Source: Blautia faecicola (GTDB lineage: Bacteria; Bacillota; Clostridia; Lachnospirales; Lachnospiraceae). Taken from it: DNA of 64,000 bases. Shown here piece by piece: positions 1-64,000 of the stretch (positions are counted from its first letter, which is position 1; the number at the start of each line of letters is the position of its first letter). The DNA lies in assembly GCF_004123145.1 (NCBI RefSeq), contig NZ_SDKC01000001.1:1383501-1447500 (forward strand). The letters are read 5' to 3'. The position numbers were made by a program, and so were the translations under genes. The notes beneath the pieces are model-generated. The model was not told where the DNA came from, did no database searches, and saw nothing but the letters and a program-made list of their open reading frames with translations.

Positions 1-118
1 GCGTTAGCGAGCGGGAATAAGCGCAGCTTATTCATCGGGAGCGGCGAATGTCGGTCATGATAGCTGCAAAGCAGCGTCAAGCACCGAAGGTGCGAATCAT
101 GATATAATGAGCGGAAGA
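1..118. repeat. Structured intergenic sequence with nested hairpins
   Basis: No gene is seen. The stretch is a string of small inverted repeats: GAATAAGC/GCTTATTC near 15-33, GCTG-caaa-GCAGC near 62-75, GCACC-gaa-GGTGC near 81-94, and an outer TCATGAT/ATCATGA pair enclosing the last two. The GCAAAGC loop and the ACCGAAGGT hairpin recur in the R2-type repeat near 58.55-58.66 kb, so this is probably another member or relative of the interspersed repeats in this genome. Function unknown; it could also be the 3' UTR of a gene outside the window. Confidence 0.45.
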
Positions 119-207
119 GAGCCAGAACAAAATTTGTTCTGTTTATGATCGAAAGAACGTCCAGGGAGCAGAATTCCCGGATATTACTATATGGAGGAAT
201 CAAAGAA

Positions 208-984
208 ATGATGAGAAACAGAGAAGTGTTAAATGAAATAAAAAAACAGAGCCGGACGCTGATCGAAGAAAAGCGCGATAAATTTGTCAAACAAAGTCTG
301 CTGTCGGATGAATTTTTGGACATGATGCAGAGAAACCGGAAACCATTTGACCTTTTGATGTCATATTATCAGTGTGCGATCATGGAGATTGAGACGAAAT
401 TTAAAGTATTAAATGAGGAATATTCCCTGGAATATGATAAAAATCCGATCGAAGGGATCAAAAGCAGGATCAAATCTTATGACAGTCTGTTAAAGAAGAT
501 CCGCAGAAAAGATATCCCGATGACACTTGAATCCATCGAGAAGAATATCACGGATATCGCCGGTGTGCGGGTGATCTGCTCCTTCCCGGCAGATATCTAT
601 GAAGTCGCAGACAGCTTTTTGCGACAGGACGATATTACCTTATTAGAGCGTAAAGACTATATCCAGAACCCGAAGCCAAGCGGCTACCGCAGCCTGCACC
701 TGATCGTGCAGGTACCAATCTTTCTGCAAAATGAGAAAAAACCGGTAACAGTGGAAGTGCAGTTCCGTACGATCGCGATGGATTTCTGGGCAAGTTTGGA
801 ACACAAGATGCGTTATAAAAAGAACATTCCGGCAGAGCAGATGAAGTATCTGCAGGACGAACTGTACGACTGTGCGGAACAGAGTGCGGCACTGGATAAA
901 AGAATGCAGAGCATCCGCAATCTGATCGCGGAAAATAAGGAAGAGGAGGAAGAACCGAAAGGATTTTTCCTGCCGCTTCTGTAA
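208..984 (+). CDS. Small alarmone synthetase (RelA/SpoT-domain GTP pyrophosphokinase)
   Basis: A single-domain (p)ppGpp synthetase of about 258 residues that transfers pyrophosphate from ATP to GDP/GTP in the cytoplasm. The RelA/SpoT core is visible as GVRVICSF, the substrate-binding KPSGYRSLHL, and EVQFRT followed by DFWASLEHKMRYK. There is no HD hydrolase, TGS or ACT domain, so it belongs with the RelQ/YjbM-type stand-alone enzymes rather than long Rel. The reading frame is open from 145, but GGAGG at 193-197 sits correctly in front of ATG 208 (a second ATG follows at 211), so 208 is preferred. It appears monocistronic. Family assignment is firm; the physiological trigger cannot be read. 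Confidence 0.88.
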   Translation: MMRNREVLNEIKKQSRTLIEEKRDKFVKQSLLSDEFLDMMQRNRKPFDLLMSYYQCAIMEIETKFKVLNEEYSLEYDKNPIEGIKSRIKSYDSLLKKIRRKDIPMTLESIEKNITDIAGVRVICSFPADIYEVADSFLRQDDITLLERKDYIQNPKPSGYRSLHLIVQVPIFLQNEKKPVTVEVQFRTIAMDFWASLEHKMRYKKNIPAEQMKYLQDELYDCAEQSAALDKRMQSIRNLIAENKEEEEEPKGFFLPLL

Positions 985-1030
985 GAAAATCTGAAAAAAA
1001 CGTGAATTTTATGAAAACAGTGTGAAAATG

Positions 1031-1059
1031 CTGTCTGACGGGAAAGATTATGCTATAAT
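1031..1059 (+). promoter_or_regulatory. Extended -10 promoter for the zinc protease gene
   Basis: TATAAT at 1054-1059 is preceded by TGC (an extended -10), about 58 bases before the start codon. No good -35 is seen at the expected distance, which fits an extended -10 promoter. Confidence 0.5.
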
Positions 1060-1116
1060 CATAATCCACTAAGAGAACAAAAAACGGAACCTCCGTGAAA
1101 AGAAAGAGGGAATACT

Positions 1117-1806
1117 ATGCCATATTATTTTTATGATGCAACCTATATATTGGTGCTGATCGGTGCGCTGATCAGTATGATTGCTTCCTGGAATGTAAAG
1201 AATACATTCCGGACATACAGCAGAGTATGGAACAGCAGAAATATCCCATCGCAGGACATCGCGCAGATGATCCTTCACGATGCCGGAATCTACGATGTAA
1301 GGATCGAGCGGATCCGCGGCGATCTGACCGATCATTATTCTCCGAATGAAAAAGTCCTTCGACTGTCCGATTCGGTATACGGATCGACATCCGTAGCGGC
1401 GATTGGTGTGGCAGCTCATGAGTGCGGGCATGCGATCCAGCATCAGGAAGGATATGCGCCGTTGAAACTCCGTTCCTTCTCCGTACCATTAGCCAACATC
1501 GGCTCCCGGCTTTCCTGGCCGATTATCGTGCTGGGACTGATCCTTGGATGGTCAGGGTTACTGGAAGTCGGTATTCTGTTATTTGTATTTGTGGTAGTCT
1601 TTCAGCTGATCACGCTTCCGGTGGAATTCGATGCCTCCCATCGCGCGATCCGGATCCTCGAAGCAAAACAGCTCTTCGGCGATCAGGAATTACAGGGCGC
1701 GAAGAAAGTTCTGACAGCTGCAGCACTCACCTATGTGGCAGCGCTTGCATCGGCGATTCTGCAGCTGGTTCGACTGATCCTGATCTCAAGACGGAACGAC
1801 GACTGA
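1117..1806 (+). CDS. YugP-family membrane zinc metallopeptidase
   Basis: A 229-residue membrane protein of the neutral zinc metallopeptidase family (PF04298 type). It has an N-terminal membrane segment (about 9-25), the catalytic zinc motif HECGHAIQH beginning at His101, two hydrophobic segments around 125-165 and another near the C-terminus. Glu in EFDASHRA is the likely third zinc ligand. GAGGG lies before ATG 1117. The family is widespread in Firmicutes, with a proposed role in membrane-protein proteolysis or stress; the substrate is unknown. A long hairpin follows the gene, so it is likely transcribed alone. Confidence 0.85.
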   Translation: MPYYFYDATYILVLIGALISMIASWNVKNTFRTYSRVWNSRNIPSQDIAQMILHDAGIYDVRIERIRGDLTDHYSPNEKVLRLSDSVYGSTSVAAIGVAAHECGHAIQHQEGYAPLKLRSFSVPLANIGSRLSWPIIVLGLILGWSGLLEVGILLFVFVVVFQLITLPVEFDASHRAIRILEAKQLFGDQELQGAKKVLTAAALTYVAALASAILQLVRLILISRRNDD

Positions 1807-1852
1807 TAAAAACAGGAAAAGAATAAAGACTGAAATAGGAATAGGAAAAGGA

Positions 1853-1919
1853 ATACGCCCGTTCAGACAGGCAGGTAGCAACAGAAACCTGAAAAGTCTG
1901 AGCGGGCGTATCTGTTTTC
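1853..1919 (+). terminator. Strong long-stem hairpin after the zinc protease
   Basis: Arms 1853-1868 and 1896-1911 pair over 16 positions with few mismatches (ATACGCCCG / CGGGCGTAT). A smaller CAGGT/ACCTG hairpin lies inside the loop. The following T-tract is poor (CTGTTTT), so it is either a weak terminator or a structured RNA. Confidence 0.55.
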
Positions 1920-2039
1920 AGGAGCAATCTGTAATTGTAGTATATATGACTTGATTTTTGAAAAAACATATGCATAATATAAAAGCAAATGGTAACCAAA
2001 CGATTGACAAAAGAGACAGCCACAGGAGGCGAAATTCGA

Positions 2040-3266
2040 ATGACAACAGAAGAACTCGTAAAACAGATATGCAAAGAACAGGGCATGAGTGTGGCAAAGC
2101 TGGCGGCTGCATTGGGGCAGTCCAGGCAGAATTTTTATAAAAAGTTACAACGGGATACCCTGACCGCGCAGGAATGGCAGGAGGCAGCGAAAGTACTGGG
2201 TGTGGAATTTGACCAGGGTTTTGTCCTGCCGGATGGAACCAGACTTGGAGTTTCCGGGAAAAGGGAGAAACGCACGGTACTGCCGCTGATGGGAAGTGCA
2301 TTCTCACCGGGAAAGGCAGAAGAGACCGTAGAACAGTTTGAAGATCCGGATCTGCGGGAGATTGCCCGCGGGGAACTCTGCTTTTTCAGGGCACAGGCAG
2401 AATCCTGTATTCAATGTGTGGAAAAATACCAGACCAGTGAGGATCCGATGCTGCGGCTTTCTGCCGATATGCTTTCTACTTTTGCGAATTTTACCCTTGG
2501 AAATGCAAAGGAAGCGCAGATGGCAAGGGAAGATGTGTCACAGATTCTGAAAGAACATCTGAAAAAAGAAGAAGATCCCGACATGATTGCGTCCTGCCTG
2601 TTTGCTGTTTATGTGACCAGTGTTCTGATTCATATTCCACCGGAAGAGGGAACGCCGTCACTGGATCGTTATCTTTCGTACCTTCCGGTCGGGCAGCGGT
2701 TGTTTGCAATCAGTATGCTGGGGCATGCCGCTTATCTGAAAGGAGAGTATGCCAGAGCACAGGGCATGGGGCAGACGGCGATGGCAATGACGGAAAAGAT
2801 CTATCCGATCCCGATGATTTACTGGCATTGTGTGTCTGCCATGTGCCAGATCAACCAGAAAGATCAGGAGGGCGCAAGGCAATCGGTATCCGAAGGCTGG
2901 GAGATGGCGAGAAAAGATAAATTTATGGAGCCGTTTATCGAATACCACGGACTGTTACAGGGGGTTCTCGAAGCGTGTGTAAGAAAAAGTGAGCCGGAAG
3001 TCTATAAGAAACTGGTAGATGGCGTGATCGCTTTCAGCCGCGGCTGGATGAAGATCCACAATCCGCAGATGCAGAAAGCAGTGACGGATCTTTTAACACC
3101 GCTGGAATTTTCCATCGCGATGCTTGCCTGCCGGGACTGGACGAACCAGGAGATCGGGGAGCATCTGGAACTTTCGGTCAACACGGTAAAACATTATGTA
3201 TCTGGAATACTTGAAAAACTACATATCGATAAAAGAGAGAAAATAAAAGAATTTGTAAATCAATAA
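2040..3266 (+). CDS. LuxR-type transcriptional regulator with N-terminal Cro-like HTH
   Basis: A 408-residue cytoplasmic regulator. Residues about 1-45 form a small lambda-repressor-like helix-turn-helix (SVAKLAAALGQSRQNFYKKL). The middle (about 90-330) is helical and TPR-like. The last 60 residues are a LuxR-type HTH with the usual TNQEIGEHL and SVNTVKHYV helices. AGGAGG at 2024-2029 precedes ATG 2040; an upstream in-frame ATG at 1989 lacks a ribosome site. A terminator separates it from the giant surface-protein operon that begins 150 bases downstream, so a role in controlling that operon is plausible but inferred from position only. No response-regulator receiver domain is present. Confidence 0.8.
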   Translation: MTTEELVKQICKEQGMSVAKLAAALGQSRQNFYKKLQRDTLTAQEWQEAAKVLGVEFDQGFVLPDGTRLGVSGKREKRTVLPLMGSAFSPGKAEETVEQFEDPDLREIARGELCFFRAQAESCIQCVEKYQTSEDPMLRLSADMLSTFANFTLGNAKEAQMAREDVSQILKEHLKKEEDPDMIASCLFAVYVTSVLIHIPPEEGTPSLDRYLSYLPVGQRLFAISMLGHAAYLKGEYARAQGMGQTAMAMTEKIYPIPMIYWHCVSAMCQINQKDQEGARQSVSEGWEMARKDKFMEPFIEYHGLLQGVLEACVRKSEPEVYKKLVDGVIAFSRGWMKIHNPQMQKAVTDLLTPLEFSIAMLACRDWTNQEIGEHLELSVNTVKHYVSGILEKLHIDKREKIKEFVNQ

Positions 3267-3283
3267 AAGAAAATCAGGAAAAG

Positions 3284-3331
3284 AAGTGTCTGTTTTGGGA
3301 ACTATATGGAAAAAACAGGCACTTTTTTTCG
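3284..3331 (+). terminator. Rho-independent terminator after the LuxR-type regulator
   Basis: Arms 3284-3296 and 3312-3324 (AAGTGTCTGTTTT / AAAACAGGCACTT) are followed by a T-tract through about 3329. Confidence 0.85.
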
Positions 3332-3349
3332 GTTCAACGGGCATGTTAT

Positions 3350-3372
3350 GGCACTTCTGATTTTGCTAGAAT
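3350..3372 (+). promoter_or_regulatory. Candidate promoter of the surface-protein operon
   Basis: TTTTGCTAGAAT gives an extended -10 (TGC-TAGAAT, 3367-3372) 40 bases before the start of the 2753-residue protein. A clear -35 is lacking, which suggests activator dependence. Confidence 0.4.
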
Positions 3373-3412
3373 AAAGAAAATAGGAAAAAGTAAAAGGAGA
3401 GGAAGTGTACAT

Positions 3413-6400
3413 ATGAAAAAACGTCTGATCAGTCTGCTGCTCAGTGTGGCAGTTCTTACGACATCCGTTCCGGTGTCGACATTCGCTGATCCTTCTGCCG
3501 GACAGGAGCCGGCGGTCTCATCGGAGGAGAGTCAGGAGAGGGGAATTGACTATAAGAAAAACGGGGGAACTTTTCAGGAGAACTATCAGGCTCCTTCGGA
3601 ATATCCGGCTGCTAAGCTGCCGGGAGCGGAAGACATCAGAAAACCGGGGTATGAATTCGGTGGATGGTACGACAACCCGGAATTGACCGGGAAAGCAGTT
3701 ACCAGCCTGGATACGGGAGATTATGAGGGTAATGTAGTTCTGTATGCCAGATGGATCGAGCGGTATTATCAGGTGGATATTCCCAGTGAAGTATCTGTGG
3801 GACAGGATTCTTTTACCCTGAAGGCGAAGTCCGGAGGTTTTTATGAGAACGATCAGCTCAGTGTGGCGGTACATTCGGAAAATAACTGGAAGCTGAAGTC
3901 TGACAAACATGAGGTGAGCTATGAGCTTCGCGATAAGGATACCAACAAGATCGTGGAAAATGATGCGGTCATCGCCAACTTAAGTGCGGATACGAAGCAG
4001 ACTAACAGAACGTTTGCTGCGGAACTGACCCAAAAAGCCAACTATACCGGTGATTACAGTGATCAGCTGAACTTTGATATTTCATTCAGGGAAACAGAAT
4101 ATACGATCCAGTATGTAACGGACGGAGGCATGGTTTACAGGGATAATCCAGATAAGCCGGGGGAAAGCATGGAGATCACCCAGCAGAAACTTCCGGCGGG
4201 AACCACGCTGAATGATCTGCCGCTGGCAGTCCGAAAATCCAGTACCTTTGTCGGCTGGTGTTACGACCGGGAATGTACGGATTATGTGGACAGTGAAGAC
4301 AGACTTCTCGGTGATCTTACCGTATATGCAGCGTATACCGATACGCAGCCGATGGAGTCCGTCACCATGGATACATATGCCCGTGCCTATGATGTGGCAA
4401 CGGATTTTGCCATCGGCATCACCAATACCGGGGATGCACTGGATGATACAGAGATTCTTGCGGCATGTAAGATTAAAAATGTCAGCGATCCATCGGAAGA
4501 GATCACGCTGGCAGTTACCCGGGGAGAGGACAATACCTGTACCGTCAGCAATCCGAAAGGTTGGCAGCCGGGCGCTTCCTACAAACTGACGCTGAAAAAT
4601 GATCAGCTGTATTTTACCGGATTTGACAAAACGATCCGGGAATATGATTTTACGGTTTACCGGGAAGAGACAAAAAATGTGGAACTGAACCGGGAGATCC
4701 GGTATATCCATACACGGGAACTGAGTAACCTGACCGTCAACGGACAAGCGGCGGATTCCGTTTCCGTGGCAGTTATGACGGTAGGCATAGACGGTGAGAT
4801 TCAGGGAGAGGGAAGCGATACGACCGGTTCCTTTACCTATACAAAGGATTTGTTACAGACGGGGGATATCGTCGGTGTCTATTCCGGCGATGTGATCCCA
4901 TCCATGGATCTGGCAGCAGGTGACAACAGTGATGTCTCTTACTTTGAGATCACCGGATGCAACGGCAATCAGTACGAATACCGGGGAGCAAAGGCGGAAG
5001 ATGTTTTATTTACGCCGGATGTATTTCCAATGGAAAAAAGCAAAGATCGGGATGGAGATCCTGACAACCATTCGGTTACCGTGGCAGTCAGTGAACTGAC
5101 CTTCGGAGATGACGAGATGAGTCAGGCACTGAATCTGGATGAAAGTACCACCGTGGATCCGGGTGATTACCTGGCACTGTATACCGATCTGAACAGCGGA
5201 ACGCCGGAGTACGGAGAGATCACAAAAGTAGAGCAGAGTGGTACGGATTATATCCTGGCATATCAGACGGTTTCTTTCGAAGAGATGCAGGCGGCTATGG
5301 ATGTGTATCAGAAGGACCAGGTGGAAGGAGACGATCTGTTAGAAGAAACAGACCGGGAGAACCTGGAAGAACAGATTCAGGTTCAGGCGATGGAGAGCGG
5401 ATTCGCACAGGATGTGGCGGACCGGATCGGTGCTGCGGCGATCGCTACAGATTCCTTTGAAGAACTGGAAGCCTCTCTGGAGGAAGAACTTGGCGCAGAT
5501 GTTTCCGTGGAATATACAGAGGAAAATCAGAGTGACGAAACAGACGGAGAAAGTGCTTTGATCGGGGATGTCGCACCACAGAGTCAGCTGGAAAGCGACC
5601 GCCTGATTCCGAAAACCTATGCGAAAAAACCGGGAGGAACCGGCAGCAGCAAACCGATCGTGACAGTCAGCCTGGGAACGGTCAGAGCCAATCTCGGTAC
5701 AACACTGAAACATTTTGACGGAGATGTCAGCGGCGTGCATCTGGCACTGGAGATTCCGGTGCTGGTAAATATCCAGCTGAATGCCAATGCAAATATCCAG
5801 ATCACTGTAACTTCCACCTTCGAGCAGGAAGTCCGGGTGGATATTAATGTAGACGGAAAAGCGGTCTGGAAAGTATGGAAGATTTTCCCGTATATCGCAG
5901 ATTATAAGGTGACAGCGTCGCTGGATCTGTATGAGTATACCGGCATTGCTCTGGATGTGAATTTTAAGACCGTGGAGGGCGAGGGCAGTTCCGGAGGTTC
6001 CAACAAAGGATCAAAACTGCGAAAAGGTGTCAATAAGATCGCCGGAGAGCTGAAGAGCATGATGGAAAACGGAGAAGAGTATATCACGGACAAGACGAAA
6101 TTCTCCGGAAGCCTGGGCGATGAGGAAGAGGGAGAAGAAATCTCTGTTTCCAAGAGCCTGGCACAGCGGTACTCGGAACTTCTGGCAGATGAAGGCGACT
6201 GGGTGGAAATCTATAATCGCCTGCTGGTAGATAATCATTTCCGGGTACTGGCGATTATTGATATAGAAGTGAAACTGGAATTTGTGGTTTATGCCAATAT
6301 GAACATTTCTATTGGAATGTCTTACTGGTATAAAAATGCAAAACGATACGTATTCTCTCTGAAGGTAATGGATCGGACCGCAACCAGCGATACGATTGAC

Positions 6401-9400
6401 TTATGTGAAGAACAGTATGAACTGACTGCCTATGCGATGGGTATGCTGGGACTGAAAGCCGGTGTGCGGCTGACGGTAGCGGTGGGACTCCTTTCCACAA
6501 GACTGGCAAGTGTCGGTATCACGGCAGAGGTAGGCGGCTATGCACAGCTGTGGGGCTATCTCTACTACGAACTGAAGTACACCGCATCGAACGGCAGAAC
6601 GACAAGAGCCATGGGAGCGATGTATCTGGAGCTTGGCATCTATCTGGAGATCAAATTCCTGGCACAGGCTCTGGCGAACTCCTTTACCTACAATCCGACC
6701 TTGTATGAAAATGAATGGCCGCTGTACACGGTGGGACATCTGGAAAATGTTCTGGACTTTGCCTATACACAGGCGGATGTCAAAGACATCAAGATGAAGC
6801 GGGATGTGAAAGCGGTACAGCTGTCGGATGAATATTTCCGGATGCAGTACATGGACATGAAAGAAGGTCTGGATGATGACGGAAATTACCGGGAGAAAAT
6901 CTACGATGACAGCACAAAATACTTTAACATCGTCATGACCAATCCGGCATTCTCCTATGACCGGGACACCAATGTGATCTCCGTGGATCCGGGAACAGAA
7001 CCGGAACAGGACGGCGAGATGATCATTACCTGGAAAAATCAGGAAGGAACCTTCAATACACAGCCACTGACCATAAAGATTCGGTTACACTGGGATAACC
7101 TGCGGGATGGCTACTATATTGCCTTTGACAGCCAAGGCGGCTCCTATGTGGATACCATCATGGGCAAATACAATTCCGATATCGAAAAACCGGAAGATCC
7201 GGTGAGAACCGGTTACCGGTTTGCGGGATGGTACGAAGATGAAGAACTGACAACACCATATACGATCCCTGCAAAGATGCCGAACAAAGAGCGAATGGTT
7301 TATGCAAAATGGGAAGCAGAAGATGTGGGCTATCAGGTGGTTGAATATCTGGAAGGAACCAACGGTGTCTATGAGGCACAGGATCCGATCAGTTACAGCG
7401 GACTGACCGACACGGAAGTGACACCGAAACCTGCAGAACACGAAGGATACGAAACACCGAAGGAAAAGACCGAGACGGTACGGGCAGACGGAACAACCGT
7501 GGTCAAATATTATTATCCACGAGCAGAGTATCATCTTACCTTCCTGATGGAAGAAAACGGAGAGACGGTCGCAAGTGATGACTATCGCTATGGAACCTTC
7601 CTGACGGCTCCGGCAGTGTACCGGCCGGGATATGAATTCCAGGGCTGGTCCCCGGAAGTACCGGAGAGTGTGCCGGCAGGAGATATGACCTATACCGCAA
7701 CATGGAAAGCTTCCGACGGTATCCCGTACGCAGTGAGGTACTACGTGGAAGAACCGGAAGAAGGCGGATATACCTTAAGTGAGATCAAAACCATGACCGG
7801 AACCACCGGTGAGACGGTCACCGCGCCGGAAGGTGATTACAGTTCCGTGGTCTACCACCGGAAAGGCGAGCTTGCCAGCGGGGAAGTAAAAGCAGACGGA
7901 AGTCTGGTGCTGAAGGTTTATTATGATCTGAACACTTATACACTGACGTATGATGCGAAAGGTGGAACGTTAGACGAAACGACTCTGACAGCAAGACCGG
8001 GAGAGAGAATCGGCGTTCCGGTACCGGTGAGAGAAGGCTATACCTTTGAGGGCTGGTATCTGGATGAAGAGTATCAGCAGTCCTTTGGCGAGACGATGCC
8101 GGATCACGATCTTACGGTTTATGCAAAATGGGAACAGCAGACGGTCAATTATACGGTAAGACACTACCAGGAAAAACTCTGGAGCATTACCGGATATGAA
8201 GAGATTCCTTATGGACGGGAATTTGATGCGAAAAACTATGAACTGACAGAGGAAGAATCCTTTGCTGCACATGCAGGCGACAGCGTAACGCCGGAAGTGA
8301 AATCGTATACCGGATTCAGCGCACCGGAAAAACAGACGGTGGAAGTTCTTGGTGACGGAAGCCTTGTGGTAAATTATTATTACACAAGAAATACCGGCCT
8401 GCTTCTTCTGGAAGTGACTGGAAATCCAGACGGAAAAGAATTTGCCCGGGTTCAGTATGTACCATATGGCACGCCGATCGGCGAGATAGAAGCGGTAGTA
8501 GAAAGACAGAACGATCGGGCAGGATATACTTTCGAAGGCTGGTATACAGACGGTAACCATCAGAATCCTTTTGACGGTATCATGCCGGCAGTGGATGTGA
8601 ACACAGAGGAACCGGATGATTGGAACGATGGCTTTAAAATCTATGGAAAATGGACACCGGTTCCGAGTGAGTACCGCGTGGAACATTACCAGCAGAATCC
8701 ATTCGATCCGAGTTCGTATATCCTGGTGGAAGAAGAGACAAAGACAGCCCTGACGGATACCGAGGTGACACCGGAAGTGAAATCTTATCCGGGATTCCAG
8801 TCTCCTCAGGCGCAGAACTTATGGGTGACCGGTGATGGTGGGGCTTGCAAGCAGTACTACTATCACAGAAACAGCTACCCGGTTACTTATGTGAAAAACA
8901 ACGGGGAAGCCGATGGGACAGCAGATGTCATGTATGGAGCAGCCATTTCGGAGGTTCCGAAATACTCCGGACATGCATTTGCCGGCTGGTATGAAGACGC
9001 AGCCCTGACGGTTTCCTTTGAAGGAAAAACCATGCCGATGCACGCAATGACGCTGTATGCGAAGTGGGAGCCTGGAAAGAAGACCTATCAGGTGATCCAT
9101 CAGTTACAGAGCGCAGACGGATCGGATACCTGGGAGACGGCAGAGACAGAAACCTTTACCGGAACAGCCGGAGATTCGGTGGAACCGGAAGTAAAGGCGT
9201 ATGCTGGATTTACCGCACCGGAAAAACAGAGCTGTACGCTGACCGTTTCCGATGATCCGGATACCATCACCTACCGCTACCAGCGTAATTCCTATCAGGT
9301 AACCATGGTGACAAATAACGGAGATCCGGCGACCGAAAAGACATATCTTTACGGAATCCGGGTGGAAGAGATGCCGGAACGGGCAGGCTATTCCTTCGAC

Positions 9401-11674
9401 GGCTGGTATCAGGATGCAGGTCTTACGAAAGTATTTGACGGAACAGTTCCGGCCCAAAACAGTACGATTTACGCAAAATGGGAACCGAGAGCAACGTATT
9501 ACTGGGTAAAATACAGCCTGCAGAACGCAAATGATGACGGCTATACGGTTGCATCCATGGAATCTCTGTTAGGCAGGACGGAAGATGTGATTACACCGGA
9601 AGTACGGAAGTTCGAAGGATACGTATCTCCACAGCCACAGACCGGACAGATCGAAGGCGGAAAGGTACTGGTGCTCGAGTATCTGTATGAACGTGAAGTA
9701 CATACCTTACAGCTGGAAAATAATGACGGAACGGAACCAAAACAGCTGCAGATGAAACAGGGCGCAGCGATTCCGGCACCATCCATGCGGAAAGGTTATA
9801 CTTTCATGGGCTGGTGTACAGACAGCACATTACAGAATGCGTATACCGGAAATATGCCGAATGAAGATATGACGCTGTATGCAAAATGGGAAGCAAATAC
9901 AAGAACCTACACAGTAAAACATTATCTGCAGAAAGCAGAAGGAGACGGTTACCAGTGGGTGGCAACACAGAACCCGAAGGGCAAGACGGATGAAACGGTA
10001 ACGCCGCCGGTCAATACAACCTATGGCGATGAATATGAATTACCGGAACCGCAGACCGTAACCATTTCTGCGGAAAAGCAGACAGTGGTAACCTACTATT
10101 ACAAACGAAAAGTACACAAACTGACCTTTGAACCGGAAAACGGAGAGAAGACACAGACTGTGGAAGGTCGTGTCGGTGCCACACTCAATGTGAAACAGCC
10201 GGTTCGAAAAGGATACACCTTCACAGGCTGGACACCGGAACTTCCGGAGAAGATCCCGAATGAGGATGTAACCTATCAGGCACAGTGGAGGAAGAACAAC
10301 TATCTGGTGCAGTTTGTGAGTGAGGGAACGGTACTCAAGGAATATACACTTTCTTATGGGGATGCGATTCCGGCTCAGGAGGAACCGACCAGAGAAGGAT
10401 ATACGTTCGTAAGCTGGGATAAAAACGTACCGGATACCGTATCCGATGAAAATGTGAAAAACGGAAAACTGGTCTTTAAGGCAGTATGGAAAGAAATAGC
10501 ATATACCATCAGCTATAATCTGGCAGGAGGAAGCCTTCCGACCGGAAAGACCAATCCGACAACATTCACCATCAACAGCAAACCGATGGATCTGGTACAG
10601 CCAAAACGGGAAGGCTATACGTTTGAAGGATGGTCAGGAACCGATATCAAAGAAAAAGATACACAGGTTACGATTACCGCCCGCCCGTTGAAAGACAGAA
10701 CCTATACGGCAAACTGGAAAGAAAATTCCTATACGATCGTTTTCAATGTAGAAGGTGAAGTAACAAGGGGAGAGATGAAAAATATCCCGCTGCGTTACAC
10801 ACAGGAAACCACGATACCGAAAAACGGATATGTGTGCGGAGGTTATAAGTTTGTCGGATGGAGAACCGGTGGAAAGAAAAGTGAGCAAAAAGTATATCAG
10901 CCGGGAGACAAAGTCAGCAGACTTTGTGCGACCAATAATGGAACGGTCAACCTGTACCCGATCTGGGAACCGTGCGAATATACGATTACGTTTGACTATC
11001 AGACCGGTAATAAACGGGAGAAAGTAACATGCAAATATAAAGAAACATATACGCTCCCGACCGTAAACAGACTCGGATGGACCTTCGAAGGCTGGAGCCG
11101 GTCCGCGGGTTCGACAAATGTGATCAGCTATGCACCGAATGTTAAAACGGCTGTATTTGAGGATGAAAAGGATTTTACTTTATATGCGGTATACAAACCG
11201 ATAACTTCAGCTGTTTTTACGGGACAGACGGAACACAAATACTTTATCACGGATGAACATGAACTGACTATTTTTACTTTCTTTATCCAGGGGGACAGAA
11301 AGGTTGTAACAACCGATGATTATGGACTTTATCCATCCTGGTATAATTTGTATCTGCCGGATATCTCCATGGATGCAGCACGCCTGTATCAGAAGATGAA
11401 GATAAAAGTCAGCTATAAGATTGATGAGGAAGAAGATGGATGGGCAGATCTGAGATTAAGTTATCAGTTACAGGATGGCACATATTATGACAACACAGAA
11501 ACGCGGGCAAATGATATTGGAAAATGTGATGGAGAAACGGTATCGCATACATTTGAAATTACCCGTAAAAATGGAGTGGATTTAAATTATTTCATGTTGG
11601 TATTTGATGCACATGGAAAAAACGCAGATGAATACTACATGAGCAATCTGAAAGTAGAAGTGGATCTGGAATAA
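3413..11674 (+). CDS. Giant secreted surface protein with InlB-type and MucBP-like repeats
   Basis: A 2753-residue exported protein. A signal peptide occupies about residues 1-26, ending near STFADP. Two InlB-B-type repeats (GYEFGGWYD and FVGWCYD) occur near residues 82 and 280. The middle (about 300-1230) has no repeat I recognise and includes acidic stretches and beta-rich segments. From about 1233 to 2596 there are about 12 InlB-B/Listeria-Bacteroides repeats, each with a GYxFxGW signature and ending in YAKWE-like sequence. About seven MucBP-like blocks (starting VEYLEG, VRYYVE, VKHYLQ and similar, ending KYYYP) alternate with them. Residues 2597-2753 form a distinct C-terminal domain. There is no LPXTG, WxL, SLH or C-terminal membrane anchor, so retention is probably through partner proteins encoded next in the operon. 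Adhesion or mucin binding is inferred from the repeat types. Confidence 0.85.
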   Translation: MKKRLISLLLSVAVLTTSVPVSTFADPSAGQEPAVSSEESQERGIDYKKNGGTFQENYQAPSEYPAAKLPGAEDIRKPGYEFGGWYDNPELTGKAVTSLDTGDYEGNVVLYARWIERYYQVDIPSEVSVGQDSFTLKAKSGGFYENDQLSVAVHSENNWKLKSDKHEVSYELRDKDTNKIVENDAVIANLSADTKQTNRTFAAELTQKANYTGDYSDQLNFDISFRETEYTIQYVTDGGMVYRDNPDKPGESMEITQQKLPAGTTLNDLPLAVRKSSTFVGWCYDRECTDYVDSEDRLLGDLTVYAAYTDTQPMESVTMDTYARAYDVATDFAIGITNTGDALDDTEILAACKIKNVSDPSEEITLAVTRGEDNTCTVSNPKGWQPGASYKLTLKNDQLYFTGFDKTIREYDFTVYREETKNVELNREIRYIHTRELSNLTVNGQAADSVSVAVMTVGIDGEIQGEGSDTTGSFTYTKDLLQTGDIVGVYSGDVIPSMDLAAGDNSDVSYFEITGCNGNQYEYRGAKAEDVLFTPDVFPMEKSKDRDGDPDNHSVTVAVSELTFGDDEMSQALNLDESTTVDPGDYLALYTDLNSGTPEYGEITKVEQSGTDYILAYQTVSFEEMQAAMDVYQKDQVEGDDLLEETDRENLEEQIQVQAMESGFAQDVADRIGAAAIATDSFEELEASLEEELGADVSVEYTEENQSDETDGESALIGDVAPQSQLESDRLIPKTYAKKPGGTGSSKPIVTVSLGTVRANLGTTLKHFDGDVSGVHLALEIPVLVNIQLNANANIQITVTSTFEQEVRVDINVDGKAVWKVWKIFPYIADYKVTASLDLYEYTGIALDVNFKTVEGEGSSGGSNKGSKLRKGVNKIAGELKSMMENGEEYITDKTKFSGSLGDEEEGEEISVSKSLAQRYSELLADEGDWVEIYNRLLVDNHFRVLAIIDIEVKLEFVVYANMNISIGMSYWYKNAKRYVFSLKVMDRTATSDTIDLCEEQYELTAYAMGMLGLKAGVRLTVAVGLLSTRLASVGITAEVGGYAQLWGYLYYELKYTASNGRTTRAMGAMYLELGIYLEIKFLAQALANSFTYNPTLYENEWPLYTVGHLENVLDFAYTQADVKDIKMKRDVKAVQLSDEYFRMQYMDMKEGLDDDGNYREKIYDDSTKYFNIVMTNPAFSYDRDTNVISVDPGTEPEQDGEMIITWKNQEGTFNTQPLTIKIRLHWDNLRDGYYIAFDSQGGSYVDTIMGKYNSDIEKPEDPVRTGYRFAGWYEDEELTTPYTIPAKMPNKERMVYAKWEAEDVGYQVVEYLEGTNGVYEAQDPISYSGLTDTEVTPKPAEHEGYETPKEKTETVRADGTTVVKYYYPRAEYHLTFLMEENGETVASDDYRYGTFLTAPAVYRPGYEFQGWSPEVPESVPAGDMTYTATWKASDGIPYAVRYYVEEPEEGGYTLSEIKTMTGTTGETVTAPEGDYSSVVYHRKGELASGEVKADGSLVLKVYYDLNTYTLTYDAKGGTLDETTLTARPGERIGVPVPVREGYTFEGWYLDEEYQQSFGETMPDHDLTVYAKWEQQTVNYTVRHYQEKLWSITGYEEIPYGREFDAKNYELTEEESFAAHAGDSVTPEVKSYTGFSAPEKQTVEVLGDGSLVVNYYYTRNTGLLLLEVTGNPDGKEFARVQYVPYGTPIGEIEAVVERQNDRAGYTFEGWYTDGNHQNPFDGIMPAVDVNTEEPDDWNDGFKIYGKWTPVPSEYRVEHYQQNPFDPSSYILVEEETKTALTDTEVTPEVKSYPGFQSPQAQNLWVTGDGGACKQYYYHRNSYPVTYVKNNGEADGTADVMYGAAISEVPKYSGHAFAGWYEDAALTVSFEGKTMPMHAMTLYAKWEPGKKTYQVIHQLQSADGSDTWETAETETFTGTAGDSVEPEVKAYAGFTAPEKQSCTLTVSDDPDTITYRYQRNSYQVTMVTNNGDPATEKTYLYGIRVEEMPERAGYSFDGWYQDAGLTKVFDGTVPAQNSTIYAKWEPRATYYWVKYSLQNANDDGYTVASMESLLGRTEDVITPEVRKFEGYVSPQPQTGQIEGGKVLVLEYLYEREVHTLQLENNDGTEPKQLQMKQGAAIPAPSMRKGYTFMGWCTDSTLQNAYTGNMPNEDMTLYAKWEANTRTYTVKHYLQKAEGDGYQWVATQNPKGKTDETVTPPVNTTYGDEYELPEPQTVTISAEKQTVVTYYYKRKVHKLTFEPENGEKTQTVEGRVGATLNVKQPVRKGYTFTGWTPELPEKIPNEDVTYQAQWRKNNYLVQFVSEGTVLKEYTLSYGDAIPAQEEPTREGYTFVSWDKNVPDTVSDENVKNGKLVFKAVWKEIAYTISYNLAGGSLPTGKTNPTTFTINSKPMDLVQPKREGYTFEGWSGTDIKEKDTQVTITARPLKDRTYTANWKENSYTIVFNVEGEVTRGEMKNIPLRYTQETTIPKNGYVCGGYKFVGWRTGGKKSEQKVYQPGDKVSRLCATNNGTVNLYPIWEPCEYTITFDYQTGNKREKVTCKYKETYTLPTVNRLGWTFEGWSRSAGSTNVISYAPNVKTAVFEDEKDFTLYAVYKPITSAVFTGQTEHKYFITDEHELTIFTFFIQGDRKVVTTDDYGLYPSWYNLYLPDISMDAARLYQKMKIKVSYKIDEEEDGWADLRLSYQLQDGTYYDNTETRANDIGKCDGETVSHTFEITRKNGVDLNYFMLVFDAHGKNADEYYMSNLKVEVDLE

Positions 11675-11693
11675 TGCGTAAGGGGGAAGAAGA

Positions 11694-12188
11694 TTGAAAA
11701 ATAACAGAAGAAAGATAGGAATCGGAATCGCCGTGTGCGCATGCATTCTGCTGATCGGAGCCGGTCTGTATCTGATGAGAAACAACAAACAGGAAACACA
11801 GGAATCTCCGGATTCGGCCTTTGTGCCGGATCTGGACCCTGACGCTTCCACGCAGGAGGCAAAGGAGAGTGATCCGCCGGAGGGCATCCGGATCCCGGGA
11901 TATCCGTCGATCACCATTCCGGCAGATACGAAAGATGTAACGGTAAATCTGATGAATCCGGAAGGAAATCCGTGTTATTTTACCTTTACACTGGTACTGA
12001 AAGATACCGATGAGACAATCTATCAGTCCAAAATGGTAGAACCGGGAAAAGCGATCACACAGATCACACTGTCCAAAGAACTGTCCGCCGGGGAATATCC
12101 TGCGATACTGAAGATCAGTACCGCGGCACTCGATGACGGACGGGCGATGAACGGTGCCAATGTGGAAACCGTATTGAAAGTACAGTAA
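11694..12188 (+). CDS. Membrane-anchored extracellular protein of the surface operon
   Basis: 164 residues starting at TTG 11694, chosen because AGGGGGAAG lies just upstream and the signal-anchor begins there. Residues about 9-27 are a single transmembrane segment. An acidic Pro/Glu-rich linker (about 33-65) follows, then a beta-sandwich-like domain to the end (ITIPADTKDVTVNLMNP...). It follows the giant surface protein by 19 bases and precedes the next gene by 13, so it is co-transcribed. No named family is recognised; presentation or anchoring of the giant protein is an inference from position. Confidence 0.7.
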   Translation: MKNNRRKIGIGIAVCACILLIGAGLYLMRNNKQETQESPDSAFVPDLDPDASTQEAKESDPPEGIRIPGYPSITIPADTKDVTVNLMNPEGNPCYFTFTLVLKDTDETIYQSKMVEPGKAITQITLSKELSAGEYPAILKISTAALDDGRAMNGANVETVLKVQ

Positions 12189-12201
12189 GGGGGGGAGAAA
12201 C

Positions 12202-12648
12202 ATGAAGAAAAAAAGAGCAGTTGCAGGGGGCTTGCTGCTTGTTTTAGGGATCGCACAGAGCGTATCAGCAGGAACCACGACCGTAACGTATCATGTGGAT
12301 CCGTCCTATATGGTGCTGGTTCCGGCAAACACCACGATTCCATTTAACGAAGAATCGGTAAACTACGGGAAAATCCGTGTCGAAGAAGCACAGATCGAAG
12401 AAGGAAAATGCATCCAGGTGGAGCTGATCTCGGACAAAAAACTGAAAAATCAGAGTGGAAAAGAAGGGGAGATCCCCTATGAGATTCTGGCGGACACGAC
12501 AGCATTTACAAAAGCCCGTTATACCACGGCAGGGGAAGAGACGGTGCTTGGTATCACGATCGACAGAGAATCCTGGAAAAAGGCACCGTCAGGCTCCTAT
12601 GCGGATACGGTTACTTTTCAGATATCCTATGTGGATGCGACAGATTAG
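12202..12648 (+). CDS. Secreted beta-rich protein of the surface operon
   Basis: 148 residues with a cleavable signal peptide (about 1-23, ending VSAG). The mature part resembles short extracellular beta-sandwich modules of Firmicutes surface clusters (YHVDPSYMVLVPANTTIPF, later QIEEGKCIQVELISDK). GGGGGAG precedes ATG 12202. There is no anchor or WxL motif. It lies between two membrane-attached proteins in the operon and may be a subunit of the same surface complex. Function unknown. Confidence 0.7.
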   Translation: MKKKRAVAGGLLLVLGIAQSVSAGTTTVTYHVDPSYMVLVPANTTIPFNEESVNYGKIRVEEAQIEEGKCIQVELISDKKLKNQSGKEGEIPYEILADTTAFTKARYTTAGEETVLGITIDRESWKKAPSGSYADTVTFQISYVDATD

Positions 12649-12665
12649 AGCAGGAGGATGGACAG

Positions 12666-13358
12666 ATGAAAAAGGCAGCAATTATTCTGATGGGGATTTG
12701 CCTGTGCCTCTCCATACCCGTTGCGGCAGAGGCTGCGCAGACAGGTACTTCGTCCGTTACGCAGCAAAGCACCATCAACACGACAGTACCGGATACCCAC
12801 ATGGTCACGATACGATCCGAACATGCGCAGGTGAGCTATCAGCATGAGGAGGGTGACGATGAGGAAACACAGGAGACGGTGACTTACGCGGTGGAGCGCT
12901 TTTCCAGCCCGCAGTTTCAGATCCAGCCGAAAAAAGGATGGAAGATCACAGCAGTGCTGGTAAATGGAGAGGATGTGACGGATCAGCTGAAAGACGGGAT
13001 GCTGACACTTCCGGAAGTCTATGAGGATCAGCAGATTGTCGTGGAGACGGAAGAGAGCACAGAGGATGACAAAAAAGATGATGAAAATACCGGAGGCGGC
13101 GATCAGAATGAGACGAAACCGACCGATACCAAAAATAACGGAACTTCCGGAAACGGCAATTCCGGAACCAAAACGGATGGATCAACGGGCAACGGTCAGG
13201 GAACAAAGTCGAATCTGACAGGGACGACAAACGGAACCGCAGCGGCAAAGACGGCAGATCTGCAAAAGAATGTAATGTATTTCATGGCAACAGTTGCGTC
13301 CGCGATCGTGCTGTTTGCGCTGGCGGATAACCGGAAAAAAAGAAAACACAGAGAATAG
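12666..13358 (+). CDS. Cell-surface protein with signal peptide and C-terminal membrane anchor
   Basis: 230 residues: signal peptide (about 1-22, VAAEAAQ), an extracellular domain (about 25-130), a low-complexity Gly/Asn/Thr/Asp linker (about 130-190) and a C-terminal hydrophobic helix followed by KKRKHRE. The tail has the layout of a sortase signal, and KTAD sits where many Clostridia carry PKTGD-like motifs, but the key Gly is Ala, so covalent anchoring is doubtful and a plain membrane anchor is possible. It is the last gene of the surface operon and ends in front of a bidirectional terminator. It is probably the attachment subunit; function otherwise unknown. Confidence 0.7.
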   Translation: MKKAAIILMGICLCLSIPVAAEAAQTGTSSVTQQSTINTTVPDTHMVTIRSEHAQVSYQHEEGDDEETQETVTYAVERFSSPQFQIQPKKGWKITAVLVNGEDVTDQLKDGMLTLPEVYEDQQIVVETEESTEDDKKDDENTGGGDQNETKPTDTKNNGTSGNGNSGTKTDGSTGNGQGTKSNLTGTTNGTAAAKTADLQKNVMYFMATVASAIVLFALADNRKKRKHRE

Positions 13359-13380
13359 ATAAGCAGACAAAAAGAGAAGC

Positions 13381-13427
13381 AAAAAGGGCAGATAAACCAC
13401 AAAATCGGTTTACCTGCCCTTGCTTTT
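13381..13427. terminator. Bidirectional terminator between convergent operons
   Basis: Arms 13386-13398 and 13407-13419 (GGGCAGATAAACC / GGTTTACCTGCCC) pair over 13 positions, with an A-run on the left and a T-run on the right. It serves the surface operon (+) and the ABC transporter (-). Confidence 0.85.
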
Positions 13428-13429
13428 TA

Positions 13430-14242
13430 TCAGGAACGATTTGCCCCGCCGGCGTGTACCACCCGTTTTTCCAACAGATTGACTGCCTGATAGAGAAGCA
13501 TGGCGATGATACACAGTAAGATGATCGACAGGATCATCCAGTCGAGTTTGAAGATCTGGCTGCTGTAGATGATAAGAAATCCCAGTCCCTGTTTTGCTCC
13601 AATGAATTCACCGATCACCACACCGACCAGACAGAGACCGATATTGACCTTCATAACACTCAGAAGATAAGGAACCGAAGAGGGCAGTGCCACACGCAGC
13701 AATTCGTCTTTGCGTTTTCCGCCGAGCGTGCGAATGAGTTTCAGTGAATCGGGATCGATTTCCGTAAAACTGGTATAGAGATTCAGGATGGAGCCGAAGA
13801 TCGCCACAGAGATCCCGGCAAGGATGATCGTCTTATAATTTGCACCGAGCCATACGATCAGCAGAGGAGCCAGTGCCGACTTCGGAAGGCTGTTCAAAAC
13901 CACAAGGTAAGGCTCCAGGATCGCAGCAAGCCGTGGACAGAGCCAGAGGAGGACGGAGAAAAAGAGACTGAAACCTACGACAAGAAAGAAACTGGCAAGT
14001 GTCTCGAACACGGTGATCCCGATATGGGAGAGCAGATGATTGGTCAGAAGCAGCGCCCGGAAGGCAAGACAGACCTGGCTGGGACTTCCGAAGATAAAAG
14101 AATCAATCAGTCCAAGCCGTGCACTGATCTCCCAGACGATCAGAAAAACCAGAAAGACAGCGATCCGCATCAGACGGATAAACTGCTGTCTTTTTTTATG
14201 CTTCTGTAAAAAGGAACGTTGCGCGGATGAATCAGGCATCAT
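13430..14242 (-). CDS. ABC transporter permease, SsuC/TauC/ThiX type
   Basis: 270 residues with about six membrane helices and the binding-protein-dependent transport signature loop (GSILNLYTSFTEIDPDSLKLIRTLGG...LPSSVPYLL). This fold is used for sulfonates, nitrate, taurine and pyrimidine thiamine precursors; the substrate cannot be told from the sequence. It overlaps the upstream ATPase gene by 11 bases, so they form one operon. No substrate-binding protein gene is next to it. Presumably a cytoplasmic-membrane importer subunit. Confidence 0.82.
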   Translation of the reverse strand: MMPDSSAQRSFLQKHKKRQQFIRLMRIAVFLVFLIVWEISARLGLIDSFIFGSPSQVCLAFRALLLTNHLLSHIGITVFETLASFFLVVGFSLFFSVLLWLCPRLAAILEPYLVVLNSLPKSALAPLLIVWLGANYKTIILAGISVAIFGSILNLYTSFTEIDPDSLKLIRTLGGKRKDELLRVALPSSVPYLLSVMKVNIGLCLVGVVIGEFIGAKQGLGFLIIYSSQIFKLDWMILSIILLCIIAMLLYQAVNLLEKRVVHAGGANRS

Positions 14243-14999
14243 GGTTTAACTCCTTCCAGATCTGTTGAAAATACTGTTTGAATTCGGGCGCATTTCGCAT
14301 CTGCATCGGGGCGCGGTCGGCAAGGGTGGTGAGAATGGGGATCTCGCACCGGACGCAAGCAGGGGCTTTTGAGAGGATGATCACCCGGTCAGACATGCTG
14401 ATCGCCTCGGAGATATCGTGGGTGACCAAAAGTGCTGTGTTCCCTTCTTTTTGCAGGATTTTCCAGATATCGTCGCTGACGGAAAGTCTGGTCTGATAGT
14501 CGAGTGCACTGAAGGGTTCATCGAGAAGCAGAAGCGAAGGTTCCAGTGCAAGGGTACGGATCAGGGCAGCGCGCTGCCGCATCCCGCCGGAAAGCTGCGA
14601 AGGATGAGACGAACGGAAGTTCCAGAGACCGTACTCCTGTAAGAGACGGTCCACATGTGCGGCCGCTTTTTTACTTTTCTTCTTCTGAATCTCAAGACCG
14701 AGCAGGACATTTTCATAGATGGTCAGCCATTCGAAAAGGTGATCTTTCTGCAGCATATATCCGATAGAGAGAACGGAATGTTCCCGTGGAAGTCCCTGCA
14801 AGGTGATCTGTCCCTGTTCCGGTGTCAGAAGTCCGGCGATCAGATTCAGAACGGTACTTTTCCCGCATCCGCTGGGACCCACCAGGGAGACAAACTCGCC
14901 TTCCTGAATCGAAAAACTGATTTGTGAGAGTGCCGGGATCTCTCCGGCAAGTGTGTGATACGAAAGTCCGACATGATCCAGTTCCAGTAAAGCCGGCAT
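14232..14999 (-). CDS. ABC transporter ATP-binding protein, SsuB/TauB type
   Basis: 255 residues with a full nucleotide-binding domain: Walker A GPSGCGKST (about 40), signature LSGGMRQR, Walker B LLLLDEPFSALD and switch His in VTHD. It pairs with the downstream permease. The two-gene operon lacks a periplasmic-type binding protein, which must be encoded elsewhere if this is an importer. The start is set by GGAGG on the minus strand just upstream (complement of 15008-15012). Confidence 0.85.
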   Translation of the reverse strand: MPALLELDHVGLSYHTLAGEIPALSQISFSIQEGEFVSLVGPSGCGKSTVLNLIAGLLTPEQGQITLQGLPREHSVLSIGYMLQKDHLFEWLTIYENVLLGLEIQKKKSKKAAAHVDRLLQEYGLWNFRSSHPSQLSGGMRQRAALIRTLALEPSLLLLDEPFSALDYQTRLSVSDDIWKILQKEGNTALLVTHDISEAISMSDRVIILSKAPACVRCEIPILTTLADRAPMQMRNAPEFKQYFQQIWKELNHDA

Positions 15000-15100
15000 A
15001 GAATAATCCTCCGTGTGTTTATAGTTTATTATATGAGAAAGCCGGCGGATGGCTATATATTAAGATTTACTTACGAAAGTGTAAGATTTGCGAAAATCAG

Positions 15101-15128
15101 TTGTGAAGGTGTCGTAAAATGTTATAAT
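15101..15128 (+). promoter_or_regulatory. Sigma-A promoter of the phospholipid operon
   Basis: TTGTGA at 15101-15106 and TATAAT at 15123-15128 with a 16-base spacer, 26 bases before the first start codon. Confidence 0.65.
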
Positions 15129-15153
15129 AAAGTCCTGACGAAAGGAAAAGAAT

Positions 15154-15825
15154 ATGATAATATGGAAAAAAATAAGAACCGGTGAGTGGATTCCCTGGAC
15201 ATATCTGCTGATGCTGGTATTTGATTTGGTGTATAATTCCCTGGTTTACTGCGGGGGACAATGGGTGGGAACCCATACAAAAGCGTGGAATATTGAGACT
15301 TCTCTGGATCAGCAGATTCCCGTGATTCCCTGGTTTGTGGGAATCTACCTCTCATTTTTCCTGTTTTGCACCGTGAACTTTCTGGTGATGGGTTACTTTG
15401 AAAAGAAAAAAGCCTGTCTGTTTTTATGTGCGGAACTTCTGGCAAAGACGGTATGCGGGATCTTTTATCTGTGTTTTCCGACCACGAATCTTCGCCCGGA
15501 GATCGTGGGAACAGATTTCTGGAGCCAGGCGCTTGTCGGGCTGTATCAGATGGATGCGGCGGTCAATCTGTTTCCGTCGATTCACTGCATGGACAGCTGG
15601 TTTTGTGTGGTGGTGATTCGGAATATCCGAAACGTACCGGGATGGCATCGTGTGATCACATGGATCTGGGCGGTGGCGATCTGTGCCTCCACCTTATTTA
15701 CCAAACAGCATGGAATCCTGGATGTGGCGGCAGGAATTGCACTTGCAGAAATTTGTTATGCGTGTGTGGTGCGCTGGAAGAAAACGGAGCGGTTCCGTCA
15801 GTGGATGGAGAAAAAACTGGCATGA
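15154..15825 (+). CDS. PAP2-family membrane phosphatase
   Basis: 223 residues with about five to six membrane helices and the three PAP2 phosphatase motifs: TTNLRP (motif 1), FPSIHCMDSW (motif 2, catalytic His in PSxH) and STLFTKQHGILD (motif 3, His and Asp). Such proteins dephosphorylate lipid phosphates such as phosphatidic acid or undecaprenyl pyrophosphate at the membrane. It is first in an operon with a flippase-like protein, pssA and psd; its stop overlaps the next start (ATGA), indicating translational coupling. A role in lipid or undecaprenyl-phosphate recycling is inferred. Confidence 0.8.
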   Translation: MIIWKKIRTGEWIPWTYLLMLVFDLVYNSLVYCGGQWVGTHTKAWNIETSLDQQIPVIPWFVGIYLSFFLFCTVNFLVMGYFEKKKACLFLCAELLAKTVCGIFYLCFPTTNLRPEIVGTDFWSQALVGLYQMDAAVNLFPSIHCMDSWFCVVVIRNIRNVPGWHRVITWIWAVAICASTLFTKQHGILDVAAGIALAEICYACVVRWKKTERFRQWMEKKLA

Positions 15826-16925
15826 AAAATAAGAAAAAAATCATAGGAAACGGTATTTTCCTGTTTCTAGTTCTCGGTCTTACCCTGTACGGTGTCTTTC
15901 ACGGAGAAGATCTGGGGCTGATCTGGGAAAATCTCAAAAAAGCAGATATCCGTTATCTCTTCCCGGCGGTTATCTGTGTGGTATTTTTTATCTGGGGAGA
16001 GTCGATCATCATTCATTATCTGCTCTATACGTTGCAGATCCGGCTGAAAAAATGGAAGTGTTTCCTGATTTCTTCCGTAGGTTTCTTTTTTAGCTGCATC
16101 ACACCGTCGGCAAGCGGCGGACAGCCGATGCAGATGGTGTATCTGAAAAAAGAAAAGATTCCGATCTCGATATCCTCGGTGGTGCTGATGATCGTAACGA
16201 TCACCTATAAACTGGTACTGGTGCTGCTTGGACTGTTTGTGCTGTTCTTTCAGCCGCGGATCAAGGATACCTATATGCAGGATGTGATGCCGGTGATGTG
16301 GCTTGGTCTGTGGTTAAATGTGTTCTGTGTGGCATTTATGCTGCTGCTGACCTTTCACCCGCAGCTGATGCGCCAGATTCTGGTCAAAGGACATGAACTG
16401 CTTGTAAAAATGCATATCCTGAAAAAGAAGACCTCCCGTCTGGAAAAACTGGAAAATGCCATGGACGAATATCAGAAGACAGCAGAATATCTGAAAAATC
16501 ATCCGGGCGTGGTAGGCATCGTGTTTCTGATCACCTGTCTGCAGCGTGTTGCATTGTTTTTTGTAACATATTTTGTTTATCGATCTTTTGGTTTACATCA
16601 GTACAGTATGTATGATATTGTAGTACTTCAGGGTATGATTTCCGTGGCTGTGGATATGCTTCCGCTGCCCGGAGGTATGGGAATCTCAGAAAAGCTGTTT
16701 TCCATGCTGTTTACAGGGATTTTCGGGCAGGTAAAGGTTCTGGCGGGACTGATCCTGAGCCGTGGACTGAGTTATTACACAGAGCTATTGATCAGTGCAG
16801 TCATGACTGTAGCTGCGCAGCTGTTTCTTGGTAATGAAAAAGAACACAGAGAAAAGATCAGCGAAAAGCTGAAAACGATACAGGAAAAGGGAAAAGGATA
16901 CGAAAGAAAGAGGGGGAACTCATGA
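15822..16925 (+). CDS. Lysylphosphatidylglycerol-synthase-TM/flippase-like membrane protein
   Basis: 367 residues, a polytopic membrane protein of the PF03706 (YbhN/AglD, MprF flippase-domain) type. Diagnostic regions are the conserved FFSCITPSASGGQPMQ segment and the late DMLPLPGGMGISE segment. The start at 15822 is inside the stop of the PAP2 gene (ATGA overlap); the frame is open further upstream but without a start signal. There is no C-terminal lysyl-transferase domain, so it is the flippase-like half only. It sits directly before the phosphatidylserine/phosphatidylethanolamine genes, suggesting lipid flipping or glycolipid transfer. Confidence 0.8.
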   Translation: MKNKKKIIGNGIFLFLVLGLTLYGVFHGEDLGLIWENLKKADIRYLFPAVICVVFFIWGESIIIHYLLYTLQIRLKKWKCFLISSVGFFFSCITPSASGGQPMQMVYLKKEKIPISISSVVLMIVTITYKLVLVLLGLFVLFFQPRIKDTYMQDVMPVMWLGLWLNVFCVAFMLLLTFHPQLMRQILVKGHELLVKMHILKKKTSRLEKLENAMDEYQKTAEYLKNHPGVVGIVFLITCLQRVALFFVTYFVYRSFGLHQYSMYDIVVLQGMISVAVDMLPLPGGMGISEKLFSMLFTGIFGQVKVLAGLILSRGLSYYTELLISAVMTVAAQLFLGNEKEHREKISEKLKTIQEKGKGYERKRGNS

Positions 16926-17548
16926 TAAGTTTTATTGGTTATTACAATTACACGGTGATTCTGACGTATATCAGTCTGTTTTGTTCCATCGCGGGGATGT
17001 TGTTTACTGTGAACGGGTGGTATAAAATGGCAGTGTTGTGCCTGGCTCTTTCGGGACTGTGTGACATGTTTGACGGAAAAATCGCCAGAAGAAAGACAGA
17101 CCGTACGGATGATGAAAAATGTTTTGGTATTCAGATCGATTCCCTGTGTGACATGGTCTGCTTTGGAGCATTTCCGATTCTGCTGGCCTACAGCCTTGGT
17201 ATGAGAGGACCGATTGGTATCGTGATCCTTGCATGGTACGGAATGAATGGTGTGGTCCGTCTCGGTTACTTTAATGTCTGTGAGACAAAACGTCAGGAAG
17301 AGACGGAGGAAGTGAGAAAATATTACAGCGGTCTGCCGATCACATCGATCGCTGTCGTGCTGCCGCTGGTGTTTGTGCTGCATACGGTGCTGAGGAACCA
17401 TTTTGCAGTGGCACTTCATGTGGCTATGTTTGTTGTCGGTACGCTGTTTGTGACGAATATCCAGGTGAAAAAACCCAGGAATTCCACACTGGCAGTCCTG
17501 GTCGGCGTTGTTGCCCTGGCAATCTTAAAAATCTTTCATGTTTTTTAG
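16922..17548 (+). CDS. pssA: CDP-diacylglycerol-serine O-phosphatidyltransferase
   Basis: 208-residue membrane enzyme making phosphatidylserine from CDP-diacylglycerol and L-serine. The CDP-alcohol phosphatidyltransferase motif is complete: Asp48, Asp51-Gly52, Ala55-Arg56, Gly69, Asp73 and Asp77. Several membrane helices follow. The start overlaps the stop of the upstream flippase-like gene (ATGA). The next gene is phosphatidylserine decarboxylase, giving the two-step route to phosphatidylethanolamine. Length is normal for Gram-positive PssA. Confidence 0.92.
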   Translation: MISFIGYYNYTVILTYISLFCSIAGMLFTVNGWYKMAVLCLALSGLCDMFDGKIARRKTDRTDDEKCFGIQIDSLCDMVCFGAFPILLAYSLGMRGPIGIVILAWYGMNGVVRLGYFNVCETKRQEETEEVRKYYSGLPITSIAVVLPLVFVLHTVLRNHFAVALHVAMFVVGTLFVTNIQVKKPRNSTLAVLVGVVALAILKIFHVF

Positions 17549-17566
17549 TTTTTAATAATGATGAAC

Positions 17567-17624
17567 AAAAGCCGAAATGTATTACGGAGTATTGCAGATG
17601 ACATACGACAACATTTTGGCTTGT
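17567..17624 (+). other. Inverted repeat between pssA and psd
   Basis: AAGCCGAAATGT (17569-17580) can pair with ACATTTTGGCTT (17611-17622) around a 30-base loop, followed by TGTGTTTT. This could be an attenuator or processing site that sets psd expression apart from pssA. Confidence 0.35.
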
Positions 17625-17698
17625 GTTTTATACATGTTTTTTCGAAAAGTCAGGTACAGAATAATTCTGAGAACATATATGTAAAAGGGAGAGAGCAT

Positions 17699-18577
17699 AT
17701 GAAATACGCAGATCGATACGGAAATCGCTGGGAAGAGACCGGATTGCAGGATCGTTTTCTGGAAAAATTATATAAAAGCGTACCGGGGCGTGCGGTGGTA
17801 AAAGTGCTGGTACATCCGTGGGTTTCCGGAATGGGTGGCTGGATATTGAGCCAGAAAGCATCCTGCTGGCTGATCCCGTTATTCTTAAAAGGACATTCGA
17901 TGGATCAGTCCGGCTGGGTCAAACGAAGATTTACCTCCTATAATGATTTTTTTATGAGAAAGCTGAAATCGGGACAACGTCCGGTGGAAGAAGATACGGC
18001 GCGGATCATCAGTCCCTGTGATGCCAAACTTACCGTCTGTCCGATCACGGAGTACGGGATCATGAAGATCAAGCATACGCCGTATACGGTAAAAGAACTG
18101 TTAAAGAGTGAAAAACTGGCTCGTGCCTATGAAGGCGGCTATGGATTCGTTTACCGCTTGACAGTGGACGACTATCACAGGTATATTTATACAGAAACCG
18201 GAAAAAAATCCGGCAACTATAAGATACCCGGAATCTTCCATACGGTTAACCCGATTGCAAACGATCAGGAGCCGATCTATAAGGAAAATACCAGAGAGTT
18301 CTGCCTGATCAGGACAACCGATGCAGGAACCGTCCTGCAGATGGAAGTCGGCGCGCTGATGGTCGGAAAGATCGAGAATGATCAGGAAGAAGCGTTTGTA
18401 CACCGGGGCGAAGAAAAGGGAAGATTTGCATTTGGCGGATCCACGATCGTGGTGCTTTACCAGCGGGGACGGGTACATCCGGATGAAGATCTTCTGAAAA
18501 ACAGCCGAGATGGTTACGAGACAAAAGTAACCCAGGGAGAGGCTGTGGGAGATAAGGTGAAACGATGCAGAAAATAA
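17699..18577 (+). CDS. psd: Phosphatidylserine decarboxylase
   Basis: 292-residue pyruvoyl-dependent enzyme that converts phosphatidylserine to phosphatidylethanolamine. The self-cleavage motif is GGST (Gly246-Gly247-Ser248-Thr249); Ser248 would become the pyruvoyl group, as in the clostridial variant of the LGST motif. Conserved YHRYIY and the DAKLTV segment support the family. The frame is open from 17558, but GGGAGAG before ATG 17699 and the normal N-terminus (MKYADRYGNRWEE) favour 17699. Its 3' end overlaps queH by 13 bases. Confidence 0.9.
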   Translation: MKYADRYGNRWEETGLQDRFLEKLYKSVPGRAVVKVLVHPWVSGMGGWILSQKASCWLIPLFLKGHSMDQSGWVKRRFTSYNDFFMRKLKSGQRPVEEDTARIISPCDAKLTVCPITEYGIMKIKHTPYTVKELLKSEKLARAYEGGYGFVYRLTVDDYHRYIYTETGKKSGNYKIPGIFHTVNPIANDQEPIYKENTREFCLIRTTDAGTVLQMEVGALMVGKIENDQEEAFVHRGEEKGRFAFGGSTIVVLYQRGRVHPDEDLLKNSRDGYETKVTQGEAVGDKVKRCRK

Positions 18578-19230
18578 ATTATCAGAAATTAATGGAAAAT
18601 GAAATCGCACACAACAGGCAGGAGCAGAAAGTTCCTGCCTTGCTTTTACACAGCTGTTGCGCGCCGTGCAGCAGTTACTGTCTGGAGACACTGAGTGAGG
18701 ACTTTGCGATCACGGTGTTTTATTACAATCCCAACATTTATCCGGAAGAAGAATACTGGAAAAGGGTGAGAGAACAGGAGCGGTTTATCGGTCTTCTGCC
18801 TGCGAAACATAAAATCTCTTTTCTGGAAGGCAACTATGAAAAAGAACGGTTTTATGAGACAGTAAAAGGCATGGAGAAGATCCCGGAGGGCGGAGAGCGG
18901 TGCTTTGCCTGTTACCGCCTGCGGCTGTCGGAGGCAATCAAAGAGGCCGAGAAGGGTGGATTTGACTATGTGACGACCACGCTGACGATCAGTCCGATGA
19001 AAAATGCACAGAAATTAAATGAGATCGGAGAAGAACTGTGCCGGGATACAAAAGTGGCGTGGCTGCCGTCGGATTTTAAGAAGAAAAACGGGTACAAACG
19101 ATCCACAGAACTGTCAAAAGAATACGGGATGTACCGGCAGGATTACTGCGGATGTGTGTTCTCGATGCGGGAGCGTGAAGAGCAAAAAGCCCGGATCGAG
19201 CAGGAAATCTTGCAGAATAACGGAATATAA
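18565..19230 (+). CDS. queH: Epoxyqueuosine reductase QueH
   Basis: 221 residues of the DUF208/QueH family, which performs the last step of queuosine synthesis on tRNA without cobalamin (the alternative to QueG). Visible are the CCAPCSS motif near the N-terminus, the CFACYRLRL motif and the QDYCGC motif, which together give the Fe-S and metal cysteines. The start overlaps the end of psd, so it is the last gene of the lipid operon, although the functions look unrelated. No other queuosine gene is in the window. Confidence 0.88.
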   Translation: MQKINYQKLMENEIAHNRQEQKVPALLLHSCCAPCSSYCLETLSEDFAITVFYYNPNIYPEEEYWKRVREQERFIGLLPAKHKISFLEGNYEKERFYETVKGMEKIPEGGERCFACYRLRLSEAIKEAEKGGFDYVTTTLTISPMKNAQKLNEIGEELCRDTKVAWLPSDFKKKNGYKRSTELSKEYGMYRQDYCGCVFSMREREEQKARIEQEILQNNGI

Positions 19231-19384
19231 AAAGCGACTTGCGCCGACACAGGATTAATGATAGAATGATTTCAGACTTTACTATGAGAAAGTAAATGGC
19301 AGTGAATCCGCTGATTCCCGGATAATTTAAGAGAGGAACAGGAAAAGAAGTCTGCCGGAAAATACAGGGAAGAGAGGAAACAAT

Positions 19385-20764
19385 ATGGCACAGTTATGGG
19401 GAGGCCGTTTTACAAAAGAAACGGACAAACTTGTATATAATTTTAACGCATCCATCGGATTCGATCAGAAGTTTTTCCATCAGGATGTACAGGGAAGCAA
19501 AGCACATGTGACGATGCTTGCAAAACAGGGGATTCTGACGGAAGAGGAAAAAAATCAGATCATCGCCGGACTGGACAGTATCGTGGCGGATGTGGATGCC
19601 GGTAAACTGGAGATCACCAGTGAGTACGAAGATATCCACAGTTTTGTGGAGGCAAATCTGATCGACCGGATCGGTGACGCAGGTAAGAAACTGCACACCG
19701 GACGAAGCAGAAATGATCAGGTAGCGCTGGATATGAAACTGTATGTCAGAGACGAGATCAAAGAACTGGATGAACTGGTGAAGAAGCTGCTGGTGACACT
19801 GAATAAGATCATGGAAGAAAACCTGCATACCTATATGCCGGGATTTACCCATCTGCAGAAAGCGCAGCCGATCACGCTGGCTCACCACATGGGTGCTTAC
19901 TTTGAGATGTTCCGCAGAGACAGAAGCCGTCTGGCAGACATTTACGCCAGAATGAACTATTGCCCACTGGGAAGCGGAGCGCTTGCAGGAACCACCTATC
20001 CGCTGGATCGTGCCTACAGTGCCGAACTGATGGGATTTGCCGGTCCTACGATGAACAGTATGGATTCCGTAGCAGACAGAGATTATGTGATCGAACTGTT
20101 ATCTGCCATGTCCACGATCATGATGCATCTGAGCCGTTTTTCCGAGGAAATCATCATCTGGAACTCCAACGAGTATCAGTTTGTGGAGATTGATGATGCC
20201 TACAGCACCGGAAGCAGCATCATGCCGCAGAAGAAAAACCCGGATATCGCCGAGCTGGTAAGAGGAAAGACCGGTCGTGTCTATGGCGCACTGATGTCCA
20301 TTCTGACAACCATGAAGGGAATCCCGCTGGCATATAATAAAGACATGCAGGAAGATAAAGAACTGACCTTTGACGCCATCGATACCGTAAAGGGATGTCT
20401 GGCTCTGTTTGAGGGTATGGTTTCCACAATGAAGTTCCGGAATGATGTAATGGAAAACAGCGCAAAACACGGATTTACCAACGCCACCGATGCGGCAGAT
20501 TATCTGGTAAACCACGGCGTACCGTTCCGTGACGCACACGGTATTGTTGGACGTCTGGTACTGTATTGTCTGGATAAGAAAATCTCACTGGATGAGATGA
20601 GCCTGGAAGAATACAAAGCCATCAGTCCGGTATTTGAAGAGGATATTTACGAAGCCATCAGCATCAAGACTTGCGTGGAAAAACGTATGACGATCGGTGC
20701 TCCGGGACCGGATGCGATGGCGAAAGTCGTAGAGTGGAATAAAAAATATCTGGAAGAAAACTAA
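19385..20764 (+). CDS. argH: Argininosuccinate lyase
   Basis: 459-residue cytoplasmic enzyme splitting argininosuccinate into arginine and fumarate. The fumarase/aspartase signature GSSIMPQKKNP starts at Gly276 and carries the catalytic serine loop; TGRSRNDQVALD and the HMGAYFEMF region also match. Length is standard. AGAGAGG precedes ATG 19385. argG is not adjacent. The 150-base leader shows no clear riboswitch or ARG box. Confidence 0.95.
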   Translation: MAQLWGGRFTKETDKLVYNFNASIGFDQKFFHQDVQGSKAHVTMLAKQGILTEEEKNQIIAGLDSIVADVDAGKLEITSEYEDIHSFVEANLIDRIGDAGKKLHTGRSRNDQVALDMKLYVRDEIKELDELVKKLLVTLNKIMEENLHTYMPGFTHLQKAQPITLAHHMGAYFEMFRRDRSRLADIYARMNYCPLGSGALAGTTYPLDRAYSAELMGFAGPTMNSMDSVADRDYVIELLSAMSTIMMHLSRFSEEIIIWNSNEYQFVEIDDAYSTGSSIMPQKKNPDIAELVRGKTGRVYGALMSILTTMKGIPLAYNKDMQEDKELTFDAIDTVKGCLALFEGMVSTMKFRNDVMENSAKHGFTNATDAADYLVNHGVPFRDAHGIVGRLVLYCLDKKISLDEMSLEEYKAISPVFEEDIYEAISIKTCVEKRMTIGAPGPDAMAKVVEWNKKYLEEN

Positions 20765-20771
20765 AAAAGTG

Positions 20772-20800
20772 TTGATTTTTTCAAAAAACTGGTATAGTAT
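20772..20800 (+). promoter_or_regulatory. Sigma-A promoter of asd
   Basis: TTGATT at 20772-20777 and TAGTAT at 20795-20800, 17-base spacer. Confidence 0.6.
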
Positions 20801-20885
20801 TACCAAGTAAATACAAATGTACGCGAGAGAAATACAAAAAGTAACGGTTGTGCATTGAGTAAGAAGAATGAGGAGTGAAATCACA

Positions 20886-21971
20886 ATGAGCAGCAAATTA
20901 AGAGTAGGTATTTTAGGAGCAACAGGAATGGTAGGACAGAGATTCATCTCTCTGCTGGAAAATCATCCGTGGTTTGAAGTAGTAACCGTAGCAGCATCCC
21001 CGAGAAGTGCAGGAAAAACATATGAAGAAGCCGTAGGCGGACGCTGGAAAATGGACACTCCGATGCCGGAAGCTGTAAAGAAACTGGTAGTTATGAATGT
21101 AAACGAAGTGGAGAAAGTAGCTTCCACCGTTGATTTTGTATTTTCCGCAGTTGATATGTCCAAAGAGGAAATCAAAGCGATCGAAGAAGAATATGCAAAA
21201 ACGGAGACGCCGGTTGTATCCAACAACAGTGCCCACAGATGGACACCGGATGTACCGATGGTAGTGCCGGAGATCAATCCGGAACACTTTGAAGTTATCG
21301 AATCTCAGAAAAAACGTCTGGGAACTACCCGTGGATTTATCGCTGTAAAACCGAACTGCTCCATCCAGAGCTACGCACCGGTTCTGACCGCTTGGAAAGA
21401 GTTCGAGCCATATGAAGTGGTTGCTACTACATATCAGGCGATTTCCGGAGCAGGTAAAACATTCAAAGACTGGCCGGAGATGGTAGAAAACATCATCCCG
21501 TATATCGGTGGAGAAGAAGAAAAGAGCGAACAGGAACCGCTTCGTATCTGGGGTAAAGTAGAAAACGGCCAGATCGTAAAAGCTACCGAGCCGGTGATCA
21601 CCTGCCAGTGTATCCGTGTTCCGGTTCTGAACGGACATACCGCAGCAGTCTTTGTAAAATTCAGAAAGAATCCTACCAAAGAACAGCTGATCGAAAAACT
21701 GGTGAACTTCAAAGGATTCCCACAGGAAGCAGAACTTCCGAGTGCTCCGAAGCAGTTTATCCAGTATCTGGAAGAAGATAACCGTCCACAGGTAAAACTG
21801 GATGTCAACTTTGAAAACGGTATGGGAATCAGCGTAGGACGTCTGAGAGAAGACACCGTATACGACTGGAAATTCGTAGGTCTGTCCCACAACACCGTAA
21901 GAGGAGCTGCAGGCGGCGCTGTTCTGTGTGCAGAGACTCTGAAAGCAAAAGGATATATTCAGGCAAAATAA
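20886..21971 (+). CDS. asd: Aspartate-semialdehyde dehydrogenase
   Basis: 361-residue NADPH-dependent enzyme reducing aspartyl phosphate to aspartate semialdehyde, the branch point to lysine/diaminopimelate, threonine and methionine. The N-terminal Rossmann motif is GILGATGMVGQ; the catalytic cysteine is Cys158 in VKPNCSIQ; GRLREDTVYDWKF is conserved near the end. AGGAG at 20871-20875 points to ATG 20886 rather than the in-frame ATG at 20868. It appears monocistronic with its own promoter and terminator. It is the longer archaeal/clostridial-like form of the family. Confidence 0.93.
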   Translation: MSSKLRVGILGATGMVGQRFISLLENHPWFEVVTVAASPRSAGKTYEEAVGGRWKMDTPMPEAVKKLVVMNVNEVEKVASTVDFVFSAVDMSKEEIKAIEEEYAKTETPVVSNNSAHRWTPDVPMVVPEINPEHFEVIESQKKRLGTTRGFIAVKPNCSIQSYAPVLTAWKEFEPYEVVATTYQAISGAGKTFKDWPEMVENIIPYIGGEEEKSEQEPLRIWGKVENGQIVKATEPVITCQCIRVPVLNGHTAAVFVKFRKNPTKEQLIEKLVNFKGFPQEAELPSAPKQFIQYLEEDNRPQVKLDVNFENGMGISVGRLREDTVYDWKFVGLSHNTVRGAAGGAVLCAETLKAKGYIQAK

Positions 21972-21997
21972 GAAATAAGATAAGAAACGATATACGA

Positions 21998-22044
21998 ACA
22001 GGATTTTGGATGTGTGCTTGCATATTCAGGATCCTGTTTTTTAT
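21998..22044 (+). terminator. Terminator after asd
   Basis: AACAGGAT (21998-22005) pairs with ATCCTGTT (22031-22038), followed by a T-run. Confidence 0.7.
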
Positions 22045-22130
22045 GCAAGTAACGAGCAAAAGGCAACGCCTGCGTGAGAGAAGATTGTTATATTATATGT
22101 TCTAAATTGCAAGACTCAAAAACCGTAACA

Positions 22131-22212
22131 CTTGAATTTATCTGTGAAAAAAGGTATACTCTTTGGTGCCCTGTGCCGGAGTCCTTTCAAACACACTCTG
22201 GCGGTTACAGGG
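22131..22212 (+). promoter_or_regulatory. topB promoter and 5' UTR stem-loop
   Basis: TTGAAT (22131-22136) and TATACT (22155-22160) form a promoter with an 18-base spacer. Immediately at the expected transcript start, CCCTGTGCCGGAGT (22169-22182) pairs with ACTCTGGCGG..ACAGGG (22195-22212). There is no T-run after it, so it looks like an mRNA-stabilising or autoregulatory 5' hairpin rather than a terminator. Confidence 0.55.
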
Positions 22213-22242
22213 TTCTGAAGAGATAAGAAAGGGTTAAAATAC

Positions 22243-24369
22243 ATGAAAAAATCCGTATTTATCGCAGAGAAACCAAGCGTTGCCCAGGAATTTGCCAAAG
22301 CTTTAAAGGTGAAGACCACGCGGCATGACGGCTATCTGGAGTCGGAAAATACCATTGTGACCTGGTGTGTAGGTCATCTGGTAACCATGAGTTATCCGGA
22401 AGTCTACGATATCAAATACAAACGCTGGACTCTGGAGACACTTCCTTTCCTTCCGGGAGAATTCAAGTATGAAGTGATCCCGGCGGTGAGAAAGCAGTTT
22501 GAGATCGTCAGCGGACTTTTGAACCGTGCAGACGTGGAAACCATCTATGTCTGTACCGATTCGGGAAGAGAGGGAGAATACATCTACCGTCTGGTGGCCC
22601 AGATGGCCGGTGTAAAAGGAAAAAAAGAAAAACGAGTCTGGATCGATTCCCAGACAGAAGAAGAGATCATCCGTGGAATCAAAGAAGCCAAAGACCTGAG
22701 TGCCTATGATAACCTGAGTGCGTCGGCTTATCTGCGTGCCAAAGAAGATTATCTGATGGGAATTAATTTTTCCAGAATCCTTACCTTACGGTATGGAAAC
22801 AGTGTGTCGAATTATCTGGGAAATAAATACCAGGTGATCTCTGTGGGAAGGGTAATGACCTGTGTTCTTGGCATGGTGGTGCGAAGAGAGCGGGAGATCC
22901 GGGAATTTGTTAAAACGCCATTTTACCGTGTACTCGGAAAGTTCTCCCTGGAAGGACGTTCGTTCGAGGGAGAGTGGAGAGCGGTAGAAGGCAGCCGATA
23001 CTTTCAGTCACCAGATCTGTACAAAGAAAATGGTTTTAAAGACCGAAACCGGGCAGAAGAATTGAAGGAAATTCTGGAACGGGAAAGTGCTGTTACACAG
23101 GCAGATGCGGGGATGCACGAACTGTCGCAGCCTGTAGTGAACGGGATAACAGGCGGTCATTCGGGACAATCGGATACAGGATCCGTTTCGGTATCGGCGG
23201 CGCATCAGGCCATTCTGGAAAAAATTGAGAAGAAAAAAGAAAAGAAAAATCCACCGTTATTATATAACCTGGCAGAATTACAAAATGACTGTTCCCGGAT
23301 GTTCAAGATCAGTCCGGATGAAACGCTGCGGGTGGTACAGGAATTGTATGAAAAAAAACTGGTAACGTATCCGAGAACGGATGCCCGTGTCCTTTCCACC
23401 GCGGTAGCCAAAGAAATCAGTCGCAATCTGAAAGGATTGATCAGATACCAGATGGCAGCTTCGTTTGCCCAGGAGATTCTGGAAAAAGAAAGTTTTAAAG
23501 GCATAGAAAAGACCAGATACGTCAACGACAAACAGATCACGGACCATTATGCGATCATTCCTACTGGACAAGGTCTGCAGAATCTGAGCCGTCTGCCACA
23601 GATTTCCCAGAAAGTATATCAGGTGATTGTGCGCCGCTTTTTAAGTGTGTTCTACCCGGCAGCAGTTTATCAGAAGGTCAGTCTGGTGTCGGCGATCGGA
23701 AAAGAAAAACTGTTTTCCAGTTTTAAAGTTCTGGTGGAGGAAGGATATCTGAAGGTTGCCAACGTTCTTTCCAGAAAAAAAGAAGAAGACCCGAAGAATG
23801 CAGAAGAAAAGACAGATGATATCCAGTGCGATGCCGGATTTCTCGCCTGCCTGCAGCAGCTAAAGAAGGGAGCGGTTCTTCCGGTGGAAGAATTTTCCAT
23901 CAAGGAAGGGGAAACCTCTCCGCCCAAGCGCTATAATTCCGGTACCATGATCCTGGCCATGGAAAATGCAGGTCAGCTGATTGAAGATGAAGAACTCCGG
24001 GCACAGATCAAAGGAAGCGGCATCGGAACCAGTGCGACCAGAGCGGAGATCCTGAAAAAACTGGTAAATATCAAGTACATCAGTCTGAATAAAAAGACAC
24101 AGGTGATCACACCCACACAGCTTGGAGAGATGATCTATGAAGTGGTCAACGCATCCATCCGAGCCCTTCTGAATCCGGAGCTTACGGCAAGCTGGGAAAA
24201 GGGATTAAATTATGTGGCGGAAGGAAGTATCACTTCCCAGGAATATATGGATAAACTGGAACATTTTATCCGGGTAAAAGTAGGCGGAGTGCTCCAGGTG
24301 AATTATCAGGTAGCATTGCGAAGCAGATATGACAGCATCGCAGCGAATTATAAAAAAGGAGGAAAATAA
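22243..24369 (+). CDS. topB: DNA topoisomerase III (type IA)
   Basis: 708 residues. The N-terminal Toprim domain begins FIAEKPSVAQEF and has the acidic DSGREGEY motif. The catalytic tyrosine is Tyr376 in TYPRTDAR, and the GTSATRAEI segment follows in the C-terminal part of the core. The C-terminus has no zinc-ribbon repeats. It relaxes and decatenates single-stranded or precatenane DNA. The Toprim-to-Tyr spacing is longer than in E. coli TopB owing to an inserted charged segment around residues 290-330. It is followed after two bases by the hexapeptide-repeat gene, so they are co-transcribed. Confidence 0.9.
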   Translation: MKKSVFIAEKPSVAQEFAKALKVKTTRHDGYLESENTIVTWCVGHLVTMSYPEVYDIKYKRWTLETLPFLPGEFKYEVIPAVRKQFEIVSGLLNRADVETIYVCTDSGREGEYIYRLVAQMAGVKGKKEKRVWIDSQTEEEIIRGIKEAKDLSAYDNLSASAYLRAKEDYLMGINFSRILTLRYGNSVSNYLGNKYQVISVGRVMTCVLGMVVRREREIREFVKTPFYRVLGKFSLEGRSFEGEWRAVEGSRYFQSPDLYKENGFKDRNRAEELKEILERESAVTQADAGMHELSQPVVNGITGGHSGQSDTGSVSVSAAHQAILEKIEKKKEKKNPPLLYNLAELQNDCSRMFKISPDETLRVVQELYEKKLVTYPRTDARVLSTAVAKEISRNLKGLIRYQMAASFAQEILEKESFKGIEKTRYVNDKQITDHYAIIPTGQGLQNLSRLPQISQKVYQVIVRRFLSVFYPAAVYQKVSLVSAIGKEKLFSSFKVLVEEGYLKVANVLSRKKEEDPKNAEEKTDDIQCDAGFLACLQQLKKGAVLPVEEFSIKEGETSPPKRYNSGTMILAMENAGQLIEDEELRAQIKGSGIGTSATRAEILKKLVNIKYISLNKKTQVITPTQLGEMIYEVVNASIRALLNPELTASWEKGLNYVAEGSITSQEYMDKLEHFIRVKVGGVLQVNYQVALRSRYDSIAANYKKGGK

Positions 24370-24371
24370 CT

Positions 24372-25043
24372 ATGAGTATGGAAAGTATCCAGATTAAAAA
24401 CATGTATGATCTGAATGAGACGATCGCAGCAGAGATTTTTGAGGGAAAGACCTATCCGTGGGAGGTTCTGCCGCTGATCAAAGAATTTATCGTAAAGCTG
24501 GGAAATACCCTGAGCCCGGAAGAGTATGATAAGATCGGTGAGGATATCTGGGTGGCAAAATCGGCTACAATCGCGCCTACCGTTGCTTTAAATGGCCCGT
24601 GTATTATCGGTAAGGATGCAGAAGTGCGCCAGTGTGCATTTATCCGTGGCAGCGCGATCATCGGTGAGGGTGCTGTGGTTGGTAATTCTACAGAGCTTAA
24701 GAATGTGATTTTGTTTAATAAGGTTCAGGTTCCGCATTATAACTATGTAGGTGATTCTGTGCTGGGATATAAGGCACATATGGGAGCAGGATCGATCACT
24801 TCCAATGTGAAATCTGATAAGAAGCTGGTGGTTGTGCATGGAGATGGATACGATATCGAAACCGGTATGAAGAAATTTGGAGCGATGCTGGGAGATAATG
24901 TGGAAGTCGGATGTAATTCGGTGTTGAATCCGGGAACTGTTGTCGGACGGGAGAGTAATATCTATCCGCTGTCTTGTGTTCGCGGAGTTGTGCCGGAGAA
25001 GTCTATTTTTAAGAAGGCCGGGGATGTTGTGGCGAAGAGATAG
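24372..25043 (+). CDS. Left-handed beta-helix (hexapeptide-repeat) acyltransferase-like protein
   Basis: 223 residues. After a helical N-terminus (about 1-60) come imperfect hexapeptide repeats (SATIAPTVAL, IIGKDAEV, IGEGAVVGNSTEL, LGDNVEVGCNSVL) typical of the C-terminal acetyltransferase half of GlmU-like proteins. No nucleotidyltransferase domain is present, so it is at most an N-acyltransferase or a sugar-nucleotide-pathway relative. It follows topB by two bases. Codon use becomes more AT-ending towards its 3' end. Substrate unknown. Confidence 0.75.
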   Translation: MSMESIQIKNMYDLNETIAAEIFEGKTYPWEVLPLIKEFIVKLGNTLSPEEYDKIGEDIWVAKSATIAPTVALNGPCIIGKDAEVRQCAFIRGSAIIGEGAVVGNSTELKNVILFNKVQVPHYNYVGDSVLGYKAHMGAGSITSNVKSDKKLVVVHGDGYDIETGMKKFGAMLGDNVEVGCNSVLNPGTVVGRESNIYPLSCVRGVVPEKSIFKKAGDVVAKR

Positions 25044-25143
25044 GATGCTAGGTAAAATTTTCTGTGAGATAGAGAAGTAAATAAGGGAACAGGGTTTAAG
25101 AAAATAGAAGTTAATTGCAGAGTTAGTGGCTTTGAGAAAATTT

Positions 25144-25206
25144 AAAAAGGCTGTAGCTGATGGATGATCTTTGGGAGATGATTCCATTAGCTACAGCCTT
25201 TTATGA
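25144..25206 (+). terminator. Long-stem terminator
   Basis: AAAAGGCTGTAGCTGATGGA (25145-25164) pairs with 25183-25202 with a single mismatch and flanking A/T runs. It closes the topB operon and may act in both directions. Confidence 0.85.
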
Positions 25207-25210
25207 TCGA

Positions 25211-25312
25211 TGTGAACAATGAGTCAAAGTTCGTGCTTGCATGAGAACTTGATAACCGCCTTGACAATGAGCAATGAAGCTGAAGTTTGTGTCTGTATGG
25301 AGTTTTGATATG
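25211..25312 (+). repeat. Two degenerate R2-type repeats in tandem
   Basis: 25211-25268 aligns over its length with the R2 unit (GAGTCAAAGTTCGTGCTTGC matches the R2 core). Its hairpin AAGTTC...GAACTT keeps pairing although the bases differ from other copies. 25269-25312 is a second, more decayed copy. No gene lies in the 300 bases between the terminator and the TraX-like gene. Confidence 0.6.
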
Positions 25313-25344
25313 TTTTGTTTATACGAATCAAAGTTCACACTGAC

Positions 25345-26091
25345 TCAGAAACAGTAATGCAGGATCAGACCGTAGATCAGCAGGTGTACCGGGTAGAACA
25401 GGTAGAAGAAGTATTTGAGGGAGATTCCCCGTTTCCCGTTGTACAGGTTGATCGGGATGAAGGCCAGGCAGGCGGGGGCTTCCCACAGGAGGCTCAGGCA
25501 GGAAACCAGGGTACAGAGAAATTTCTGATCATGGAACAGGTAGAGTAACAGGATCAGGATGATGCCTTTGTAGTCGTAGTCGGTCTGTAAAAGCCAGGCG
25601 GCGAGACAGCCGGCGGCAGCAATCAGGATTTTCCCTATCCAGAGGCGTGTCTGGTTTCCGGCTTTGTGGCACAGAGTGTCGATTCCCCAGATGGTCAGAA
25701 GTCCGAGAAACAGAGTGAAAAAAACGTTCTGATAACCGAAATTTACCGGTGTGTCGAATAAAGCATAGTCGAAGGGAAACTCCGACAGCAGGGCAAAGAG
25801 AAACAGCCTGGTGGCGTATTTCTTTTTGCTGGAAGTATGGAAGAAACCTTCGATCAGCAGGAAACAGAAGATCGGAAAGCCGATCCGGCCGATAAAGCGC
25901 ATGATCTGATATATGTTCCACCAGGGAATGGTCATGGAGATCGGGTGTCCAAGGAAAGCCGGATGTTCCTGCATCAGAATACCATATAGGATGATGCTTG
26001 CCGCAAAGTGATCGATCGCCATGGCGATGATGGCTATGATTTTCAGGGTGCTGCCGGAGAGGCAGCCTTTTTTTAATAAGGGAATATTCAT
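25345..26091 (-). CDS. TraX-family membrane protein
   Basis: 248 residues, polytopic (about seven to eight helices), of the TraX family (PF05857), first known from F-pilin N-acetylation and common as an orphan gene in Firmicutes. Conserved features: STLKIIAIIAMAIDHF at the N-terminus, RFIGRIGFPIFCFLLIEGF in the middle and FYLFYPVHLLIYG at the end. GAAAGGAAC on the minus strand precedes the ATG at 26091; the longer open frame to 26139 lacks a start signal. It stands alone with no conjugation genes nearby, so an acyltransferase-like membrane function is possible but unproved. Confidence 0.82.
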   Translation of the reverse strand: MNIPLLKKGCLSGSTLKIIAIIAMAIDHFAASIILYGILMQEHPAFLGHPISMTIPWWNIYQIMRFIGRIGFPIFCFLLIEGFFHTSSKKKYATRLFLFALLSEFPFDYALFDTPVNFGYQNVFFTLFLGLLTIWGIDTLCHKAGNQTRLWIGKILIAAAGCLAAWLLQTDYDYKGIILILLLYLFHDQKFLCTLVSCLSLLWEAPACLAFIPINLYNGKRGISLKYFFYLFYPVHLLIYGLILHYCF

Positions 26092-26273
26092 AATATGGTG
26101 ATGTTCCTTTCTTGATTTTTTGGGGGGTGTAACCCACATTTTGCAGGAAGCATTTTCAAACGTGTTCTGAAAATCTTTGAATTTTAGGAAATTCTTTTAT
26201 GGAATGGTATGGTCTTCCTGCAACAGGCATGCATATATTCTGAAAAAAGTATAGCAGTACCGAAAAAAATGTC

Positions 26274-26311
26274 AATCAAAATTGGTTCATTGGGTAGATT
26301 ATTGATATATA
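26274..26311 (-). repeat. R1 repeat, minus-strand copy
   Basis: Read on the minus strand it gives ATATCAATAAT, then a decayed stem, then AACCAATTTTGATT, matching both ends of the plus-strand R1 repeats at 32.7, 35.3, 36.3 and 47.0 kb. It lies upstream of the TraX-like gene. The rest of the 380-base gap before the next gene (26312-26470) is the leader of the IscU-like gene. It holds a small TTGAGA/TCTCAA hairpin near 26417-26437 and no confident riboswitch. Confidence 0.6.
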
Positions 26312-26470
26312 TGGCAAGAAAAGTGAAAAAAATAAAAAAAAATGTAAGTTCGGCTGGACTAACCCAAAGGTTTATGCGACAATAAACATGATAAGCGGGT
26401 GAAGTATGTTCACTTGCTTGAGATACATAAGTCTCAAAATAAGTATTTCAAGTTTGAAAGGAGTCTTAAC

Positions 26471-27163
26471 ATGATTTATTCACATGAAGTAGAAATGATG
26501 TGTCCGGTTACACAGGGCGTTAATCACGGCGCAGCACCAATCCCGGAAGAAGCAAAATGGGTACAGTCCAAGGAAATCAAAGATATTTCCGGTCTGACAC
26601 ATGGTGTGGGCTGGTGTGCTCCACAGCAGGGTGCCTGCAAACTGACACTGAACGTAAAAGATGGTATTATTCAGGAAGCTCTGGTAGAGACAATCGGATG
26701 CTCCGGTATGACTCATTCCGCAGCTATGGCTTCTGAAATCCTTCCTGGAAGAACTCTTCTGGAGGCTCTGAACACTGACCTGGTATGTGACGCTATCAAC
26801 ACAGCTATGAGAGAACTGTTCCTGCAGATCGTTTATGGACGTACACAGTCCGCTTTCTCTGAAGATGGTCTGCCGATCGGTGCTGGTCTGGAAGACCTGG
26901 GTAAAGGTCTGAGATCTCAGGTTGGTACTATGTACGGAACACTGAAAAAAGGTCCTCGTTATCTGGAAATGGCAGAAGGTTATGTTACCGGTATTGCACT
27001 GGATGAAGAAGGATGCATCATTGGTTACCAGTTCGTAAGCCTTGGCAAGATGACTGACTTCATCAAACAGGGTGATGATCCGACAACTGCTTGGGAAAAA
27101 GCAAAAGGACAGTACGGCCGTGTTGCAGATGCAGCTAAAATCATTGATCCGCGTAAAGAGTAA
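26471..27163 (+). CDS. IscU/NifU-like iron-sulfur scaffold protein of the GGGtGRT pair
   Basis: 230 residues. Residues about 50-95 resemble the NifU N-terminal/IscU fold: GACKLTLNVKDGIIQEA followed by VETIGCSGMTHSAAMASEIL, with cysteines at GWCAPQQGAC and GCSG. The rest (about 95-230) is specific to this family. An AAGGAG site precedes ATG 26471. Codon use is strongly biased to GGT, GCT, CTG and GTA, unlike neighbouring genes, which suggests very high expression. The partner GGGtGRT gene follows after 44 bases. The family is annotated as Fe-S scaffold in anaerobes, but to my knowledge its client is not established. Confidence 0.82.
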   Translation: MIYSHEVEMMCPVTQGVNHGAAPIPEEAKWVQSKEIKDISGLTHGVGWCAPQQGACKLTLNVKDGIIQEALVETIGCSGMTHSAAMASEILPGRTLLEALNTDLVCDAINTAMRELFLQIVYGRTQSAFSEDGLPIGAGLEDLGKGLRSQVGTMYGTLKKGPRYLEMAEGYVTGIALDEEGCIIGYQFVSLGKMTDFIKQGDDPTTAWEKAKGQYGRVADAAKIIDPRKE

Positions 27164-27207
27164 TCGGATTTTATGCATACCGTCAATATAATAGGAGGAT
27201 GAAATAA

Positions 27208-28218
27208 ATGGCTTTATTTGAATCATATGAAAGAAGAATTGATAAAATCAATGCTGTCCTGAACAGCTATGGAATCGCTTCTCTGGAAGAAGCAGAGAAA
27301 ATCACAAAAGATGCTGGTCTGGACGTATACAACCAGATTAAAGGCATCCAGCCAATCTGTTTTGAGAACGCTTGCTGGGCATACATCACAGGTGCGGCAA
27401 TCGCAATCAAAAAAGGATGCACAAAAGCTTCTGAAGCAGCAGCTGCAATCGGTGAAGGTCTGCAGGCTTTCTGTATTCCTGGTTCTGTAGCAGATCAGCG
27501 TAAAGTAGGTCTGGGACATGGTAACCTGGGTAAAATGCTTCTGGAAGAAGACACAGAGTGTTTCGCATTCCTGGCAGGTCACGAATCTTTCGCAGCAGCT
27601 GAAGGTGCTATCGGTATCGCTGAGAAAGCAAACAAAGTTCGTCAGAAACCTCTGCGTGTTATCCTGAACGGTCTTGGAAAAGACGCTGCTCAGATCATCG
27701 CTCGTATCAACGGATTTACATTTGTTGAGACTCAGTATGATTACTATACAGGAGAACTGAAAGAAGTATTCCGTAAAGCATACTCTGATGGTCCTCGTGC
27801 AAAAGTTAACTGCTACGGCGCTAACGACGTTCGTGAAGGTGTAGCTATCATGTGGAAAGAAGACGTTGATGTTTCTATCACAGGTAACTCTACTAACCCG
27901 ACTCGTTTCCAGCATCCGGTAGCAGGTACCTACAAAAAAGAACGTATCGAAGCTGGTAAGAAATACTTCTCCGTAGCTTCCGGTGGTGGTACAGGACGTA
28001 CTCTGCATCCGGATAACATGGCAGCAGGTCCTGCTTCCTATGGTATGACAGATACTCTGGGACGTATGCACTCTGATGCACAGTTTGCAGGTTCTTCTTC
28101 CGTACCGGCTCACGTAGAAATGATGGGTCTGATCGGTGCAGGTAACAACCCGATGGTTGGTATGACTGTAGCAGTTGCAGTTTCCATCGAGGAAGCTCAC
28201 AAAGCTGGTAAATTCTAA
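27208..28218 (+). CDS. GGGtGRT-family protein (PF14057 type)
   Basis: 336 residues with the name-giving motif SGGGTGRTLHPDNMAAGP near residue 252. Also visible are the Cys-containing GIQPICFENACWAY and the C-terminal AQFAGSSSVPAHVEMMGLIG. It has a cytoplasmic character with no signal or membrane segment. It shares strong high-expression codon bias with the IscU-like gene upstream and ends in a perfect terminator, so the two make a dedicated operon. The family is widespread in anaerobic Firmicutes and has no assigned biochemical function that I know of. A role in Fe-S or redox metabolism is inferred from the partner. Confidence 0.85.
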   Translation: MALFESYERRIDKINAVLNSYGIASLEEAEKITKDAGLDVYNQIKGIQPICFENACWAYITGAAIAIKKGCTKASEAAAAIGEGLQAFCIPGSVADQRKVGLGHGNLGKMLLEEDTECFAFLAGHESFAAAEGAIGIAEKANKVRQKPLRVILNGLGKDAAQIIARINGFTFVETQYDYYTGELKEVFRKAYSDGPRAKVNCYGANDVREGVAIMWKEDVDVSITGNSTNPTRFQHPVAGTYKKERIEAGKKYFSVASGGGTGRTLHPDNMAAGPASYGMTDTLGRMHSDAQFAGSSSVPAHVEMMGLIGAGNNPMVGMTVAVAVSIEEAHKAGKF

Positions 28219-28254
28219 GAAATACTTAACGAAAGTTAATATATGTCCAAACGT

Positions 28255-28289
28255 AAAAAAGCCACAGGCGATTTGCCTGTGGCTTTTTC
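28255..28289. terminator. Perfect bidirectional terminator
   Basis: GCCACAGGC (28261-28269) and GCCTGTGGC (28275-28283) flanked by A6 and T5. It serves the GGGtGRT operon and the convergent AraC gene. Confidence 0.92.
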
Positions 28290-28294
28290 TAAGG

Positions 28295-29206
28295 TTAGGA
28301 TGTGATTCCATTTACGTTATCTGAATCTTGAGGATGCATGCGGTATTCTTCCGGCGAACAGTCAAAATATTTCCGGAAAATCTTCGCAAAATAGCTTGGA
28401 TTTTCAAATCCTGCCCGTAATCCGATTTCCAGAATCGATAAAGAAGTATGTTTCAGCAGATCAGCAGCCTGAAGTGTGCGATAATAATTGATGTAGGCCA
28501 CAGGAGTCATCTGAAACTGCTTTTTGAAAAACCGGCAAAAATATTGTGGATTCATGTTAAGAGAAGCCGCCAGGTCTTCCAGATAGATTTTCTGGTCATA
28601 ATGCTTATGGATATACCGAAGAATCTGCTTGTATTGTGCTTCCCGGTTTTTGCCCTGAGAATCTTGTACAGTAGTCTGCACCAGAAGATTTTCCGAAACA
28701 AGAATTCCCAGAATCCGGTACAGATTGCTTTTTAAAAACAAAGTCCATCCCATGGGCCGGGTATCATAATCATGAAGAATCTCCAGAAATACTTTGCGAA
28801 TAGATGATGCGCAGGGATGATTTCCGGATACATAGGAAGGAAGCCGAAGTTGATGGGACAGTAGCGGCTTCAGAAAAGACATCTGACTCTGATCTGGATA
28901 GGAAAAAGAGAGCATGTCGGGAAGAAATACCAGTGCGTGATGAATAGATGCGGTATTCCCGATACTTTGTAGCTGATGCAGTTCGTAACTGTTGATCATT
29001 ACAAAATCCCGTTCTTTGAGTACCTTATGCTGAGTTCCCAGTGTCAGTTCCAACTGTCCCTGTTCCACCCAGATGATCTCAATTTCTTTGTGCCAGTGAA
29101 AAGGAACCTGCAGGCCTCCATGAATGTAATTCTGATGATAAATATGGAAAGGTTCCAGTTCCGTTCCATGGATGGTATAATCTCTGATTCCAATTGGTTC
29201 TTTCAT
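28295..29206 (-). CDS. AraC-family transcriptional regulator
   Basis: 303 residues: an N-terminal cupin-like sugar-sensing domain (about 20-160; FHWHKEIEIIWVEQGQLEL) and a C-terminal pair of AraC helix-turn-helix motifs (IYLEDLAASLNMNPQYFCRFFKKQF; SILEIGLRAGFENPSYFAKIF). It is divergent from the GH13 glucosidase gene, which it probably controls. Two GTATAG direct repeats 24 bases apart (29269-29274, 29293-29298) in the shared intergenic space are candidate half-sites. GGAGATC precedes the ATG at 29206. Confidence 0.88.
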   Translation of the reverse strand: MKEPIGIRDYTIHGTELEPFHIYHQNYIHGGLQVPFHWHKEIEIIWVEQGQLELTLGTQHKVLKERDFVMINSYELHQLQSIGNTASIHHALVFLPDMLSFSYPDQSQMSFLKPLLSHQLRLPSYVSGNHPCASSIRKVFLEILHDYDTRPMGWTLFLKSNLYRILGILVSENLLVQTTVQDSQGKNREAQYKQILRYIHKHYDQKIYLEDLAASLNMNPQYFCRFFKKQFQMTPVAYINYYRTLQAADLLKHTSLSILEIGLRAGFENPSYFAKIFRKYFDCSPEEYRMHPQDSDNVNGITS

Positions 29207-29268
29207 ATATGATCTCCATTAAAAAAAGTCAAAATAATTGTATAAATTCCTAAAATAAAGGTAGAAAA

Positions 29269-29298
29269 GTATAGTTTGATATCATTATAATGGTATAG
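29269..29298. promoter_or_regulatory. Candidate AraC-type operator half-sites
   Basis: GTATAG is repeated in direct orientation at 29269-29274 and 29293-29298, about two helical turns apart, between the divergent araC-like and glucosidase genes. This spacing suits an AraC-family dimer, but no binding data exist. Confidence 0.35.
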
Positions 29299-29430
29299 AC
29301 GGTAAAAGAAAAGTATTTTCAGCCAAAATATTGTAAAGACAGGATTCCTGGAACGATAACGATGGAATCAGTAAACCAGGCGTCATAGAACAAATGACTA
29401 TGATAATACGAATAATAGGAGAAAAGTAAA

Positions 29431-31059
29431 ATGGATAAAAAATGGTGGCATCATCTGACCGCATATCAGATCTATACAAGAAGTTTTTGTGACAGCAATG
29501 GAGATGGTATCGGCGATTTTCAGGGAATTATCAGCAAACTGGACTATCTGCAGGAACTGGGTGTGGGAGCAATCTGGATCTCCCCGTTTAACGATTCGCC
29601 GAATTATGATAATGGCTATGATATCAGTGATTATTATGCTATTCTGAAGGATTTTGGCACGACGGAGGATCTGGAAGAGCTGGTAAAGGAATGTGAGAAG
29701 AGAGATATCATCGTTATGATGGATCTGGTTTTAAATCACAGCTCCAATGAACATCCGTGGTTTCTGGAAGCGGCGAAAGACCGGGACGGAAAGTACCATG
29801 ACTATTATATCTGGGAAGAAGGTACCGAGGATCAGCCGCCACAGGGGGAAGGGGCATTCTTTGGTGGAAATGTATGGGAATGGACACCGCAGATTCAGGA
29901 ATATTATTACCATACCTTCAGCATACAGCAGCCGGATCTGAACTGGAAAAATGAAGATATGAGAAAAGATCTGTATGCCATGATCCGATACTGGATGGAA
30001 AAAGGTATCCGGGGATTTCGTCTGGATGCGATTGATAACATCGTAAAGAACGGTCATGGCGGAAATGATCAGCAGTCGGAGAAAATCCATACCTACCTGC
30101 AGGAAATGAACAAATATTCGTTCGGACTGCAGGACAATCTTCTGACAGTTGGGGAGACCGGAGGAACAACGCTGGAGATGGCGAAAGTGTATTCAGACCC
30201 TGAGAGAAAGGAGCTGGACATGGTATTCCAGTTTGAACTGATGGGAATTGACGGGGTCCGGAGTGGTAACTGGGATCCAAAGTCCTATACGTTGCATGAT
30301 CTGAAAAAACTGATGGAAAAATGGCAGGTTGGATTGGAACAAAAAGGATGGAACAGTCTGTTTCTGGGCAACCATGATTATCCGCGGGTGCTTTCCCGTT
30401 TTGGAAATGATACACCGGAGTATCGGATCGTATCAGGAAAAATGCTGGCAACTATGATCTTCGGCATGAAAGGAACACCATATATTTACCAGGGAGATGA
30501 GATTGGCATGACCAATGTGATCTATACAGAAAGCTCCCGGTATCAGGATATCGAGTCTGTGAACTTCAGAAAAGAAAAACAGGAACTGGGCTGGAGCGAG
30601 GAGAAAATCCTGAGCTATCTTCTGCGAAACAGCCGGGACAATGCCAGAACACCGATGCAGTGGAATACACAGGCTCACGCAGGATTTACTACAGGAACCC
30701 CATGGATGGAAGCCAATGAAAATTATAAAGAGATCAATGTGGAAGACAGCAGAAAGGATCCGGCTTCCCTGTTTTATTACTACAAGAAACTGATTGCTCT
30801 GCGAAAAGAGCATGATGTGCTGATCTATGGAAACTTCCGTCTTTTGGAAGAAGAACATCCACAGGTTTTTGCTTATGAACGGAGTCTGGATGGAAGAAAA
30901 GTTGTAGTGGTATGTAATTTTGGAGAAACACCGGCACAGATGAATGCGACGCAGGATCTGACCGATGGAAAAGTTCTCATTCATAACTATGAAGGAGAAT
31001 CGGTTGGGAAAGAAATATGGACATTGAAACCATATGAAGCGTGGATGATCGAAATATAA
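29431..31059 (+). CDS. GH13 alpha-glucosidase (GH13_31-like)
   Basis: 542-residue cytoplasmic glycoside hydrolase; no signal peptide. The catalytic triad is visible: nucleophile Asp199 in GFRLDAIDN, acid/base Glu242 in VGETGG and Asp316 in NHDYPR. The QPDLNW stretch is the region V signature of oligo-1,6-glucosidase relatives. The residue after the nucleophile is Ala200; in this subfamily Val there goes with alpha-1,6 specificity and Ala/Thr with alpha-1,4, so maltose-type substrates are tentatively favoured. AGGAGAA precedes ATG 29431. Divergent AraC regulator; terminator downstream. Confidence 0.88.
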   Translation: MDKKWWHHLTAYQIYTRSFCDSNGDGIGDFQGIISKLDYLQELGVGAIWISPFNDSPNYDNGYDISDYYAILKDFGTTEDLEELVKECEKRDIIVMMDLVLNHSSNEHPWFLEAAKDRDGKYHDYYIWEEGTEDQPPQGEGAFFGGNVWEWTPQIQEYYYHTFSIQQPDLNWKNEDMRKDLYAMIRYWMEKGIRGFRLDAIDNIVKNGHGGNDQQSEKIHTYLQEMNKYSFGLQDNLLTVGETGGTTLEMAKVYSDPERKELDMVFQFELMGIDGVRSGNWDPKSYTLHDLKKLMEKWQVGLEQKGWNSLFLGNHDYPRVLSRFGNDTPEYRIVSGKMLATMIFGMKGTPYIYQGDEIGMTNVIYTESSRYQDIESVNFRKEKQELGWSEEKILSYLLRNSRDNARTPMQWNTQAHAGFTTGTPWMEANENYKEINVEDSRKDPASLFYYYKKLIALRKEHDVLIYGNFRLLEEEHPQVFAYERSLDGRKVVVVCNFGETPAQMNATQDLTDGKVLIHNYEGESVGKEIWTLKPYEAWMIEI

Positions 31060-31068
31060 TCTCAGAGG

Positions 31069-31113
31069 CAGGTATCTATTTTGTTGAAAACAGAACAGAT
31101 ACCTGTTTTTTTC
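31069..31113 (+). terminator. Terminator after the glucosidase
   Basis: CAGGTATCT (31069-31077) and AGATACCTG (31097-31105) followed by T7. Confidence 0.85.
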
Positions 31114-31114
31114 G

Positions 31115-31145
31115 TTGACTCTACAATTATTGTAGGGTTTATAAT
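31115..31145 (+). promoter_or_regulatory. MerR-type promoter with 19-bp spacer and central dyad
   Basis: TTGACT (31115-31120) and TATAAT (31140-31145) are 19 bases apart, too far for good constitutive use. A perfect dyad CTACAAT-T-ATTGTAG (31121-31135) fills the spacer, with outer AC/GT also matching. This is the established layout for MerR-family activators that untwist the promoter. The target is the MATE exporter; no merR gene is adjacent. Confidence 0.75.
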
Positions 31146-31177
31146 GCAACGCAGGTAATAAAAAGTGGTTATATCAT

Positions 31178-31191
31178 AGAAAACGCTTACC
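31178..31191 (+). promoter_or_regulatory. Candidate cre (CcpA) site
   Basis: AGAAAACGCTTACC matches the catabolite-responsive consensus TGWAARCGYTWNCW at 12 of 14 positions. It lies downstream of the MATE promoter, where it could act as a roadblock. Confidence 0.4.
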
Positions 31192-31221
31192 AAATAGAAA
31201 GAAGCAAAGGAGTAAAGAACT

Positions 31222-32574
31222 ATGGAAAAGAATCTTACATCTGGAAATGTCTGGAAGAATATCCTGTATTTTTCTCTGCCCTACCTGTTATCGTATTTTT
31301 TACAGACGTTATATGGAATGGCGGATCTGTTTATCGTAGGACAGTTTGACGGAGTGGCAAGCACAACAGCAGTATCGATCGGCAGTCAGGTGATGCATAT
31401 GCTGACGGTTATGATCGTGGGGCTGGCTATGGGAACGACAGTAACGATCGGTCGTGCGGTGGGAGCCGGCGATTCCAAAAAAGTATCAAAGACTGTTGGA
31501 AATACAACGGTTTTGTTCCTGGGAGTTTCCATTCTCCTGGCAGGTCTGCTGCTGTTTCTGGTCCGGCCGATCGTCAGTGTGATGTCAACACCCACAGAAG
31601 CGGTAGATGGAACGATCCGCTATCTGACGATCTGTTTTATCGGAATTCCTTTTATCACTGCATATAATGTGATCGCATCGATCTTTCGCGGAATGGGAGA
31701 TTCGAAAAGCCCCATGTATTTTATAGCGATTGCCTGTGTGATCAACATCGGACTGGATTATCTGTTTATGGGAGCCATGCATATGGGACCGGCCGGTGCG
31801 GCTTTGGGAACGACTCTTTCCCAGACCATCAGTGTTATCATCTCTTTGTGGGTAATCTTGAAGAAGCAGACAGGCATTACGATGAAAAAAGCAGATTTTT
31901 CACCGGAGAAACAGACGATGGGTCAGGTGCTGAAGATTGGTATTCCTATTGCGGCACAGGATGGTTTTATCCAGATTGCATTTATCATAATCACGATCAT
32001 TGCCAACCGGAGAGGACTAAGTGCAGCGGCGGCTGTAGGAATCGTGGAAAAAATAATCAGTTTCCTTTTTCTGGTACCATCTTCTATGTTGTCTACGGTC
32101 TCAGCGCTTGGAGCACAGAATATGGGAGCGGGAAAATACGACCGGGCAGATCAGATCCTTCGCTGTGCCATGGGAATCGCAGTGGGATTTGGAGTATGTG
32201 TGGCAGTTTTGATTCAGTTTATTGCGGAACCTGTAGTGGGACTGTTCACAACAGATACGATGGTCGTTATTCTGGGTGCACAGTATATTCGTGGCTATAT
32301 CTGGGATTGCATCTTTGCCGGTGTGCATTTTAGCTTCAGTGGATATTTTTGCGCTTACGGAAGGTCGGAAATTTCATTTATTCATAATCTGATTGCCATT
32401 CTGTGTGTCCGTATTCCGGGGGTATATCTTACTTCGAAGTTTTTCCCGGATACGCTGTTTCCTATGGGACTGGCAACAGCGACGGGATCTTTGCTTTCCG
32501 TGATCATCTGCGTGATTTTCTTCGGATGGCTGAAGAGACGGGAACGAAGCAGAAAGAAAATTACTTCTGTTTGA
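31222..32574 (+). CDS. MATE-family efflux transporter
   Basis: 450 residues with 12 predicted membrane helices in two repeated halves, as in the MATE/NorM multidrug and toxic-compound extrusion family. The N-terminal part (ILYFSLPYLLSYFLQTLYG, IVGQFDG) and second-half repeat (GIPIAAQDGFIQIAF) match clostridial members. It probably exports cationic drugs or metabolites using a Na+ or H+ gradient. It has its own MerR-type promoter, separated from the glucosidase by a terminator. The stop codon overlaps the -35 of the next (TPP) promoter. Confidence 0.88.
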   Translation: MEKNLTSGNVWKNILYFSLPYLLSYFLQTLYGMADLFIVGQFDGVASTTAVSIGSQVMHMLTVMIVGLAMGTTVTIGRAVGAGDSKKVSKTVGNTTVLFLGVSILLAGLLLFLVRPIVSVMSTPTEAVDGTIRYLTICFIGIPFITAYNVIASIFRGMGDSKSPMYFIAIACVINIGLDYLFMGAMHMGPAGAALGTTLSQTISVIISLWVILKKQTGITMKKADFSPEKQTMGQVLKIGIPIAAQDGFIQIAFIIITIIANRRGLSAAAAVGIVEKIISFLFLVPSSMLSTVSALGAQNMGAGKYDRADQILRCAMGIAVGFGVCVAVLIQFIAEPVVGLFTTDTMVVILGAQYIRGYIWDCIFAGVHFSFSGYFCAYGRSEISFIHNLIAILCVRIPGVYLTSKFFPDTLFPMGLATATGSLLSVIICVIFFGWLKRRERSRKKITSV

Positions 32575-32599
32575 CAACTCTATACATAAGTGCTATCAT
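32571..32599 (+). promoter_or_regulatory. Sigma-A promoter of the TPP riboswitch transcript
   Basis: TTGACA (32571-32576) and TATCAT (32594-32599) with an optimal 17-base spacer, about 14 bases before the aptamer. Confidence 0.8.
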
Positions 32600-32612
32600 G
32601 TACAAGAATAAA

Positions 32613-32694
32613 GAAACGGGAGCTTGTGTGACAGGCTGAGAGGAAGATAAATCTTCGACCGCACCTGATTTGGGTAATGCCAACGGAGGGATGA
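32613..32694 (+). ncRNA. TPP riboswitch aptamer
   Basis: The THI-box elements are in order: CGGGAGC, GGCTGAGAGG (P2/J2-3, near 32634-32643), a P3 hairpin GAAGAT/ATCTTC, GACCGCACCTGATTTGGGTA (start 32657) and ATGCCAACGGAGGGATGA. It is followed by an intrinsic terminator, so TPP binding should stop transcription before the thiamine salvage genes. Confidence 0.93.
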
Positions 32695-32709
32695 GAAAGA
32701 GAAAGTTAG

Positions 32710-32742
32710 AATCTGTCCGCAGGTATGCGGGCAGATTTTTTT
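32710..32742 (+). terminator. Riboswitch terminator
   Basis: A 12-bp stem, 32710-32721 with 32726-32737 (AATCTGTCCGCA / TGCGGGCAGATT, one G-U), then T7. Confidence 0.9.
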
Positions 32743-32749
32743 GCATGGC

Positions 32750-32843
32750 ATATCAATAATTGGTCCGGTGGACCAATTTCGATTACGCGAGCAACGAGCC
32801 AAAGTCTGTGCTTGTACGAGATCTTGGCGACTGCTGTGATAAC
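32750..32843 (+). repeat. Composite R1+R2 intergenic repeat, copy 1
   Basis: R1 (32750-32784) is ATATCAATAAT, a perfect stem TTGGTCC-ggt-GGACCAA, then TTCGATT. R2 (32785-32843, 59 bases) starts ACGCGAGCAACGAGCC, has the hairpin GCCAAAGTC...TTGGC, and ends GATAAC. R2 abuts R1 directly, as at 35.35 kb. The repeat starts eight bases after the T-tract of the TPP terminator. Confidence 0.75.
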
Positions 32844-32913
32844 AAGACTTTTGTTTCTTTAAAAGAAGATATCTGTGATGCAGGCAGCTTATGAACGTAT
32901 GATTTTACGGATT

Positions 32914-32942
32914 TTGCAAAGAAAGAATCTGTAAGATAAAAT
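32914..32942 (+). promoter_or_regulatory. Second sigma-A promoter, in front of thiW
   Basis: TTGCAA (32914-32919) and TAAAAT (32937-32942) with a 17-base spacer. A transcript would start near 32950, so the leader RNA described next can be made independently of the TPP riboswitch. Confidence 0.65.
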
Positions 32943-32951
32943 TTTATAAGA

Positions 32952-33080
32952 AGTGCAGGTGAATCTGAGGGGGAGCGCCCTGAGATCCGGCATGCAGAAA
33001 AAAGCGATGGGAATCCGTGTTTCGGAGTGAGAGGAAGTAAGGGAACTTCGACCGAAAAAACAGGGAAACTGCGCTTTTTT
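32952..33080 (+). ncRNA. Candidate HMP-PP (thiS-motif-like) riboswitch embedded in a terminator
   Basis: A 9-bp stem AAAAAAGCG (32998-33006) / CGCTTTTTT (33072-33080) has terminator form and encloses about 65 bases. Inside are TCCG/CGGA, then GTGAGAGGAAGT..ACTTCGACCG (33027-33054), almost identical to the J2-3/P3 part of the TPP aptamer upstream (32636-32661). The P4/P5 half of a TPP riboswitch is missing. A further 5' hairpin (ATCTGAGGG/CCCTGAGAT, near 32962-32984) precedes it. Known HMP-PP riboswitches have a small aptamer embedded in a terminator and control thiazole-branch genes, exactly as here (thiW, thiM, thiE). I matched it from architecture and context, not from a covariance model. 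Confidence 0.55.
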
Positions 33081-33133
33081 ATGCCCACAGACAAAAAGTA
33101 AAGTTTTCCCGGAAATCAGAGAGGAAAACAAAG

Positions 33134-33691
33134 ATGGAAAAACAAAGACTGAACACATTTCGAATGGTAATGCTGGCTATGATGGTTGCAATCGGGGTGG
33201 TAATATCTCCGATTCTGCGTATCGAAGGGATGTGCCCGACAGCGCATCTGATCAATATTGTCTGCTCGGTACTGATGGGACCATGGTATTCTCTGCTTTG
33301 TGCAACGATGATCGGAGTGATCCGTATGCTGTTTATGGGAATTCCGCCACTTGCCCTGACAGGAGCTGTATTTGGTGCATTTCTTTCTGGCGTTTTTTAC
33401 CGGGTATCCGGCGGTAAGATCATCTGCGCGGTGCTTGGAGAAATTTTCGGAACCGGTATTATCGGATCTATCGTATCGTATCCGGTGATGGCATTTATCA
33501 TGGGAAGAGATGGCCTGAATGCATTTTTCTATACCCCGATGTTTGTATCTGCAACGATCATGGGCGGGGCAGCAGCCTATGTATTTTTAAAAGCGCTGAG
33601 CCGTGCAGGTCTGCTGGCAAAATTTCAGAGAAGTCTTGGAGCGAAAGTTTATGATAAAACAGTTAGAAAATCAGCTGAGGAACGTGCGTAA
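33134..33691 (+). CDS. thiW: Thiamine-precursor ECF transporter S component ThiW
   Basis: 185-residue membrane protein with about five to six helices, matching the ThiW family of S components proposed to import the thiazole precursor (hydroxyethylthiazole) through an ECF energising module. The conserved N-terminal stretch (ISPILRIEGMCPTAHLIN) and MGPWYSLLCATMIG are characteristic. GAGAGG precedes ATG 33134. It is first in an operon with thiM and thiE, behind two thiamine-related RNA elements. The ECF A/A'/T genes are not in the window. Confidence 0.9.
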   Translation: MEKQRLNTFRMVMLAMMVAIGVVISPILRIEGMCPTAHLINIVCSVLMGPWYSLLCATMIGVIRMLFMGIPPLALTGAVFGAFLSGVFYRVSGGKIICAVLGEIFGTGIIGSIVSYPVMAFIMGRDGLNAFFYTPMFVSATIMGGAAAYVFLKALSRAGLLAKFQRSLGAKVYDKTVRKSAEERA

Positions 33692-34484
33692 TGCCACGAA
33701 AGAAAACAGTCCGCTGATTCACTGCATCACCAATCCCATCTCCATTCATGGATGTGCCAATATGATTCTTGCGGTGGGAGCAAGACCCATGATGGCAGAA
33801 CATCCGCTGGAGGTGGAGGATATCACGAGGACAGCAGGTGCACTGATGCTGAACCTTGGCAATATTACCGATGCCAGGATGGAATCTATGCGCCGCTCAG
33901 CCCGGGTAGCCATGGAGTGTGGGATTCCGATATTATTAGATCTGGTGGGAGTAACCTGCAGCAGGATCCGGATGGAGCTTGCCCGGGAACTGATCGGGTT
34001 TGGGCAGATACAGATCCTGAAGGGAAATATATCTGAACTTCTGGCAATCGCCGGCCAGTCCTTTCATGGAACCGGAATCGATGCAGGAAAAGAAGATGCG
34101 ATGACAGATGAAAACGAAGAAGAAAGAAGAAGGATCTTCCGGACGTTTTCGCAACAGACAGGCAGTGTGCTTCTGGCTACCGGAGCCAGAGATCTGCTGG
34201 TAGATCAGGAACGGTGTCTGATACTGGAAAATGGTACCACAAAGCTGTCCGGGATCACCGGTACCGGATGCATGGTTGGAGCACTTACTGCCGCCTATCT
34301 GGCACAAAAAGATCCGTTTATCGCAGCCGTGCTTGGCATTTCTGTCATGGGAATCGCAGGAGAACTGGCGGAACGGTCTTCGAAAGGCCCCGGAAGCTTC
34401 CAGATAGAACTGCTGGACGCAGTGGCAGGGATGCGACAGGAAGTACTGGAAGCGAAACTTCGGATCCGCGAGACAGAAGCGTAA
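33651..34484 (+). CDS. thiM: Hydroxyethylthiazole kinase
   Basis: 277 residues; phosphorylates 4-methyl-5-hydroxyethylthiazole to HET-P, the salvage entry to thiamine. Conserved: PLIHCITNPISIHGCANMIL at the N-terminus, GARPMMAEHP, and the anion-hole/catalytic GITGTGCMVGALTAAYL near residue 205. ATG 33651 (after GGAG) is preferred over the in-frame 33603; it overlaps thiW by 41 bases, implying coupling. A decayed R2 repeat separates it from thiE. Confidence 0.93.
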   Translation: MIKQLENQLRNVRNATKENSPLIHCITNPISIHGCANMILAVGARPMMAEHPLEVEDITRTAGALMLNLGNITDARMESMRRSARVAMECGIPILLDLVGVTCSRIRMELARELIGFGQIQILKGNISELLAIAGQSFHGTGIDAGKEDAMTDENEEERRRIFRTFSQQTGSVLLATGARDLLVDQERCLILENGTTKLSGITGTGCMVGALTAAYLAQKDPFIAAVLGISVMGIAGELAERSSKGPGSFQIELLDAVAGMRQEVLEAKLRIRETEA

Positions 34485-34487
34485 TAT

Positions 34488-34567
34488 ACGTGAACAGTGA
34501 GTTTAAGCGTATGGGTGCAAAAAAGTCCTTGCTTGCATGAGCCCCCGGAGACTGCCATGATAGCGGG
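34488..34567 (+). repeat. Degenerate R2 repeat inside the thi operon
   Basis: Within the 132 bases between thiM and thiE, AAAGTCCTTGCTTGCATGAG and then GACTGCCATGATAG align with the R2 core and end. A short extra segment (about 34505-34522) is inserted near its 5' end. It is the only repeat of the family seen within an operon. Confidence 0.5.
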
Positions 34568-34616
34568 TAAAATCGCGGGGAGAATGCCAAAAAGAAACAT
34601 AGGAGATATAAGGGAT

Positions 34617-35249
34617 ATGAAAGCAAAATTAGATATGACATTATATCTGGTTACAGATAGCACGTATCATACAGAGGAATCTTTTTATAAAACCATAGAG
34701 GAAGCCTGTCAGGGTGGCGTTACCCTGGTACAGCTGCGGGAAAAGAACTGTGGGGGAAGAGAATATCTGGAGAAAGCCAGAAAGGTAAAAGCCATCACAG
34801 ACCGCTATCAGATTCCGCTGATCATTGATGACCGTGTGGATGTGGCCATTGCCTGCGATGCTGCCGGTGTTCATGTGGGATCTTCGGATCTGCCGGTCTC
34901 TGTGGCAAGAGAATTGCTCGGACCGGATAAAATCGTAGGAGCTACGGCAAAGACGGTGGAAGCTGCGAAGAAAGCATATGAAGAGGGTGCGGATTACCTT
35001 GGCGTGGGAGCAATCTTTCCGACGACAACAAAGGTGGTAACAATCCGGACCTCCGTGGAAACACTGAACGAGATATGTCAGGCAGTACCGATTCCTGCGG
35101 TAGCTATCGGTGGACTGAACGATGGAAATATGGATGTGCTGAAAGGCGGAAACATGGATGGAATCGCTGTGGTATCTGCGATCATGAAAGCAGAGCATCC
35201 GAAGGAAGCAGCACAGAAACTGAAAGCACATGTAAAAGAGCTGAAATAA
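34617..35249 (+). CDS. thiE: Thiamine-phosphate synthase
   Basis: 210-residue TIM-barrel enzyme coupling HMP-PP and HET-P to thiamine phosphate. Visible motifs: VTLVQLREKN, the IIDDRVDVA Mg/pyrophosphate segment, GVHVGSSDLP, and VGAIFPTTTK. AGGAGATATAAGGG precedes ATG 34617; the frame is open to 34497 but the upstream part encodes the decayed repeat. Last gene of the salvage operon; a strong terminator follows. Confidence 0.94.
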   Translation: MKAKLDMTLYLVTDSTYHTEESFYKTIEEACQGGVTLVQLREKNCGGREYLEKARKVKAITDRYQIPLIIDDRVDVAIACDAAGVHVGSSDLPVSVARELLGPDKIVGATAKTVEAAKKAYEEGADYLGVGAIFPTTTKVVTIRTSVETLNEICQAVPIPAVAIGGLNDGNMDVLKGGNMDGIAVVSAIMKAEHPKEAAQKLKAHVKELK

Positions 35250-35299
35250 TAAATAAAACGCCTAAGATCACAGAGAATAATAAAAAACAAGATATGGCT

Positions 35300-35342
35300 G
35301 TCACATGAAAACAAGAAGACCGTTTTCATGTGACATTTTTTT
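35300..35342 (+). terminator. Terminator of the thi operon
   Basis: A perfect 13-bp stem GTCACATGAAAAC (35300-35312) / GTTTTCATGTGAC (35322-35334), then a T-tract. Confidence 0.92.
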
Positions 35343-35349
35343 GCGTTGC

Positions 35350-35524
35350 ATATCAATAATTGGTCCAGTGGATCAATTTTGATTTTACGCGAGCAACGAG
35401 CCAGAGTCCGCGCTTGCACGAGACCTTGGCGACTGCCGCGATAACTACGAAAAACTCGCAAAGCGTGTTTCTTGTAGTTACGCGAGCAACGAGCCCAAGT
35501 TTGTGGTTGCAGCTTGCATAGCGG
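35350..35524 (+). repeat. Composite R1+R2 intergenic repeat, copy 2, with a second partial R2
   Basis: R1 35350-35386 (stem TTGGTCC-agt-GGATCAA), R2 35387-35445 (59 bases, ending GATAAC), then a hairpin 35443-35479 with loop CTCGCAAAGCG and stem AACTAC..GTAGTT, then a second R2 start (ACGCGAGCAACGAGCC at 35480) that fades by 35524. The remainder up to the Rrf2 promoter (35525-35714) shows no gene. It contains one more faint ACAACGAGC trace near 35561. Confidence 0.75.
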
Positions 35525-35714
35525 TATGAAACAGTATACCTATACTGTCATTTATGTAGACAACGAGCTAAATAATGTTTGGGAAAAAACTGGGTAGTTG
35601 TTTAGATAATGAGATGATTTGTAAAATACATGTTTGATTCTTATCGATCCGTACAAAAAAAGAATAAGACATCTGGAGTATGTTTGAAAAAACGATAGAA
35701 ATACAAATTCCCTC

Positions 35715-35744
35715 TTGAAAACCATAATAACCTTGTGGTAAACT
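35715..35744 (+). promoter_or_regulatory. Promoter of the Rrf2-family gene
   Basis: TTGAAA (35715-35720) and TAAACT (35739-35744), 18-base spacer, 30 bases before the start codon. Confidence 0.45.
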
Positions 35745-35773
35745 AGGTATATAGGAAATATGGAGGTTAAAGC

Positions 35774-36205
35774 ATGAAAATATCGACAAGAGGACGTTAC
35801 GCGATCCGTGTAATGTTAGATCTGGCAGAGCATAATACCGGAGAATATATTCCGTTGATGGATATAGCAAAAAGACAGGAGATCTCAGAGAAATATCTGG
35901 AAGCGATTGTGGCATCACTGAGTAAGAACGGTTTTGTACGTTCCCTGAGGGGAAAAGGCGGCGGATATCAGCTGTTAAGAGCTCCGGAAGAATATACCGT
36001 CGGAAGCATCCTCAGACTGACCGAAGGCTCCCTGGCACCGGTTGCCTGTCTGGAACATGAACCAAACCAGTGTGAACGTGTTGCTACCTGCAAGACATTG
36101 AAGATGTGGGAAGGTGCATATAAGGTTATCACCGAGTACTTTGACGGGATTACGATCGCAGATCTGATGGTAGACACTACAGATGTGGGCAATTATATTA
36201 TCTAA
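35774..36205 (+). CDS. Rrf2-family transcriptional regulator (IscR-like)
   Basis: 143 residues. The N-terminal winged helix (KISTRGRYAIRVMLDLAEH; EISEKYLEAIVASLSKNGFVRSLRGKGGGYQL) is typical of Rrf2 proteins. Three cysteines at 92, 100 and 106 occupy the place where IscR binds its 2Fe-2S cluster (there spaced 92/98/104), so cluster sensing is plausible. ATG follows TGGAGG. Usually such genes precede cysteine desulfurase genes; here a terminator, a repeat and a tRNA gene follow, so its regulon lies elsewhere. Confidence 0.87.
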   Translation: MKISTRGRYAIRVMLDLAEHNTGEYIPLMDIAKRQEISEKYLEAIVASLSKNGFVRSLRGKGGGYQLLRAPEEYTVGSILRLTEGSLAPVACLEHEPNQCERVATCKTLKMWEGAYKVITEYFDGITIADLMVDTTDVGNYII

Positions 36206-36217
36206 AGAAAATACAAA

Positions 36218-36249
36218 AACAGCGGCCATGCATATGGCGGCTGTTTTTC
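36218..36249 (+). terminator. Terminator after the Rrf2-family gene
   Basis: AACAGCGGCCAT (36218-36229) pairs with ATGGCGGCTGTT (36234-36245) with one mismatch, then a T-run. Confidence 0.8.
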
Positions 36250-36258
36250 TTGCTTTGC

Positions 36259-36292
36259 ATATCAATAATTGGTCTAGTAGACCGATTATCAT
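36259..36292 (+). repeat. R1 intergenic repeat, copy 3
   Basis: ATATCAATAAT followed by stem TTGGTCT-agt-AGACCGA. Relative to copies 1 and 4 the C/G pair next to the loop has become T/A, so pairing is kept. It starts just past the T-run of the Rrf2 terminator. Confidence 0.7.
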
Positions 36293-36311
36293 AAAATTAT
36301 TCCGAAAAGGG

Positions 36312-36339
36312 TTGATTTTCAAAATAAGAAGTCTATAAT
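36312..36339 (+). promoter_or_regulatory. tRNA-Val promoter
   Basis: TTGATT (36312-36317) and a consensus TATAAT (36334-36339), 16-base spacer, ten bases before the tRNA. Confidence 0.75.
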
Positions 36340-36348
36340 AACAGGTAT

Positions 36349-36422
36349 GGAAGCATAGCTCAGCTGGGATGAGCGTTCGCCTCACACGCGAGAGGTCAGG
36401 GGTTCGAGCCCCCTTGCTTCCA
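36349..36422 (+). tRNA. tRNA-Val (anticodon CAC)
   Basis: A full cloverleaf: acceptor GGAAGCA (36349-36355) with TGCTTCC (36415-36421) and discriminator A; D-arm AGCTCAGCTGGGATGAGC-like; anticodon stem TTCGC/GCGAG with loop CTCACAC giving CAC; T-arm GGGG-TTCGAGC-CCCC. The 3' CCA is not encoded. A T-run follows directly. Confidence 0.93.
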
Positions 36423-36471
36423 TTTTTTGTTTGAATAAATATCAGCCATATTTTGGTAAAACATTATATAT

Positions 36472-36520
36472 AAATAACTCCGGAAGTCATGATTGAAGAC
36501 GACTTCCGGAGTTATTTATA
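36472..36520. terminator. Long perfect bidirectional terminator
   Basis: AAATAACTCCGGAAGTC (36472-36488) and its exact reverse complement (36501-36517). It lies between the tRNA gene and the convergent aminotransferase gene. Confidence 0.88.
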
Positions 36521-36530
36521 GAAGCAAAAA

Positions 36531-37607
36531 TTATTTTTTTAACACTTCCTGCAGTGCATCCAGCACTTCCTGAACCTTTTCCATATAAGCATTTTCACCC
36601 ATATGTCCGATGCGGATCAGTTTTCCGGCAAAACATCCGAAGGAGCCTGCCAGCAGAATATTATGCTCATAACGCATAGCGTGAAGAATCTCTTCGGCAG
36701 TATGTCCCTCCGGAACCTGGAAGGTGGTCACGGTGTTGGAGTATCCGGATTCCGGATAGAGCTTCAATCCCATGGCAGTGACAGCTTTGCGGGTATAGGC
36801 GGCAACCTTTGCGTGGCGCTCCAGCATCTGCGGGTCAGCTTTGATATTTTCCAGAGCGGTGCGAAGCCCATAGATATCGCTGACCGGCATGGTGTATGGG
36901 AACCATTTGGCTTCATAATATCCTTTAAAAGTCAGCAGATTGGCATAGAAAGAAGCAACAGGTGTCTTTCTGCCTTCCATGGCAGCTTTTGCATCAGCAC
37001 TGATCGTTACCATAGTAAGTCCCGGAGGAGCGGACACCGCTTTCTGGGAGCCACCGCATAACAGGTCGATCTTCCAGTCATCTACACGGACATCTTCACC
37101 GAACATACCAGCTACAGAATCTACAACGGTAAGAATACTGTAGGATTTTAACAGCGTGCAGATAGAAGCAATATCATTTAACATACCACTTGGTGTGTCA
37201 CAGTGTACGACGGTAGCATATTTGAAATCATGATCTTTTTCCAGATAATTTTTCAGATCATCCATGTCAAATGGTCTGGAGTAGTCTCTGGTGTAAAGAA
37301 CCGGTGTGCCGCCGTAGATGGAGACAAAATCCTTAAATCCTTCTCCGAATACGCCGTTATCCAGAACCAGAACCCGGTCGCCAGGTTCGGTCAGGGAAGC
37401 ACATGCGGCCTCCAGACCGAGGATGCCTTCTCCACCGAGAATCAGGGATTCGTTTTCGGTGTGTAACAGACTGCTGTAGAGTTTACAGGTGTCATGGTAA
37501 TATTCCACGAAGTCACTGTCCAGATCCGGGTTCTGAAACTGTTTGCTTCTTGCCAGCAAAACATTTTCACGGACCTGGGAAGGACCGGGAGTCATCATTT
37601 TGTACAT
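36531..37607 (-). CDS. Class V aminotransferase (alanine-glyoxylate/serine-pyruvate type)
   Basis: 358-residue PLP-dependent enzyme of the AGXT/SPT group. The N-terminus (MTPGPSQVRENVL) and GGEGILGLEAACASL are typical. The PLP lysine is in CGGSQKAVSAPPGL, and DSVAGMFGEDVRVDDW carries the cofactor Asp. Substrates may be alanine, serine or 2-aminoethylphosphonate with glyoxylate or pyruvate; the sequence alone does not decide. Its start overlaps the end of the upstream ECF S-component gene by 13 bases, so they are one operon. Confidence 0.87.
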   Translation of the reverse strand: MYKMMTPGPSQVRENVLLARSKQFQNPDLDSDFVEYYHDTCKLYSSLLHTENESLILGGEGILGLEAACASLTEPGDRVLVLDNGVFGEGFKDFVSIYGGTPVLYTRDYSRPFDMDDLKNYLEKDHDFKYATVVHCDTPSGMLNDIASICTLLKSYSILTVVDSVAGMFGEDVRVDDWKIDLLCGGSQKAVSAPPGLTMVTISADAKAAMEGRKTPVASFYANLLTFKGYYEAKWFPYTMPVSDIYGLRTALENIKADPQMLERHAKVAAYTRKAVTAMGLKLYPESGYSNTVTTFQVPEGHTAEEILHAMRYEHNILLAGSFGCFAGKLIRIGHMGENAYMEKVQEVLDALQEVLKK

Positions 37608-38149
37608 AAGCCCATCCTTTCTGCCAGTTTCTGTAACTGGCCAGCGATAATCAGAACAATGACAGCGGCAACACCTACCTGCAGCAGGTTACCCGGAATC
37701 GAAGATGCCGGAGTGATCCAGTTACCGTAAATGATACCCTCTGCGATGTAATAACCAACGATTTTGATCACACATGCAACCAGGATTGCAACAACTTTCC
37801 AGCCGAAGCCTTTTTTCTTTTCGGTGATCGCGCCAACGGAGAATCCCATCAGACCAACGACTACGAAAGTGAACGGAGCCCATGCAGTCCAGCCGGAGAA
37901 CAGGTCGAACAGTCCCATGCCGAAAGCACCGCTGAGTGCGCCGGTTTTCTTGCCGAAGATGATAGCGGCAAGGAATAACGGAACATTGCCAAGGTGGATC
38001 AGTCCGCCGTTTGGTGCAAATGGTAAACGGATATTAACAACTGCTGTAAAAATATAAGTCAGCGCGATGCACATGGCGGTTACCACGATCGCCTGAGTAT
38101 TGTTTCTAGCCTGCGTTCTGGTGCTGGCTGCCTGATTGGAAGATGCCAT
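37595..38149 (-). CDS. ECF transporter S component (vitamin, possibly pyridoxine)
   Basis: 184-residue membrane protein with about five to six helices. The ECF S-component pattern is visible: IALTYIFTAVVNIRLPF, GGLIHLGNVPLFLAAIIFG and a Gly-rich GALSGAFGMGLFDLFSG. The exact vitamin is not readable. It is co-transcribed with a PLP-dependent aminotransferase, and its upstream region has repeats resembling MocR/PdxR boxes, so vitamin B6 is the best guess; HMP or another precursor remains possible. Energising subunits are encoded elsewhere. Confidence 0.78.
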   Translation of the reverse strand: MASSNQAASTRTQARNNTQAIVVTAMCIALTYIFTAVVNIRLPFAPNGGLIHLGNVPLFLAAIIFGKKTGALSGAFGMGLFDLFSGWTAWAPFTFVVVGLMGFSVGAITEKKKGFGWKVVAILVACVIKIVGYYIAEGIIYGNWITPASSIPGNLLQVGVAAVIVLIIAGQLQKLAERMGLCTK

Positions 38150-38170
38150 TTTAATTCCCTCTTTCTTCTT

Positions 38171-38258
38171 ATTATAATTTTAACATCATACAGATCATAT
38201 AGGATAACTGACCAGATAGAAATAACCAGTTTTGAAAAAAATAACCAGTCCAGTTTGA
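38171..38258 (-). promoter_or_regulatory. Promoter with direct-repeat operator for the ECF/aminotransferase operon
   Basis: On the minus strand a TATAAT lies at 38176-38171 with a poor -35. Upstream are direct repeats of ACTGGTTATT (complement of 38221-38230 and 38240-38249, 19 bases apart) and further CTGG boxes (complement of 38212-38215 and 38250-38253). A weak -35 plus upstream direct repeats suggests an activator; CTGG-type direct repeats are known for MocR/PdxR regulators, but the match is from memory of the motif class. Confidence 0.45.
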
Positions 38259-38357
38259 ATAAAAAGCGGTTTTTATTGACAAAAGAGGGGAGAAAGAGGA
38301 AACTCATAGTAAAAAAAATCTGTCTGAATGGGACAGGAGAAAGACGAGGGATGGGAT

Positions 38358-39230
38358 ATGGTATATCTGGAAAATAAAAAACTGAAAGTAGCGATCCAGG
38401 AGAAAGGAGCGGAGCTGACCAGTATCGTAAAAAAGGAGACACAGACGGAATATCTGTGGAATGCGGATCCGGCATATTGGAAAAGACATGCGCCGGTATT
38501 ATTTCCGATTGTAGGGGCGGTAAAGGGAGATTCTTATCGATATGACGGGAAAGAATACAAGATCGAAAAACATGGATTTGCCCGCAATATGGAATTTACT
38601 GTGGTAAATGCTGCGGATACCGAAGCGTGGTTCCGACTGGATGCTACGGAAGAGACAAAAAAGAAATTTCCGTTTGCGTTTCGCCTTGAGATAGGATATA
38701 AACTCTGTGACGATCAGATAGAGACCATCTGGAAGGTCAGCAATCAGGATGACAAGCAGATGTATTTTTCTATCGGCGGACATCCGGCATTTCTGTGTCC
38801 GCTGGCGAATAAGGGAAAACAGTCGGATTATTATTTAAAATTTGATACCAAAAAAGATCTGCAATTCGCACTGATTGATCCGGATGGACTGGTGATCAGC
38901 GAAGACAATATCCTGAAAAATGAAAATGGTTATGTGCCGATTACAGAAAATATGTTTGACAACGACGCACTGATCATAGAAAAGAACCAGGCGCATCAGG
39001 TAAGTCTCTGTGATCCGCAGAAACAGCCGTATCTGACCGTGACTTTCGATGCCCCACTGTTTGGTGTGTGGTCACCGGATAAGAAACAGGCACCGTTTGT
39101 CTGCATCGAACCATGGTACGGCAGATGTGATAAAAAATCTTTTACCGGAACGTTAGAGGAGAGAGAATACGGCAACAGTCTGTGTCCGGGTGAAGTTTTT
39201 GAAAAGCAATTCGGTGTTCGGATTCATTAA
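38358..39230 (+). CDS. Aldose 1-epimerase family protein (galactose mutarotase-like)
   Basis: 290 residues of the galactose-mutarotase superfamily, LacX-like branch. Conserved: the N-terminal LKVAIQEKGAELTSI, FPIVGAV and the KHGFARNMEF segment, the GGHPAF motif with the presumed acid His, and CIEPWYGRCD near the end. It probably interconverts sugar anomers in the cytoplasm; the true substrate of this branch is unclear. GAGGG at 38346-38350 precedes ATG 38358. It appears monocistronic. Confidence 0.85.
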   Translation: MVYLENKKLKVAIQEKGAELTSIVKKETQTEYLWNADPAYWKRHAPVLFPIVGAVKGDSYRYDGKEYKIEKHGFARNMEFTVVNAADTEAWFRLDATEETKKKFPFAFRLEIGYKLCDDQIETIWKVSNQDDKQMYFSIGGHPAFLCPLANKGKQSDYYLKFDTKKDLQFALIDPDGLVISEDNILKNENGYVPITENMFDNDALIIEKNQAHQVSLCDPQKQPYLTVTFDAPLFGVWSPDKKQAPFVCIEPWYGRCDKKSFTGTLEEREYGNSLCPGEVFEKQFGVRIH

Positions 39231-39318
39231 ATGAGAAAGGCTTTATATAAAAACCGAAGGATCAGGTCGGTTGAAAGGAGATTCCGTGTCCGTAGCTGTT
39301 AATAGGTGAAAAATAAAA

Positions 39319-39370
39319 TGTAAACCGATAAAAAAGCATGGTTGACAATCAAAACTCCAGGTGCTATAGT
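39319..39370 (+). promoter_or_regulatory. bioY promoter overlapped by a BirA operator
   Basis: TTGACA (39342-39347) and TATAGT (39365-39370) have a 17-base spacer. TGTAAACC (39319-39326), 13 bases, then GGTTGACA (39340-39347) is the inverted repeat known for Firmicutes BirA (TTGTNAACC / GGTTNACAA), and it covers the -35. Biotin-replete cells should shut off bioY. Confidence 0.8.
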
Positions 39371-39435
39371 AATACCAGCGTGGTGATGAGAAGAATTTTC
39401 ATCCCAAATGCAGCAAAAAATGGAGGATATAAAAA

Positions 39436-39996
39436 ATGACAACGACAACAATGAGCAGAGGCAAGACATATGACATGGCGTACATTGCGGTATTTGCTGT
39501 GGTAATGGCGATTTGTTCCTGGATCTCCATACCGGCCACCGTTCCGTTTACATTACAGACCTTCGGCGTGTTCCTGGCAGTAGGTGTGCTCGGAGGTAAG
39601 AGAGGTACCCTTTCCATTCTGGTGTACATTCTTCTTGGTGCAGTCGGCGTTCCGGTATTTGCCGGATTTAGTGGTGGAATCGGCAGCTTGTTTGGCAACG
39701 CCGGTGGCTACATAATAGGTTTCCTGGTAGGTGCTCTGGTTATGTGGGGCATGGAAAAAGTGATGGGCAGAAAGACATGGGCACTGGCAGTCCAGATGGT
39801 AGTTGGTCTGATTGTGTGTTATGCATTTGGAACTGTCTGGTTTATGATCATGTACACCCGCAGTGCAGGACCGGTTGGTCTGGTGACTGTACTTGGCTGG
39901 TGTGTCTTCCCATTCATCATCCCGGATCTGATCAAGATCGCGGTAGCACTGGGACTGACAAAGAGTTTGAGAAAAGTTCTTCCTATTATGCAGTAG
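39436..39996 (+). CDS. bioY: Biotin transporter BioY
   Basis: 186-residue S component for biotin with six membrane helices. The BioY signatures are clear: SWISIPATVPFTLQTFGVFLA at the first extracellular region, GGKRGTLSILVYILLGAVGVPVFAGFSGG and GYIIGFLVGALV. TGGAGG precedes ATG 39436. BirA-type operator upstream and terminator downstream; the energising ECF module or a solitary mode cannot be told. Confidence 0.95.
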   Translation: MTTTTMSRGKTYDMAYIAVFAVVMAICSWISIPATVPFTLQTFGVFLAVGVLGGKRGTLSILVYILLGAVGVPVFAGFSGGIGSLFGNAGGYIIGFLVGALVMWGMEKVMGRKTWALAVQMVVGLIVCYAFGTVWFMIMYTRSAGPVGLVTVLGWCVFPFIIPDLIKIAVALGLTKSLRKVLPIMQ

Positions 39997-40014
39997 TCAT
40001 AGGATATCCAAAAG

Positions 40015-40066
40015 AAGAGATCTGTAAGACGCCCGGCCCTCCCGGACTTACAGATCTCTTTTTGCG
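40015..40066. terminator. Terminator after bioY
   Basis: AAGAGATCTGTAAG (40015-40028) and its exact reverse complement (40047-40060), then T5. Confidence 0.9.
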
Positions 40067-40253
40067 TATCGTGGTTGTTTGGCTATTGATGATAAAAATT
40101 ATCACAATATAATAAAAAAGGGAATAAAAAAATGTGAAAAATTGCCAATAAAACCTTGCGAAGCCAGTAGTAGAGTTATATAATAGAAACAATCGTAGTT
40201 GCAATAGGAATTATGCAAACATGAGACGTATTGATTGAGCAAGGAGGCAACAC

Positions 40254-41822
40254 ATGCATAAATGGAAAAAACTGGTTGCAGGAGTTTTATCAGCCAGCAT
40301 GATTATGCCGGTAGCACCATTGTCCGTAGGAGCGAGTGAGCAGGTGGGAGTGGTACAAGAGGCAGAGGTAACACCGACGGCAGAGGCAGCGGAAGTTCCG
40401 TCTTCGGAGCCGACTACGACACCGACGGAGACTCCAATCGAGACACCGACGGAAACCCCGACCGAAACACCAACGCCGGAACCGACAGAGACACCAACGG
40501 AAACGCCGACACCTACACCGGCTCCAACACAGCCGACAACACCAACGCCAACGGAGACACCGGCTCCAACACAGCCGACAACACCAACGCCAATGGAGAC
40601 ACCGGCTACACCGCAGCCAACACAGGAGGCAGCAGCGACAACAACGCCGCAGACGACTCCGGAGGTAACGCCGGAAGCCACACCGACACCGGAAGCACAG
40701 GGAAGTAACGAAGCACTGATCGCAGGTCAGCAGATCGTGATTCCACCGGAGATCAAGGAGGATTTCCGTCTGACTACAGTAGATAAAGTGTATGGCTTTG
40801 CGAGAAAAGACTGTCTGATCCTGGAAGAAAAAAGTGATGAGGAAGATGCTGTAGCTACCGGATCTTTACCGGGAGGCGGTGTCTGCTATATCCTGCAGGA
40901 AGATGATGACGGCTGGGTGTTCGTTGAGTCCGGAAGAGTCAGAGGGTTTATTCGGAAAGAAGAATTGAATACAGGAAGTAAGGCAGATCTGATCATCGAA
41001 GAAGCACAGGAACTTTCCGGAGAAGAACATCCGGTATTTGAAAAAGCGACAAAGCTGATGAACCCGCTGAAAAATAAAAATCTTCTGTATACAAAAACAA
41101 CAGCAGGAAAAACAGTAGTAGAAAAAGAATATGCATTCTGCAACACCGACAAAGTAAACATCCGGGAAGGAAAAGATACGGATGCAAGAGTCATCGGTAC
41201 GTTATCTCAGAATCAGGTTTGCTATGTACTGGCAAGCAAGAACAAAGAATGGGTATATGTGGAATCCGGTGACGTTCGTGGATTTGTAAAGAGCGAATAT
41301 CTGCTGATGGGTGACGAAGCAGCGGAAAAAGCAAAAACCTATACCGATGCAGGACAGGATCCGGAAACCGTATGTGGACTTGCGACACAGGAAGTTGCAC
41401 CGGAAGATAATAAAGTATGCTACTATACATTCAAATCTGTGAAAGAAGCATCTGTGGAGAATCCGACCCGTCAGGCGCTGATCAATTATGCATTGCAGTT
41501 TATCGGTAACCCGTATGTATGGGGTGGAACCGATCCGGTTCACGGAGCAGACTGTTCCGGTTTTGCACAGCATGTATATGCACAGTTCGGGATCGGTCTT
41601 CCGAGAACATCTGCTGCACAGTCTCAGTACGGAATGAAAATCCCGGTCAGCGAAGCAGCACCTGGAGACCTGATCTTCTATGCGAAAAACGGACAGGTTT
41701 ATCATGTAGTTATCTATATCGGTAACGGCAGAACCGTAGAGGCAGCCAGCACAAGATCCGGTATCTGCAACCATGGCGTGAATTACGCAAATGCTGTATG
41801 GGCAACAAGACTGTTATCCTGA
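40254..41822 (+). CDS. Secreted NlpC/P60 peptidoglycan hydrolase with SH3-type domains
   Basis: 522 residues. Signal peptide about 1-25. A long low-complexity linker (about 40-145) of Thr-Pro-Glu repeats (TPTETPTPEP type) follows. Two bacterial SH3-like domains come next (about 175-245, 275-350), then a C-terminal NlpC/P60 domain (about 405-522). The catalytic cysteine is Cys434 in GADCSGF and His484 is in VYHVVIYIGNG. It should cleave stem peptides of peptidoglycan (gamma-D-Glu-diaminopimelate bonds in the family). The linker probably spans the wall. Codons in the linker are repetitive, so length polymorphism is likely. Confidence 0.9.
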   Translation: MHKWKKLVAGVLSASMIMPVAPLSVGASEQVGVVQEAEVTPTAEAAEVPSSEPTTTPTETPIETPTETPTETPTPEPTETPTETPTPTPAPTQPTTPTPTETPAPTQPTTPTPMETPATPQPTQEAAATTTPQTTPEVTPEATPTPEAQGSNEALIAGQQIVIPPEIKEDFRLTTVDKVYGFARKDCLILEEKSDEEDAVATGSLPGGGVCYILQEDDDGWVFVESGRVRGFIRKEELNTGSKADLIIEEAQELSGEEHPVFEKATKLMNPLKNKNLLYTKTTAGKTVVEKEYAFCNTDKVNIREGKDTDARVIGTLSQNQVCYVLASKNKEWVYVESGDVRGFVKSEYLLMGDEAAEKAKTYTDAGQDPETVCGLATQEVAPEDNKVCYYTFKSVKEASVENPTRQALINYALQFIGNPYVWGGTDPVHGADCSGFAQHVYAQFGIGLPRTSAAQSQYGMKIPVSEAAPGDLIFYAKNGQVYHVVIYIGNGRTVEAASTRSGICNHGVNYANAVWATRLLS

Positions 41823-41918
41823 TTGTGTCGTGCTCAGGACAAACACCCTGCGGGATATTCGCTGCAGAAGAAAGATTGGATTTGAATGATAATATTTTGA
41901 TAAGTTCATAAAATACGG

Positions 41919-41947
41919 TTGACATTCCGTCAATATGGTGCTAAATT
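41919..41947 (+). promoter_or_regulatory. Sigma-A promoter of the ZTP riboswitch transcript
   Basis: TTGACA (41919-41924) and TAAATT (41942-41947), 17-base spacer. Confidence 0.75.
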
Positions 41948-41991
41948 AAAGCTAGAGGAGATAAGTTTTATAAAACTTATACAATGAATGC

Positions 41992-42070
41992 AGAAAATCT
42001 GATTACTGACGGAGAAATGTGGATTACCACAGGGGAATCAGATTTGCAGGATGCCGACCGTCTGGGCAAC
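41992..42070 (+). ncRNA. ZTP (pfl-motif) riboswitch
   Basis: P1 AAATCTGATT (41995-42004) / AATCAGATTT (42036-42045); conserved ACTGACGG (42005-42012); P2 GTGG-att-ACCAC; AGGGGA; and the 3' part GCCGACCGTCTGGGCA (42053-42068). GACGG can form the pseudoknot with CCGTC (42058-42062). These are the established features of the riboswitch sensing ZTP/ZMP, the signal of 10-formyl-THF shortage. It controls the formate/nitrite channel downstream. Confidence 0.87.
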
Positions 42071-42102
42071 ATTTGTAGTGTTACAAGTGTTGCCCTTTTT
42101 TT
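42064..42102 (+). terminator. ZTP riboswitch terminator
   Basis: GGGCAACA (42064-42071) pairs with TGTTGCCC (42088-42095), with inner TTGTA/TACAA, then T7. It shares the GGGCA of the aptamer pseudoknot region, so ligand binding should block the hairpin and turn the gene on. Confidence 0.87.
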
Positions 42103-42256
42103 ACCTTTCAGGAAAAAAGATCAGGGCATCGAAAAAGGAGGTGCATCTGCAAAAAAGAAATTATGGGGAAATGCCAAAGAGATTATGAAAAGACGGTAAT
42201 GGTTTGTGGCTGAACGATTACAGATAATGAAATGTGATGACAAGGAGGAAAAAGTT

Positions 42257-43027
42257 ATGTTTCATGAAGAGTATACGGCATTATGTAATGCAGGGGTGGC
42301 AAAAAATAATCTGTTGAAGAAAAATCCACTGGGATATTTTATCTCATCCATGGTAGCGGGAATGTTTATTTCATTTGGCAGTATGGTAGCGTTTGTGCTG
42401 GGACAGTCGATGGATGGAAATGGTGCAGCGGCTGCGGTAAAACTGATTCAGAGTGTTGCTTTTGCATCTGCTCTCAGTCTGGTAGTTATGGCAGGTGCTG
42501 AATTATTCACCGGTAACAATCTGGTGATGGCTGCAGCATCCCTGAGAAAGAAAGTATCCTGGGCGGATACTGTGAGACTGTGGTGCGTCTGCTGGATCGG
42601 CAATCTGATCGCCTCTTTGCTCTGTGTAGTGGCTTTCCAGCTGACCGGACTTCCGACAGCGGGAGATGGAGCAATCGCAGATTACTTTATCAAAATTTCT
42701 TCGGCAAAAGTGAGTCTTGGTGTCGGACAGATTCTGGTACGTGCGATCCTGTGTAATATTCTGGTCTGTCTTGCAGTGTGGTGCGGAACCAAGATGAAAA
42801 CGGAATCCGGAAAACTGATCATGATTTTCTGGTGTATTCTGATTTTTATGACCTGCGGATTTGAACACAGCATCGCAGATATGAGCATCATCGGAATAGG
42901 TGTGGCAAACGGAGGAATCACCGTCGGTCAGTATCTGTATACTGTATTGCTGGCAACGGTCGGAAATATAATCGGCGGAGCAGTGTTTGTGGCAGTACCG
43001 TATCATGTGATATCAAAAGAAAAATAA
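42257..43027 (+). CDS. Formate/nitrite transporter family channel
   Basis: 256 residues with six membrane helices, of the FocA/NirC pentameric channel family. Conserved segments: GMFISFGSMVAFVLGQ, AGAELFTGNNLVMAAA and CWIGNLIASLL, with a late EHSIADM segment carrying the His characteristic of the family. AAGGAGG at 42242-42248 precedes ATG 42257. Control by a ZTP riboswitch points to formate uptake for 10-formyl-THF synthesis rather than nitrite. Monocistronic, ending at a strong terminator. Confidence 0.87.
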   Translation: MFHEEYTALCNAGVAKNNLLKKNPLGYFISSMVAGMFISFGSMVAFVLGQSMDGNGAAAAVKLIQSVAFASALSLVVMAGAELFTGNNLVMAAASLRKKVSWADTVRLWCVCWIGNLIASLLCVVAFQLTGLPTAGDGAIADYFIKISSAKVSLGVGQILVRAILCNILVCLAVWCGTKMKTESGKLIMIFWCILIFMTCGFEHSIADMSIIGIGVANGGITVGQYLYTVLLATVGNIIGGAVFVAVPYHVISKEK

Positions 43028-43046
43028 ATACAAGAAAATACAAAAA

Positions 43047-43087
43047 CAGCCGTCCGGCAGATGATATGACCGGGCGGCTGCTTTTTT
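43047..43087 (+). terminator. Terminator after the formate channel
   Basis: CAGCCGTCCGG (43047-43057) and CCGGGCGGCTG (43070-43080), then T7. Confidence 0.9.
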
Positions 43088-43367
43088 TCGGAAATTTATG
43101 GATCCCTAGTTCTTGTCTGGAATTAGATATTACTAACTGGCTTAATAAAACGATTTTAGAAATACAAATAAAAAAATTTGTGCTTTTCATGCAAAAATTT
43201 TATAGAAATCGCTAATAGAACTGGATAATATTGTGAAATTATGTTACATTTAATAGGACGAACTTATTTATCGGGTTTTTGCGGTCTTTTTCAGGAGTGT
43301 GCGGAGGTGAACAAGATTTGCAAAGACAGGTAATGAGGATAAAAATCTTTTCAAGGAAGGTGAGCAA
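43088..43367 (+). other. Leader region of the MTHF reductase operon
   Basis: No gene is seen. TGTGA-aattatg-TTACA (43232-43248) loosely resembles a CRP/FNR-type half-palindrome. No riboswitch is recognised. GGAAGGTGAG at 43354-43363 is the ribosome site of the TTG start. Confidence 0.3.
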
Positions 43368-45332
43368 TTGGAAAATTATACGAAGTATAAGCTGAAAAGC
43401 AATGATGAGCTTACATCAGTACTGGAAGGCAAAGACAATCTGTTCGTGATTGCCTGTAACAAGTGTTTCAAAGAATTTGAAACAGTTGATGAGCCGGATT
43501 GTGACGAATTTTTAACATTTGCCGCACAGCAGGGAAAAACCGTCACAGGCAGTGCAAAGTTTGATTTCTTATGTAATAAGATGCACACAGAGAAAAAATT
43601 ACAGGATCTGCTTCCGGAAGGAACAGAGAACGTAGTTGTGATCTCCTGTGGTCTTGGTATCCAGACGGTTGCGGATCTGGCTGGAAAACCGGTGGTTGCG
43701 GCAAGTAATACGCTCAACTACAGAGGTCATCACGGTATGGCACTTACCAAAAAGAGCTGTGACGCATGTGCACAGTGCTATCTGAACGTTACCGGTGGTG
43801 TCTGTCCGATCGTTGACTGCTCGAAGAGTCTTGTCAACGGACAGTGTGGCGGTGCCAAGAACGGAAAATGTGAAGTGGATCCGAACAAGGACTGTGCATG
43901 GGAAAAGATCTATCAGAGACTGGCAAAACAGGGCCGCTTGGAAGAATTCCTGAACCAGCCGGTACAGGTACGTGACTTCTCCAAAGTAAACTTCAAAGTC
44001 ATCAACGACTATGTGAAAGCAGCCAGAGAAGACAGACTGAACGGATATTACGGTGGTGTACATCCGTCAGAACGCAAGGAATTCAGCGAGCATATCGCTC
44101 TGAAGAAATTCCCGGATCCGAAGACCGTCGTTATTTCCATGTCCCAGCATCTGGGTGCCCCGGCGAACCCGATCGTTGCAGTTGGGGATACCGTAAAGGT
44201 TGGTCAGAAGATCGGCGAAGCAGCAGGATTTATCAGTGCTCCGGTACATTCCAGCGTAAGCGGAACCGTAGTTGCTGTAGAACCTCGTATGCATGGAACC
44301 AGAGGCAGTGAAGTGATGGCTGTTGTTATTGAATCGGATGGTAAAAATACTCTGCACGAATCCGTACAGCCGCATAAAGATCTGGACAGCCTGACTCCGG
44401 ACGAGATCATTGATATCATCCGTGAAGCAGGTATCGTTGGTATGGGTGGAGCAGGTTTCCCGACCTGTGTCAAACTGAAACCGGCGAAACCGGTAGATAC
44501 CATCCTTCTGAACGGATGTGAATGTGAACCTCTGCTGACTGCGGACCACAGAGTTCTTCTGGAATATGCAGATGATATCATCTATGGTCTGAAAGCAATC
44601 CTGAAAACAACAGGTGCTGAAAAAGGTATCATTGTAATTGAAGATAACAAACCGGATGCCATTGAACTGATGCAGGAAAAAGTTGCCAATATCGGCAATA
44701 TGGAAGTATTTGTAGCAAGAACCAAATACCCGCAGGGCGCTGAGAAAACTCTGATCAAACGTGTCATGGGCAGACAGGTTCCAAGCGGCGGTCTCCCGGC
44801 AGATGTTGGCGTTGTTGTAGATAATATCAGTACCGTGAAAGCGATTTCCGATGCGATCCAGAAAGGTATGCCGCTGATCGAGCGTGTTGCAACCGTAACC
44901 GGCGAGAAAATCAAACATCCGGGCAACTTTGTCATCAAGATCGGTACCAGCGTAAAAGAACTGATCGATTACTGTGGCGGATTTACCGATGATGATGTTC
45001 TGGTTAAGATGGGCGGACCGATGATGGGATTCCCGTTAAAAGACCTGGAAGTACCAATGATGAAAGGATCCAACGGTATCATCGCGATCGATACCGACGA
45101 GACAAAAGAACAGGCATGTATCAAGTGCGGACGCTGCGTGGATGTCTGCCCGATGGAACTTTCACCGCTGTATTTTGTAAAATATGCAGATCAGGAGAAC
45201 TGGGAAGGCATGAGAGACATGCATGTCATGGACTGTGTAGAATGTCGCTGCTGCCAGTATATCTGTTCTTCCAAGATCTCGATTATTGACAGAATCAAAG
45301 CCGGAAAAAATGCAGTAAGGGGGATGAAATAA
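43368..45332 (+). CDS. MetV-RnfC2 fusion, electron-input subunit of methylenetetrahydrofolate reductase
   Basis: 654 residues starting at TTG 43368 after GGAAGGTGAG. Residues about 1-200 are a MetV-like Cys-rich domain (CDACAQCYLNVTGG, SLVNGQCGGAKNGKCEVD), homologous to the separate MetV encoded next. Residues about 225-560 match RnfC: a biotinyl-lipoyl-like part, the GAGFPTCVKL flavin/NADH segment and an SLBB-like region. Residues about 580-640 hold two 4Fe-4S motifs (CIKCGRCVDVCP and CVECRCCQYIC). In acetogens RnfC2 feeds NADH electrons to MetVF, the methyl-branch reductase of the Wood-Ljungdahl pathway. Having the MetV-like domain fused as well as free is notable. First gene of the operon. 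Confidence 0.87.
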   Translation: MENYTKYKLKSNDELTSVLEGKDNLFVIACNKCFKEFETVDEPDCDEFLTFAAQQGKTVTGSAKFDFLCNKMHTEKKLQDLLPEGTENVVVISCGLGIQTVADLAGKPVVAASNTLNYRGHHGMALTKKSCDACAQCYLNVTGGVCPIVDCSKSLVNGQCGGAKNGKCEVDPNKDCAWEKIYQRLAKQGRLEEFLNQPVQVRDFSKVNFKVINDYVKAAREDRLNGYYGGVHPSERKEFSEHIALKKFPDPKTVVISMSQHLGAPANPIVAVGDTVKVGQKIGEAAGFISAPVHSSVSGTVVAVEPRMHGTRGSEVMAVVIESDGKNTLHESVQPHKDLDSLTPDEIIDIIREAGIVGMGGAGFPTCVKLKPAKPVDTILLNGCECEPLLTADHRVLLEYADDIIYGLKAILKTTGAEKGIIVIEDNKPDAIELMQEKVANIGNMEVFVARTKYPQGAEKTLIKRVMGRQVPSGGLPADVGVVVDNISTVKAISDAIQKGMPLIERVATVTGEKIKHPGNFVIKIGTSVKELIDYCGGFTDDDVLVKMGGPMMGFPLKDLEVPMMKGSNGIIAIDTDETKEQACIKCGRCVDVCPMELSPLYFVKYADQENWEGMRDMHVMDCVECRCCQYICSSKISIIDRIKAGKNAVRGMK

Positions 45333-45333
45333 T

Positions 45334-45957
45334 ATGTTAATTACCCAGTTAAAAGACAAAGAGACGATCAACTCTCTGGTGGCAGGGAAAAAAGTTTTCA
45401 TCATCAACTGCCATGGATGTAAAGAAGTGCATTTTCCGGAAAAAGAAGCTGTAGAACTTCAGAAGGAACTTTCCGCTGAAGGCAATGTAACAGGAATCAT
45501 GACTACCGATTATATCTGTAATCCGGAAAATATGGAATTGCGCCTGAAAAAACATATGGAAAAGATCCAGGCATCTGATCTGGTTTTAGTATTTTCCTGT
45601 GGCGTTGGCGTACAGACAATCGCAGAATATCTGGATGACAAGAAGGTATGCGCAGCGTGCGATACCTATCCGCTTCCTGGTTTCCAGGGCGTGACACCGT
45701 TAGAGTACAAATGTGACCAGTGCGGTGAGTGTTATCTGAACCTGACCGGTGGAATCTGCCCGATCACAGCATGTTCCAAGAGCCTTGTCAACGGACAGTG
45801 CGGCGGTTCCAAGAACGGCATGTGTGAAGTTGACAATACGATGGAATGTGGATGGGAACGTATCTACAGACGGCTCGAAGCCATTGGACGTCTGGATGTA
45901 CTGAAATGCCCGACACAGATTCACAATTTTGCAACAGACGATGAAGTAGCAAAATAA
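45334..45957 (+). CDS. metV: MetV, zinc/Fe-S small subunit of methylenetetrahydrofolate reductase
   Basis: 207 residues of the MTHFR C-terminal (MetV) family, one base after the fusion gene. Cysteine motifs CDQCGECYLNLTGGICPITAC and the shared SLVNGQCGGSKNGMCEVD parallel residues 125-190 of the upstream fusion, so the two are paralogues. MetV supplies a Zn/Fe-S platform that passes electrons to the flavin of MetF. GGGGGAT precedes ATG 45334. Operon order MetV-RnfC2, MetV, MetF agrees with an acetogen-type reductase complex. Confidence 0.87.
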   Translation: MLITQLKDKETINSLVAGKKVFIINCHGCKEVHFPEKEAVELQKELSAEGNVTGIMTTDYICNPENMELRLKKHMEKIQASDLVLVFSCGVGVQTIAEYLDDKKVCAACDTYPLPGFQGVTPLEYKCDQCGECYLNLTGGICPITACSKSLVNGQCGGSKNGMCEVDNTMECGWERIYRRLEAIGRLDVLKCPTQIHNFATDDEVAK

Positions 45958-46015
45958 TATAAGATACATAATACGATGCATCGATAAAATTTTAATATGA
46001 TTGGAGCAATGTATA

Positions 46016-46894
46016 ATGAAAATGAAAGAATTATTCGACCGTGGTGAATTTGTAGTTTCTGCAGAAGTAGGACCGCCAAAAGGAATCCACGTGGACGAAC
46101 TGGTAGAAGAAGCAAAAACTTATCTGAAAGATGTTCATGCAGTCAATGTGACCGATAATCAGTCTTCTGTTATGCGTCTTGGCTCTCTGGCTATGTGTAA
46201 AGTCCTGAAAGATGCAGGAATGAACCCGATTTTCCAGCTTGCCTGTCGTGACAGAAACCGTATCGCTCTGGAATCTGATCTTCTGAGCGCAGCAATGTTC
46301 GGTATCGACAATATTCTGTGTCTGACCGGTGACCACACAAAAATGGGTGATCATCCACAGGCAAAACCGGTATTTGACCTGGATTCCGTATCTCTGTTAC
46401 ATACCGTAAAACTGCTGGAAGAAGGCGTAGATTTGGGTGGCAATCAGCTGGTTGGCGAACCGCCGAAGTTCTCTAAAGGTGCTGTTGTATCTCCATGCAG
46501 CGATTCCGTTGACGCACAGCTGGCTAAGATGGAAAGAAAAGTAGCTGCCGGTGCAGAATATTTCCAGACTCAGGCTGTTTTTGAGCCGGAAAAATTCATC
46601 AAATTCATGGAAAAAGCAAAACAGTTCGGAAAACCGGTACAGGTTGGTATCATCATCCCGAAATCAGCTGGTATGGTAAAATTCATGAACAATAACGTTG
46701 CCGGTATCCATGTTCCGGATGAGATGATCGAAGAACTGAAAGCAGACAAAGAGAGAACAAAAGCAGGTATCACCGGCGTAGAGATCGCTGCACGTATCAT
46801 CAAAGAGTGTAAGCCATACTGCCAGGGTGTTCATATCATGGCTCTCGGATGGGAATCCAAGATCCCGGATCTGCTGAAACTGGCTGAGATCTAA
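46016..46894 (+). CDS. metF: Methylenetetrahydrofolate reductase catalytic subunit MetF
   Basis: 292-residue flavoprotein with the MetF TIM barrel. Visible: AEVGPPKG (catalytic Glu near the N-terminus), VTDNQSSVMRLGSLAM, QLACRDRNRIAL, LCLTGDHTKMGDHP and FFQTQAVFE-like EYFQTQAVF. It reduces 5,10-methylene-THF to 5-methyl-THF. ATG 46016 follows GGAG at 46003-46006; a TTG at 46001 in frame is less likely. It works with the two preceding gene products and ends in a perfect terminator. Confidence 0.92.
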   Translation: MKMKELFDRGEFVVSAEVGPPKGIHVDELVEEAKTYLKDVHAVNVTDNQSSVMRLGSLAMCKVLKDAGMNPIFQLACRDRNRIALESDLLSAAMFGIDNILCLTGDHTKMGDHPQAKPVFDLDSVSLLHTVKLLEEGVDLGGNQLVGEPPKFSKGAVVSPCSDSVDAQLAKMERKVAAGAEYFQTQAVFEPEKFIKFMEKAKQFGKPVQVGIIIPKSAGMVKFMNNNVAGIHVPDEMIEELKADKERTKAGITGVEIAARIIKECKPYCQGVHIMALGWESKIPDLLKLAEI

Positions 46895-46955
46895 AATTAT
46901 ATAAAAGAAAATGTATTCAGATGGTGTGAACCGGAAGATGCAGAAAGATAAGATG

Positions 46956-46992
46956 GATGCAGGTTGTAGAAATACAACCTGCATCTTTTTTG
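46956..46992 (+). terminator. Terminator of the MTHF reductase operon
   Basis: GATGCAGGTTGTA (46956-46968) and its exact complement (46973-46985), then T6. Confidence 0.92.
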
Positions 46993-46998
46993 CATTGT

Positions 46999-47034
46999 AT
47001 ATCAATAATTGGTCCGGTGGACCAATTTTGATTT
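46999..47034 (+). repeat. R1 intergenic repeat, copy 4
   Basis: ATATCAATAAT, perfect stem TTGGTCC (47009-47015) / GGACCAA (47019-47025), TTTTGATTT. It begins eight bases after the T-tract of the MetF terminator. No R2 follows. Confidence 0.75.
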
Positions 47035-47058
47035 ATAATATTTTGCCGGGAGCTGGTA

Positions 47059-47132
47059 TTGACAAACGAGGAAATGTGTCATAAAATAGTTCGTGAACGA
47101 ACGAACGCTACCGAACTGTTCGCATCCGAACA
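47059..47132 (+). promoter_or_regulatory. Promoter and palindromic operators of the marR-ABC operon
   Basis: TTGACA (47059-47064), 17 bases, TAAAAT (47082-47087). Directly downstream are GTTCG-tgaa-CGAAC (47089-47102) and CGAAC-t-GTTCG (47112-47122), two GTTCG/CGAAC palindromes that would cover the transcript start. They are likely binding sites for the MarR protein encoded first, giving autorepression. Confidence 0.65.
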
Positions 47133-47152
47133 AACAGAAAGGAGGTCACAGG

Positions 47153-47629
47153 ATGCTGAAAGTAGAATACAGGGATCACATCGGATTTGAAAATAAACGG
47201 CTGGAAAATGAGATTCACAGTCGGATGACCGCCTATCGTGTAGCGATGGGAGGCGAGGAATTGACGATGATGCAAAGCTGGATTATCCGGTTTCTATATG
47301 AGCATTCCGAAGAAGACATTTATCAGCGGGATATTGAGGCGGAATTTTCCATAGCTAGGTCCACAGCGACAGGGATCCTGAAGTTGATGGAAAAAAGAGG
47401 ATATATCCGCAGAGTCAGTGTGGAACGAGATGCCCGGTTAAAGAAACTGGAGCTGACGGAAGTTGGTATCAAGATGCAGGAAGGAACGATCCGCAACATC
47501 AACCGGCTGGAAAGCACACTTCGTCAGGGAATCTCGGACGAAGATCTGGAAGTGTTTTTCCGGGTAATCCGTAAGATGCGTTCTAATATCGAGATTCAAC
47601 AGGGAGAAACAAACAGGAGGAGAGAGTAA
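47153..47629 (+). CDS. MarR-family transcriptional regulator
   Basis: 158-residue winged-helix repressor. The HTH and wing are visible in DIYQRDIEAEFSIARSTATGILKLMEKRGYIRR followed by VERDARLKKLELTEVG. AGGAGG precedes ATG 47153. Its stop overlaps the start of the first ABC gene, so it leads a drug-efflux operon and probably represses it until a ligand binds. Likely operators overlap the promoter. Confidence 0.88.
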   Translation: MLKVEYRDHIGFENKRLENEIHSRMTAYRVAMGGEELTMMQSWIIRFLYEHSEEDIYQRDIEAEFSIARSTATGILKLMEKRGYIRRVSVERDARLKKLELTEVGIKMQEGTIRNINRLESTLRQGISDEDLEVFFRVIRKMRSNIEIQQGETNRRRE

Positions 47630-49377
47630 TGCTTAAAACGCTGGGAGCTCAGATCAAAGAGTTCAAGAAAGACTCCATCAAGACTCCGTTATTTATGATT
47701 CTGGAAGTTCTGATGGAGATGCTGATTCCTTTTCTCATGGCATCCATCATCGATGATGGTGTGGAGAAAGGAGATATCCGCCATATCTGTATCATAGGCG
47801 GATGGATGATCGTGGCAGCACTGATTGGTCTGTATGCAGGTATCATGGGTGGTGTCTGTGGAGCTAATGCTTCCGCAGGATTTGCAAGAAACCTGCGAAA
47901 AGCCATGTATGAAAACATTCAGCAGTTTTCATTTTCCAATATCGACCGGTTCAGTACCGCCGGACTGATCACACGACTGACCACGGATGTAACCAATGTA
48001 CAGAATGCATACCAGATGCTGCTTCGCATGTTTGTGCGTGCGCCGATCAGCATGGTCTGTGCGATGATCATGTCTTTTTATATCAATGCAAAACTGGCAA
48101 GTATTTATCTGGTGGCAGTTATTATTCTGGGAGCATGCCTGTTCTTTATCATCAGCCGGGTGTCCGGATATTTTCAGGAAGTATTTAAAAAATATGATGA
48201 TCTGAATGCGAGTGTGCAGGAAAATATTGCCGGTATCCGTGTGGTAAAAGCGTATGTGAGAGAAGATTATGAAGACAAAAAGTTTTCCAAAGCAAGTTAC
48301 AATGTATATAAAATGTTTGTAAAAGCAGAAAAGATCCTTTCTTATAATGCACCTCTGATGCAGTTTGCGGTATACAGCTGCATCCTTGGAATCAGCTGGC
48401 TGGGTGCGAAGATGATCGTAACCGATCAGCTGACTACCGGAGAACTGATGAGTCTTCTTACATATTGTATGAATATTCTGATGAGCCTGATGATGGTGTC
48501 CATGGTATTTGTTATGGTATCCATGAGTGTGGCGAGTGCAGAACGAATCACAGAGGTCCTGGAAGAAAAACCGGAACTGACCAACCCGGAAAGACCGGTG
48601 ATGGAAGTGGAAGACGGAAGCATCGTCTTCGATCATGTGAACTTCAGTTATAAAAAAGGCAGCGGTGAATATGTCTTAAAAGATATCAATCTGGATATAC
48701 ATGCAGGAGAAACCATCGGTATCATCGGTGGAACCGGAAGTGCAAAGTCGAGTCTGGTTAATTTGATCAGCCGTCTGTATGATGTGACCAACGGAAGTAT
48801 CCGGGTCGGCGGTATGGATGTGCGGTCTTATGATATGGAGACTCTGCGTAATCAGGTAGCCGTGGTACTGCAGAAAAATGTGCTGTTTTCCGGAACGATT
48901 CTGGAAAATCTGCGCTGGGGTAACAAAGAAGCCAGCAAAGAAGAATGCATCCGCGCCTGCCAGCTGGCCTGTGCCGATGAATTTATCGAGAAGATGCCTG
49001 AAGGGTATGAAACCTATATCGAACAGGGTGGTTCCAATGTATCCGGTGGACAGAAGCAGCGTCTGTGTATCGCCAGAGCATTGTTAAAGAAACCGAAAGT
49101 ACTGATTCTGGATGATTCTACCAGTGCCGTCGATACCGCTACCGATGCACGGATCAGGGAAGCTTTTGCAAAAGAGATTCCCGGCACGACGAAACTGATC
49201 ATCGCACAGAGAATCTCCAGCGTACAGGGGGCAGACCGGATCATCGTCATGAATGACGGTCAGGTAGACGGCTTTGGTACCCACGAAGAACTGCTCGCAA
49301 ATAATCAGATTTACAGAGAAGTATATGAATCTCAGACCCAGGGCGGCGGAGATTTTGACGAGAAAGGAGGTGCCTGA
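47629..49377 (+). CDS. Heterodimeric multidrug ABC exporter, half with degenerate ATP site
   Basis: 582 residues: a six-helix exporter transmembrane domain (about 15-310), then an ATPase domain. Several catalytic positions are altered: Walker A is GGTGSAKSS (Ala where Gly is usual), the residue after the Walker B Asp is Asp (LILDDSTSAVD) in place of the catalytic Glu, and the switch His is Gln (IAQRISS). The signature VSGGQKQR is intact. This is the known pattern of the degenerate-site partner in heterodimeric exporters such as BmrC/BmrD-like pairs. The partner is encoded two bases after its stop. Confidence 0.88.
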   Translation: MLKTLGAQIKEFKKDSIKTPLFMILEVLMEMLIPFLMASIIDDGVEKGDIRHICIIGGWMIVAALIGLYAGIMGGVCGANASAGFARNLRKAMYENIQQFSFSNIDRFSTAGLITRLTTDVTNVQNAYQMLLRMFVRAPISMVCAMIMSFYINAKLASIYLVAVIILGACLFFIISRVSGYFQEVFKKYDDLNASVQENIAGIRVVKAYVREDYEDKKFSKASYNVYKMFVKAEKILSYNAPLMQFAVYSCILGISWLGAKMIVTDQLTTGELMSLLTYCMNILMSLMMVSMVFVMVSMSVASAERITEVLEEKPELTNPERPVMEVEDGSIVFDHVNFSYKKGSGEYVLKDINLDIHAGETIGIIGGTGSAKSSLVNLISRLYDVTNGSIRVGGMDVRSYDMETLRNQVAVVLQKNVLFSGTILENLRWGNKEASKEECIRACQLACADEFIEKMPEGYETYIEQGGSNVSGGQKQRLCIARALLKKPKVLILDDSTSAVDTATDARIREAFAKEIPGTTKLIIAQRISSVQGADRIIVMNDGQVDGFGTHEELLANNQIYREVYESQTQGGGDFDEKGGA

Positions 49378-49379
49378 TC

Positions 49380-51287
49380 ATGCCAGGACCAGGACAAAGA
49401 GGACCGAGAGGTCCGAAACCCCAGGTTGAAAATCCGGGAAAACTGATGGGACGTCTTTTAAAATATGTCGGAAAAAATTATGGAATTCATCTGGTGATCG
49501 TGGCAGTGTGTATTTTCGTCAGTGTCATAGCCAATGTCCAGGGAACCATGTTTATGAAGAATCTTATCGATCTGTATATCATGCCACTGATCGGGCAGAA
49601 CAGTCCGGATTTCGGTCCGCTGCTTGGAGCGATCCTGAAGGTTGCGGTATTCTATCTGATCGGTGTTTTGGCTACCTTTTCCTATAACCGGATCATGGTA
49701 TATGTGACACAGGGAACACTGAAGAATCTGAGAAATGATATGTTCCATCACATGGAGAGTCTTCCAATCAAATATTTTGATACCCATGCGCACGGCGATA
49801 TCATGTCGATTTACACGAACGATATCGATACGCTGCGTCAGATGATCAGCCAGAGTATGCCACAGCTGTTATCCAGTGTGATCACGATTGTCAGTGTCTT
49901 TGTCAGCATGATCATTCTGAGTATACCGCTGACACTCGTATCTCTGGTGATGATCGCCATCATGCTGTTTACTACGAAGAAAGTAGCAGGACTGAGCGGT
50001 AGATATTTCCTTGCACAACAGAAATCTCTGGGTGCGGTAAATGGTTATATCGAAGAGATGATGGAAGGACAGAAAGTAGTAAAAGTGTTCTGTCATGAAG
50101 AAGAGAGTCTGGAAAAGTTCAATCAGTTAAACGATGAACTCTATGACAGTGCCAACAATGCGAACAAATACGGCAATATCCTGGGACCGGTCAATGCACA
50201 GCTGGGAAATGTCAGCTATGTGGTATGTGCGATCGCAGGTGGTATCTTTGCTACTTATGGAGTCGGCGGTCTGACCCTTGGTGCACTGGCAAGTTTCCTG
50301 ACCTTTAACAAGAGTATCAACATGCCGATCAACCAGGTCAGCCAGCAGTTAAACAGTGTGGTTATGGCACTGGCAGGTGCAGACCGTATCTTCCGTATCC
50401 TGGATGAAAAACCGGAACTGGACGAAGGGTATGTTACACTGGTTAATGCGGAAGTTGAAAACGGAGAAGTACGGGAAGCACAGAAACATACAGGTCACTG
50501 GGCATGGAAACATTACCACAAAGCGGATAATACAACAACTTATCAGCTGTTGGAAGGTGATGTGGTATTTAACGGTGTGGATTTTGGATATGATGAGAAA
50601 AAGATGGTTCTGCATGATATCAAGCTCTTTGCAAAACCGGGTCAGAAGATTGCATTTGTTGGTTCTACCGGAGCAGGAAAGACCACGATCACCAATCTGA
50701 TCAACCGTTTTTATGATATCCAGGATGGAAAGATCCGATATGATGGTATCAATATCAACAAGATCAAAAAAACAGATCTGCGTCGTTCTCTGGGCATCGT
50801 TCTTCAGGATACGCAGCTGTTTACGAATACGGTTATGGAAAATATCCGTTACGGAAAGCTGGATGCTACGGATGAAGAGGTGATCGCGGCGGCTAAACTG
50901 GCGAATGCGGATGGATTTATCCGGAGACTGCCGGAAGGATATCAGACGAAACTGACGAATAACGGTGCCAATCTGAGCCAGGGGCAGAGACAGCTTCTGT
51001 CTATCGCCCGTGCAGCGGTAGCGGATCCGCCGGTGCTGATCCTGGATGAAGCGACTTCTTCGATTGATACCAGAACGGAGAAGCTGGTACAGGATGGTAT
51101 GGATAAGCTGATGCATGGACGAACCACTTTCGTCATAGCACACCGCCTGTCCACCGTAAGAAACAGTGACTGTATTATGGTCCTTGAAAACGGACGTATC
51201 ATCGAGCGTGGAACCCATGATCAGCTGATCGAAGAAAAAGGAAAATATTATCAGTTATATACCGGAAATACCGGAGAACTGGCATAA
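49380..51287 (+). CDS. Heterodimeric multidrug ABC exporter, catalytic half
   Basis: 635 residues: a Gly/Pro-rich N-terminal tail (about 1-20), six membrane helices (about 35-330), and an ATPase domain with canonical Walker A GSTGAGKTT, Walker B LILDEATSSID and IAHRLST. The signature is NLSQGQRQ rather than LSGGQ, so the site completed by this signature is the one expected to be weak. About 40 extra residues (near 365-395) sit between the membrane domain and the ATPase. Co-transcribed with marR and the other half; likely a drug or peptide exporter. Confidence 0.88.
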   Translation: MPGPGQRGPRGPKPQVENPGKLMGRLLKYVGKNYGIHLVIVAVCIFVSVIANVQGTMFMKNLIDLYIMPLIGQNSPDFGPLLGAILKVAVFYLIGVLATFSYNRIMVYVTQGTLKNLRNDMFHHMESLPIKYFDTHAHGDIMSIYTNDIDTLRQMISQSMPQLLSSVITIVSVFVSMIILSIPLTLVSLVMIAIMLFTTKKVAGLSGRYFLAQQKSLGAVNGYIEEMMEGQKVVKVFCHEEESLEKFNQLNDELYDSANNANKYGNILGPVNAQLGNVSYVVCAIAGGIFATYGVGGLTLGALASFLTFNKSINMPINQVSQQLNSVVMALAGADRIFRILDEKPELDEGYVTLVNAEVENGEVREAQKHTGHWAWKHYHKADNTTTYQLLEGDVVFNGVDFGYDEKKMVLHDIKLFAKPGQKIAFVGSTGAGKTTITNLINRFYDIQDGKIRYDGININKIKKTDLRRSLGIVLQDTQLFTNTVMENIRYGKLDATDEEVIAAAKLANADGFIRRLPEGYQTKLTNNGANLSQGQRQLLSIARAAVADPPVLILDEATSSIDTRTEKLVQDGMDKLMHGRTTFVIAHRLSTVRNSDCIMVLENGRIIERGTHDQLIEEKGKYYQLYTGNTGELA

Positions 51288-51314
51288 ATACCGGACATCA
51301 CAGAAGATGTCGGG

Positions 51315-51362
51315 AGAACCGCCGGAGACAGGTGAATATTTGCATCTGTCTCCGGCGGTTCT
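51315..51362 (+). terminator. Perfect 17-bp hairpin after the ABC exporter
   Basis: AGAACCGCCGGAGACAG (51315-51331) and its exact complement (51346-51362). The following T-tract is short (TTACG), so termination may be incomplete. Confidence 0.7.
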
Positions 51363-51438
51363 TACGTTGCATGATATGGTTACTGTTTGCAATTCCGAAT
51401 AAGAGTATGGTAAAATGACAGTAAGTATAAACTAACAG

Positions 51439-51594
51439 GATGTGCAGGATCGCTGTGTGGAGCTTGGGCTTACCACGCATGAAAAGATCAGAAATAACAG
51501 CAAGCGGTTCAAGCTGATCTGTATTCCGGGATACATGCTGTATATTCTGGTATGCGTCTATGGGATCAATGGCGCACGCGATTTTGTGTCCTGA
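51439..51594 (+). pseudogene. C-terminal remnant of a small membrane protein
   Basis: A 51-codon open segment with no start codon reads DVQDRCVELGLTTHEK and then a single membrane helix (LICIPGYMLYILVCVYG), ending at TGA 51592. It looks like the tail of a lost membrane protein. Family not recognised. Confidence 0.35.
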
Positions 51595-51607
51595 TTTGTT
51601 GCATTAT

Positions 51608-51640
51608 ATATCAATAGTTCGTTCGGTGAACTCATCTTAT
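51608..51640 (+). repeat. R1-like repeat, copy 5 (divergent)
   Basis: TTGCAT..ATATCAATAG followed by AGTTC-gttcggt-GAACT. The stem sequence differs completely from other R1 copies but still pairs. Confidence 0.5.
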
Positions 51641-51643
51641 TCG

Positions 51644-51952
51644 TTATTTTATTTTTGCTATGGTATCGTGGCATACGGTGCCGTCTTCGGCGATCGTAGA
51701 TTTTCGGATGAATCTTGCATGATGCCTTAATACACCGAGGGCGTACCAGTCATGGGTGCAAAATACGGTACAGAATTCCGGATAGCCATGGGATTTGCAG
51801 GTGTCGAAGTACAGACATCTGCTGATCTCATAGGTAAATCCCCTGTCATCATCCTGCAGGATCCGGGTGTCCCAGCAGATACTTTTGGAATCGGAAAGAT
51901 CATCCATCAGGGACTGGCGCACGATTTTATAACCAGCAGGTAATAAATCAAC
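51644..51952 (-). pseudogene. Truncated L-2-amino-thiazoline-4-carboxylic acid hydrolase-like fragment
   Basis: On the minus strand about 100 codons match the C-terminal half of the ATC hydrolase family (PF14196 type): GFTYEISRCLYFDTCKSHG, then FCTHDWYALGVL and a final TVCHDTI. The N-terminal half is absent and the frame begins inside the oppositely oriented LysR fragment. Non-functional remnant most likely. Confidence 0.5.
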
Positions 51953-51956
51953 AGCT

Positions 51957-52214
51957 TTGTACAGTACGGAGGAAATTTTTCGCATCGATGCGCACATAGA
52001 ATCTTATGCGATCATGGCGATGGTGGAGCGTGGACTTGGAATCGGGGTGCTCCCGGACATGATCCTGAAACGGATCCCATACCGGATCGCCGTCCGGTCT
52101 TTTCGGACTCCATATTACAGAGAAATCGGACTGGCGATGAAAGACAGAACGAAGCTGACACCTGCGACGCAGATGTTTATCGAATATCTCAGGAAGGCAT
52201 TAGCTGTGACTTAG
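51957..52214 (+). pseudogene. C-terminal fragment of a LysR-family regulator
   Basis: 85 codons matching the end of a LysR effector domain: IESYAIMAMVERGLGIGVLPD and a closing KLTPATQMFIEYLRK. The HTH and most of the sensor domain are missing. Together with the flavodoxin-like piece after it, it looks like a decayed LysR/reductase pair. Confidence 0.6.
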
Positions 52215-52322
52215 CGTTAGTATATTGCAGGAGAATAATATATTCGGCTTTTACGAGGTGACTTGTCTGCCACTATGAGATGAGTTTCTTATTATAAATT
52301 TACAGTTATCAACTATATCGGA

Positions 52323-52448
52323 TTTCATAACAAAGGAATGCTTCTGGCAGGCGGATGTGGATCCACAAACGGAAAACCGCAGATAGATAAGACGAACCAT
52401 CTGAAAGAAGCGTATGCATTTGGAAAAAATATTTATAAAACAGAGTAA
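52323..52448 (+). pseudogene. C-terminal fragment of a flavodoxin/NADPH-FMN reductase-like protein
   Basis: A 41-codon open stretch without a start reads GMLLAGGCGSTNGKPQIDKT and AYAFGKNIYKTE before TAA 52446. The pattern resembles the end of flavodoxin-like oxidoreductases that often accompany LysR genes. Weak but consistent with the surrounding decay. Confidence 0.35.
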
Positions 52449-52477
52449 GAGATCCAGGCGTTTGAGGAGATGAGCAA

Positions 52478-52867
52478 ATGAATTTCACAGATGAAAAAGA
52501 TTACATTATGCGAATGATAAAGGAAACGATAAGAGTATTATTTGTTGTTGCATTTGGAGAAAAATATGTTTCCGTTGAACTGGAAAACAAATATGAAGTA
52601 TCCGGAAAAAACCTGAAAGATTTCCTGGACATGATCGATGTGGGACAGATCAACGAGGCAGAAAATCTGTTTTTAGACAGTATGGACTACACAAACAAAG
52701 AAGCGGTAATGGCGGGAGCACTTTTTTACGAACATATTAACGAAAAAGACAACGAGTTCCTGACGAGCAACAATTATACCAGGGAAGAGGTGCTTTCCGG
52801 CTTTCAGCAATTACTGGAGCAGTCAGGGTATCATGATCTGATCTGCCTGGTGAAAGAAGAGGAATAA
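52478..52867 (+). CDS. Small DUF6483-like protein
   Basis: 129 residues, acidic and predicted helical, cytoplasmic. The N-terminal DYIMRMIKETIRVL and the later TPR-like NLKDFLDMIDVGQINEAEN fit the uncharacterised DUF6483 group. GAGGAGATGAG precedes ATG 52478. It seems intact amid pseudogenes. Function unknown; no partner gene suggests a role. Confidence 0.6.
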   Translation: MNFTDEKDYIMRMIKETIRVLFVVAFGEKYVSVELENKYEVSGKNLKDFLDMIDVGQINEAENLFLDSMDYTNKEAVMAGALFYEHINEKDNEFLTSNNYTREEVLSGFQQLLEQSGYHDLICLVKEEE

Positions 52868-52904
52868 GGCTTAGAACCAATATATTGATTTGTGAGGTGC
52901 TGTT

Positions 52905-53312
52905 ATGAAAATAAAAAGAATAAACCAAGAATTTTCTGTCTGTCAGGTAGAAGACTACTCACTTGTAAATATGGATTCGGAATATTGTTTTATCGAAAAA
53001 ACGGATGAGGAAAAATCGTTAGTATGCCTGACAAAAGAAGTTCCACCTAATGTGATACAACGCGAGGATGACTGGAAAGCCTTTCGCATTCAGGGAACAC
53101 TGGACTTTTCACTGATTGGAATTCTAGCGAGAATTGCTGCGATTCTCGCAGATCATAAAATCTCCATCTTCGCCGTATCCACCTACAATACAGACTATGT
53201 TTTTGTAAAAAAAGAAAACTATACGAAAGCACTGGAAATCCTCGAGGCATCAGGGTATATGATCAGTGACAGAAGAAAAGTGGACATTTGTCCATATTTA
53301 CAAACTCTTTGA
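52905..53312 (+). CDS. ACT-domain protein (CASTOR/ACT_7-like)
   Basis: 135 residues. The first half is a small beta-rich domain; the second (about 60-130) is an ACT-type ligand-binding module (LDFSLIGILARIAAILADHKISIFAVSTYNTDYVFVK), as in small amino-acid-sensing proteins. GAGGTG precedes ATG 52905. There is no catalytic domain, so it is likely a stand-alone sensor. It overlaps the next fragment, and its last residues may be altered by the adjoining rearrangement. Confidence 0.75.
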   Translation: MKIKRINQEFSVCQVEDYSLVNMDSEYCFIEKTDEEKSLVCLTKEVPPNVIQREDDWKAFRIQGTLDFSLIGILARIAAILADHKISIFAVSTYNTDYVFVKKENYTKALEILEASGYMISDRRKVDICPYLQTL

Positions 53313-53472
53313 GAAATTTGGCTTTGATGAAGCCTTTGAGAGAAGTGCAATTAGGGAGCTTCTTGAACTGAAAGGTTCCGGTGCGTCAAAATTTCTTTCC
53401 AAACTGGTGCAGGCAGATATTATTGAAACAGTATCCGGTCACGGGAAAGGAAAATACAAATTCAAAAAGTAA
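53266..53472 (+). pseudogene. Winged-helix C-terminal fragment
   Basis: 68 codons overlapping the end of the ACT gene: AIRELLELKGSGASKFLSKL and GHGKGKYKFKK form a winged-helix tail such as those closing Fic-type or AlbA-type ATP-binding proteins. No ribosome site; probably a remnant fused by deletion. Confidence 0.4.
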
Positions 53473-53514
53473 TACGTTAATTAACCAAAAATTATTATGT
53501 CTTTACGAATAACT

Positions 53515-53705
53515 GCTGTTTACCAACTCCCTCGTAGCCCGTCAGGGCGAGACAGCCTTTTGCTGGTGCTTTTAGCAAAGATGAGATCCGACACCTACCT
53601 ACGGAACCTGCCACTGGCAGCGTCCTTCGGATGCAATGCAACGCAGACTTTCGCGAGCGCCAGCTGGCACTCGTGAATCATAGTCGGAGTTGGTGGCTAC
53701 TGTAA
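53515..53705 (-). ncRNA. Highly structured segment at the 3' flank of the IS110 transposase gene
   Basis: No gene is seen between 53473 and 53781. On the minus strand CCAACTCC (complement of about 53687-53694) can pair with GGAGTTGG (complement of about 53524-53531), enclosing near-palindromes CGAGTGCCAGCTGGCGCTCG, CTGCCA-g-TGGCAG and CTCGCCC-tga-CGGGC..CGAG. IS110/IS1111-family elements encode a bridge/seek RNA in a flanking non-coding end; IS1111-type members carry it on this side. Identity as such an RNA is inferred. Confidence 0.4.
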
Positions 53706-53781
53706 AACCCCTTACCTTCCGTATGGAAAAAAGCGCAAACTATCCCTATCATCTTTTAAGAATGATTTATTCATTTTACAT

Positions 53782-55023
53782 TTATGCGGGAACTGCCTCT
53801 TTTGGTGGTTCCCATCCTAATGCTTTCAACTTCTTTAAGTATGCATGGATCTTCCGCTCTGCATTAAACTGATTGTAGTATTCTGCCCCAAGATCCTGAT
53901 ATTTCACACCGTCTTTCAGGATATGATAAATCGCTATTAAGATCGAATGTGCCACTGCTACATATGCACGTTTCTTGCCACGGTGGGTACTGATCCGTTT
54001 AAACTGGGCATGGAAATAGGAACTTTTATGTCTTACCGCTGCATGTGCACATAATACCAGCGTGGATTTCAGCAATGCATTTCCTTTCCGGATCTTTCCA
54101 CTTTTCCGTTTCTTTGCACTCACATTGTCCCCCGGACATAACCCTGCCCACGATGAGATATGACGGTCGCTGGGAAATCTTTCCATATCTGTTCCGATGA
54201 CAGCTATGATTGTCTGTGCACTGGTGTTACCAATTCCTGTAACATCCTGGATCACCTGGGATGCCTGTTTTTCCTCTGGTTTCATAAAGTTGTCAATCTC
54301 ATCGTTCAGGTTTTCAATATGAACGTTTAATTCATCCAGATGCTGGAGCAGCTCCTTTAACATCCTTCTCTGCAAAGGACTCATAAATCCTTTCAGATCA
54401 TCAAGGATATGTTCTTTCGATGCTTTCAGGTTATGGGCAATCAGTTTTTCTTCATACATCTCATCATATTTTTTCTCATCAATCTCATTTCCTGACAGGA
54501 TATATTCGAGGATCTTCCTGGCACTTTTCCCATTGATATTTGTCACCGTTCCTGACAGTTTGATATTGGCTCCTTCCAGCATCTTCTGCAATCGGTTCAG
54601 TTCCCGCGTACGTTCTCCAACGAGGCTTTTCCTATACTGTACCAGTTCACGCAGTTCTCTCTGGTACTTACTCGGGATATAACTCGGCTGAAGTAATCCG
54701 TGCTGGAGCAGTTCTGCGATCCATTCTGCATCCTTTACATCTGTTTTCCGTCCTGGTACGGCTTTCATATGTGCCGGATTCACTACAATTACATGAAGAC
54801 CATACGATTCCATAATGTTGTACAATGGTTTCCAGTAAGAACCGGTGCTTTCCATCGCAACGATCTCACAGTTGTTTTTTTGCAGCCATTCTGCCAGTTC
54901 CATCAGTTCCCGGGTGGTCGCACCGAATTCCCGGAGCTCTTTCTTTCGTTTATGGTTCAGGCAGGCAACAATCAGTTTTTTGTGTACATCAATACCACAA
55001 CAAATGTCGTAAATTTTATCCAT
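53782..55023 (-). mobile_element. IS110-family transposase (DEDD)
   Basis: 413 residues. The N-terminal DEDD RuvC-like domain has Asp12 (CGIDVHKK), Glu58 (MESTGSYW), Asp95 and Asp98 (KTDVKDAEW). A coiled-coil-rich middle (about 150-260) leads to the C-terminal Transposase_20 domain (VTGIGNTSAQTIIAVIG, SWAGLCPGD, GNALLKSTLVLCAHAA). The gene is uninterrupted and looks functional. It begins with GAGGTATTGAT before the ATG at 55023. IS ends are not defined because the family often lacks terminal inverted repeats. It lies beside a methyltransferase gene lacking its first half. Confidence 0.92.
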
Positions 55024-55034
55024 ATCAATACCTC

Positions 55035-55205
55035 CGGATCTTATTTACGGCACGGTACTCTGTCTTTTGTCAGTTTACTGTACGTCCTTTCGCCAAAAAT
55101 GGCCGGACAGATGGTGGTGCAAATGAGAGTACCGGAAATCAATTTAGCTCACGAGCTACAGGCCCAAGCCGCTAACGATCTTTACCGTTACTTTTAGTAT
55201 AACGG
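55035..55205 (-). ncRNA. Candidate IS110 bridge RNA region upstream of the transposase
   Basis: On the minus strand, just before the transposase start, CGGTACTCT (complement of about 55122-55130) pairs with AGAGTACCG (complement of about 55049-55057). The enclosed loop contains a smaller stem, GTCC-ggccatttttggc-GGAC in outline. Hairpins AACGGTAAAGATCGTT-like and TAGCTCGTGAGCTA lie 5' of it. A multi-stem RNA with internal loops directly upstream of the recombinase is the known position and shape of bridge RNAs in IS110-subgroup elements. Target and donor loops were not assigned. Confidence 0.5.
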
Positions 55206-55233
55206 ATAATGCATTTGTTCCACAATCTTTTCT

Positions 55234-55293
55234 AAACAAAAAAGATATCATTTCCGATGTACCATAACTTACATAGGAAACAATATCTTTTTA
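55234..55293. terminator. Bidirectional hairpin insulating the IS element
   Basis: AAAAAGATATCATTTCC (from 55240) faces GGAAACAATATCTTTTT (ending 55292) with A/T-rich ends on both sides, as in a two-way terminator. It would stop outside transcription from entering the transposase gene. Confidence 0.6.
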
Positions 55294-55343
55294 TGAAAAA
55301 CTTCCGGATGCCACTCCGGTTTTATTCATGGTGTAGCACGCGA

Positions 55344-55841
55344 GGCGCGCATGGGAATTTAGCACAAAAGATCACATATTGTCAGATGGATGCCAGCCAT
55401 CTTGCGTTTGCGGACGAAACCTTTGATGCAGTAGTCAGCCGGAATCTGACCTGGAACCTGGAAGATCCGGAGCAGGCGTATAAAGAATGGATGCGCGTGC
55501 TGAAAAAAGGTGGTATTCTGTTAAATTATGATGCCAACTGGTATCATCATCTCTTTGATGCTGAAAAAAGAGAAGAATATGAGAAAGACAGGCAGATGGT
55601 GACTGAGTCCGGGCTGGAAGATCACTATACCTGTACGGATATCGATACGATGGAAGAGATTGCAAGACAGGTACCGCTCAGCAGGATCGATCGCCCCCGG
55701 TGGGATCAAAAGATACTGCGGGAACTCGGAACAATCAAGGTAAGTGTGGATACGGAAGTCTGGAATCAGGTATGGTCAGAGGTGGAAAAGGTCAACTATC
55801 ATTCGACATCGATGTTTGGTATCGAAGCAGTCAAAGCGTAA
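55344..55841 (+). pseudogene. SAM-dependent methyltransferase lacking its N-terminal half
   Basis: The frame reads AQKITYCQMDASHLAFADETFDAVVSRNLTWNLEDP and continues to a normal end, i.e. motifs II-IV and the C-terminal part of a class I methyltransferase. The SAM-binding GxGxG motif I is missing; upstream sequence is of IS/terminator type. It is a close relative of the broken methyltransferase at 56.9-57.5 kb (both have VISRNLTW/VVSRNLTW and YKEWMRV). Confidence 0.7.
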
Positions 55842-55869
55842 GAATAATACAGGACGGAATGAATGTTAA

Positions 55870-56943
55870 ATGATGAGAAACGATAATAAATTTCAGATAG
55901 CAGGGCAGGAAATAACTCCGGGAGAGAGATGGCAGGGAATGCTGATGATCGGAGGCGGAGAATTTGCTCTTCCGGCTGCGGTTCTGCACGGAGAAAAAGA
56001 AGGAAAGACTGTGTTGATTACTGCTGCCGTGCACTCAGGGGAATATGTGGGTGTGGAGACTGCAGTGGAACTGGCAAATGAATTAAAAATGGAAAAAATC
56101 ACAGGGACAATAGTGATCGTAAAAGTGGTCTGTCCTGCAGAATTCGAGCAGCGGGCCGGAAGTCTCTGCCTGGAAGACGGAAAAAATCTGAACCGGCAGT
56201 TTCCGGGAGATGAAAAGGGAACAAGGACACAGCGGCTTGCCAGCGCAATAGAAAAAGAAATTCACTGTGTGGCAGATTATTATATTGATCTGCACAGTGG
56301 GGATGATTATGAAGATCTGACACCGTTTGTATATTATGCGGGAAAAGGTGAAAAAGAAGTTGTTGAAATTTCCAGAAAAATGGCACAACACGTGGACGTT
56401 CCGTATATGATACGTTCTAATGTATCATCCGGCGGTTCTTATAATTATGCGGCGACCTGTGGAATCCCGAGTATTCTGATCGAACGCGGTGGCATGGGAC
56501 GATGGACGAGAGAAGAAGTAGAGTCCAATAAGCGGGATCTGAAGAACATCCTGCGTTATCTCGGTATATACCGGACCAGCCGTGGCTACTGGAACCATTA
56601 TCCCATGGAAGTGACGGATGTGGTATATCAGTCGGCAAATCAGGCGGGTCTGTGGTATCCGGAGAAAAAGCCGGGAGATATGTTCACGGAAGGAGAAAAG
56701 CTTGGAAAAATCACAGATTATGAAGGGAAAATGCTGGAGACAAGTTACGGTGAGTATGATGGTGTGATTCTTTTTCAGACGGGAAGTCTTCAGGTGACAA
56801 AAGAAGGTCCAATGATCGCGTACGGAAGAATCGCCTACGAAAAGGACAATCGAAAAGAGAAAATAGCCGGTTACTGGACAAAACGAAGTTCCGATTTTAA
56901 AGAACAGCGAAGAGAAGAACTTCACAGTCCGCTGGCTGGATGA
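55870..56943 (+). CDS. M14-type succinylglutamate desuccinylase/aspartoacylase family protein
   Basis: 357 codons. Zinc-site motifs are AAVHSGEYVGVE (His and Glu) and YIDLHSGDDYED (second His); the family's LNRQFPG and the late ILIERGG with its acid are also present. A zinc amidohydrolase or carboxypeptidase acting on a small N-acyl amino acid or peptide is likely. The last 25 or so codons (YWTKRSSDFKEQRREELHSP) do not belong to this family. They match the normal N-terminus of the methyltransferase that follows, so the original stop has been lost and the ORF ends in foreign sequence. Confidence 0.78.
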   Translation: MMRNDNKFQIAGQEITPGERWQGMLMIGGGEFALPAAVLHGEKEGKTVLITAAVHSGEYVGVETAVELANELKMEKITGTIVIVKVVCPAEFEQRAGSLCLEDGKNLNRQFPGDEKGTRTQRLASAIEKEIHCVADYYIDLHSGDDYEDLTPFVYYAGKGEKEVVEISRKMAQHVDVPYMIRSNVSSGGSYNYAATCGIPSILIERGGMGRWTREEVESNKRDLKNILRYLGIYRTSRGYWNHYPMEVTDVVYQSANQAGLWYPEKKPGDMFTEGEKLGKITDYEGKMLETSYGEYDGVILFQTGSLQVTKEGPMIAYGRIAYEKDNRKEKIAGYWTKRSSDFKEQRREELHSPLAG

Positions 56944-57542
56944 AATTGATAAATATTTGCCGGAGGGAGAACATCTGCGGATCCTGGATGTGGGCTGCGG
57001 AACCGGATTTTTCACGATTTTGCTGGCAAAGAGGGGGCATCAGGTGACAGGTATCGATCTGACACCGGACATGATCCTCCATGCGAGAGAACTGGCAAAA
57101 GAAGAAGGAGCAGATTGTGAATTCCATGTCATGGATGCGGAAAATCCGGAATACGAGGATAACACGTTTGACTTCGTGATTTCCCGAAATCTGACCTGGA
57201 CGCTTCCGGATGCACAGAAAGTCTATAAAGAATGGATGCGTGTTGTTAAACTTTGATGCCAATTACGGAGCTGTTGATTTTACGGATACTTCCGATCTTC
57301 CGAAAAATCATGCCCATAATCAGATTGAAAATACACTGATGCAGGAGTGTGAGGATATCAAACGCCAGCTGTCCATAAGCAATTATGCCCGTCCCGCCTG
57401 GGATCTGGAAGCCCTCAGCAACAGTGGTGTGCAGCAGTTCCGGATTGATGTGGGAGTCAGTCAGCGTGTCTACATGGAAAAAAATGCATTCTATAATCCG
57501 ACTCCATTGTTTGCAGTCTGTGGAAAAAAAGGGGACTTATGA
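56860..57542 (+). pseudogene. SAM-dependent methyltransferase broken by two frameshifts
   Basis: Three frames must be joined: YWTKRSSDFKEQRREELHS (in the frame of the peptidase, to about 56928), then RWLDEIDKYLPEGEHLRILDVGCGTGFF through YKEWMRV (to about 57243), then VLLNFDANYG to the stop at 57542. The SAM motif DVGCGTG is intact. At the second junction the LKPGG-like turn is missing, pointing to a small deletion. Not translatable as one protein. Confidence 0.75.
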
Positions 57543-58445
57543 TCAATATCAAACAGTTAAAATATTTTATCACCTGTGCAGATGCCGGCTCTTTCAGCGA
57601 GGCGGCATCTGTTTTGTATACGACCCAGTCCAGTGTAAGGTGATCCGTTCACTGGAAGAAGAGATGCAGGCATCTCTTTTCGTGCGCAGTCCTCATGGCA
57701 TCGGTCTGACACCAAACGGAAAACAGGCCTATGCCTATGCCAGCCGGGTGCTGGAAAACGTGGAAGCGATGGCAGAGCTGTCCGCGGTGGGAGATATTCA
57801 GTGGCTGAATATTGCTTTCAACCCCAGTTCCTGGATCGCAGACTGCTTTGTACGGTTTTATCAGATTCATGAAAAAGAGAACCTGCACTGCCAGGCACAC
57901 ACCGGAAAATGCGGGAAGTGCTGGAGCGGATCCACGAATACAAAGACGAACTCGGTTTCCTCTACGTGACATCCCGTCAGCAGACGGATCTGCAGTATCT
58001 GCTGGTACGAAAACAGCTGGAATTCGTTCCGCTGAAAGAACTGGACACCTATCTGTATCCCGGCGGCAGATATCTGCAAAAAGAAGGAAAACAGCTCACC
58101 GGGGAAGCAATCGAAAATCTGCATTATATCCAGAACTTCCTGGAAGACACCGGCAATTACGAAGGCTGGAAACTGGATGCAGAAAATAATCTGACCCTTG
58201 GAAAAATAGATGTCTCCGTCGTAACCAACAGCGACTATATTATGGAAAAGATGCTGGATCACGGTAATCTCGCCAATATCAGCGGCGACAGTCTTACTCA
58301 CGGAAAAACTCCTTCACGTCCGGGCATTTGTCTTACCAATGAATCTGATAAGATTATGTTCGGATATGTAAAAAGAGAAAAGACACCGTTGTCGGATCTG
58401 GCAATGAAATTTCTTGATTATGTAAAACAGGAACTGATCGGATAA
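57539..58445 (+). pseudogene. LysR-family regulator broken by frameshifts
   Basis: Starts at ATG 57539 with a normal LysR HTH (NIKQLKYFITCADAGSFSEAA, TTQSSV), then meets TGA at 57642. The protein continues in another frame (IRSLEEEMQASLFVRSPHGIGLTPNGKQ) and shifts again near 57905 into REVLERIHEYKDELGFLYV and on to the end at 58445. At the first break GTAAGG replaces an expected GTAAGTAAGG, consistent with loss of a 4-base tandem unit. Effector-domain residues are otherwise well kept, so the decay is recent. Confidence 0.78.
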
Positions 58446-58504
58446 ACAACCGGGAAATTTGTATGTTTTGGAGTAACTATTCAGTAGCCATTGTACCGCG
58501 AGGT

Positions 58505-58676
58505 GTTTTGGCATGAATATGCCAAAATCCCGAGACATACAAGCCAAAATGCCATCACCGAAGGTGATTTACGCGAGCAACGAGTCAAAGTCCGTGCTTG
58601 CACGGAACCTTGAGGAGTGCCGCGATAACGATAAAAACTCGCAAAGCGTGTTTTTATCGTTTAAATGCATTTTGGC
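58505..58676 (+). repeat. R2 repeat, copy 3, within nested hairpins
   Basis: A TTTTGGCAT-gaat-ATGCCAAAA palindrome (58506-58527), then AGCCAAAATGC (58542-58552), ATCACC-gaa-GGTGAT (58554-58568), the 59-base R2 unit (58571-58629), hairpin ACGATAAAAAC/GTTTTTATCGT (58628-58660, loop TCGCAAAGCGT), and GCATTTTGGCT (58666-58676), which pairs back to 58542-58552. No R1 is attached. The repeat fills most of the 370 bases between the LysR pseudogene and the nickel/peptide operon. Confidence 0.7.
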
Positions 58677-58757
58677 TCGTAACTGTGAAGGTACTGAACA
58701 GTTCGTTTTGGAATATGGCCAGTCCAAAAATGAATACTTCAAATCCCCCCATGGGGC

Positions 58758-58786
58758 TTACGACAGAAATATGGAAATGATATACT
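58758..58786 (+). promoter_or_regulatory. Promoter of the nickel/peptide importer operon
   Basis: TTACGA (58758-58763), 17 bases, TATACT (58781-58786), 30 bases before the first start codon. No NikR-type palindrome is seen. Confidence 0.55.
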
Positions 58787-58816
58787 CATATTAGTTTGTT
58801 CGATGAGGTGATGAAA

Positions 58817-59761
58817 ATGAAGAAATATGTATCACATAGATTTTTACAGTTAATCCCCATTTTACTGGGGATTACTTTTTTGTCTTTTGCTATGATGCGA
58901 CTGGCCGGATCGGATGTGGTTACGGAGATGTATCAGAACCGGGGAACGGAAGTGTCCCAGGAAATTATTGATGCGAAACGAGCAGAGCTGGGGTTGGATC
59001 AGCCTTTTTTGATTCAGTATGGCAGATGGCTTGGCGGTATGCTGACAGGGGATATGGGAGAAAGCTATATGACAGGAAAGCCGGTGTTTTCCACATTCCT
59101 TTCCAAACTTCCGGCAACCTTACTTCTGACGGCTTTAGCCATCGGCCTTACCATACTGGTGTCAATTCCGCTAGGTATTCTTGCTGCGGTTACACACGAT
59201 AAGATTCCGGATCTGATCCTGCGATTTTTCAGCTTTATAGGAAATGCGTTACCGAATTTTTTTGTGGCTATGTTACTGATGCAGCTATTAAGTATTAAGC
59301 TTCAGCTGCTTCCGGTGATTTCGGATGGAGTGACCTTAAAGAGTGCACTGATGCCGGCTCTTACACTGGCTATTTCCATGTCAGCAAAATATATGCGGCA
59401 GGTTCGGGCAGCGGTGCTGGAGGAATGGAATAAGGATTATGTGCAGGGAGCCCGGGCAAGAGGCGTGCGCAGGCGCGTGATCTTATGGAAAAACGTAATG
59501 CAATCTTCGATGCTGACGATTATTACACTACTGGCTCTTTCCATTGGAAATCTGCTGGGGGGAACTGCTATTATAGAAAGTATTTTTATGTGGGATGGAG
59601 TCGGTAAACTGGCAGTAGATGCGATTACCATGCGTGATTATCCGGTTATTCAGGCTTATGTGGTATGGATGGCAATTATTTATGTGCTGGTGAATCTGTT
59701 CACGGATCTTTTGTACCACCGGCTGGATCCGAGAATTCGTCTGGGGGTAACAAAAGGATGA
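58817..59761 (+). CDS. Nickel/peptide ABC transporter permease 1 (NikB/DppB type)
   Basis: 314 residues with six membrane helices and the binding-protein-dependent permease signature (YVQGARARGVRRRVILWKNVM). The N-terminal pattern (RFLQLIPILLGITFLSFAMMRLAGSD) and AKRAELGLDQPFLIQYGRWLG is the NikB/DppB one. ATG 58817 is placed eight bases after GAGGTG; 58811 and 58796 are alternatives. It forms a channel with the next gene's product; stop and next start overlap (ATGA). Confidence 0.87.
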   Translation: MKKYVSHRFLQLIPILLGITFLSFAMMRLAGSDVVTEMYQNRGTEVSQEIIDAKRAELGLDQPFLIQYGRWLGGMLTGDMGESYMTGKPVFSTFLSKLPATLLLTALAIGLTILVSIPLGILAAVTHDKIPDLILRFFSFIGNALPNFFVAMLLMQLLSIKLQLLPVISDGVTLKSALMPALTLAISMSAKYMRQVRAAVLEEWNKDYVQGARARGVRRRVILWKNVMQSSMLTIITLLALSIGNLLGGTAIIESIFMWDGVGKLAVDAITMRDYPVIQAYVVWMAIIYVLVNLFTDLLYHRLDPRIRLGVTKG

Positions 59762-60606
59762 GAGAACCAACCATTAGAAAACAGAATATACACAGGAATA
59801 ATTTGAAGATTCGTCTGATTTTTTTGGGGATACTGGCACTGGTGCTGGTGATCGCATCGTATTTCAGTGAATATTTATGCCCATATGATCCTTATCTGCA
59901 GGATCTGGGTAATGCAAAGGCAGTGCCGTCCGCTGCACATATCTTTGGTACTGACCGATATGGACGGGATATGCTGTCCCGTGTGATCGTGGGAAGCAAG
60001 ACCAGTATTTATTCCACCTTATTGCTGGTAGCATTTATTACAGTGCTTGGTACGATGATCGGAGTGTTTTGTGCCTGGAAGGGAACATGGGTGGATACTG
60101 TGCTGATGCGTATTTCCGATGTGTTCCTTGCTTTCCCGGGGCTTGTGTTTGCACTGGCGGTAGCGGCAGCTCTTGGAGGTGGTGTCCATAATGCGATCAT
60201 AGCACTGGGTGCCATCAGCTGGCCCAAATACGCCAGAGTGGCAAGAAGTGAAACTCTGGCACAAAAAGAAACGGTATATCTCCGGGCAGCGAAACTGTCC
60301 GGCTGTGGAACCTGGAAACTGATTTTCAAGCATATACTTCCTAATATTACAGGTCCCATTCTGGTTACAGCGATGCTGGATATCGGAACGATGATGATGG
60401 AACTTGCAGGTCTGTCTTTTCTGGGGCTGGGAGCAAAACCGCCGGTGGCTGAGTGGGGAAGTATGATGAGCGATACGAGAAATCTGCTTACTACTCATCC
60501 ATGGGTAACACTTGCTCCTGGTTTTGCAATCTTTGTATCGGTTATGATATTCAATCTGTTAGGTGATACAGTCAGAGACTGGCTGGATCCCCGTAATGGG
60601 AGGTAG
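59758..60606 (+). CDS. Nickel/peptide ABC transporter permease 2 (NikC/DppC type)
   Basis: 282 residues, six helices: the typical N-terminal helix followed by YDPYLQDLGNAKAVPSAAHIFGTDRYGRDMLSR, and the permease loop (LRAAKLSGCGTWKLIFKHILPN). The start at 59758 overlaps the stop of the first permease gene. It belongs to the five-gene importer. Confidence 0.88.
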   Translation: MREPTIRKQNIHRNNLKIRLIFLGILALVLVIASYFSEYLCPYDPYLQDLGNAKAVPSAAHIFGTDRYGRDMLSRVIVGSKTSIYSTLLLVAFITVLGTMIGVFCAWKGTWVDTVLMRISDVFLAFPGLVFALAVAAALGGGVHNAIIALGAISWPKYARVARSETLAQKETVYLRAAKLSGCGTWKLIFKHILPNITGPILVTAMLDIGTMMMELAGLSFLGLGAKPPVAEWGSMMSDTRNLLTTHPWVTLAPGFAIFVSVMIFNLLGDTVRDWLDPRNGR

Positions 60607-60611
60607 AAAAA

Positions 60612-61391
60612 GTGGCTGAAGTCATTCGTTATGAACATGTAGATATCAGTTATAAAGGAAAAAGAGTTGTACATGATGTCAGTTTTTCTGTAGAAAAAGG
60701 TGAAATCCTTGGAATTGTAGGAGAAAGTGGCAGCGGAAAATCGACGCTGGTCAAAGCGGCGATGGGTCTGCTTGGAAGGGATGGTCTTGTTAGCAGAGGA
60801 GATATCTGGTATAAGGGGATGGATCTTCCCGATCTGAAACCGGGGGAGATGAGAAAACTGTGCGGACCGGAGCTGGGAATGATCTTTCAGACGGCCGGAA
60901 GCTCTTTTTGTCCGATCCGTACGGTACGGGCACAGCTTTATGAATTCATGACAGAACATAAAAAAATAAAAATGGATGTATTCGAGAAACAGGCGGAGGA
61001 GCTGCTTGAAAAATTTGGCTTTGATGATCCCAAAAGAGTAATGGACAGTTATCCCTTTGAGCTTTCCGGCGGTATGCAGCAGCGTGTGGGTATTGCGGCG
61101 GCCATGTTTTTGAACCCGAAGATACTGATGGCAGATGAGCCGACTTCTGCACTGGACGTAACAGTTCAGAAGCAGGTGATAGAAGAGATGCTTATGGTGA
61201 GAAAAACATTTGGAACGTCTATTCTGCTGGTAACTCATAACATGGGAGTGATCCGTGCGATGGCAGACAAAGTGCTGGTTTTACATGAGGGTGAGATCAT
61301 GGAATACGGAGTGACAGAAGAAGTATTTGAACAACCTCAGTCAGCGTATACAAAAAAATTGCTGGCAGCGGTTCCAAAACTTCGGAGGTAG
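60612..61391 (+). CDS. Nickel/peptide ABC transporter ATPase 1 (NikD/DppD type)
   Basis: 259 residues starting at GTG 60612 after GGGAGGTAG. Walker A GESGSGKST, signature LSGGMQQR, Walker B ILMADEPTSALD and switch His in VTHN are all present, so it is catalytically complete. It is shorter than many DppD proteins and lacks the extended C-terminal oligopeptide segment, as in NikD. Pairs with the next ATPase. Confidence 0.87.
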   Translation: MAEVIRYEHVDISYKGKRVVHDVSFSVEKGEILGIVGESGSGKSTLVKAAMGLLGRDGLVSRGDIWYKGMDLPDLKPGEMRKLCGPELGMIFQTAGSSFCPIRTVRAQLYEFMTEHKKIKMDVFEKQAEELLEKFGFDDPKRVMDSYPFELSGGMQQRVGIAAAMFLNPKILMADEPTSALDVTVQKQVIEEMLMVRKTFGTSILLVTHNMGVIRAMADKVLVLHEGEIMEYGVTEEVFEQPQSAYTKKLLAAVPKLRR

Positions 61392-61396
61392 GAAAA

Positions 61397-62155
61397 ATGA
61401 GTGTGGTACTAGCAGCAGAACATCTGACAAAAACATTTGTCTCTCAGGGAAGAGAGAACTATACAGCAGTAGATGATGTGAGCTTTTCTGTAGAGTCCGG
61501 TGAGAAGCTTGGAATTATCGGAGAAAGCGGAAGTGGGAAGACTACCGTTGTCAATATGATAACCAGATTACTGGATGCTTCTTCCGGAATGATCCGGCTG
61601 GATGGAGAAGATATCACTTCAAAAAAAGGAAAAGAGTTAAAAGAAGTATATAAGAAGATGCAGATGGTATTTCAGACTCCAACGGAGAGCTTTGATCCGC
61701 GCAGGAAACTGGGGGATGGAATTGCAGAAAGTCTGATCAATTTCGGAATGAAAAAAAAAGAAGCAATGGTGAAGGCGGGACAGCTGCTGGAGCTATGCGG
61801 ACTGGAAAAAGAATATGCAGGGCGCTATCCTCATGAAGTCAGTGGCGGGCAGTGCCAAAGGGCTGCAATCGCGCGTGCGATCGCTATTGATCCCCGGCTG
61901 CTGATTCTGGATGAGGCGACATCTGCGCTGGATGTTACGATTCAGGAAGAGATCCTTGAATTGCTGGATAAACTGAAAACTGAAAGAAATATGACATATC
62001 TGTTTATCTGCCATGATATTGCACTGGTTCAACAATTCTGTGACAGAGTGCTTGTCATGCATCAGGGAAAGATTGTGGAAGAGGGAACGCCGGATGAGGT
62101 GATCCGGAATCCGAAGACAGAATATACCAGAAGACTTATTGAAAGTGTTCTGTGA
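61397..62155 (+). CDS. Nickel/peptide ABC transporter ATPase 2 (NikE/DppF type)
   Basis: 252 residues with Walker A GESGSGKTT, the family's QMVFQTPTESFDPR Q-loop segment, signature VSGGQCQR, Walker B LLILDEATSALD and His in ICHD. GGAGGTAGG precedes ATG 61397. A GC-rich inverted repeat (CTGGCCGG..CCGGCCGG, near 62171-62210) separates it from the binding-protein gene and could stabilise or separate transcripts. Confidence 0.87.
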   Translation: MSVVLAAEHLTKTFVSQGRENYTAVDDVSFSVESGEKLGIIGESGSGKTTVVNMITRLLDASSGMIRLDGEDITSKKGKELKEVYKKMQMVFQTPTESFDPRRKLGDGIAESLINFGMKKKEAMVKAGQLLELCGLEKEYAGRYPHEVSGGQCQRAAIARAIAIDPRLLILDEATSALDVTIQEEILELLDKLKTERNMTYLFICHDIALVQQFCDRVLVMHQGKIVEEGTPDEVIRNPKTEYTRRLIESVL

Positions 62156-62261
62156 TAATAACAGGAAACCCTGGCCGGAATATGAGAACGGATAGAAAGA
62201 CCGGCCGGAGATTCTGTAAAAGAATAATAAAGTGGGAAACAGAAAGAGAGGAACAGAAAGA

Positions 62262-63827
62262 ATGAATGCAAAAAAACTGATCGGTACTGCGTTAAGTGTT
62301 GTTTTATGTGCAAGTATGCTCGCAGGATGCGGAAACCAAAAAAACGAAACAGAGACAACAACTGAGAAAGGGAAAAAGACCCTGGTAATCGGTGACACAA
62401 CCTTTAACAGTTCCAATGAAGAAAACAATGTGAATCCACACGATTCTTATTCCGGTTGGGCCTGCATCCGGTATGGGATTGGTGAGACACTGGTAAAATA
62501 TTCGGATACCATGGAAATCGAGCCATGGCTGGCAAAAGAATGGGAAAATGTGGATGAGCTGACATGGAAGATCACACTGCAGGATAATGTAAAATTCTCC
62601 AGTGACCGGGATATGGATGCGGAAGCAGTGAAAGAATGTCTGGAGCATCTGACTGAAAATCACGAACGGGCAAAAAATGACCTGAAAATAGAATCCATGG
62701 AGGCTGATGGACAGATTCTTACGATTCATACATCAGAACCGAAACCGGCGCTGTTAAATTATCTTGGCGATCCTTATGGATGTATCATTGATGTGGAGGC
62801 AGGATTTGATGACGGAATCGTGGCAGGTACCGGACCATACATCGCTGTGGACTGTCAGAGCGATGATCATCTGACACTGGTGAAAAACGATAATTACTGG
62901 AATGGAACACCGAAGATTGATGAATTGACGATCCGTACCATTACAGATGGAAGCACACTGGCCAATGCACTTCAGTCGGGAGAAGTACAGGCTGCGTATG
63001 GTATGGCATATGAAAGTTATCCGATGTTTGAAAATGACGATTATACATTTTCACAGATTTCCACATCCCGTTGTTTCTTTGGAAAGATGAATTTTGATGA
63101 AAGTTCTGTATGTGCAGATGCGGCAGTCCGAAAAGCGATTGCCATGGGAATTGACAAAGAAAACTTTGTCACAACGCTTCTGGAAGGAAATGGTTATCCG
63201 GCAAACGGGGTATTTCCGGATGGTTCCGCATTTGGCGGAGATAAGGTAACCACAGAAACTTATGATCCGGAGGGTGCGAAAGAAGTTCTGGAAGCAGCAG
63301 GATGGAAAGATACTGACGGAGATGGTATCCGTGAAAAAGACGGAAAAAAACTGACTGTAAGATGGCTGACCTACCCCAGTCGTCAGGAACTGCCACTGCT
63401 TGCAGAATCTGCTCAGGCTACTCTGAAGGATATCGGAATTGATCTGGATATCAACTGCACAGCTGATAATAACTCTATAGCAGATGATCCAACAGCCTGG
63501 GATGTCTATGCAATGGCAAATGTTCAGGCACCTACCGGTGATCCGGAATACTGGTTTACTGTTTTTGCAACTTCCGATGCGACAAGAAATCAGGGAAAAT
63601 ACAGCAGTGAAAAACTGGATGATCTGGAAAAAGAACTGAGCGCGGAATTTGATATAGAGAAACGGGCCGAACTTGCTGTACAGATGCAGCAGACTGTTCT
63701 GGATGATCATGCATTTGTCTTCTGCTCCTTCCTGAAGATGAGCATGATCTCCAAAGCAAATGTTACCGGATATGAATCTCACGCCTGCGATTATTATCAG
63801 GTTACGGCGGATCTGGATATTAACTGA
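62262..63827 (+). CDS. Nickel/peptide-type substrate-binding lipoprotein
   Basis: 521 residues, SBP family 5 (NikA/DppA/OppA). Lipoprotein signal with lipobox LAGC and lipidated Cys23. The family segment WTFKLRDNVKF-like appears as WKITLQDNVKFSSD, then GTGPYIAVD and VRKAIAMGIDKENF. ATG 62262 follows AGAGAGGAACAG. It captures the substrate at the cell surface for the four preceding gene products. Nickel or a metal chelate is suggested by NikB/NikD-like partners, but small peptides cannot be excluded. Confidence 0.85.
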   Translation: MNAKKLIGTALSVVLCASMLAGCGNQKNETETTTEKGKKTLVIGDTTFNSSNEENNVNPHDSYSGWACIRYGIGETLVKYSDTMEIEPWLAKEWENVDELTWKITLQDNVKFSSDRDMDAEAVKECLEHLTENHERAKNDLKIESMEADGQILTIHTSEPKPALLNYLGDPYGCIIDVEAGFDDGIVAGTGPYIAVDCQSDDHLTLVKNDNYWNGTPKIDELTIRTITDGSTLANALQSGEVQAAYGMAYESYPMFENDDYTFSQISTSRCFFGKMNFDESSVCADAAVRKAIAMGIDKENFVTTLLEGNGYPANGVFPDGSAFGGDKVTTETYDPEGAKEVLEAAGWKDTDGDGIREKDGKKLTVRWLTYPSRQELPLLAESAQATLKDIGIDLDINCTADNNSIADDPTAWDVYAMANVQAPTGDPEYWFTVFATSDATRNQGKYSSEKLDDLEKELSAEFDIEKRAELAVQMQQTVLDDHAFVFCSFLKMSMISKANVTGYESHACDYYQVTADLDIN

Positions 63828-63838
63828 GAACAGATGTC

Positions 63839-63877
63839 AAAAAGATGCTATGTTTTAAAGCATGGCATCTTTTTTCA
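63839..63877 (+). terminator. Terminator of the importer operon
   Basis: AAAAAGATGCTATG (63839-63852) pairs with CATGGCATCTTTTT (63861-63874) with one G-U pair, and more T follows. Confidence 0.88.
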
Positions 63878-63957
63878 GGTTTGGAAACAGAAATATGTCG
63901 GTGGAAGAAAAAGAGATTATGCAGTATAATAAGGGAAAACGGGAGAGGAGTAACTGA

Positions 63958-64000
63958 ATGAAGAAAAAAATCATAGGAAGTGTGCTGGTTCTCGGAATCG
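63958..64000 (+). CDS. Start of an exported protein gene, cut by the window edge
   Basis: GAGAGGAG precedes ATG 63958. The 14 visible codons (MKKKIIGSVLVLGI) look like the start of a signal peptide or lipoprotein signal. Its position after a substrate-binding-protein operon would suit another binding protein, but too little is visible. Confidence 0.5.
   Translation, partial: MKKKIIGSVLVLGI

Follow-up and report, generated by a model that had tools for sequence, protein, structure and literature searches.

The 59-nt hairpin repeat R2 is hairpin A, the larger half of a two-hairpin element (A+B) of about 93–100 nt, and its copies mostly begin directly 3' of the stem of an intrinsic terminator, always in one orientation. 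This terminator address is a new fact about R2. The element is probably non-autonomous, palindromic mobile DNA of a BOX/REP-like kind that targets terminators. This reading is based on the copy number, the patchy spread among congeners, model-perfect copies in seven genera, the controlled abutment to terminators, element-free sites, covariation and the drift of copies after insertion. The preliminary description of the window (the whole 64,000-nt stretch of DNA analysed here) overlooked the terminator rule, the fact that 59 nt represents one half of a longer element, and the MITE around the copy at 58.6 kb. Literature searches yielded no description of this repeat family.

The three well-preserved copies at 32785–32843, 35387–35445 and 58571–58629 had been placed correctly, and the covariance model lengthens each to 62 nt (Table 1). 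The hairpin reported to follow them with a conserved loop and a changed stem is real and forms hairpin B, the element's other half; in copy 2, AAC is common to A and B. Four decayed copies had also been proposed. That at 25211–25268 is genuine and that at 34488–34567 is borderline (the possible unit starts ~24 nt past the stop codon of an ORF ending at 34484), while the one at 35480–35524 is exact over its first ~15 nt, then decays and is absent from the model list (E ≤ 0.01). The copy at 25269–25312 is absent from that list as well. A further palindromic module, C, is also present, and the stretch around it at 35335–35384 is 90% identical to 32735–32784. Modules A, B and C occur in variable order, such as C-A-B (L001), A-C-B (L012) and tandems (unit length 93 nt in L177), and show nesting. 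The two termini of A+B, TTTACGCG on one side and TAGTT or CTCGTT on the other, do not form an inverted repeat. One subtype displays a promoter-like TTGACG-17-TAAAAT, as judged by eye.

Table 1. Coordinates of the element, its modules and neighbouring features in the window.
Feature	Position	Strand	Score or basis
Hairpin of terminator ahead of 25.2-kb copy	25145..25202	+	-36.5 kcal/mol
Hairpin A (R2), decayed copy	25207..25268	+	42.3 bits, covariance model
Intrinsic terminator, stem ATCTGTCCGC/GCGGGCAGAT and T run, directly behind TPP riboswitch	32711..32742	+	sequence
C element, palindrome AATTGGTCC..GGACCAATT, between terminator and A	32743..32781	+	sequence
Hairpin A (R2), copy 1	32782..32843	+	79.3 bits, covariance model, 62 nt
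Possible, strongly decayed A unit	34508..34564	+	22.6 bits, E 3e-4, borderline
Intrinsic terminator, stem GTCACATGAAAAC/GTTTTCATGTGAC and 7 T, behind ORF ending at 35249	35300..35342	+	sequence
C element ahead of A copy 2	35343..35383	+	similarity to 32.8-kb site
Hairpin A (R2), copy 2	35384..35445	+	89.4 bits, covariance model, 62 nt
Hairpin B of copy 2 (AACTACG..TCGCAAAGCG..TAGTT)	35443..35479	+	fold; same position in relatives
Second A unit, decayed, start only, in tandem behind B	35478..35524	+	sequence comparison
C element alone, directly behind terminator	46990..47035 (ends approximate)	+	core match from 47001
8-bp target duplication GTTTTGGA, left	58465..58472	+	sequence
232-bp MITE, ends GTAACTATTCAGTA / TACTGAACAGTT, carrying A+B unit	58473..58704	+	sequence; further copies
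Hairpin A (R2) inside MITE	58568..58629	+	84.8 bits, covariance model, 62 nt
Hairpin B inside MITE (ACGATAAAAAC/GTTTTTATCGT)	58628..58660	+	fold
8-bp target duplication GTTTTGGA, right	58705..58712	+	sequence

With a 14-nt pattern and three mismatches allowed, the window holds five occurrences (four of them exact) versus 3.7 expected by chance. A chance origin is removed because the own genome (G000) contains 42 copies by blastn and 69 by the covariance model; the proposed interspersed, structured repeat with additional copies is thus borne out, also in relatives. Four congeners (G001 to G004) hold 1, 78, 3 and 0 copies by the same model, and 134 of the 397 family genomes sampled, about a third, contain element matches. 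Model-perfect copies of 97.5 bits occur in seven genera (G002, G018, G045, G137, G210, G258 and G387). A plasmid scan gave no element match. Eight records labelled ‘Bacteriophage sp.’ carry the element and a few more hold parts of it. The eight fetched records are UNVERIFIED faecal scaffolds; on one phage-labelled scaffold the terminator ahead of the element is the same as that of a G137 copy (L059 and L204, ~35 nt compared), and one bears a stretch resembling phosphoglycerate mutase genes. Since two viral-contig scans returned zero matches and one apparently unrelated match, and given the status of the scaffolds, spread by phages is not claimed.

Abutment to terminators was assessed with a strict test (a hairpin at −15 kcal/mol plus at least four T), which replaced a first hairpin threshold of −8 kcal/mol that was too lax, with 139 of 300 random positions passing. 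Under the strict test 52 of 79 copies pass, whereas control positions pass in 2, 1 and 1 of 79 cases and random positions in 14 of 300. The 79 copies are not all independent, as orthologous copies of G000 and G002 each enter the count. The rule extends to nine other genomes (26/40 copies versus 1/40 and 2/40 controls), to other genera (17/28, a figure without a control set) and to G633, a genome from another family (5/9). An earlier gapless stem test had given 30/51, 8/14, 7/8 and 3/6 versus 37/3000 random positions. Some of the 27 failing copies have weaker or T-poor hairpins; three begin right after a long ORF's stop codon, one comes after a tRNA gene, and some have no obvious feature in front. 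The left flank reads TTTA in 72 of 117 copies, and on the right 63 of 79 readable copies have TT after the 3' arm of B, with variable bases beyond. A role as second terminators, for which the hairpins would have been selected, is scarcely credible to us: they are palindromes at gene ends and three copies lie right behind a stop codon with no other hairpin ahead, but a complete terminator precedes most tested copies and persists at the congener's element-free sites, and the T run behind B mostly comprises at most four T (76 of 80 readable copies, with 5–6 in the other four; the other strand was judged by eye).

Sites lacking the element support its mobility. At eight orthologous sites a congener keeps the upstream stretch without the A unit (L003/L140, L006/L135, L010/L119, L021/L067, L022/L076, L101/L145, L107/L095 and L110/L093), and at two of these the palindromic family C occupies the element's place in the congener, so that one terminator is followed by A+B or by C depending on the species. 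For two absences in G002, L013 and L107 (the latter one of the eight), deletion via short homology is the better reading. Only the junction L006/L135 gives a fairly clean insertion, with no duplication seen and a few ambiguous bases. Comparison of the flanking bases revealed no fixed-length target duplication at A+B copies.

The compensatory stem changes reported earlier are real, with 18 of 19 base pairs varying on both sides. For the outer stem GTCAA/TTGAG at 58.6 kb, a C-G to T-A compensation was confirmed, but the outermost pair is G.G and hence broken. In 18 orthologous alignments, one of them truly empty in the congener, 72 of 1084 element positions differ (6.6%) versus 5.0% and 5.1% in the flanks; without the empty site the figure is 59 of 1059 (5.6%). 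As orthologous copies diverge at the pace of their flanks, the structure seems to be maintained by mobility rather than by function at each site. Selection for structure, as originally proposed, therefore holds for element lineages, with no sign of it in individual inserted copies.

These data also bear on a host function, in which the hairpins behind terminators act as a functional RNA or regulatory leader controlling readthrough, 3' ends or the next gene. The structure is conserved across the family, some copies, judged by eye, lie between a terminator and an apparent ribosome site belonging to the gene that follows, and copy 1 is located behind the riboswitch terminator of a thiamine leader (the TPP riboswitch at 32606–32708 scores 53.9 bits, just under the gathering score of 54.3). 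The stem of that terminator is kept in a congener without the element. We give this reading little credence, given that presence varies among congeners, that A+B and C alternate behind one terminator, that orthologous copies evolve no slower than flanks, and that copies occur within MITEs too. No Rfam family matches the element at the R2 sites at 32.8, 35.4 and 58.6 kb (E ≤ 5) or in the window (gathering scores); with the drift of orthologous copies, this led us to reject a small RNA or riboswitch, and nothing in these comparisons would point to a small RNA from each copy. Because most tested copies follow a terminator, their transcription there would need readthrough, a start on the opposite strand or a promoter belonging to the element.

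The 58.6-kb copy is a passenger within a 232-bp MITE, further copies of which, with 8-bp duplications, occur in both congeneric genomes. In G699 the element is similarly nested in another repeat. Both cases would agree with the repeats being classical DNA-transposase MITEs, the carrier having an 8-bp target duplication of its own, but A+B has neither ends that are inverted repeats nor a fixed-length duplication, and its orientation and stem abutment would need a separate explanation; we consider this improbable.

Under the favoured reading of a terminator-targeting mobile element, A+B would insert one way round, at the immediate 3' side of a hairpin that has T-rich sequence after it. In practice the landing place would be an intrinsic terminator's T tract, in many cases following TTTA, with no clear duplication of the target. 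A trans-acting enzyme may recognise both the folded element and the target hairpin, the substrate most likely being single-stranded DNA as in REP/IS200-like systems, and landing behind a terminator would make insertions nearly harmless and let copies accumulate. The mobilising enzyme was not found among the own genome's transposases or through Y1 association in the 397 family genomes. Among the matches listed, a Y1 (HUH) transposase is present in 82 of the 134 element-bearing genomes versus 137 of the 263 others (Fisher p 0.089), and lacks a match in 6 of 22 high-copy genomes. The own genome encodes an IS200-type TnpA in a 131-aa frame (NCBIfam transpos_IS200), the surrounding 3.3 kb being free of R2, and contig C2 has a weak match. 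The IS200 transposase L041 was rejected as mobiliser, since its 3.3-kb locus lacks R2 and ends with a different hairpin. In G045, the Y1 genes inspected adjoin a TnpB-like ORF, as in IS605 (by eye).

An RNA route, i.e. a bacterial SINE-like retroelement moved by a reverse transcriptase with group IIC-like terminator specificity, is in our view unlikely. It shares the address of class C (group IIC) introns, which insert downstream of Rho-independent terminators according to the excerpted text of PMC3522654. One orientation without target duplication would fit too, as would the apical CTTG loop (97 of 155 distinct copies) and the likewise conserved internal loop, as in structured RNA. Group II introns show oriented insertion and no target duplication, and for group IIC introns Robart reportedly described insertion behind Rho-independent terminators in 2007. 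Class C intron proteins comprise ~420 aa, and RVT_1 matches in the own genome lie only in one longer frame of 606 aa. Moreover, group II ribozyme domains gave no match at the three R2 sites (E ≤ 5) or in the window (gathering scores), no intron 5' end is present and the element is far shorter than an intron. The numbers of G.T and A.C pairs (35 versus 28 on the unfitted alignment A2) show little strand bias and are uninformative, and those on alignment A3 (83 versus 47) are biased by the model. Group II introns occur in the genus.

About one in three sampled genomes of one bacterial family carries the structured repeat family R2, whose address offers a simple test system for hairpin-directed insertion. 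Landing behind terminators would explain why such repeats are tolerated. It also changes the reading of 3' ends, riboswitch leaders and intergenic ‘ncRNA’ in these bacteria, where covarying copies could otherwise pass for small RNAs. It is possible, and we propose this only tentatively, that R2 represents a class of mobile palindromes addressed by the hairpin shape of the target and not by its sequence: A+B and, independently, C would jump behind any hairpin with a T-rich stretch after it, whether a terminator, one another or perhaps the end of a tRNA. Undescribed machinery would move them in trans, either in the form of folded single-stranded DNA or, like a bacterial SINE, in that of RNA, and by this means they would have spread across the bacterial family.

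Among known systems, REP/BIME/REPIN sequences with RAYT (HUH Y1) transposases are imperfect intergenic hairpins, paired or in tandem, with a short flanking motif. R2 resembles them in all these traits, TTTA being its flanking motif. R2 has the hairpin and a fixed orientation, and the junction L006/L135 shows no duplication but contains ambiguous bases. It differs in that no linked RAYT was found and Y1 genes are weakly associated; to our knowledge, terminator targeting is not a feature of REP. MITEs are likewise non-autonomous, repeated and structured, whereas R2 outside its carrier has no inverted ends or fixed target duplication and only the carrier itself qualifies. Integron attC sites are folded, have GTT...AAC core boxes and go with an integrase, whereas R2 ends TTTAC..GATAAC (consensus). 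Group IIC introns are ribozymes of ~2 kb with a reverse transcriptase, whereas R2 measures ~100 nt and has no intron parts. Like the majority of R2 copies, these introns are located directly behind intrinsic terminators, as stated in part of PMC3522654. In excerpts of PMC3049150, the repeats of Streptococcus pneumoniae are enriched near gene 3' ends, SPRITE most, and are not described as abutting terminator stems; SPRITE, a family tied to gene 3' ends like R2, itself resembles a terminator, whereas R2 adjoins a separate one. BOX from S. pneumoniae is small, interspersed, modular, structured and judged parasitic (PMC3049150, in part) and nests with other repeat families (PMC10969869, in part). 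The hosts differ, and R2 is likened to BOX by description and not by sequence: it has distinct modules, in variable order and nested.

The R2 element is very probably a mobile element that follows terminators. Its first hairpin, A (the repeat R2), has an outer helix GCGAGCA/TGCCGCG, an internal loop ACGA/GAC, inner helices GYCAA/TTGRC and GTC/GAC, and an apical helix CGTG/CACG with loop CTTG. Behind it lies hairpin B, with a variable stem and a small loop that was readable by pattern in 87 of 155 distinct copies (AAA in 30, GAA in 25, GGA in 16). Units also occur in tandem (L177 at 93-nt spacing, and L205), and a separate palindromic module, C (ATCAATAATTGGTCCGGTGGATCAATTTTGAT), is found alone or adjoining A. 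One C+A element in the window follows a riboswitch terminator and precedes apparent thiamine genes.

A covariance model for hairpin A was built from 37 aligned copies from the genome (A2, R1). The three well-preserved copies of the preliminary description were recovered at their positions (62 nt each in the model). Of its four decayed copies, one was clear, a second borderline, a third was matched in its 5' part only and the last was absent from the model list. Further copies occur in the genome itself (42 places in all by BLASTn, 69 by the model) and in related Lachnospiraceae, where matches (E ≤ 1e-6) occurred in 134/397 genomes and 118/334 genera; counts per genome are lower bounds given strict filters and 13 scored candidates per genome. 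Top-score copies (97.5 bits) in seven genera point to recent horizontal spread. The distribution is patchy inside a single genus, with 1, 78, 3 and 0 matches in congeners G001, G002, G003 and G004. In a class-wide sample 9/391 genomes matched, four of which belong to other families (among these G633 with 10 matches and G699 with 12); the hairpin A model matched none of 16 genomes drawn from the order's other families. On the 11.5-kb contig C3 of B. faecicola a terminator with R2 behind it, known from a single chromosomal place, is present twice in opposite orientations; C3 may be an extrachromosomal element, or the arrangement may come from inverted duplication or faulty assembly. Eight INPHARED 'Bacteriophage sp.' faecal scaffolds (L058-L065; MT835472.1 and seven others) carry the element, at least two of which look bacterial.

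For the address, 108 copies were collected: 65 of the 69 of B. faecicola, 29 of G002 (from 34 model-listed copies in the first 20 stretches, five weaker ones omitted), eight from 'phage' records and six from other genera. Copies too near a contig end (3), MITE-borne (16) or C-preceded (10) were left out, so that 79 were tested. A copy passed the strict test if a hairpin of ≤ -15 kcal/mol ended ≤ 12 nt from the first base of A and the final 10 nt contained ≥ 4 T. A hairpin was present in 59/79 copies and 52/79 passed (B. faecicola 35/51, G002 8/14, 'phage' 6/8, other genera 3/6), versus 2/79 at 40 nt upstream, 1/79 at 130 nt downstream, 1/79 on the opposite strand at the right end and 14/300 random positions. 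In further genera 17/28 passed (28 of 29 matches tested; a count without control positions). In nine other genomes 26/40 copies, taken from the best-scoring rows and not a random sample, passed versus 1/40 and 2/40 controls. In other families 6/21 passed (G633 5/9, G707 1, G699 0/10, G512 0/1), and most of the ten G699 copies sit within a larger repeat. Three of the 27 failing copies begin immediately downstream of the stop codon of frames of 267, 630 and 890 codons (L100, L115 and L101, respectively), and another starts on the final nucleotide of the tRNA-Pro gene that heads a tRNA cluster in G002. Module C, judged by eye, shows the same address behaviour as A: of 14 listed copies, two orthologous pairs among them, 12 lie behind a stem plus T, one behind hairpin B and one behind nothing clear.

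The 58.6-kb copy is located inside a MITE, conceivably of IS66-type origin, flanked by GTTTTGGA duplications; 8-bp duplications also flank most other full MITE copies found in B. faecicola and G002. In G699, too, an R2-like unit is nested in a larger repeat, whose ends appear to be inverted (ACCGACAATTGTTA / TAACAATTGGTCG).

Comparison with 1.11 Mb of G002 gave a counterpart for 37 of the 65 B. faecicola copies, five of which align over the MITE alone. At eight aligned sites the upstream stretch is kept in G002 with no A unit visible (see table). The 35.4-kb site (L001/L067) was left out of this count because its upstream terminator is not conserved, and the 25.2-kb site had no alignable counterpart in the 1.11 Mb compared. 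The end of B retained in G002 at L013, and L107, which fits a deletion between GCG repeats, speak against gain alone and show that the element is also lost; G002 may also hold element remnants at L114 and L017.

Coordinates and loci of the features discussed (window positions unless a locus is named)
Feature	Location	Remark
Decayed copy	25207-25268	42.3 bits
Decayed copy	25269-25312	absent from model list
Decayed copy	34508-34564	22.6 bits
Decayed copy	35480	5' part only
TPP riboswitch	32606-32708	53.9 bits, slightly below gathering score 54.3
Riboswitch terminator	32711-32742	directly behind riboswitch
Lone C element	~46990-47035	immediately 3' of terminator; same one in congener (L127)
MITE	58473-58704	
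Tandem units	L177: 1501 and 1594	
tRNA-Pro gene	L085: 15917-15992	
Copy at tRNA-Pro	L085: 15992-16053	
C3 duplicated place	L098: 3636 (+), 10334 (-)	chromosomal counterpart C1:2922554 (L097)
R2-like unit in larger repeat, G699	L262-L264, L266-L269, L271	
Site without A in G002	L003/L140	shared terminator with paired stem change; A+B in one species, C in the other
Site without A in G002	L006/L135	cleanest junction: GAGTTTTTA-TTTA[element]CCATT vs GAGTTTTTATAATTTTACCATT
Site without A in G002	L010/L119	MITE-like remnant in G002
Site without A in G002	L021/L067	
Site without A in G002	L022/L076	
Site without A in G002	L101/L145	
Site without A in G002	L107/L095	
Site without A in G002	L110/L093	C-like palindrome in G002

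Stem changes had been described as compensatory, and cells changed on both sides indeed exceeded those in shuffles that take no account of relatedness among copies: 28 versus 12.2 in A2 and 145 versus 38.2 in A3, with 0/500 shuffles as high in either. A2 is an alignment that no model was fitted to. The number of pairs with a both-sided change in A2 (4; 277/500 shuffles) and further pair types (444/500) were not unusual. A3 (88 matches, 85 loci) is model-fitted and hence biased towards the model; pairing holds in 94.5% of its cells, both-sided changes occur in 18 of its 19 pairs, and shifting partners by 1-3 columns gave 11-27 such cells. Since certain genomes have subfamilies with their own apical helix (AAGTTTACTT in G185, GATACTTGTATC in G284), the stem changes mark lineages of the element.

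In 18 B. faecicola/G002 alignments spanning a copy, the element changed no more slowly than its flanks (72/1084 positions versus 947/18994 and 1041/20353; 59/1059 for the element when L003, really a site without it, is excluded). This mild test, with mostly coding flanks, thus gives no indication that a function is maintained at the individual sites.

Oriented insertion, a target made up of a hairpin and T-rich sequence, a left-hand TTTA in many copies (72/117), tandems and no clear duplication fit either an HUH-like or a group IIC-like route. A tentative explanation, somewhat on the doubtful side, would be a single-strand (HUH-like) enzyme whose insertions are directed by hairpins. Group IIC-like retromobility seems unlikely. 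Group II proteins occur in the genus, but B. faecicola has just one long frame. The route may equally well be neither of these. Y1 (HUH transposase) genes occur in 82/134 carrier genomes versus 137/263 others, and gene linkage names no mobilising enzyme.

No description of the R2 family was found in open-licence literature, and the words 'Clostridi' and 'Lachnospir' are absent from the main text of a MITE review, which describes such repeats as inserting into each other (PMC10969869). BOX, RUP and SPRITE are regarded as probably parasitic repeats in PMC3049150. Class C introns, as described in PMC3522654, insert downstream of Rho-independent terminators, and R2 shares with them this position behind terminators.
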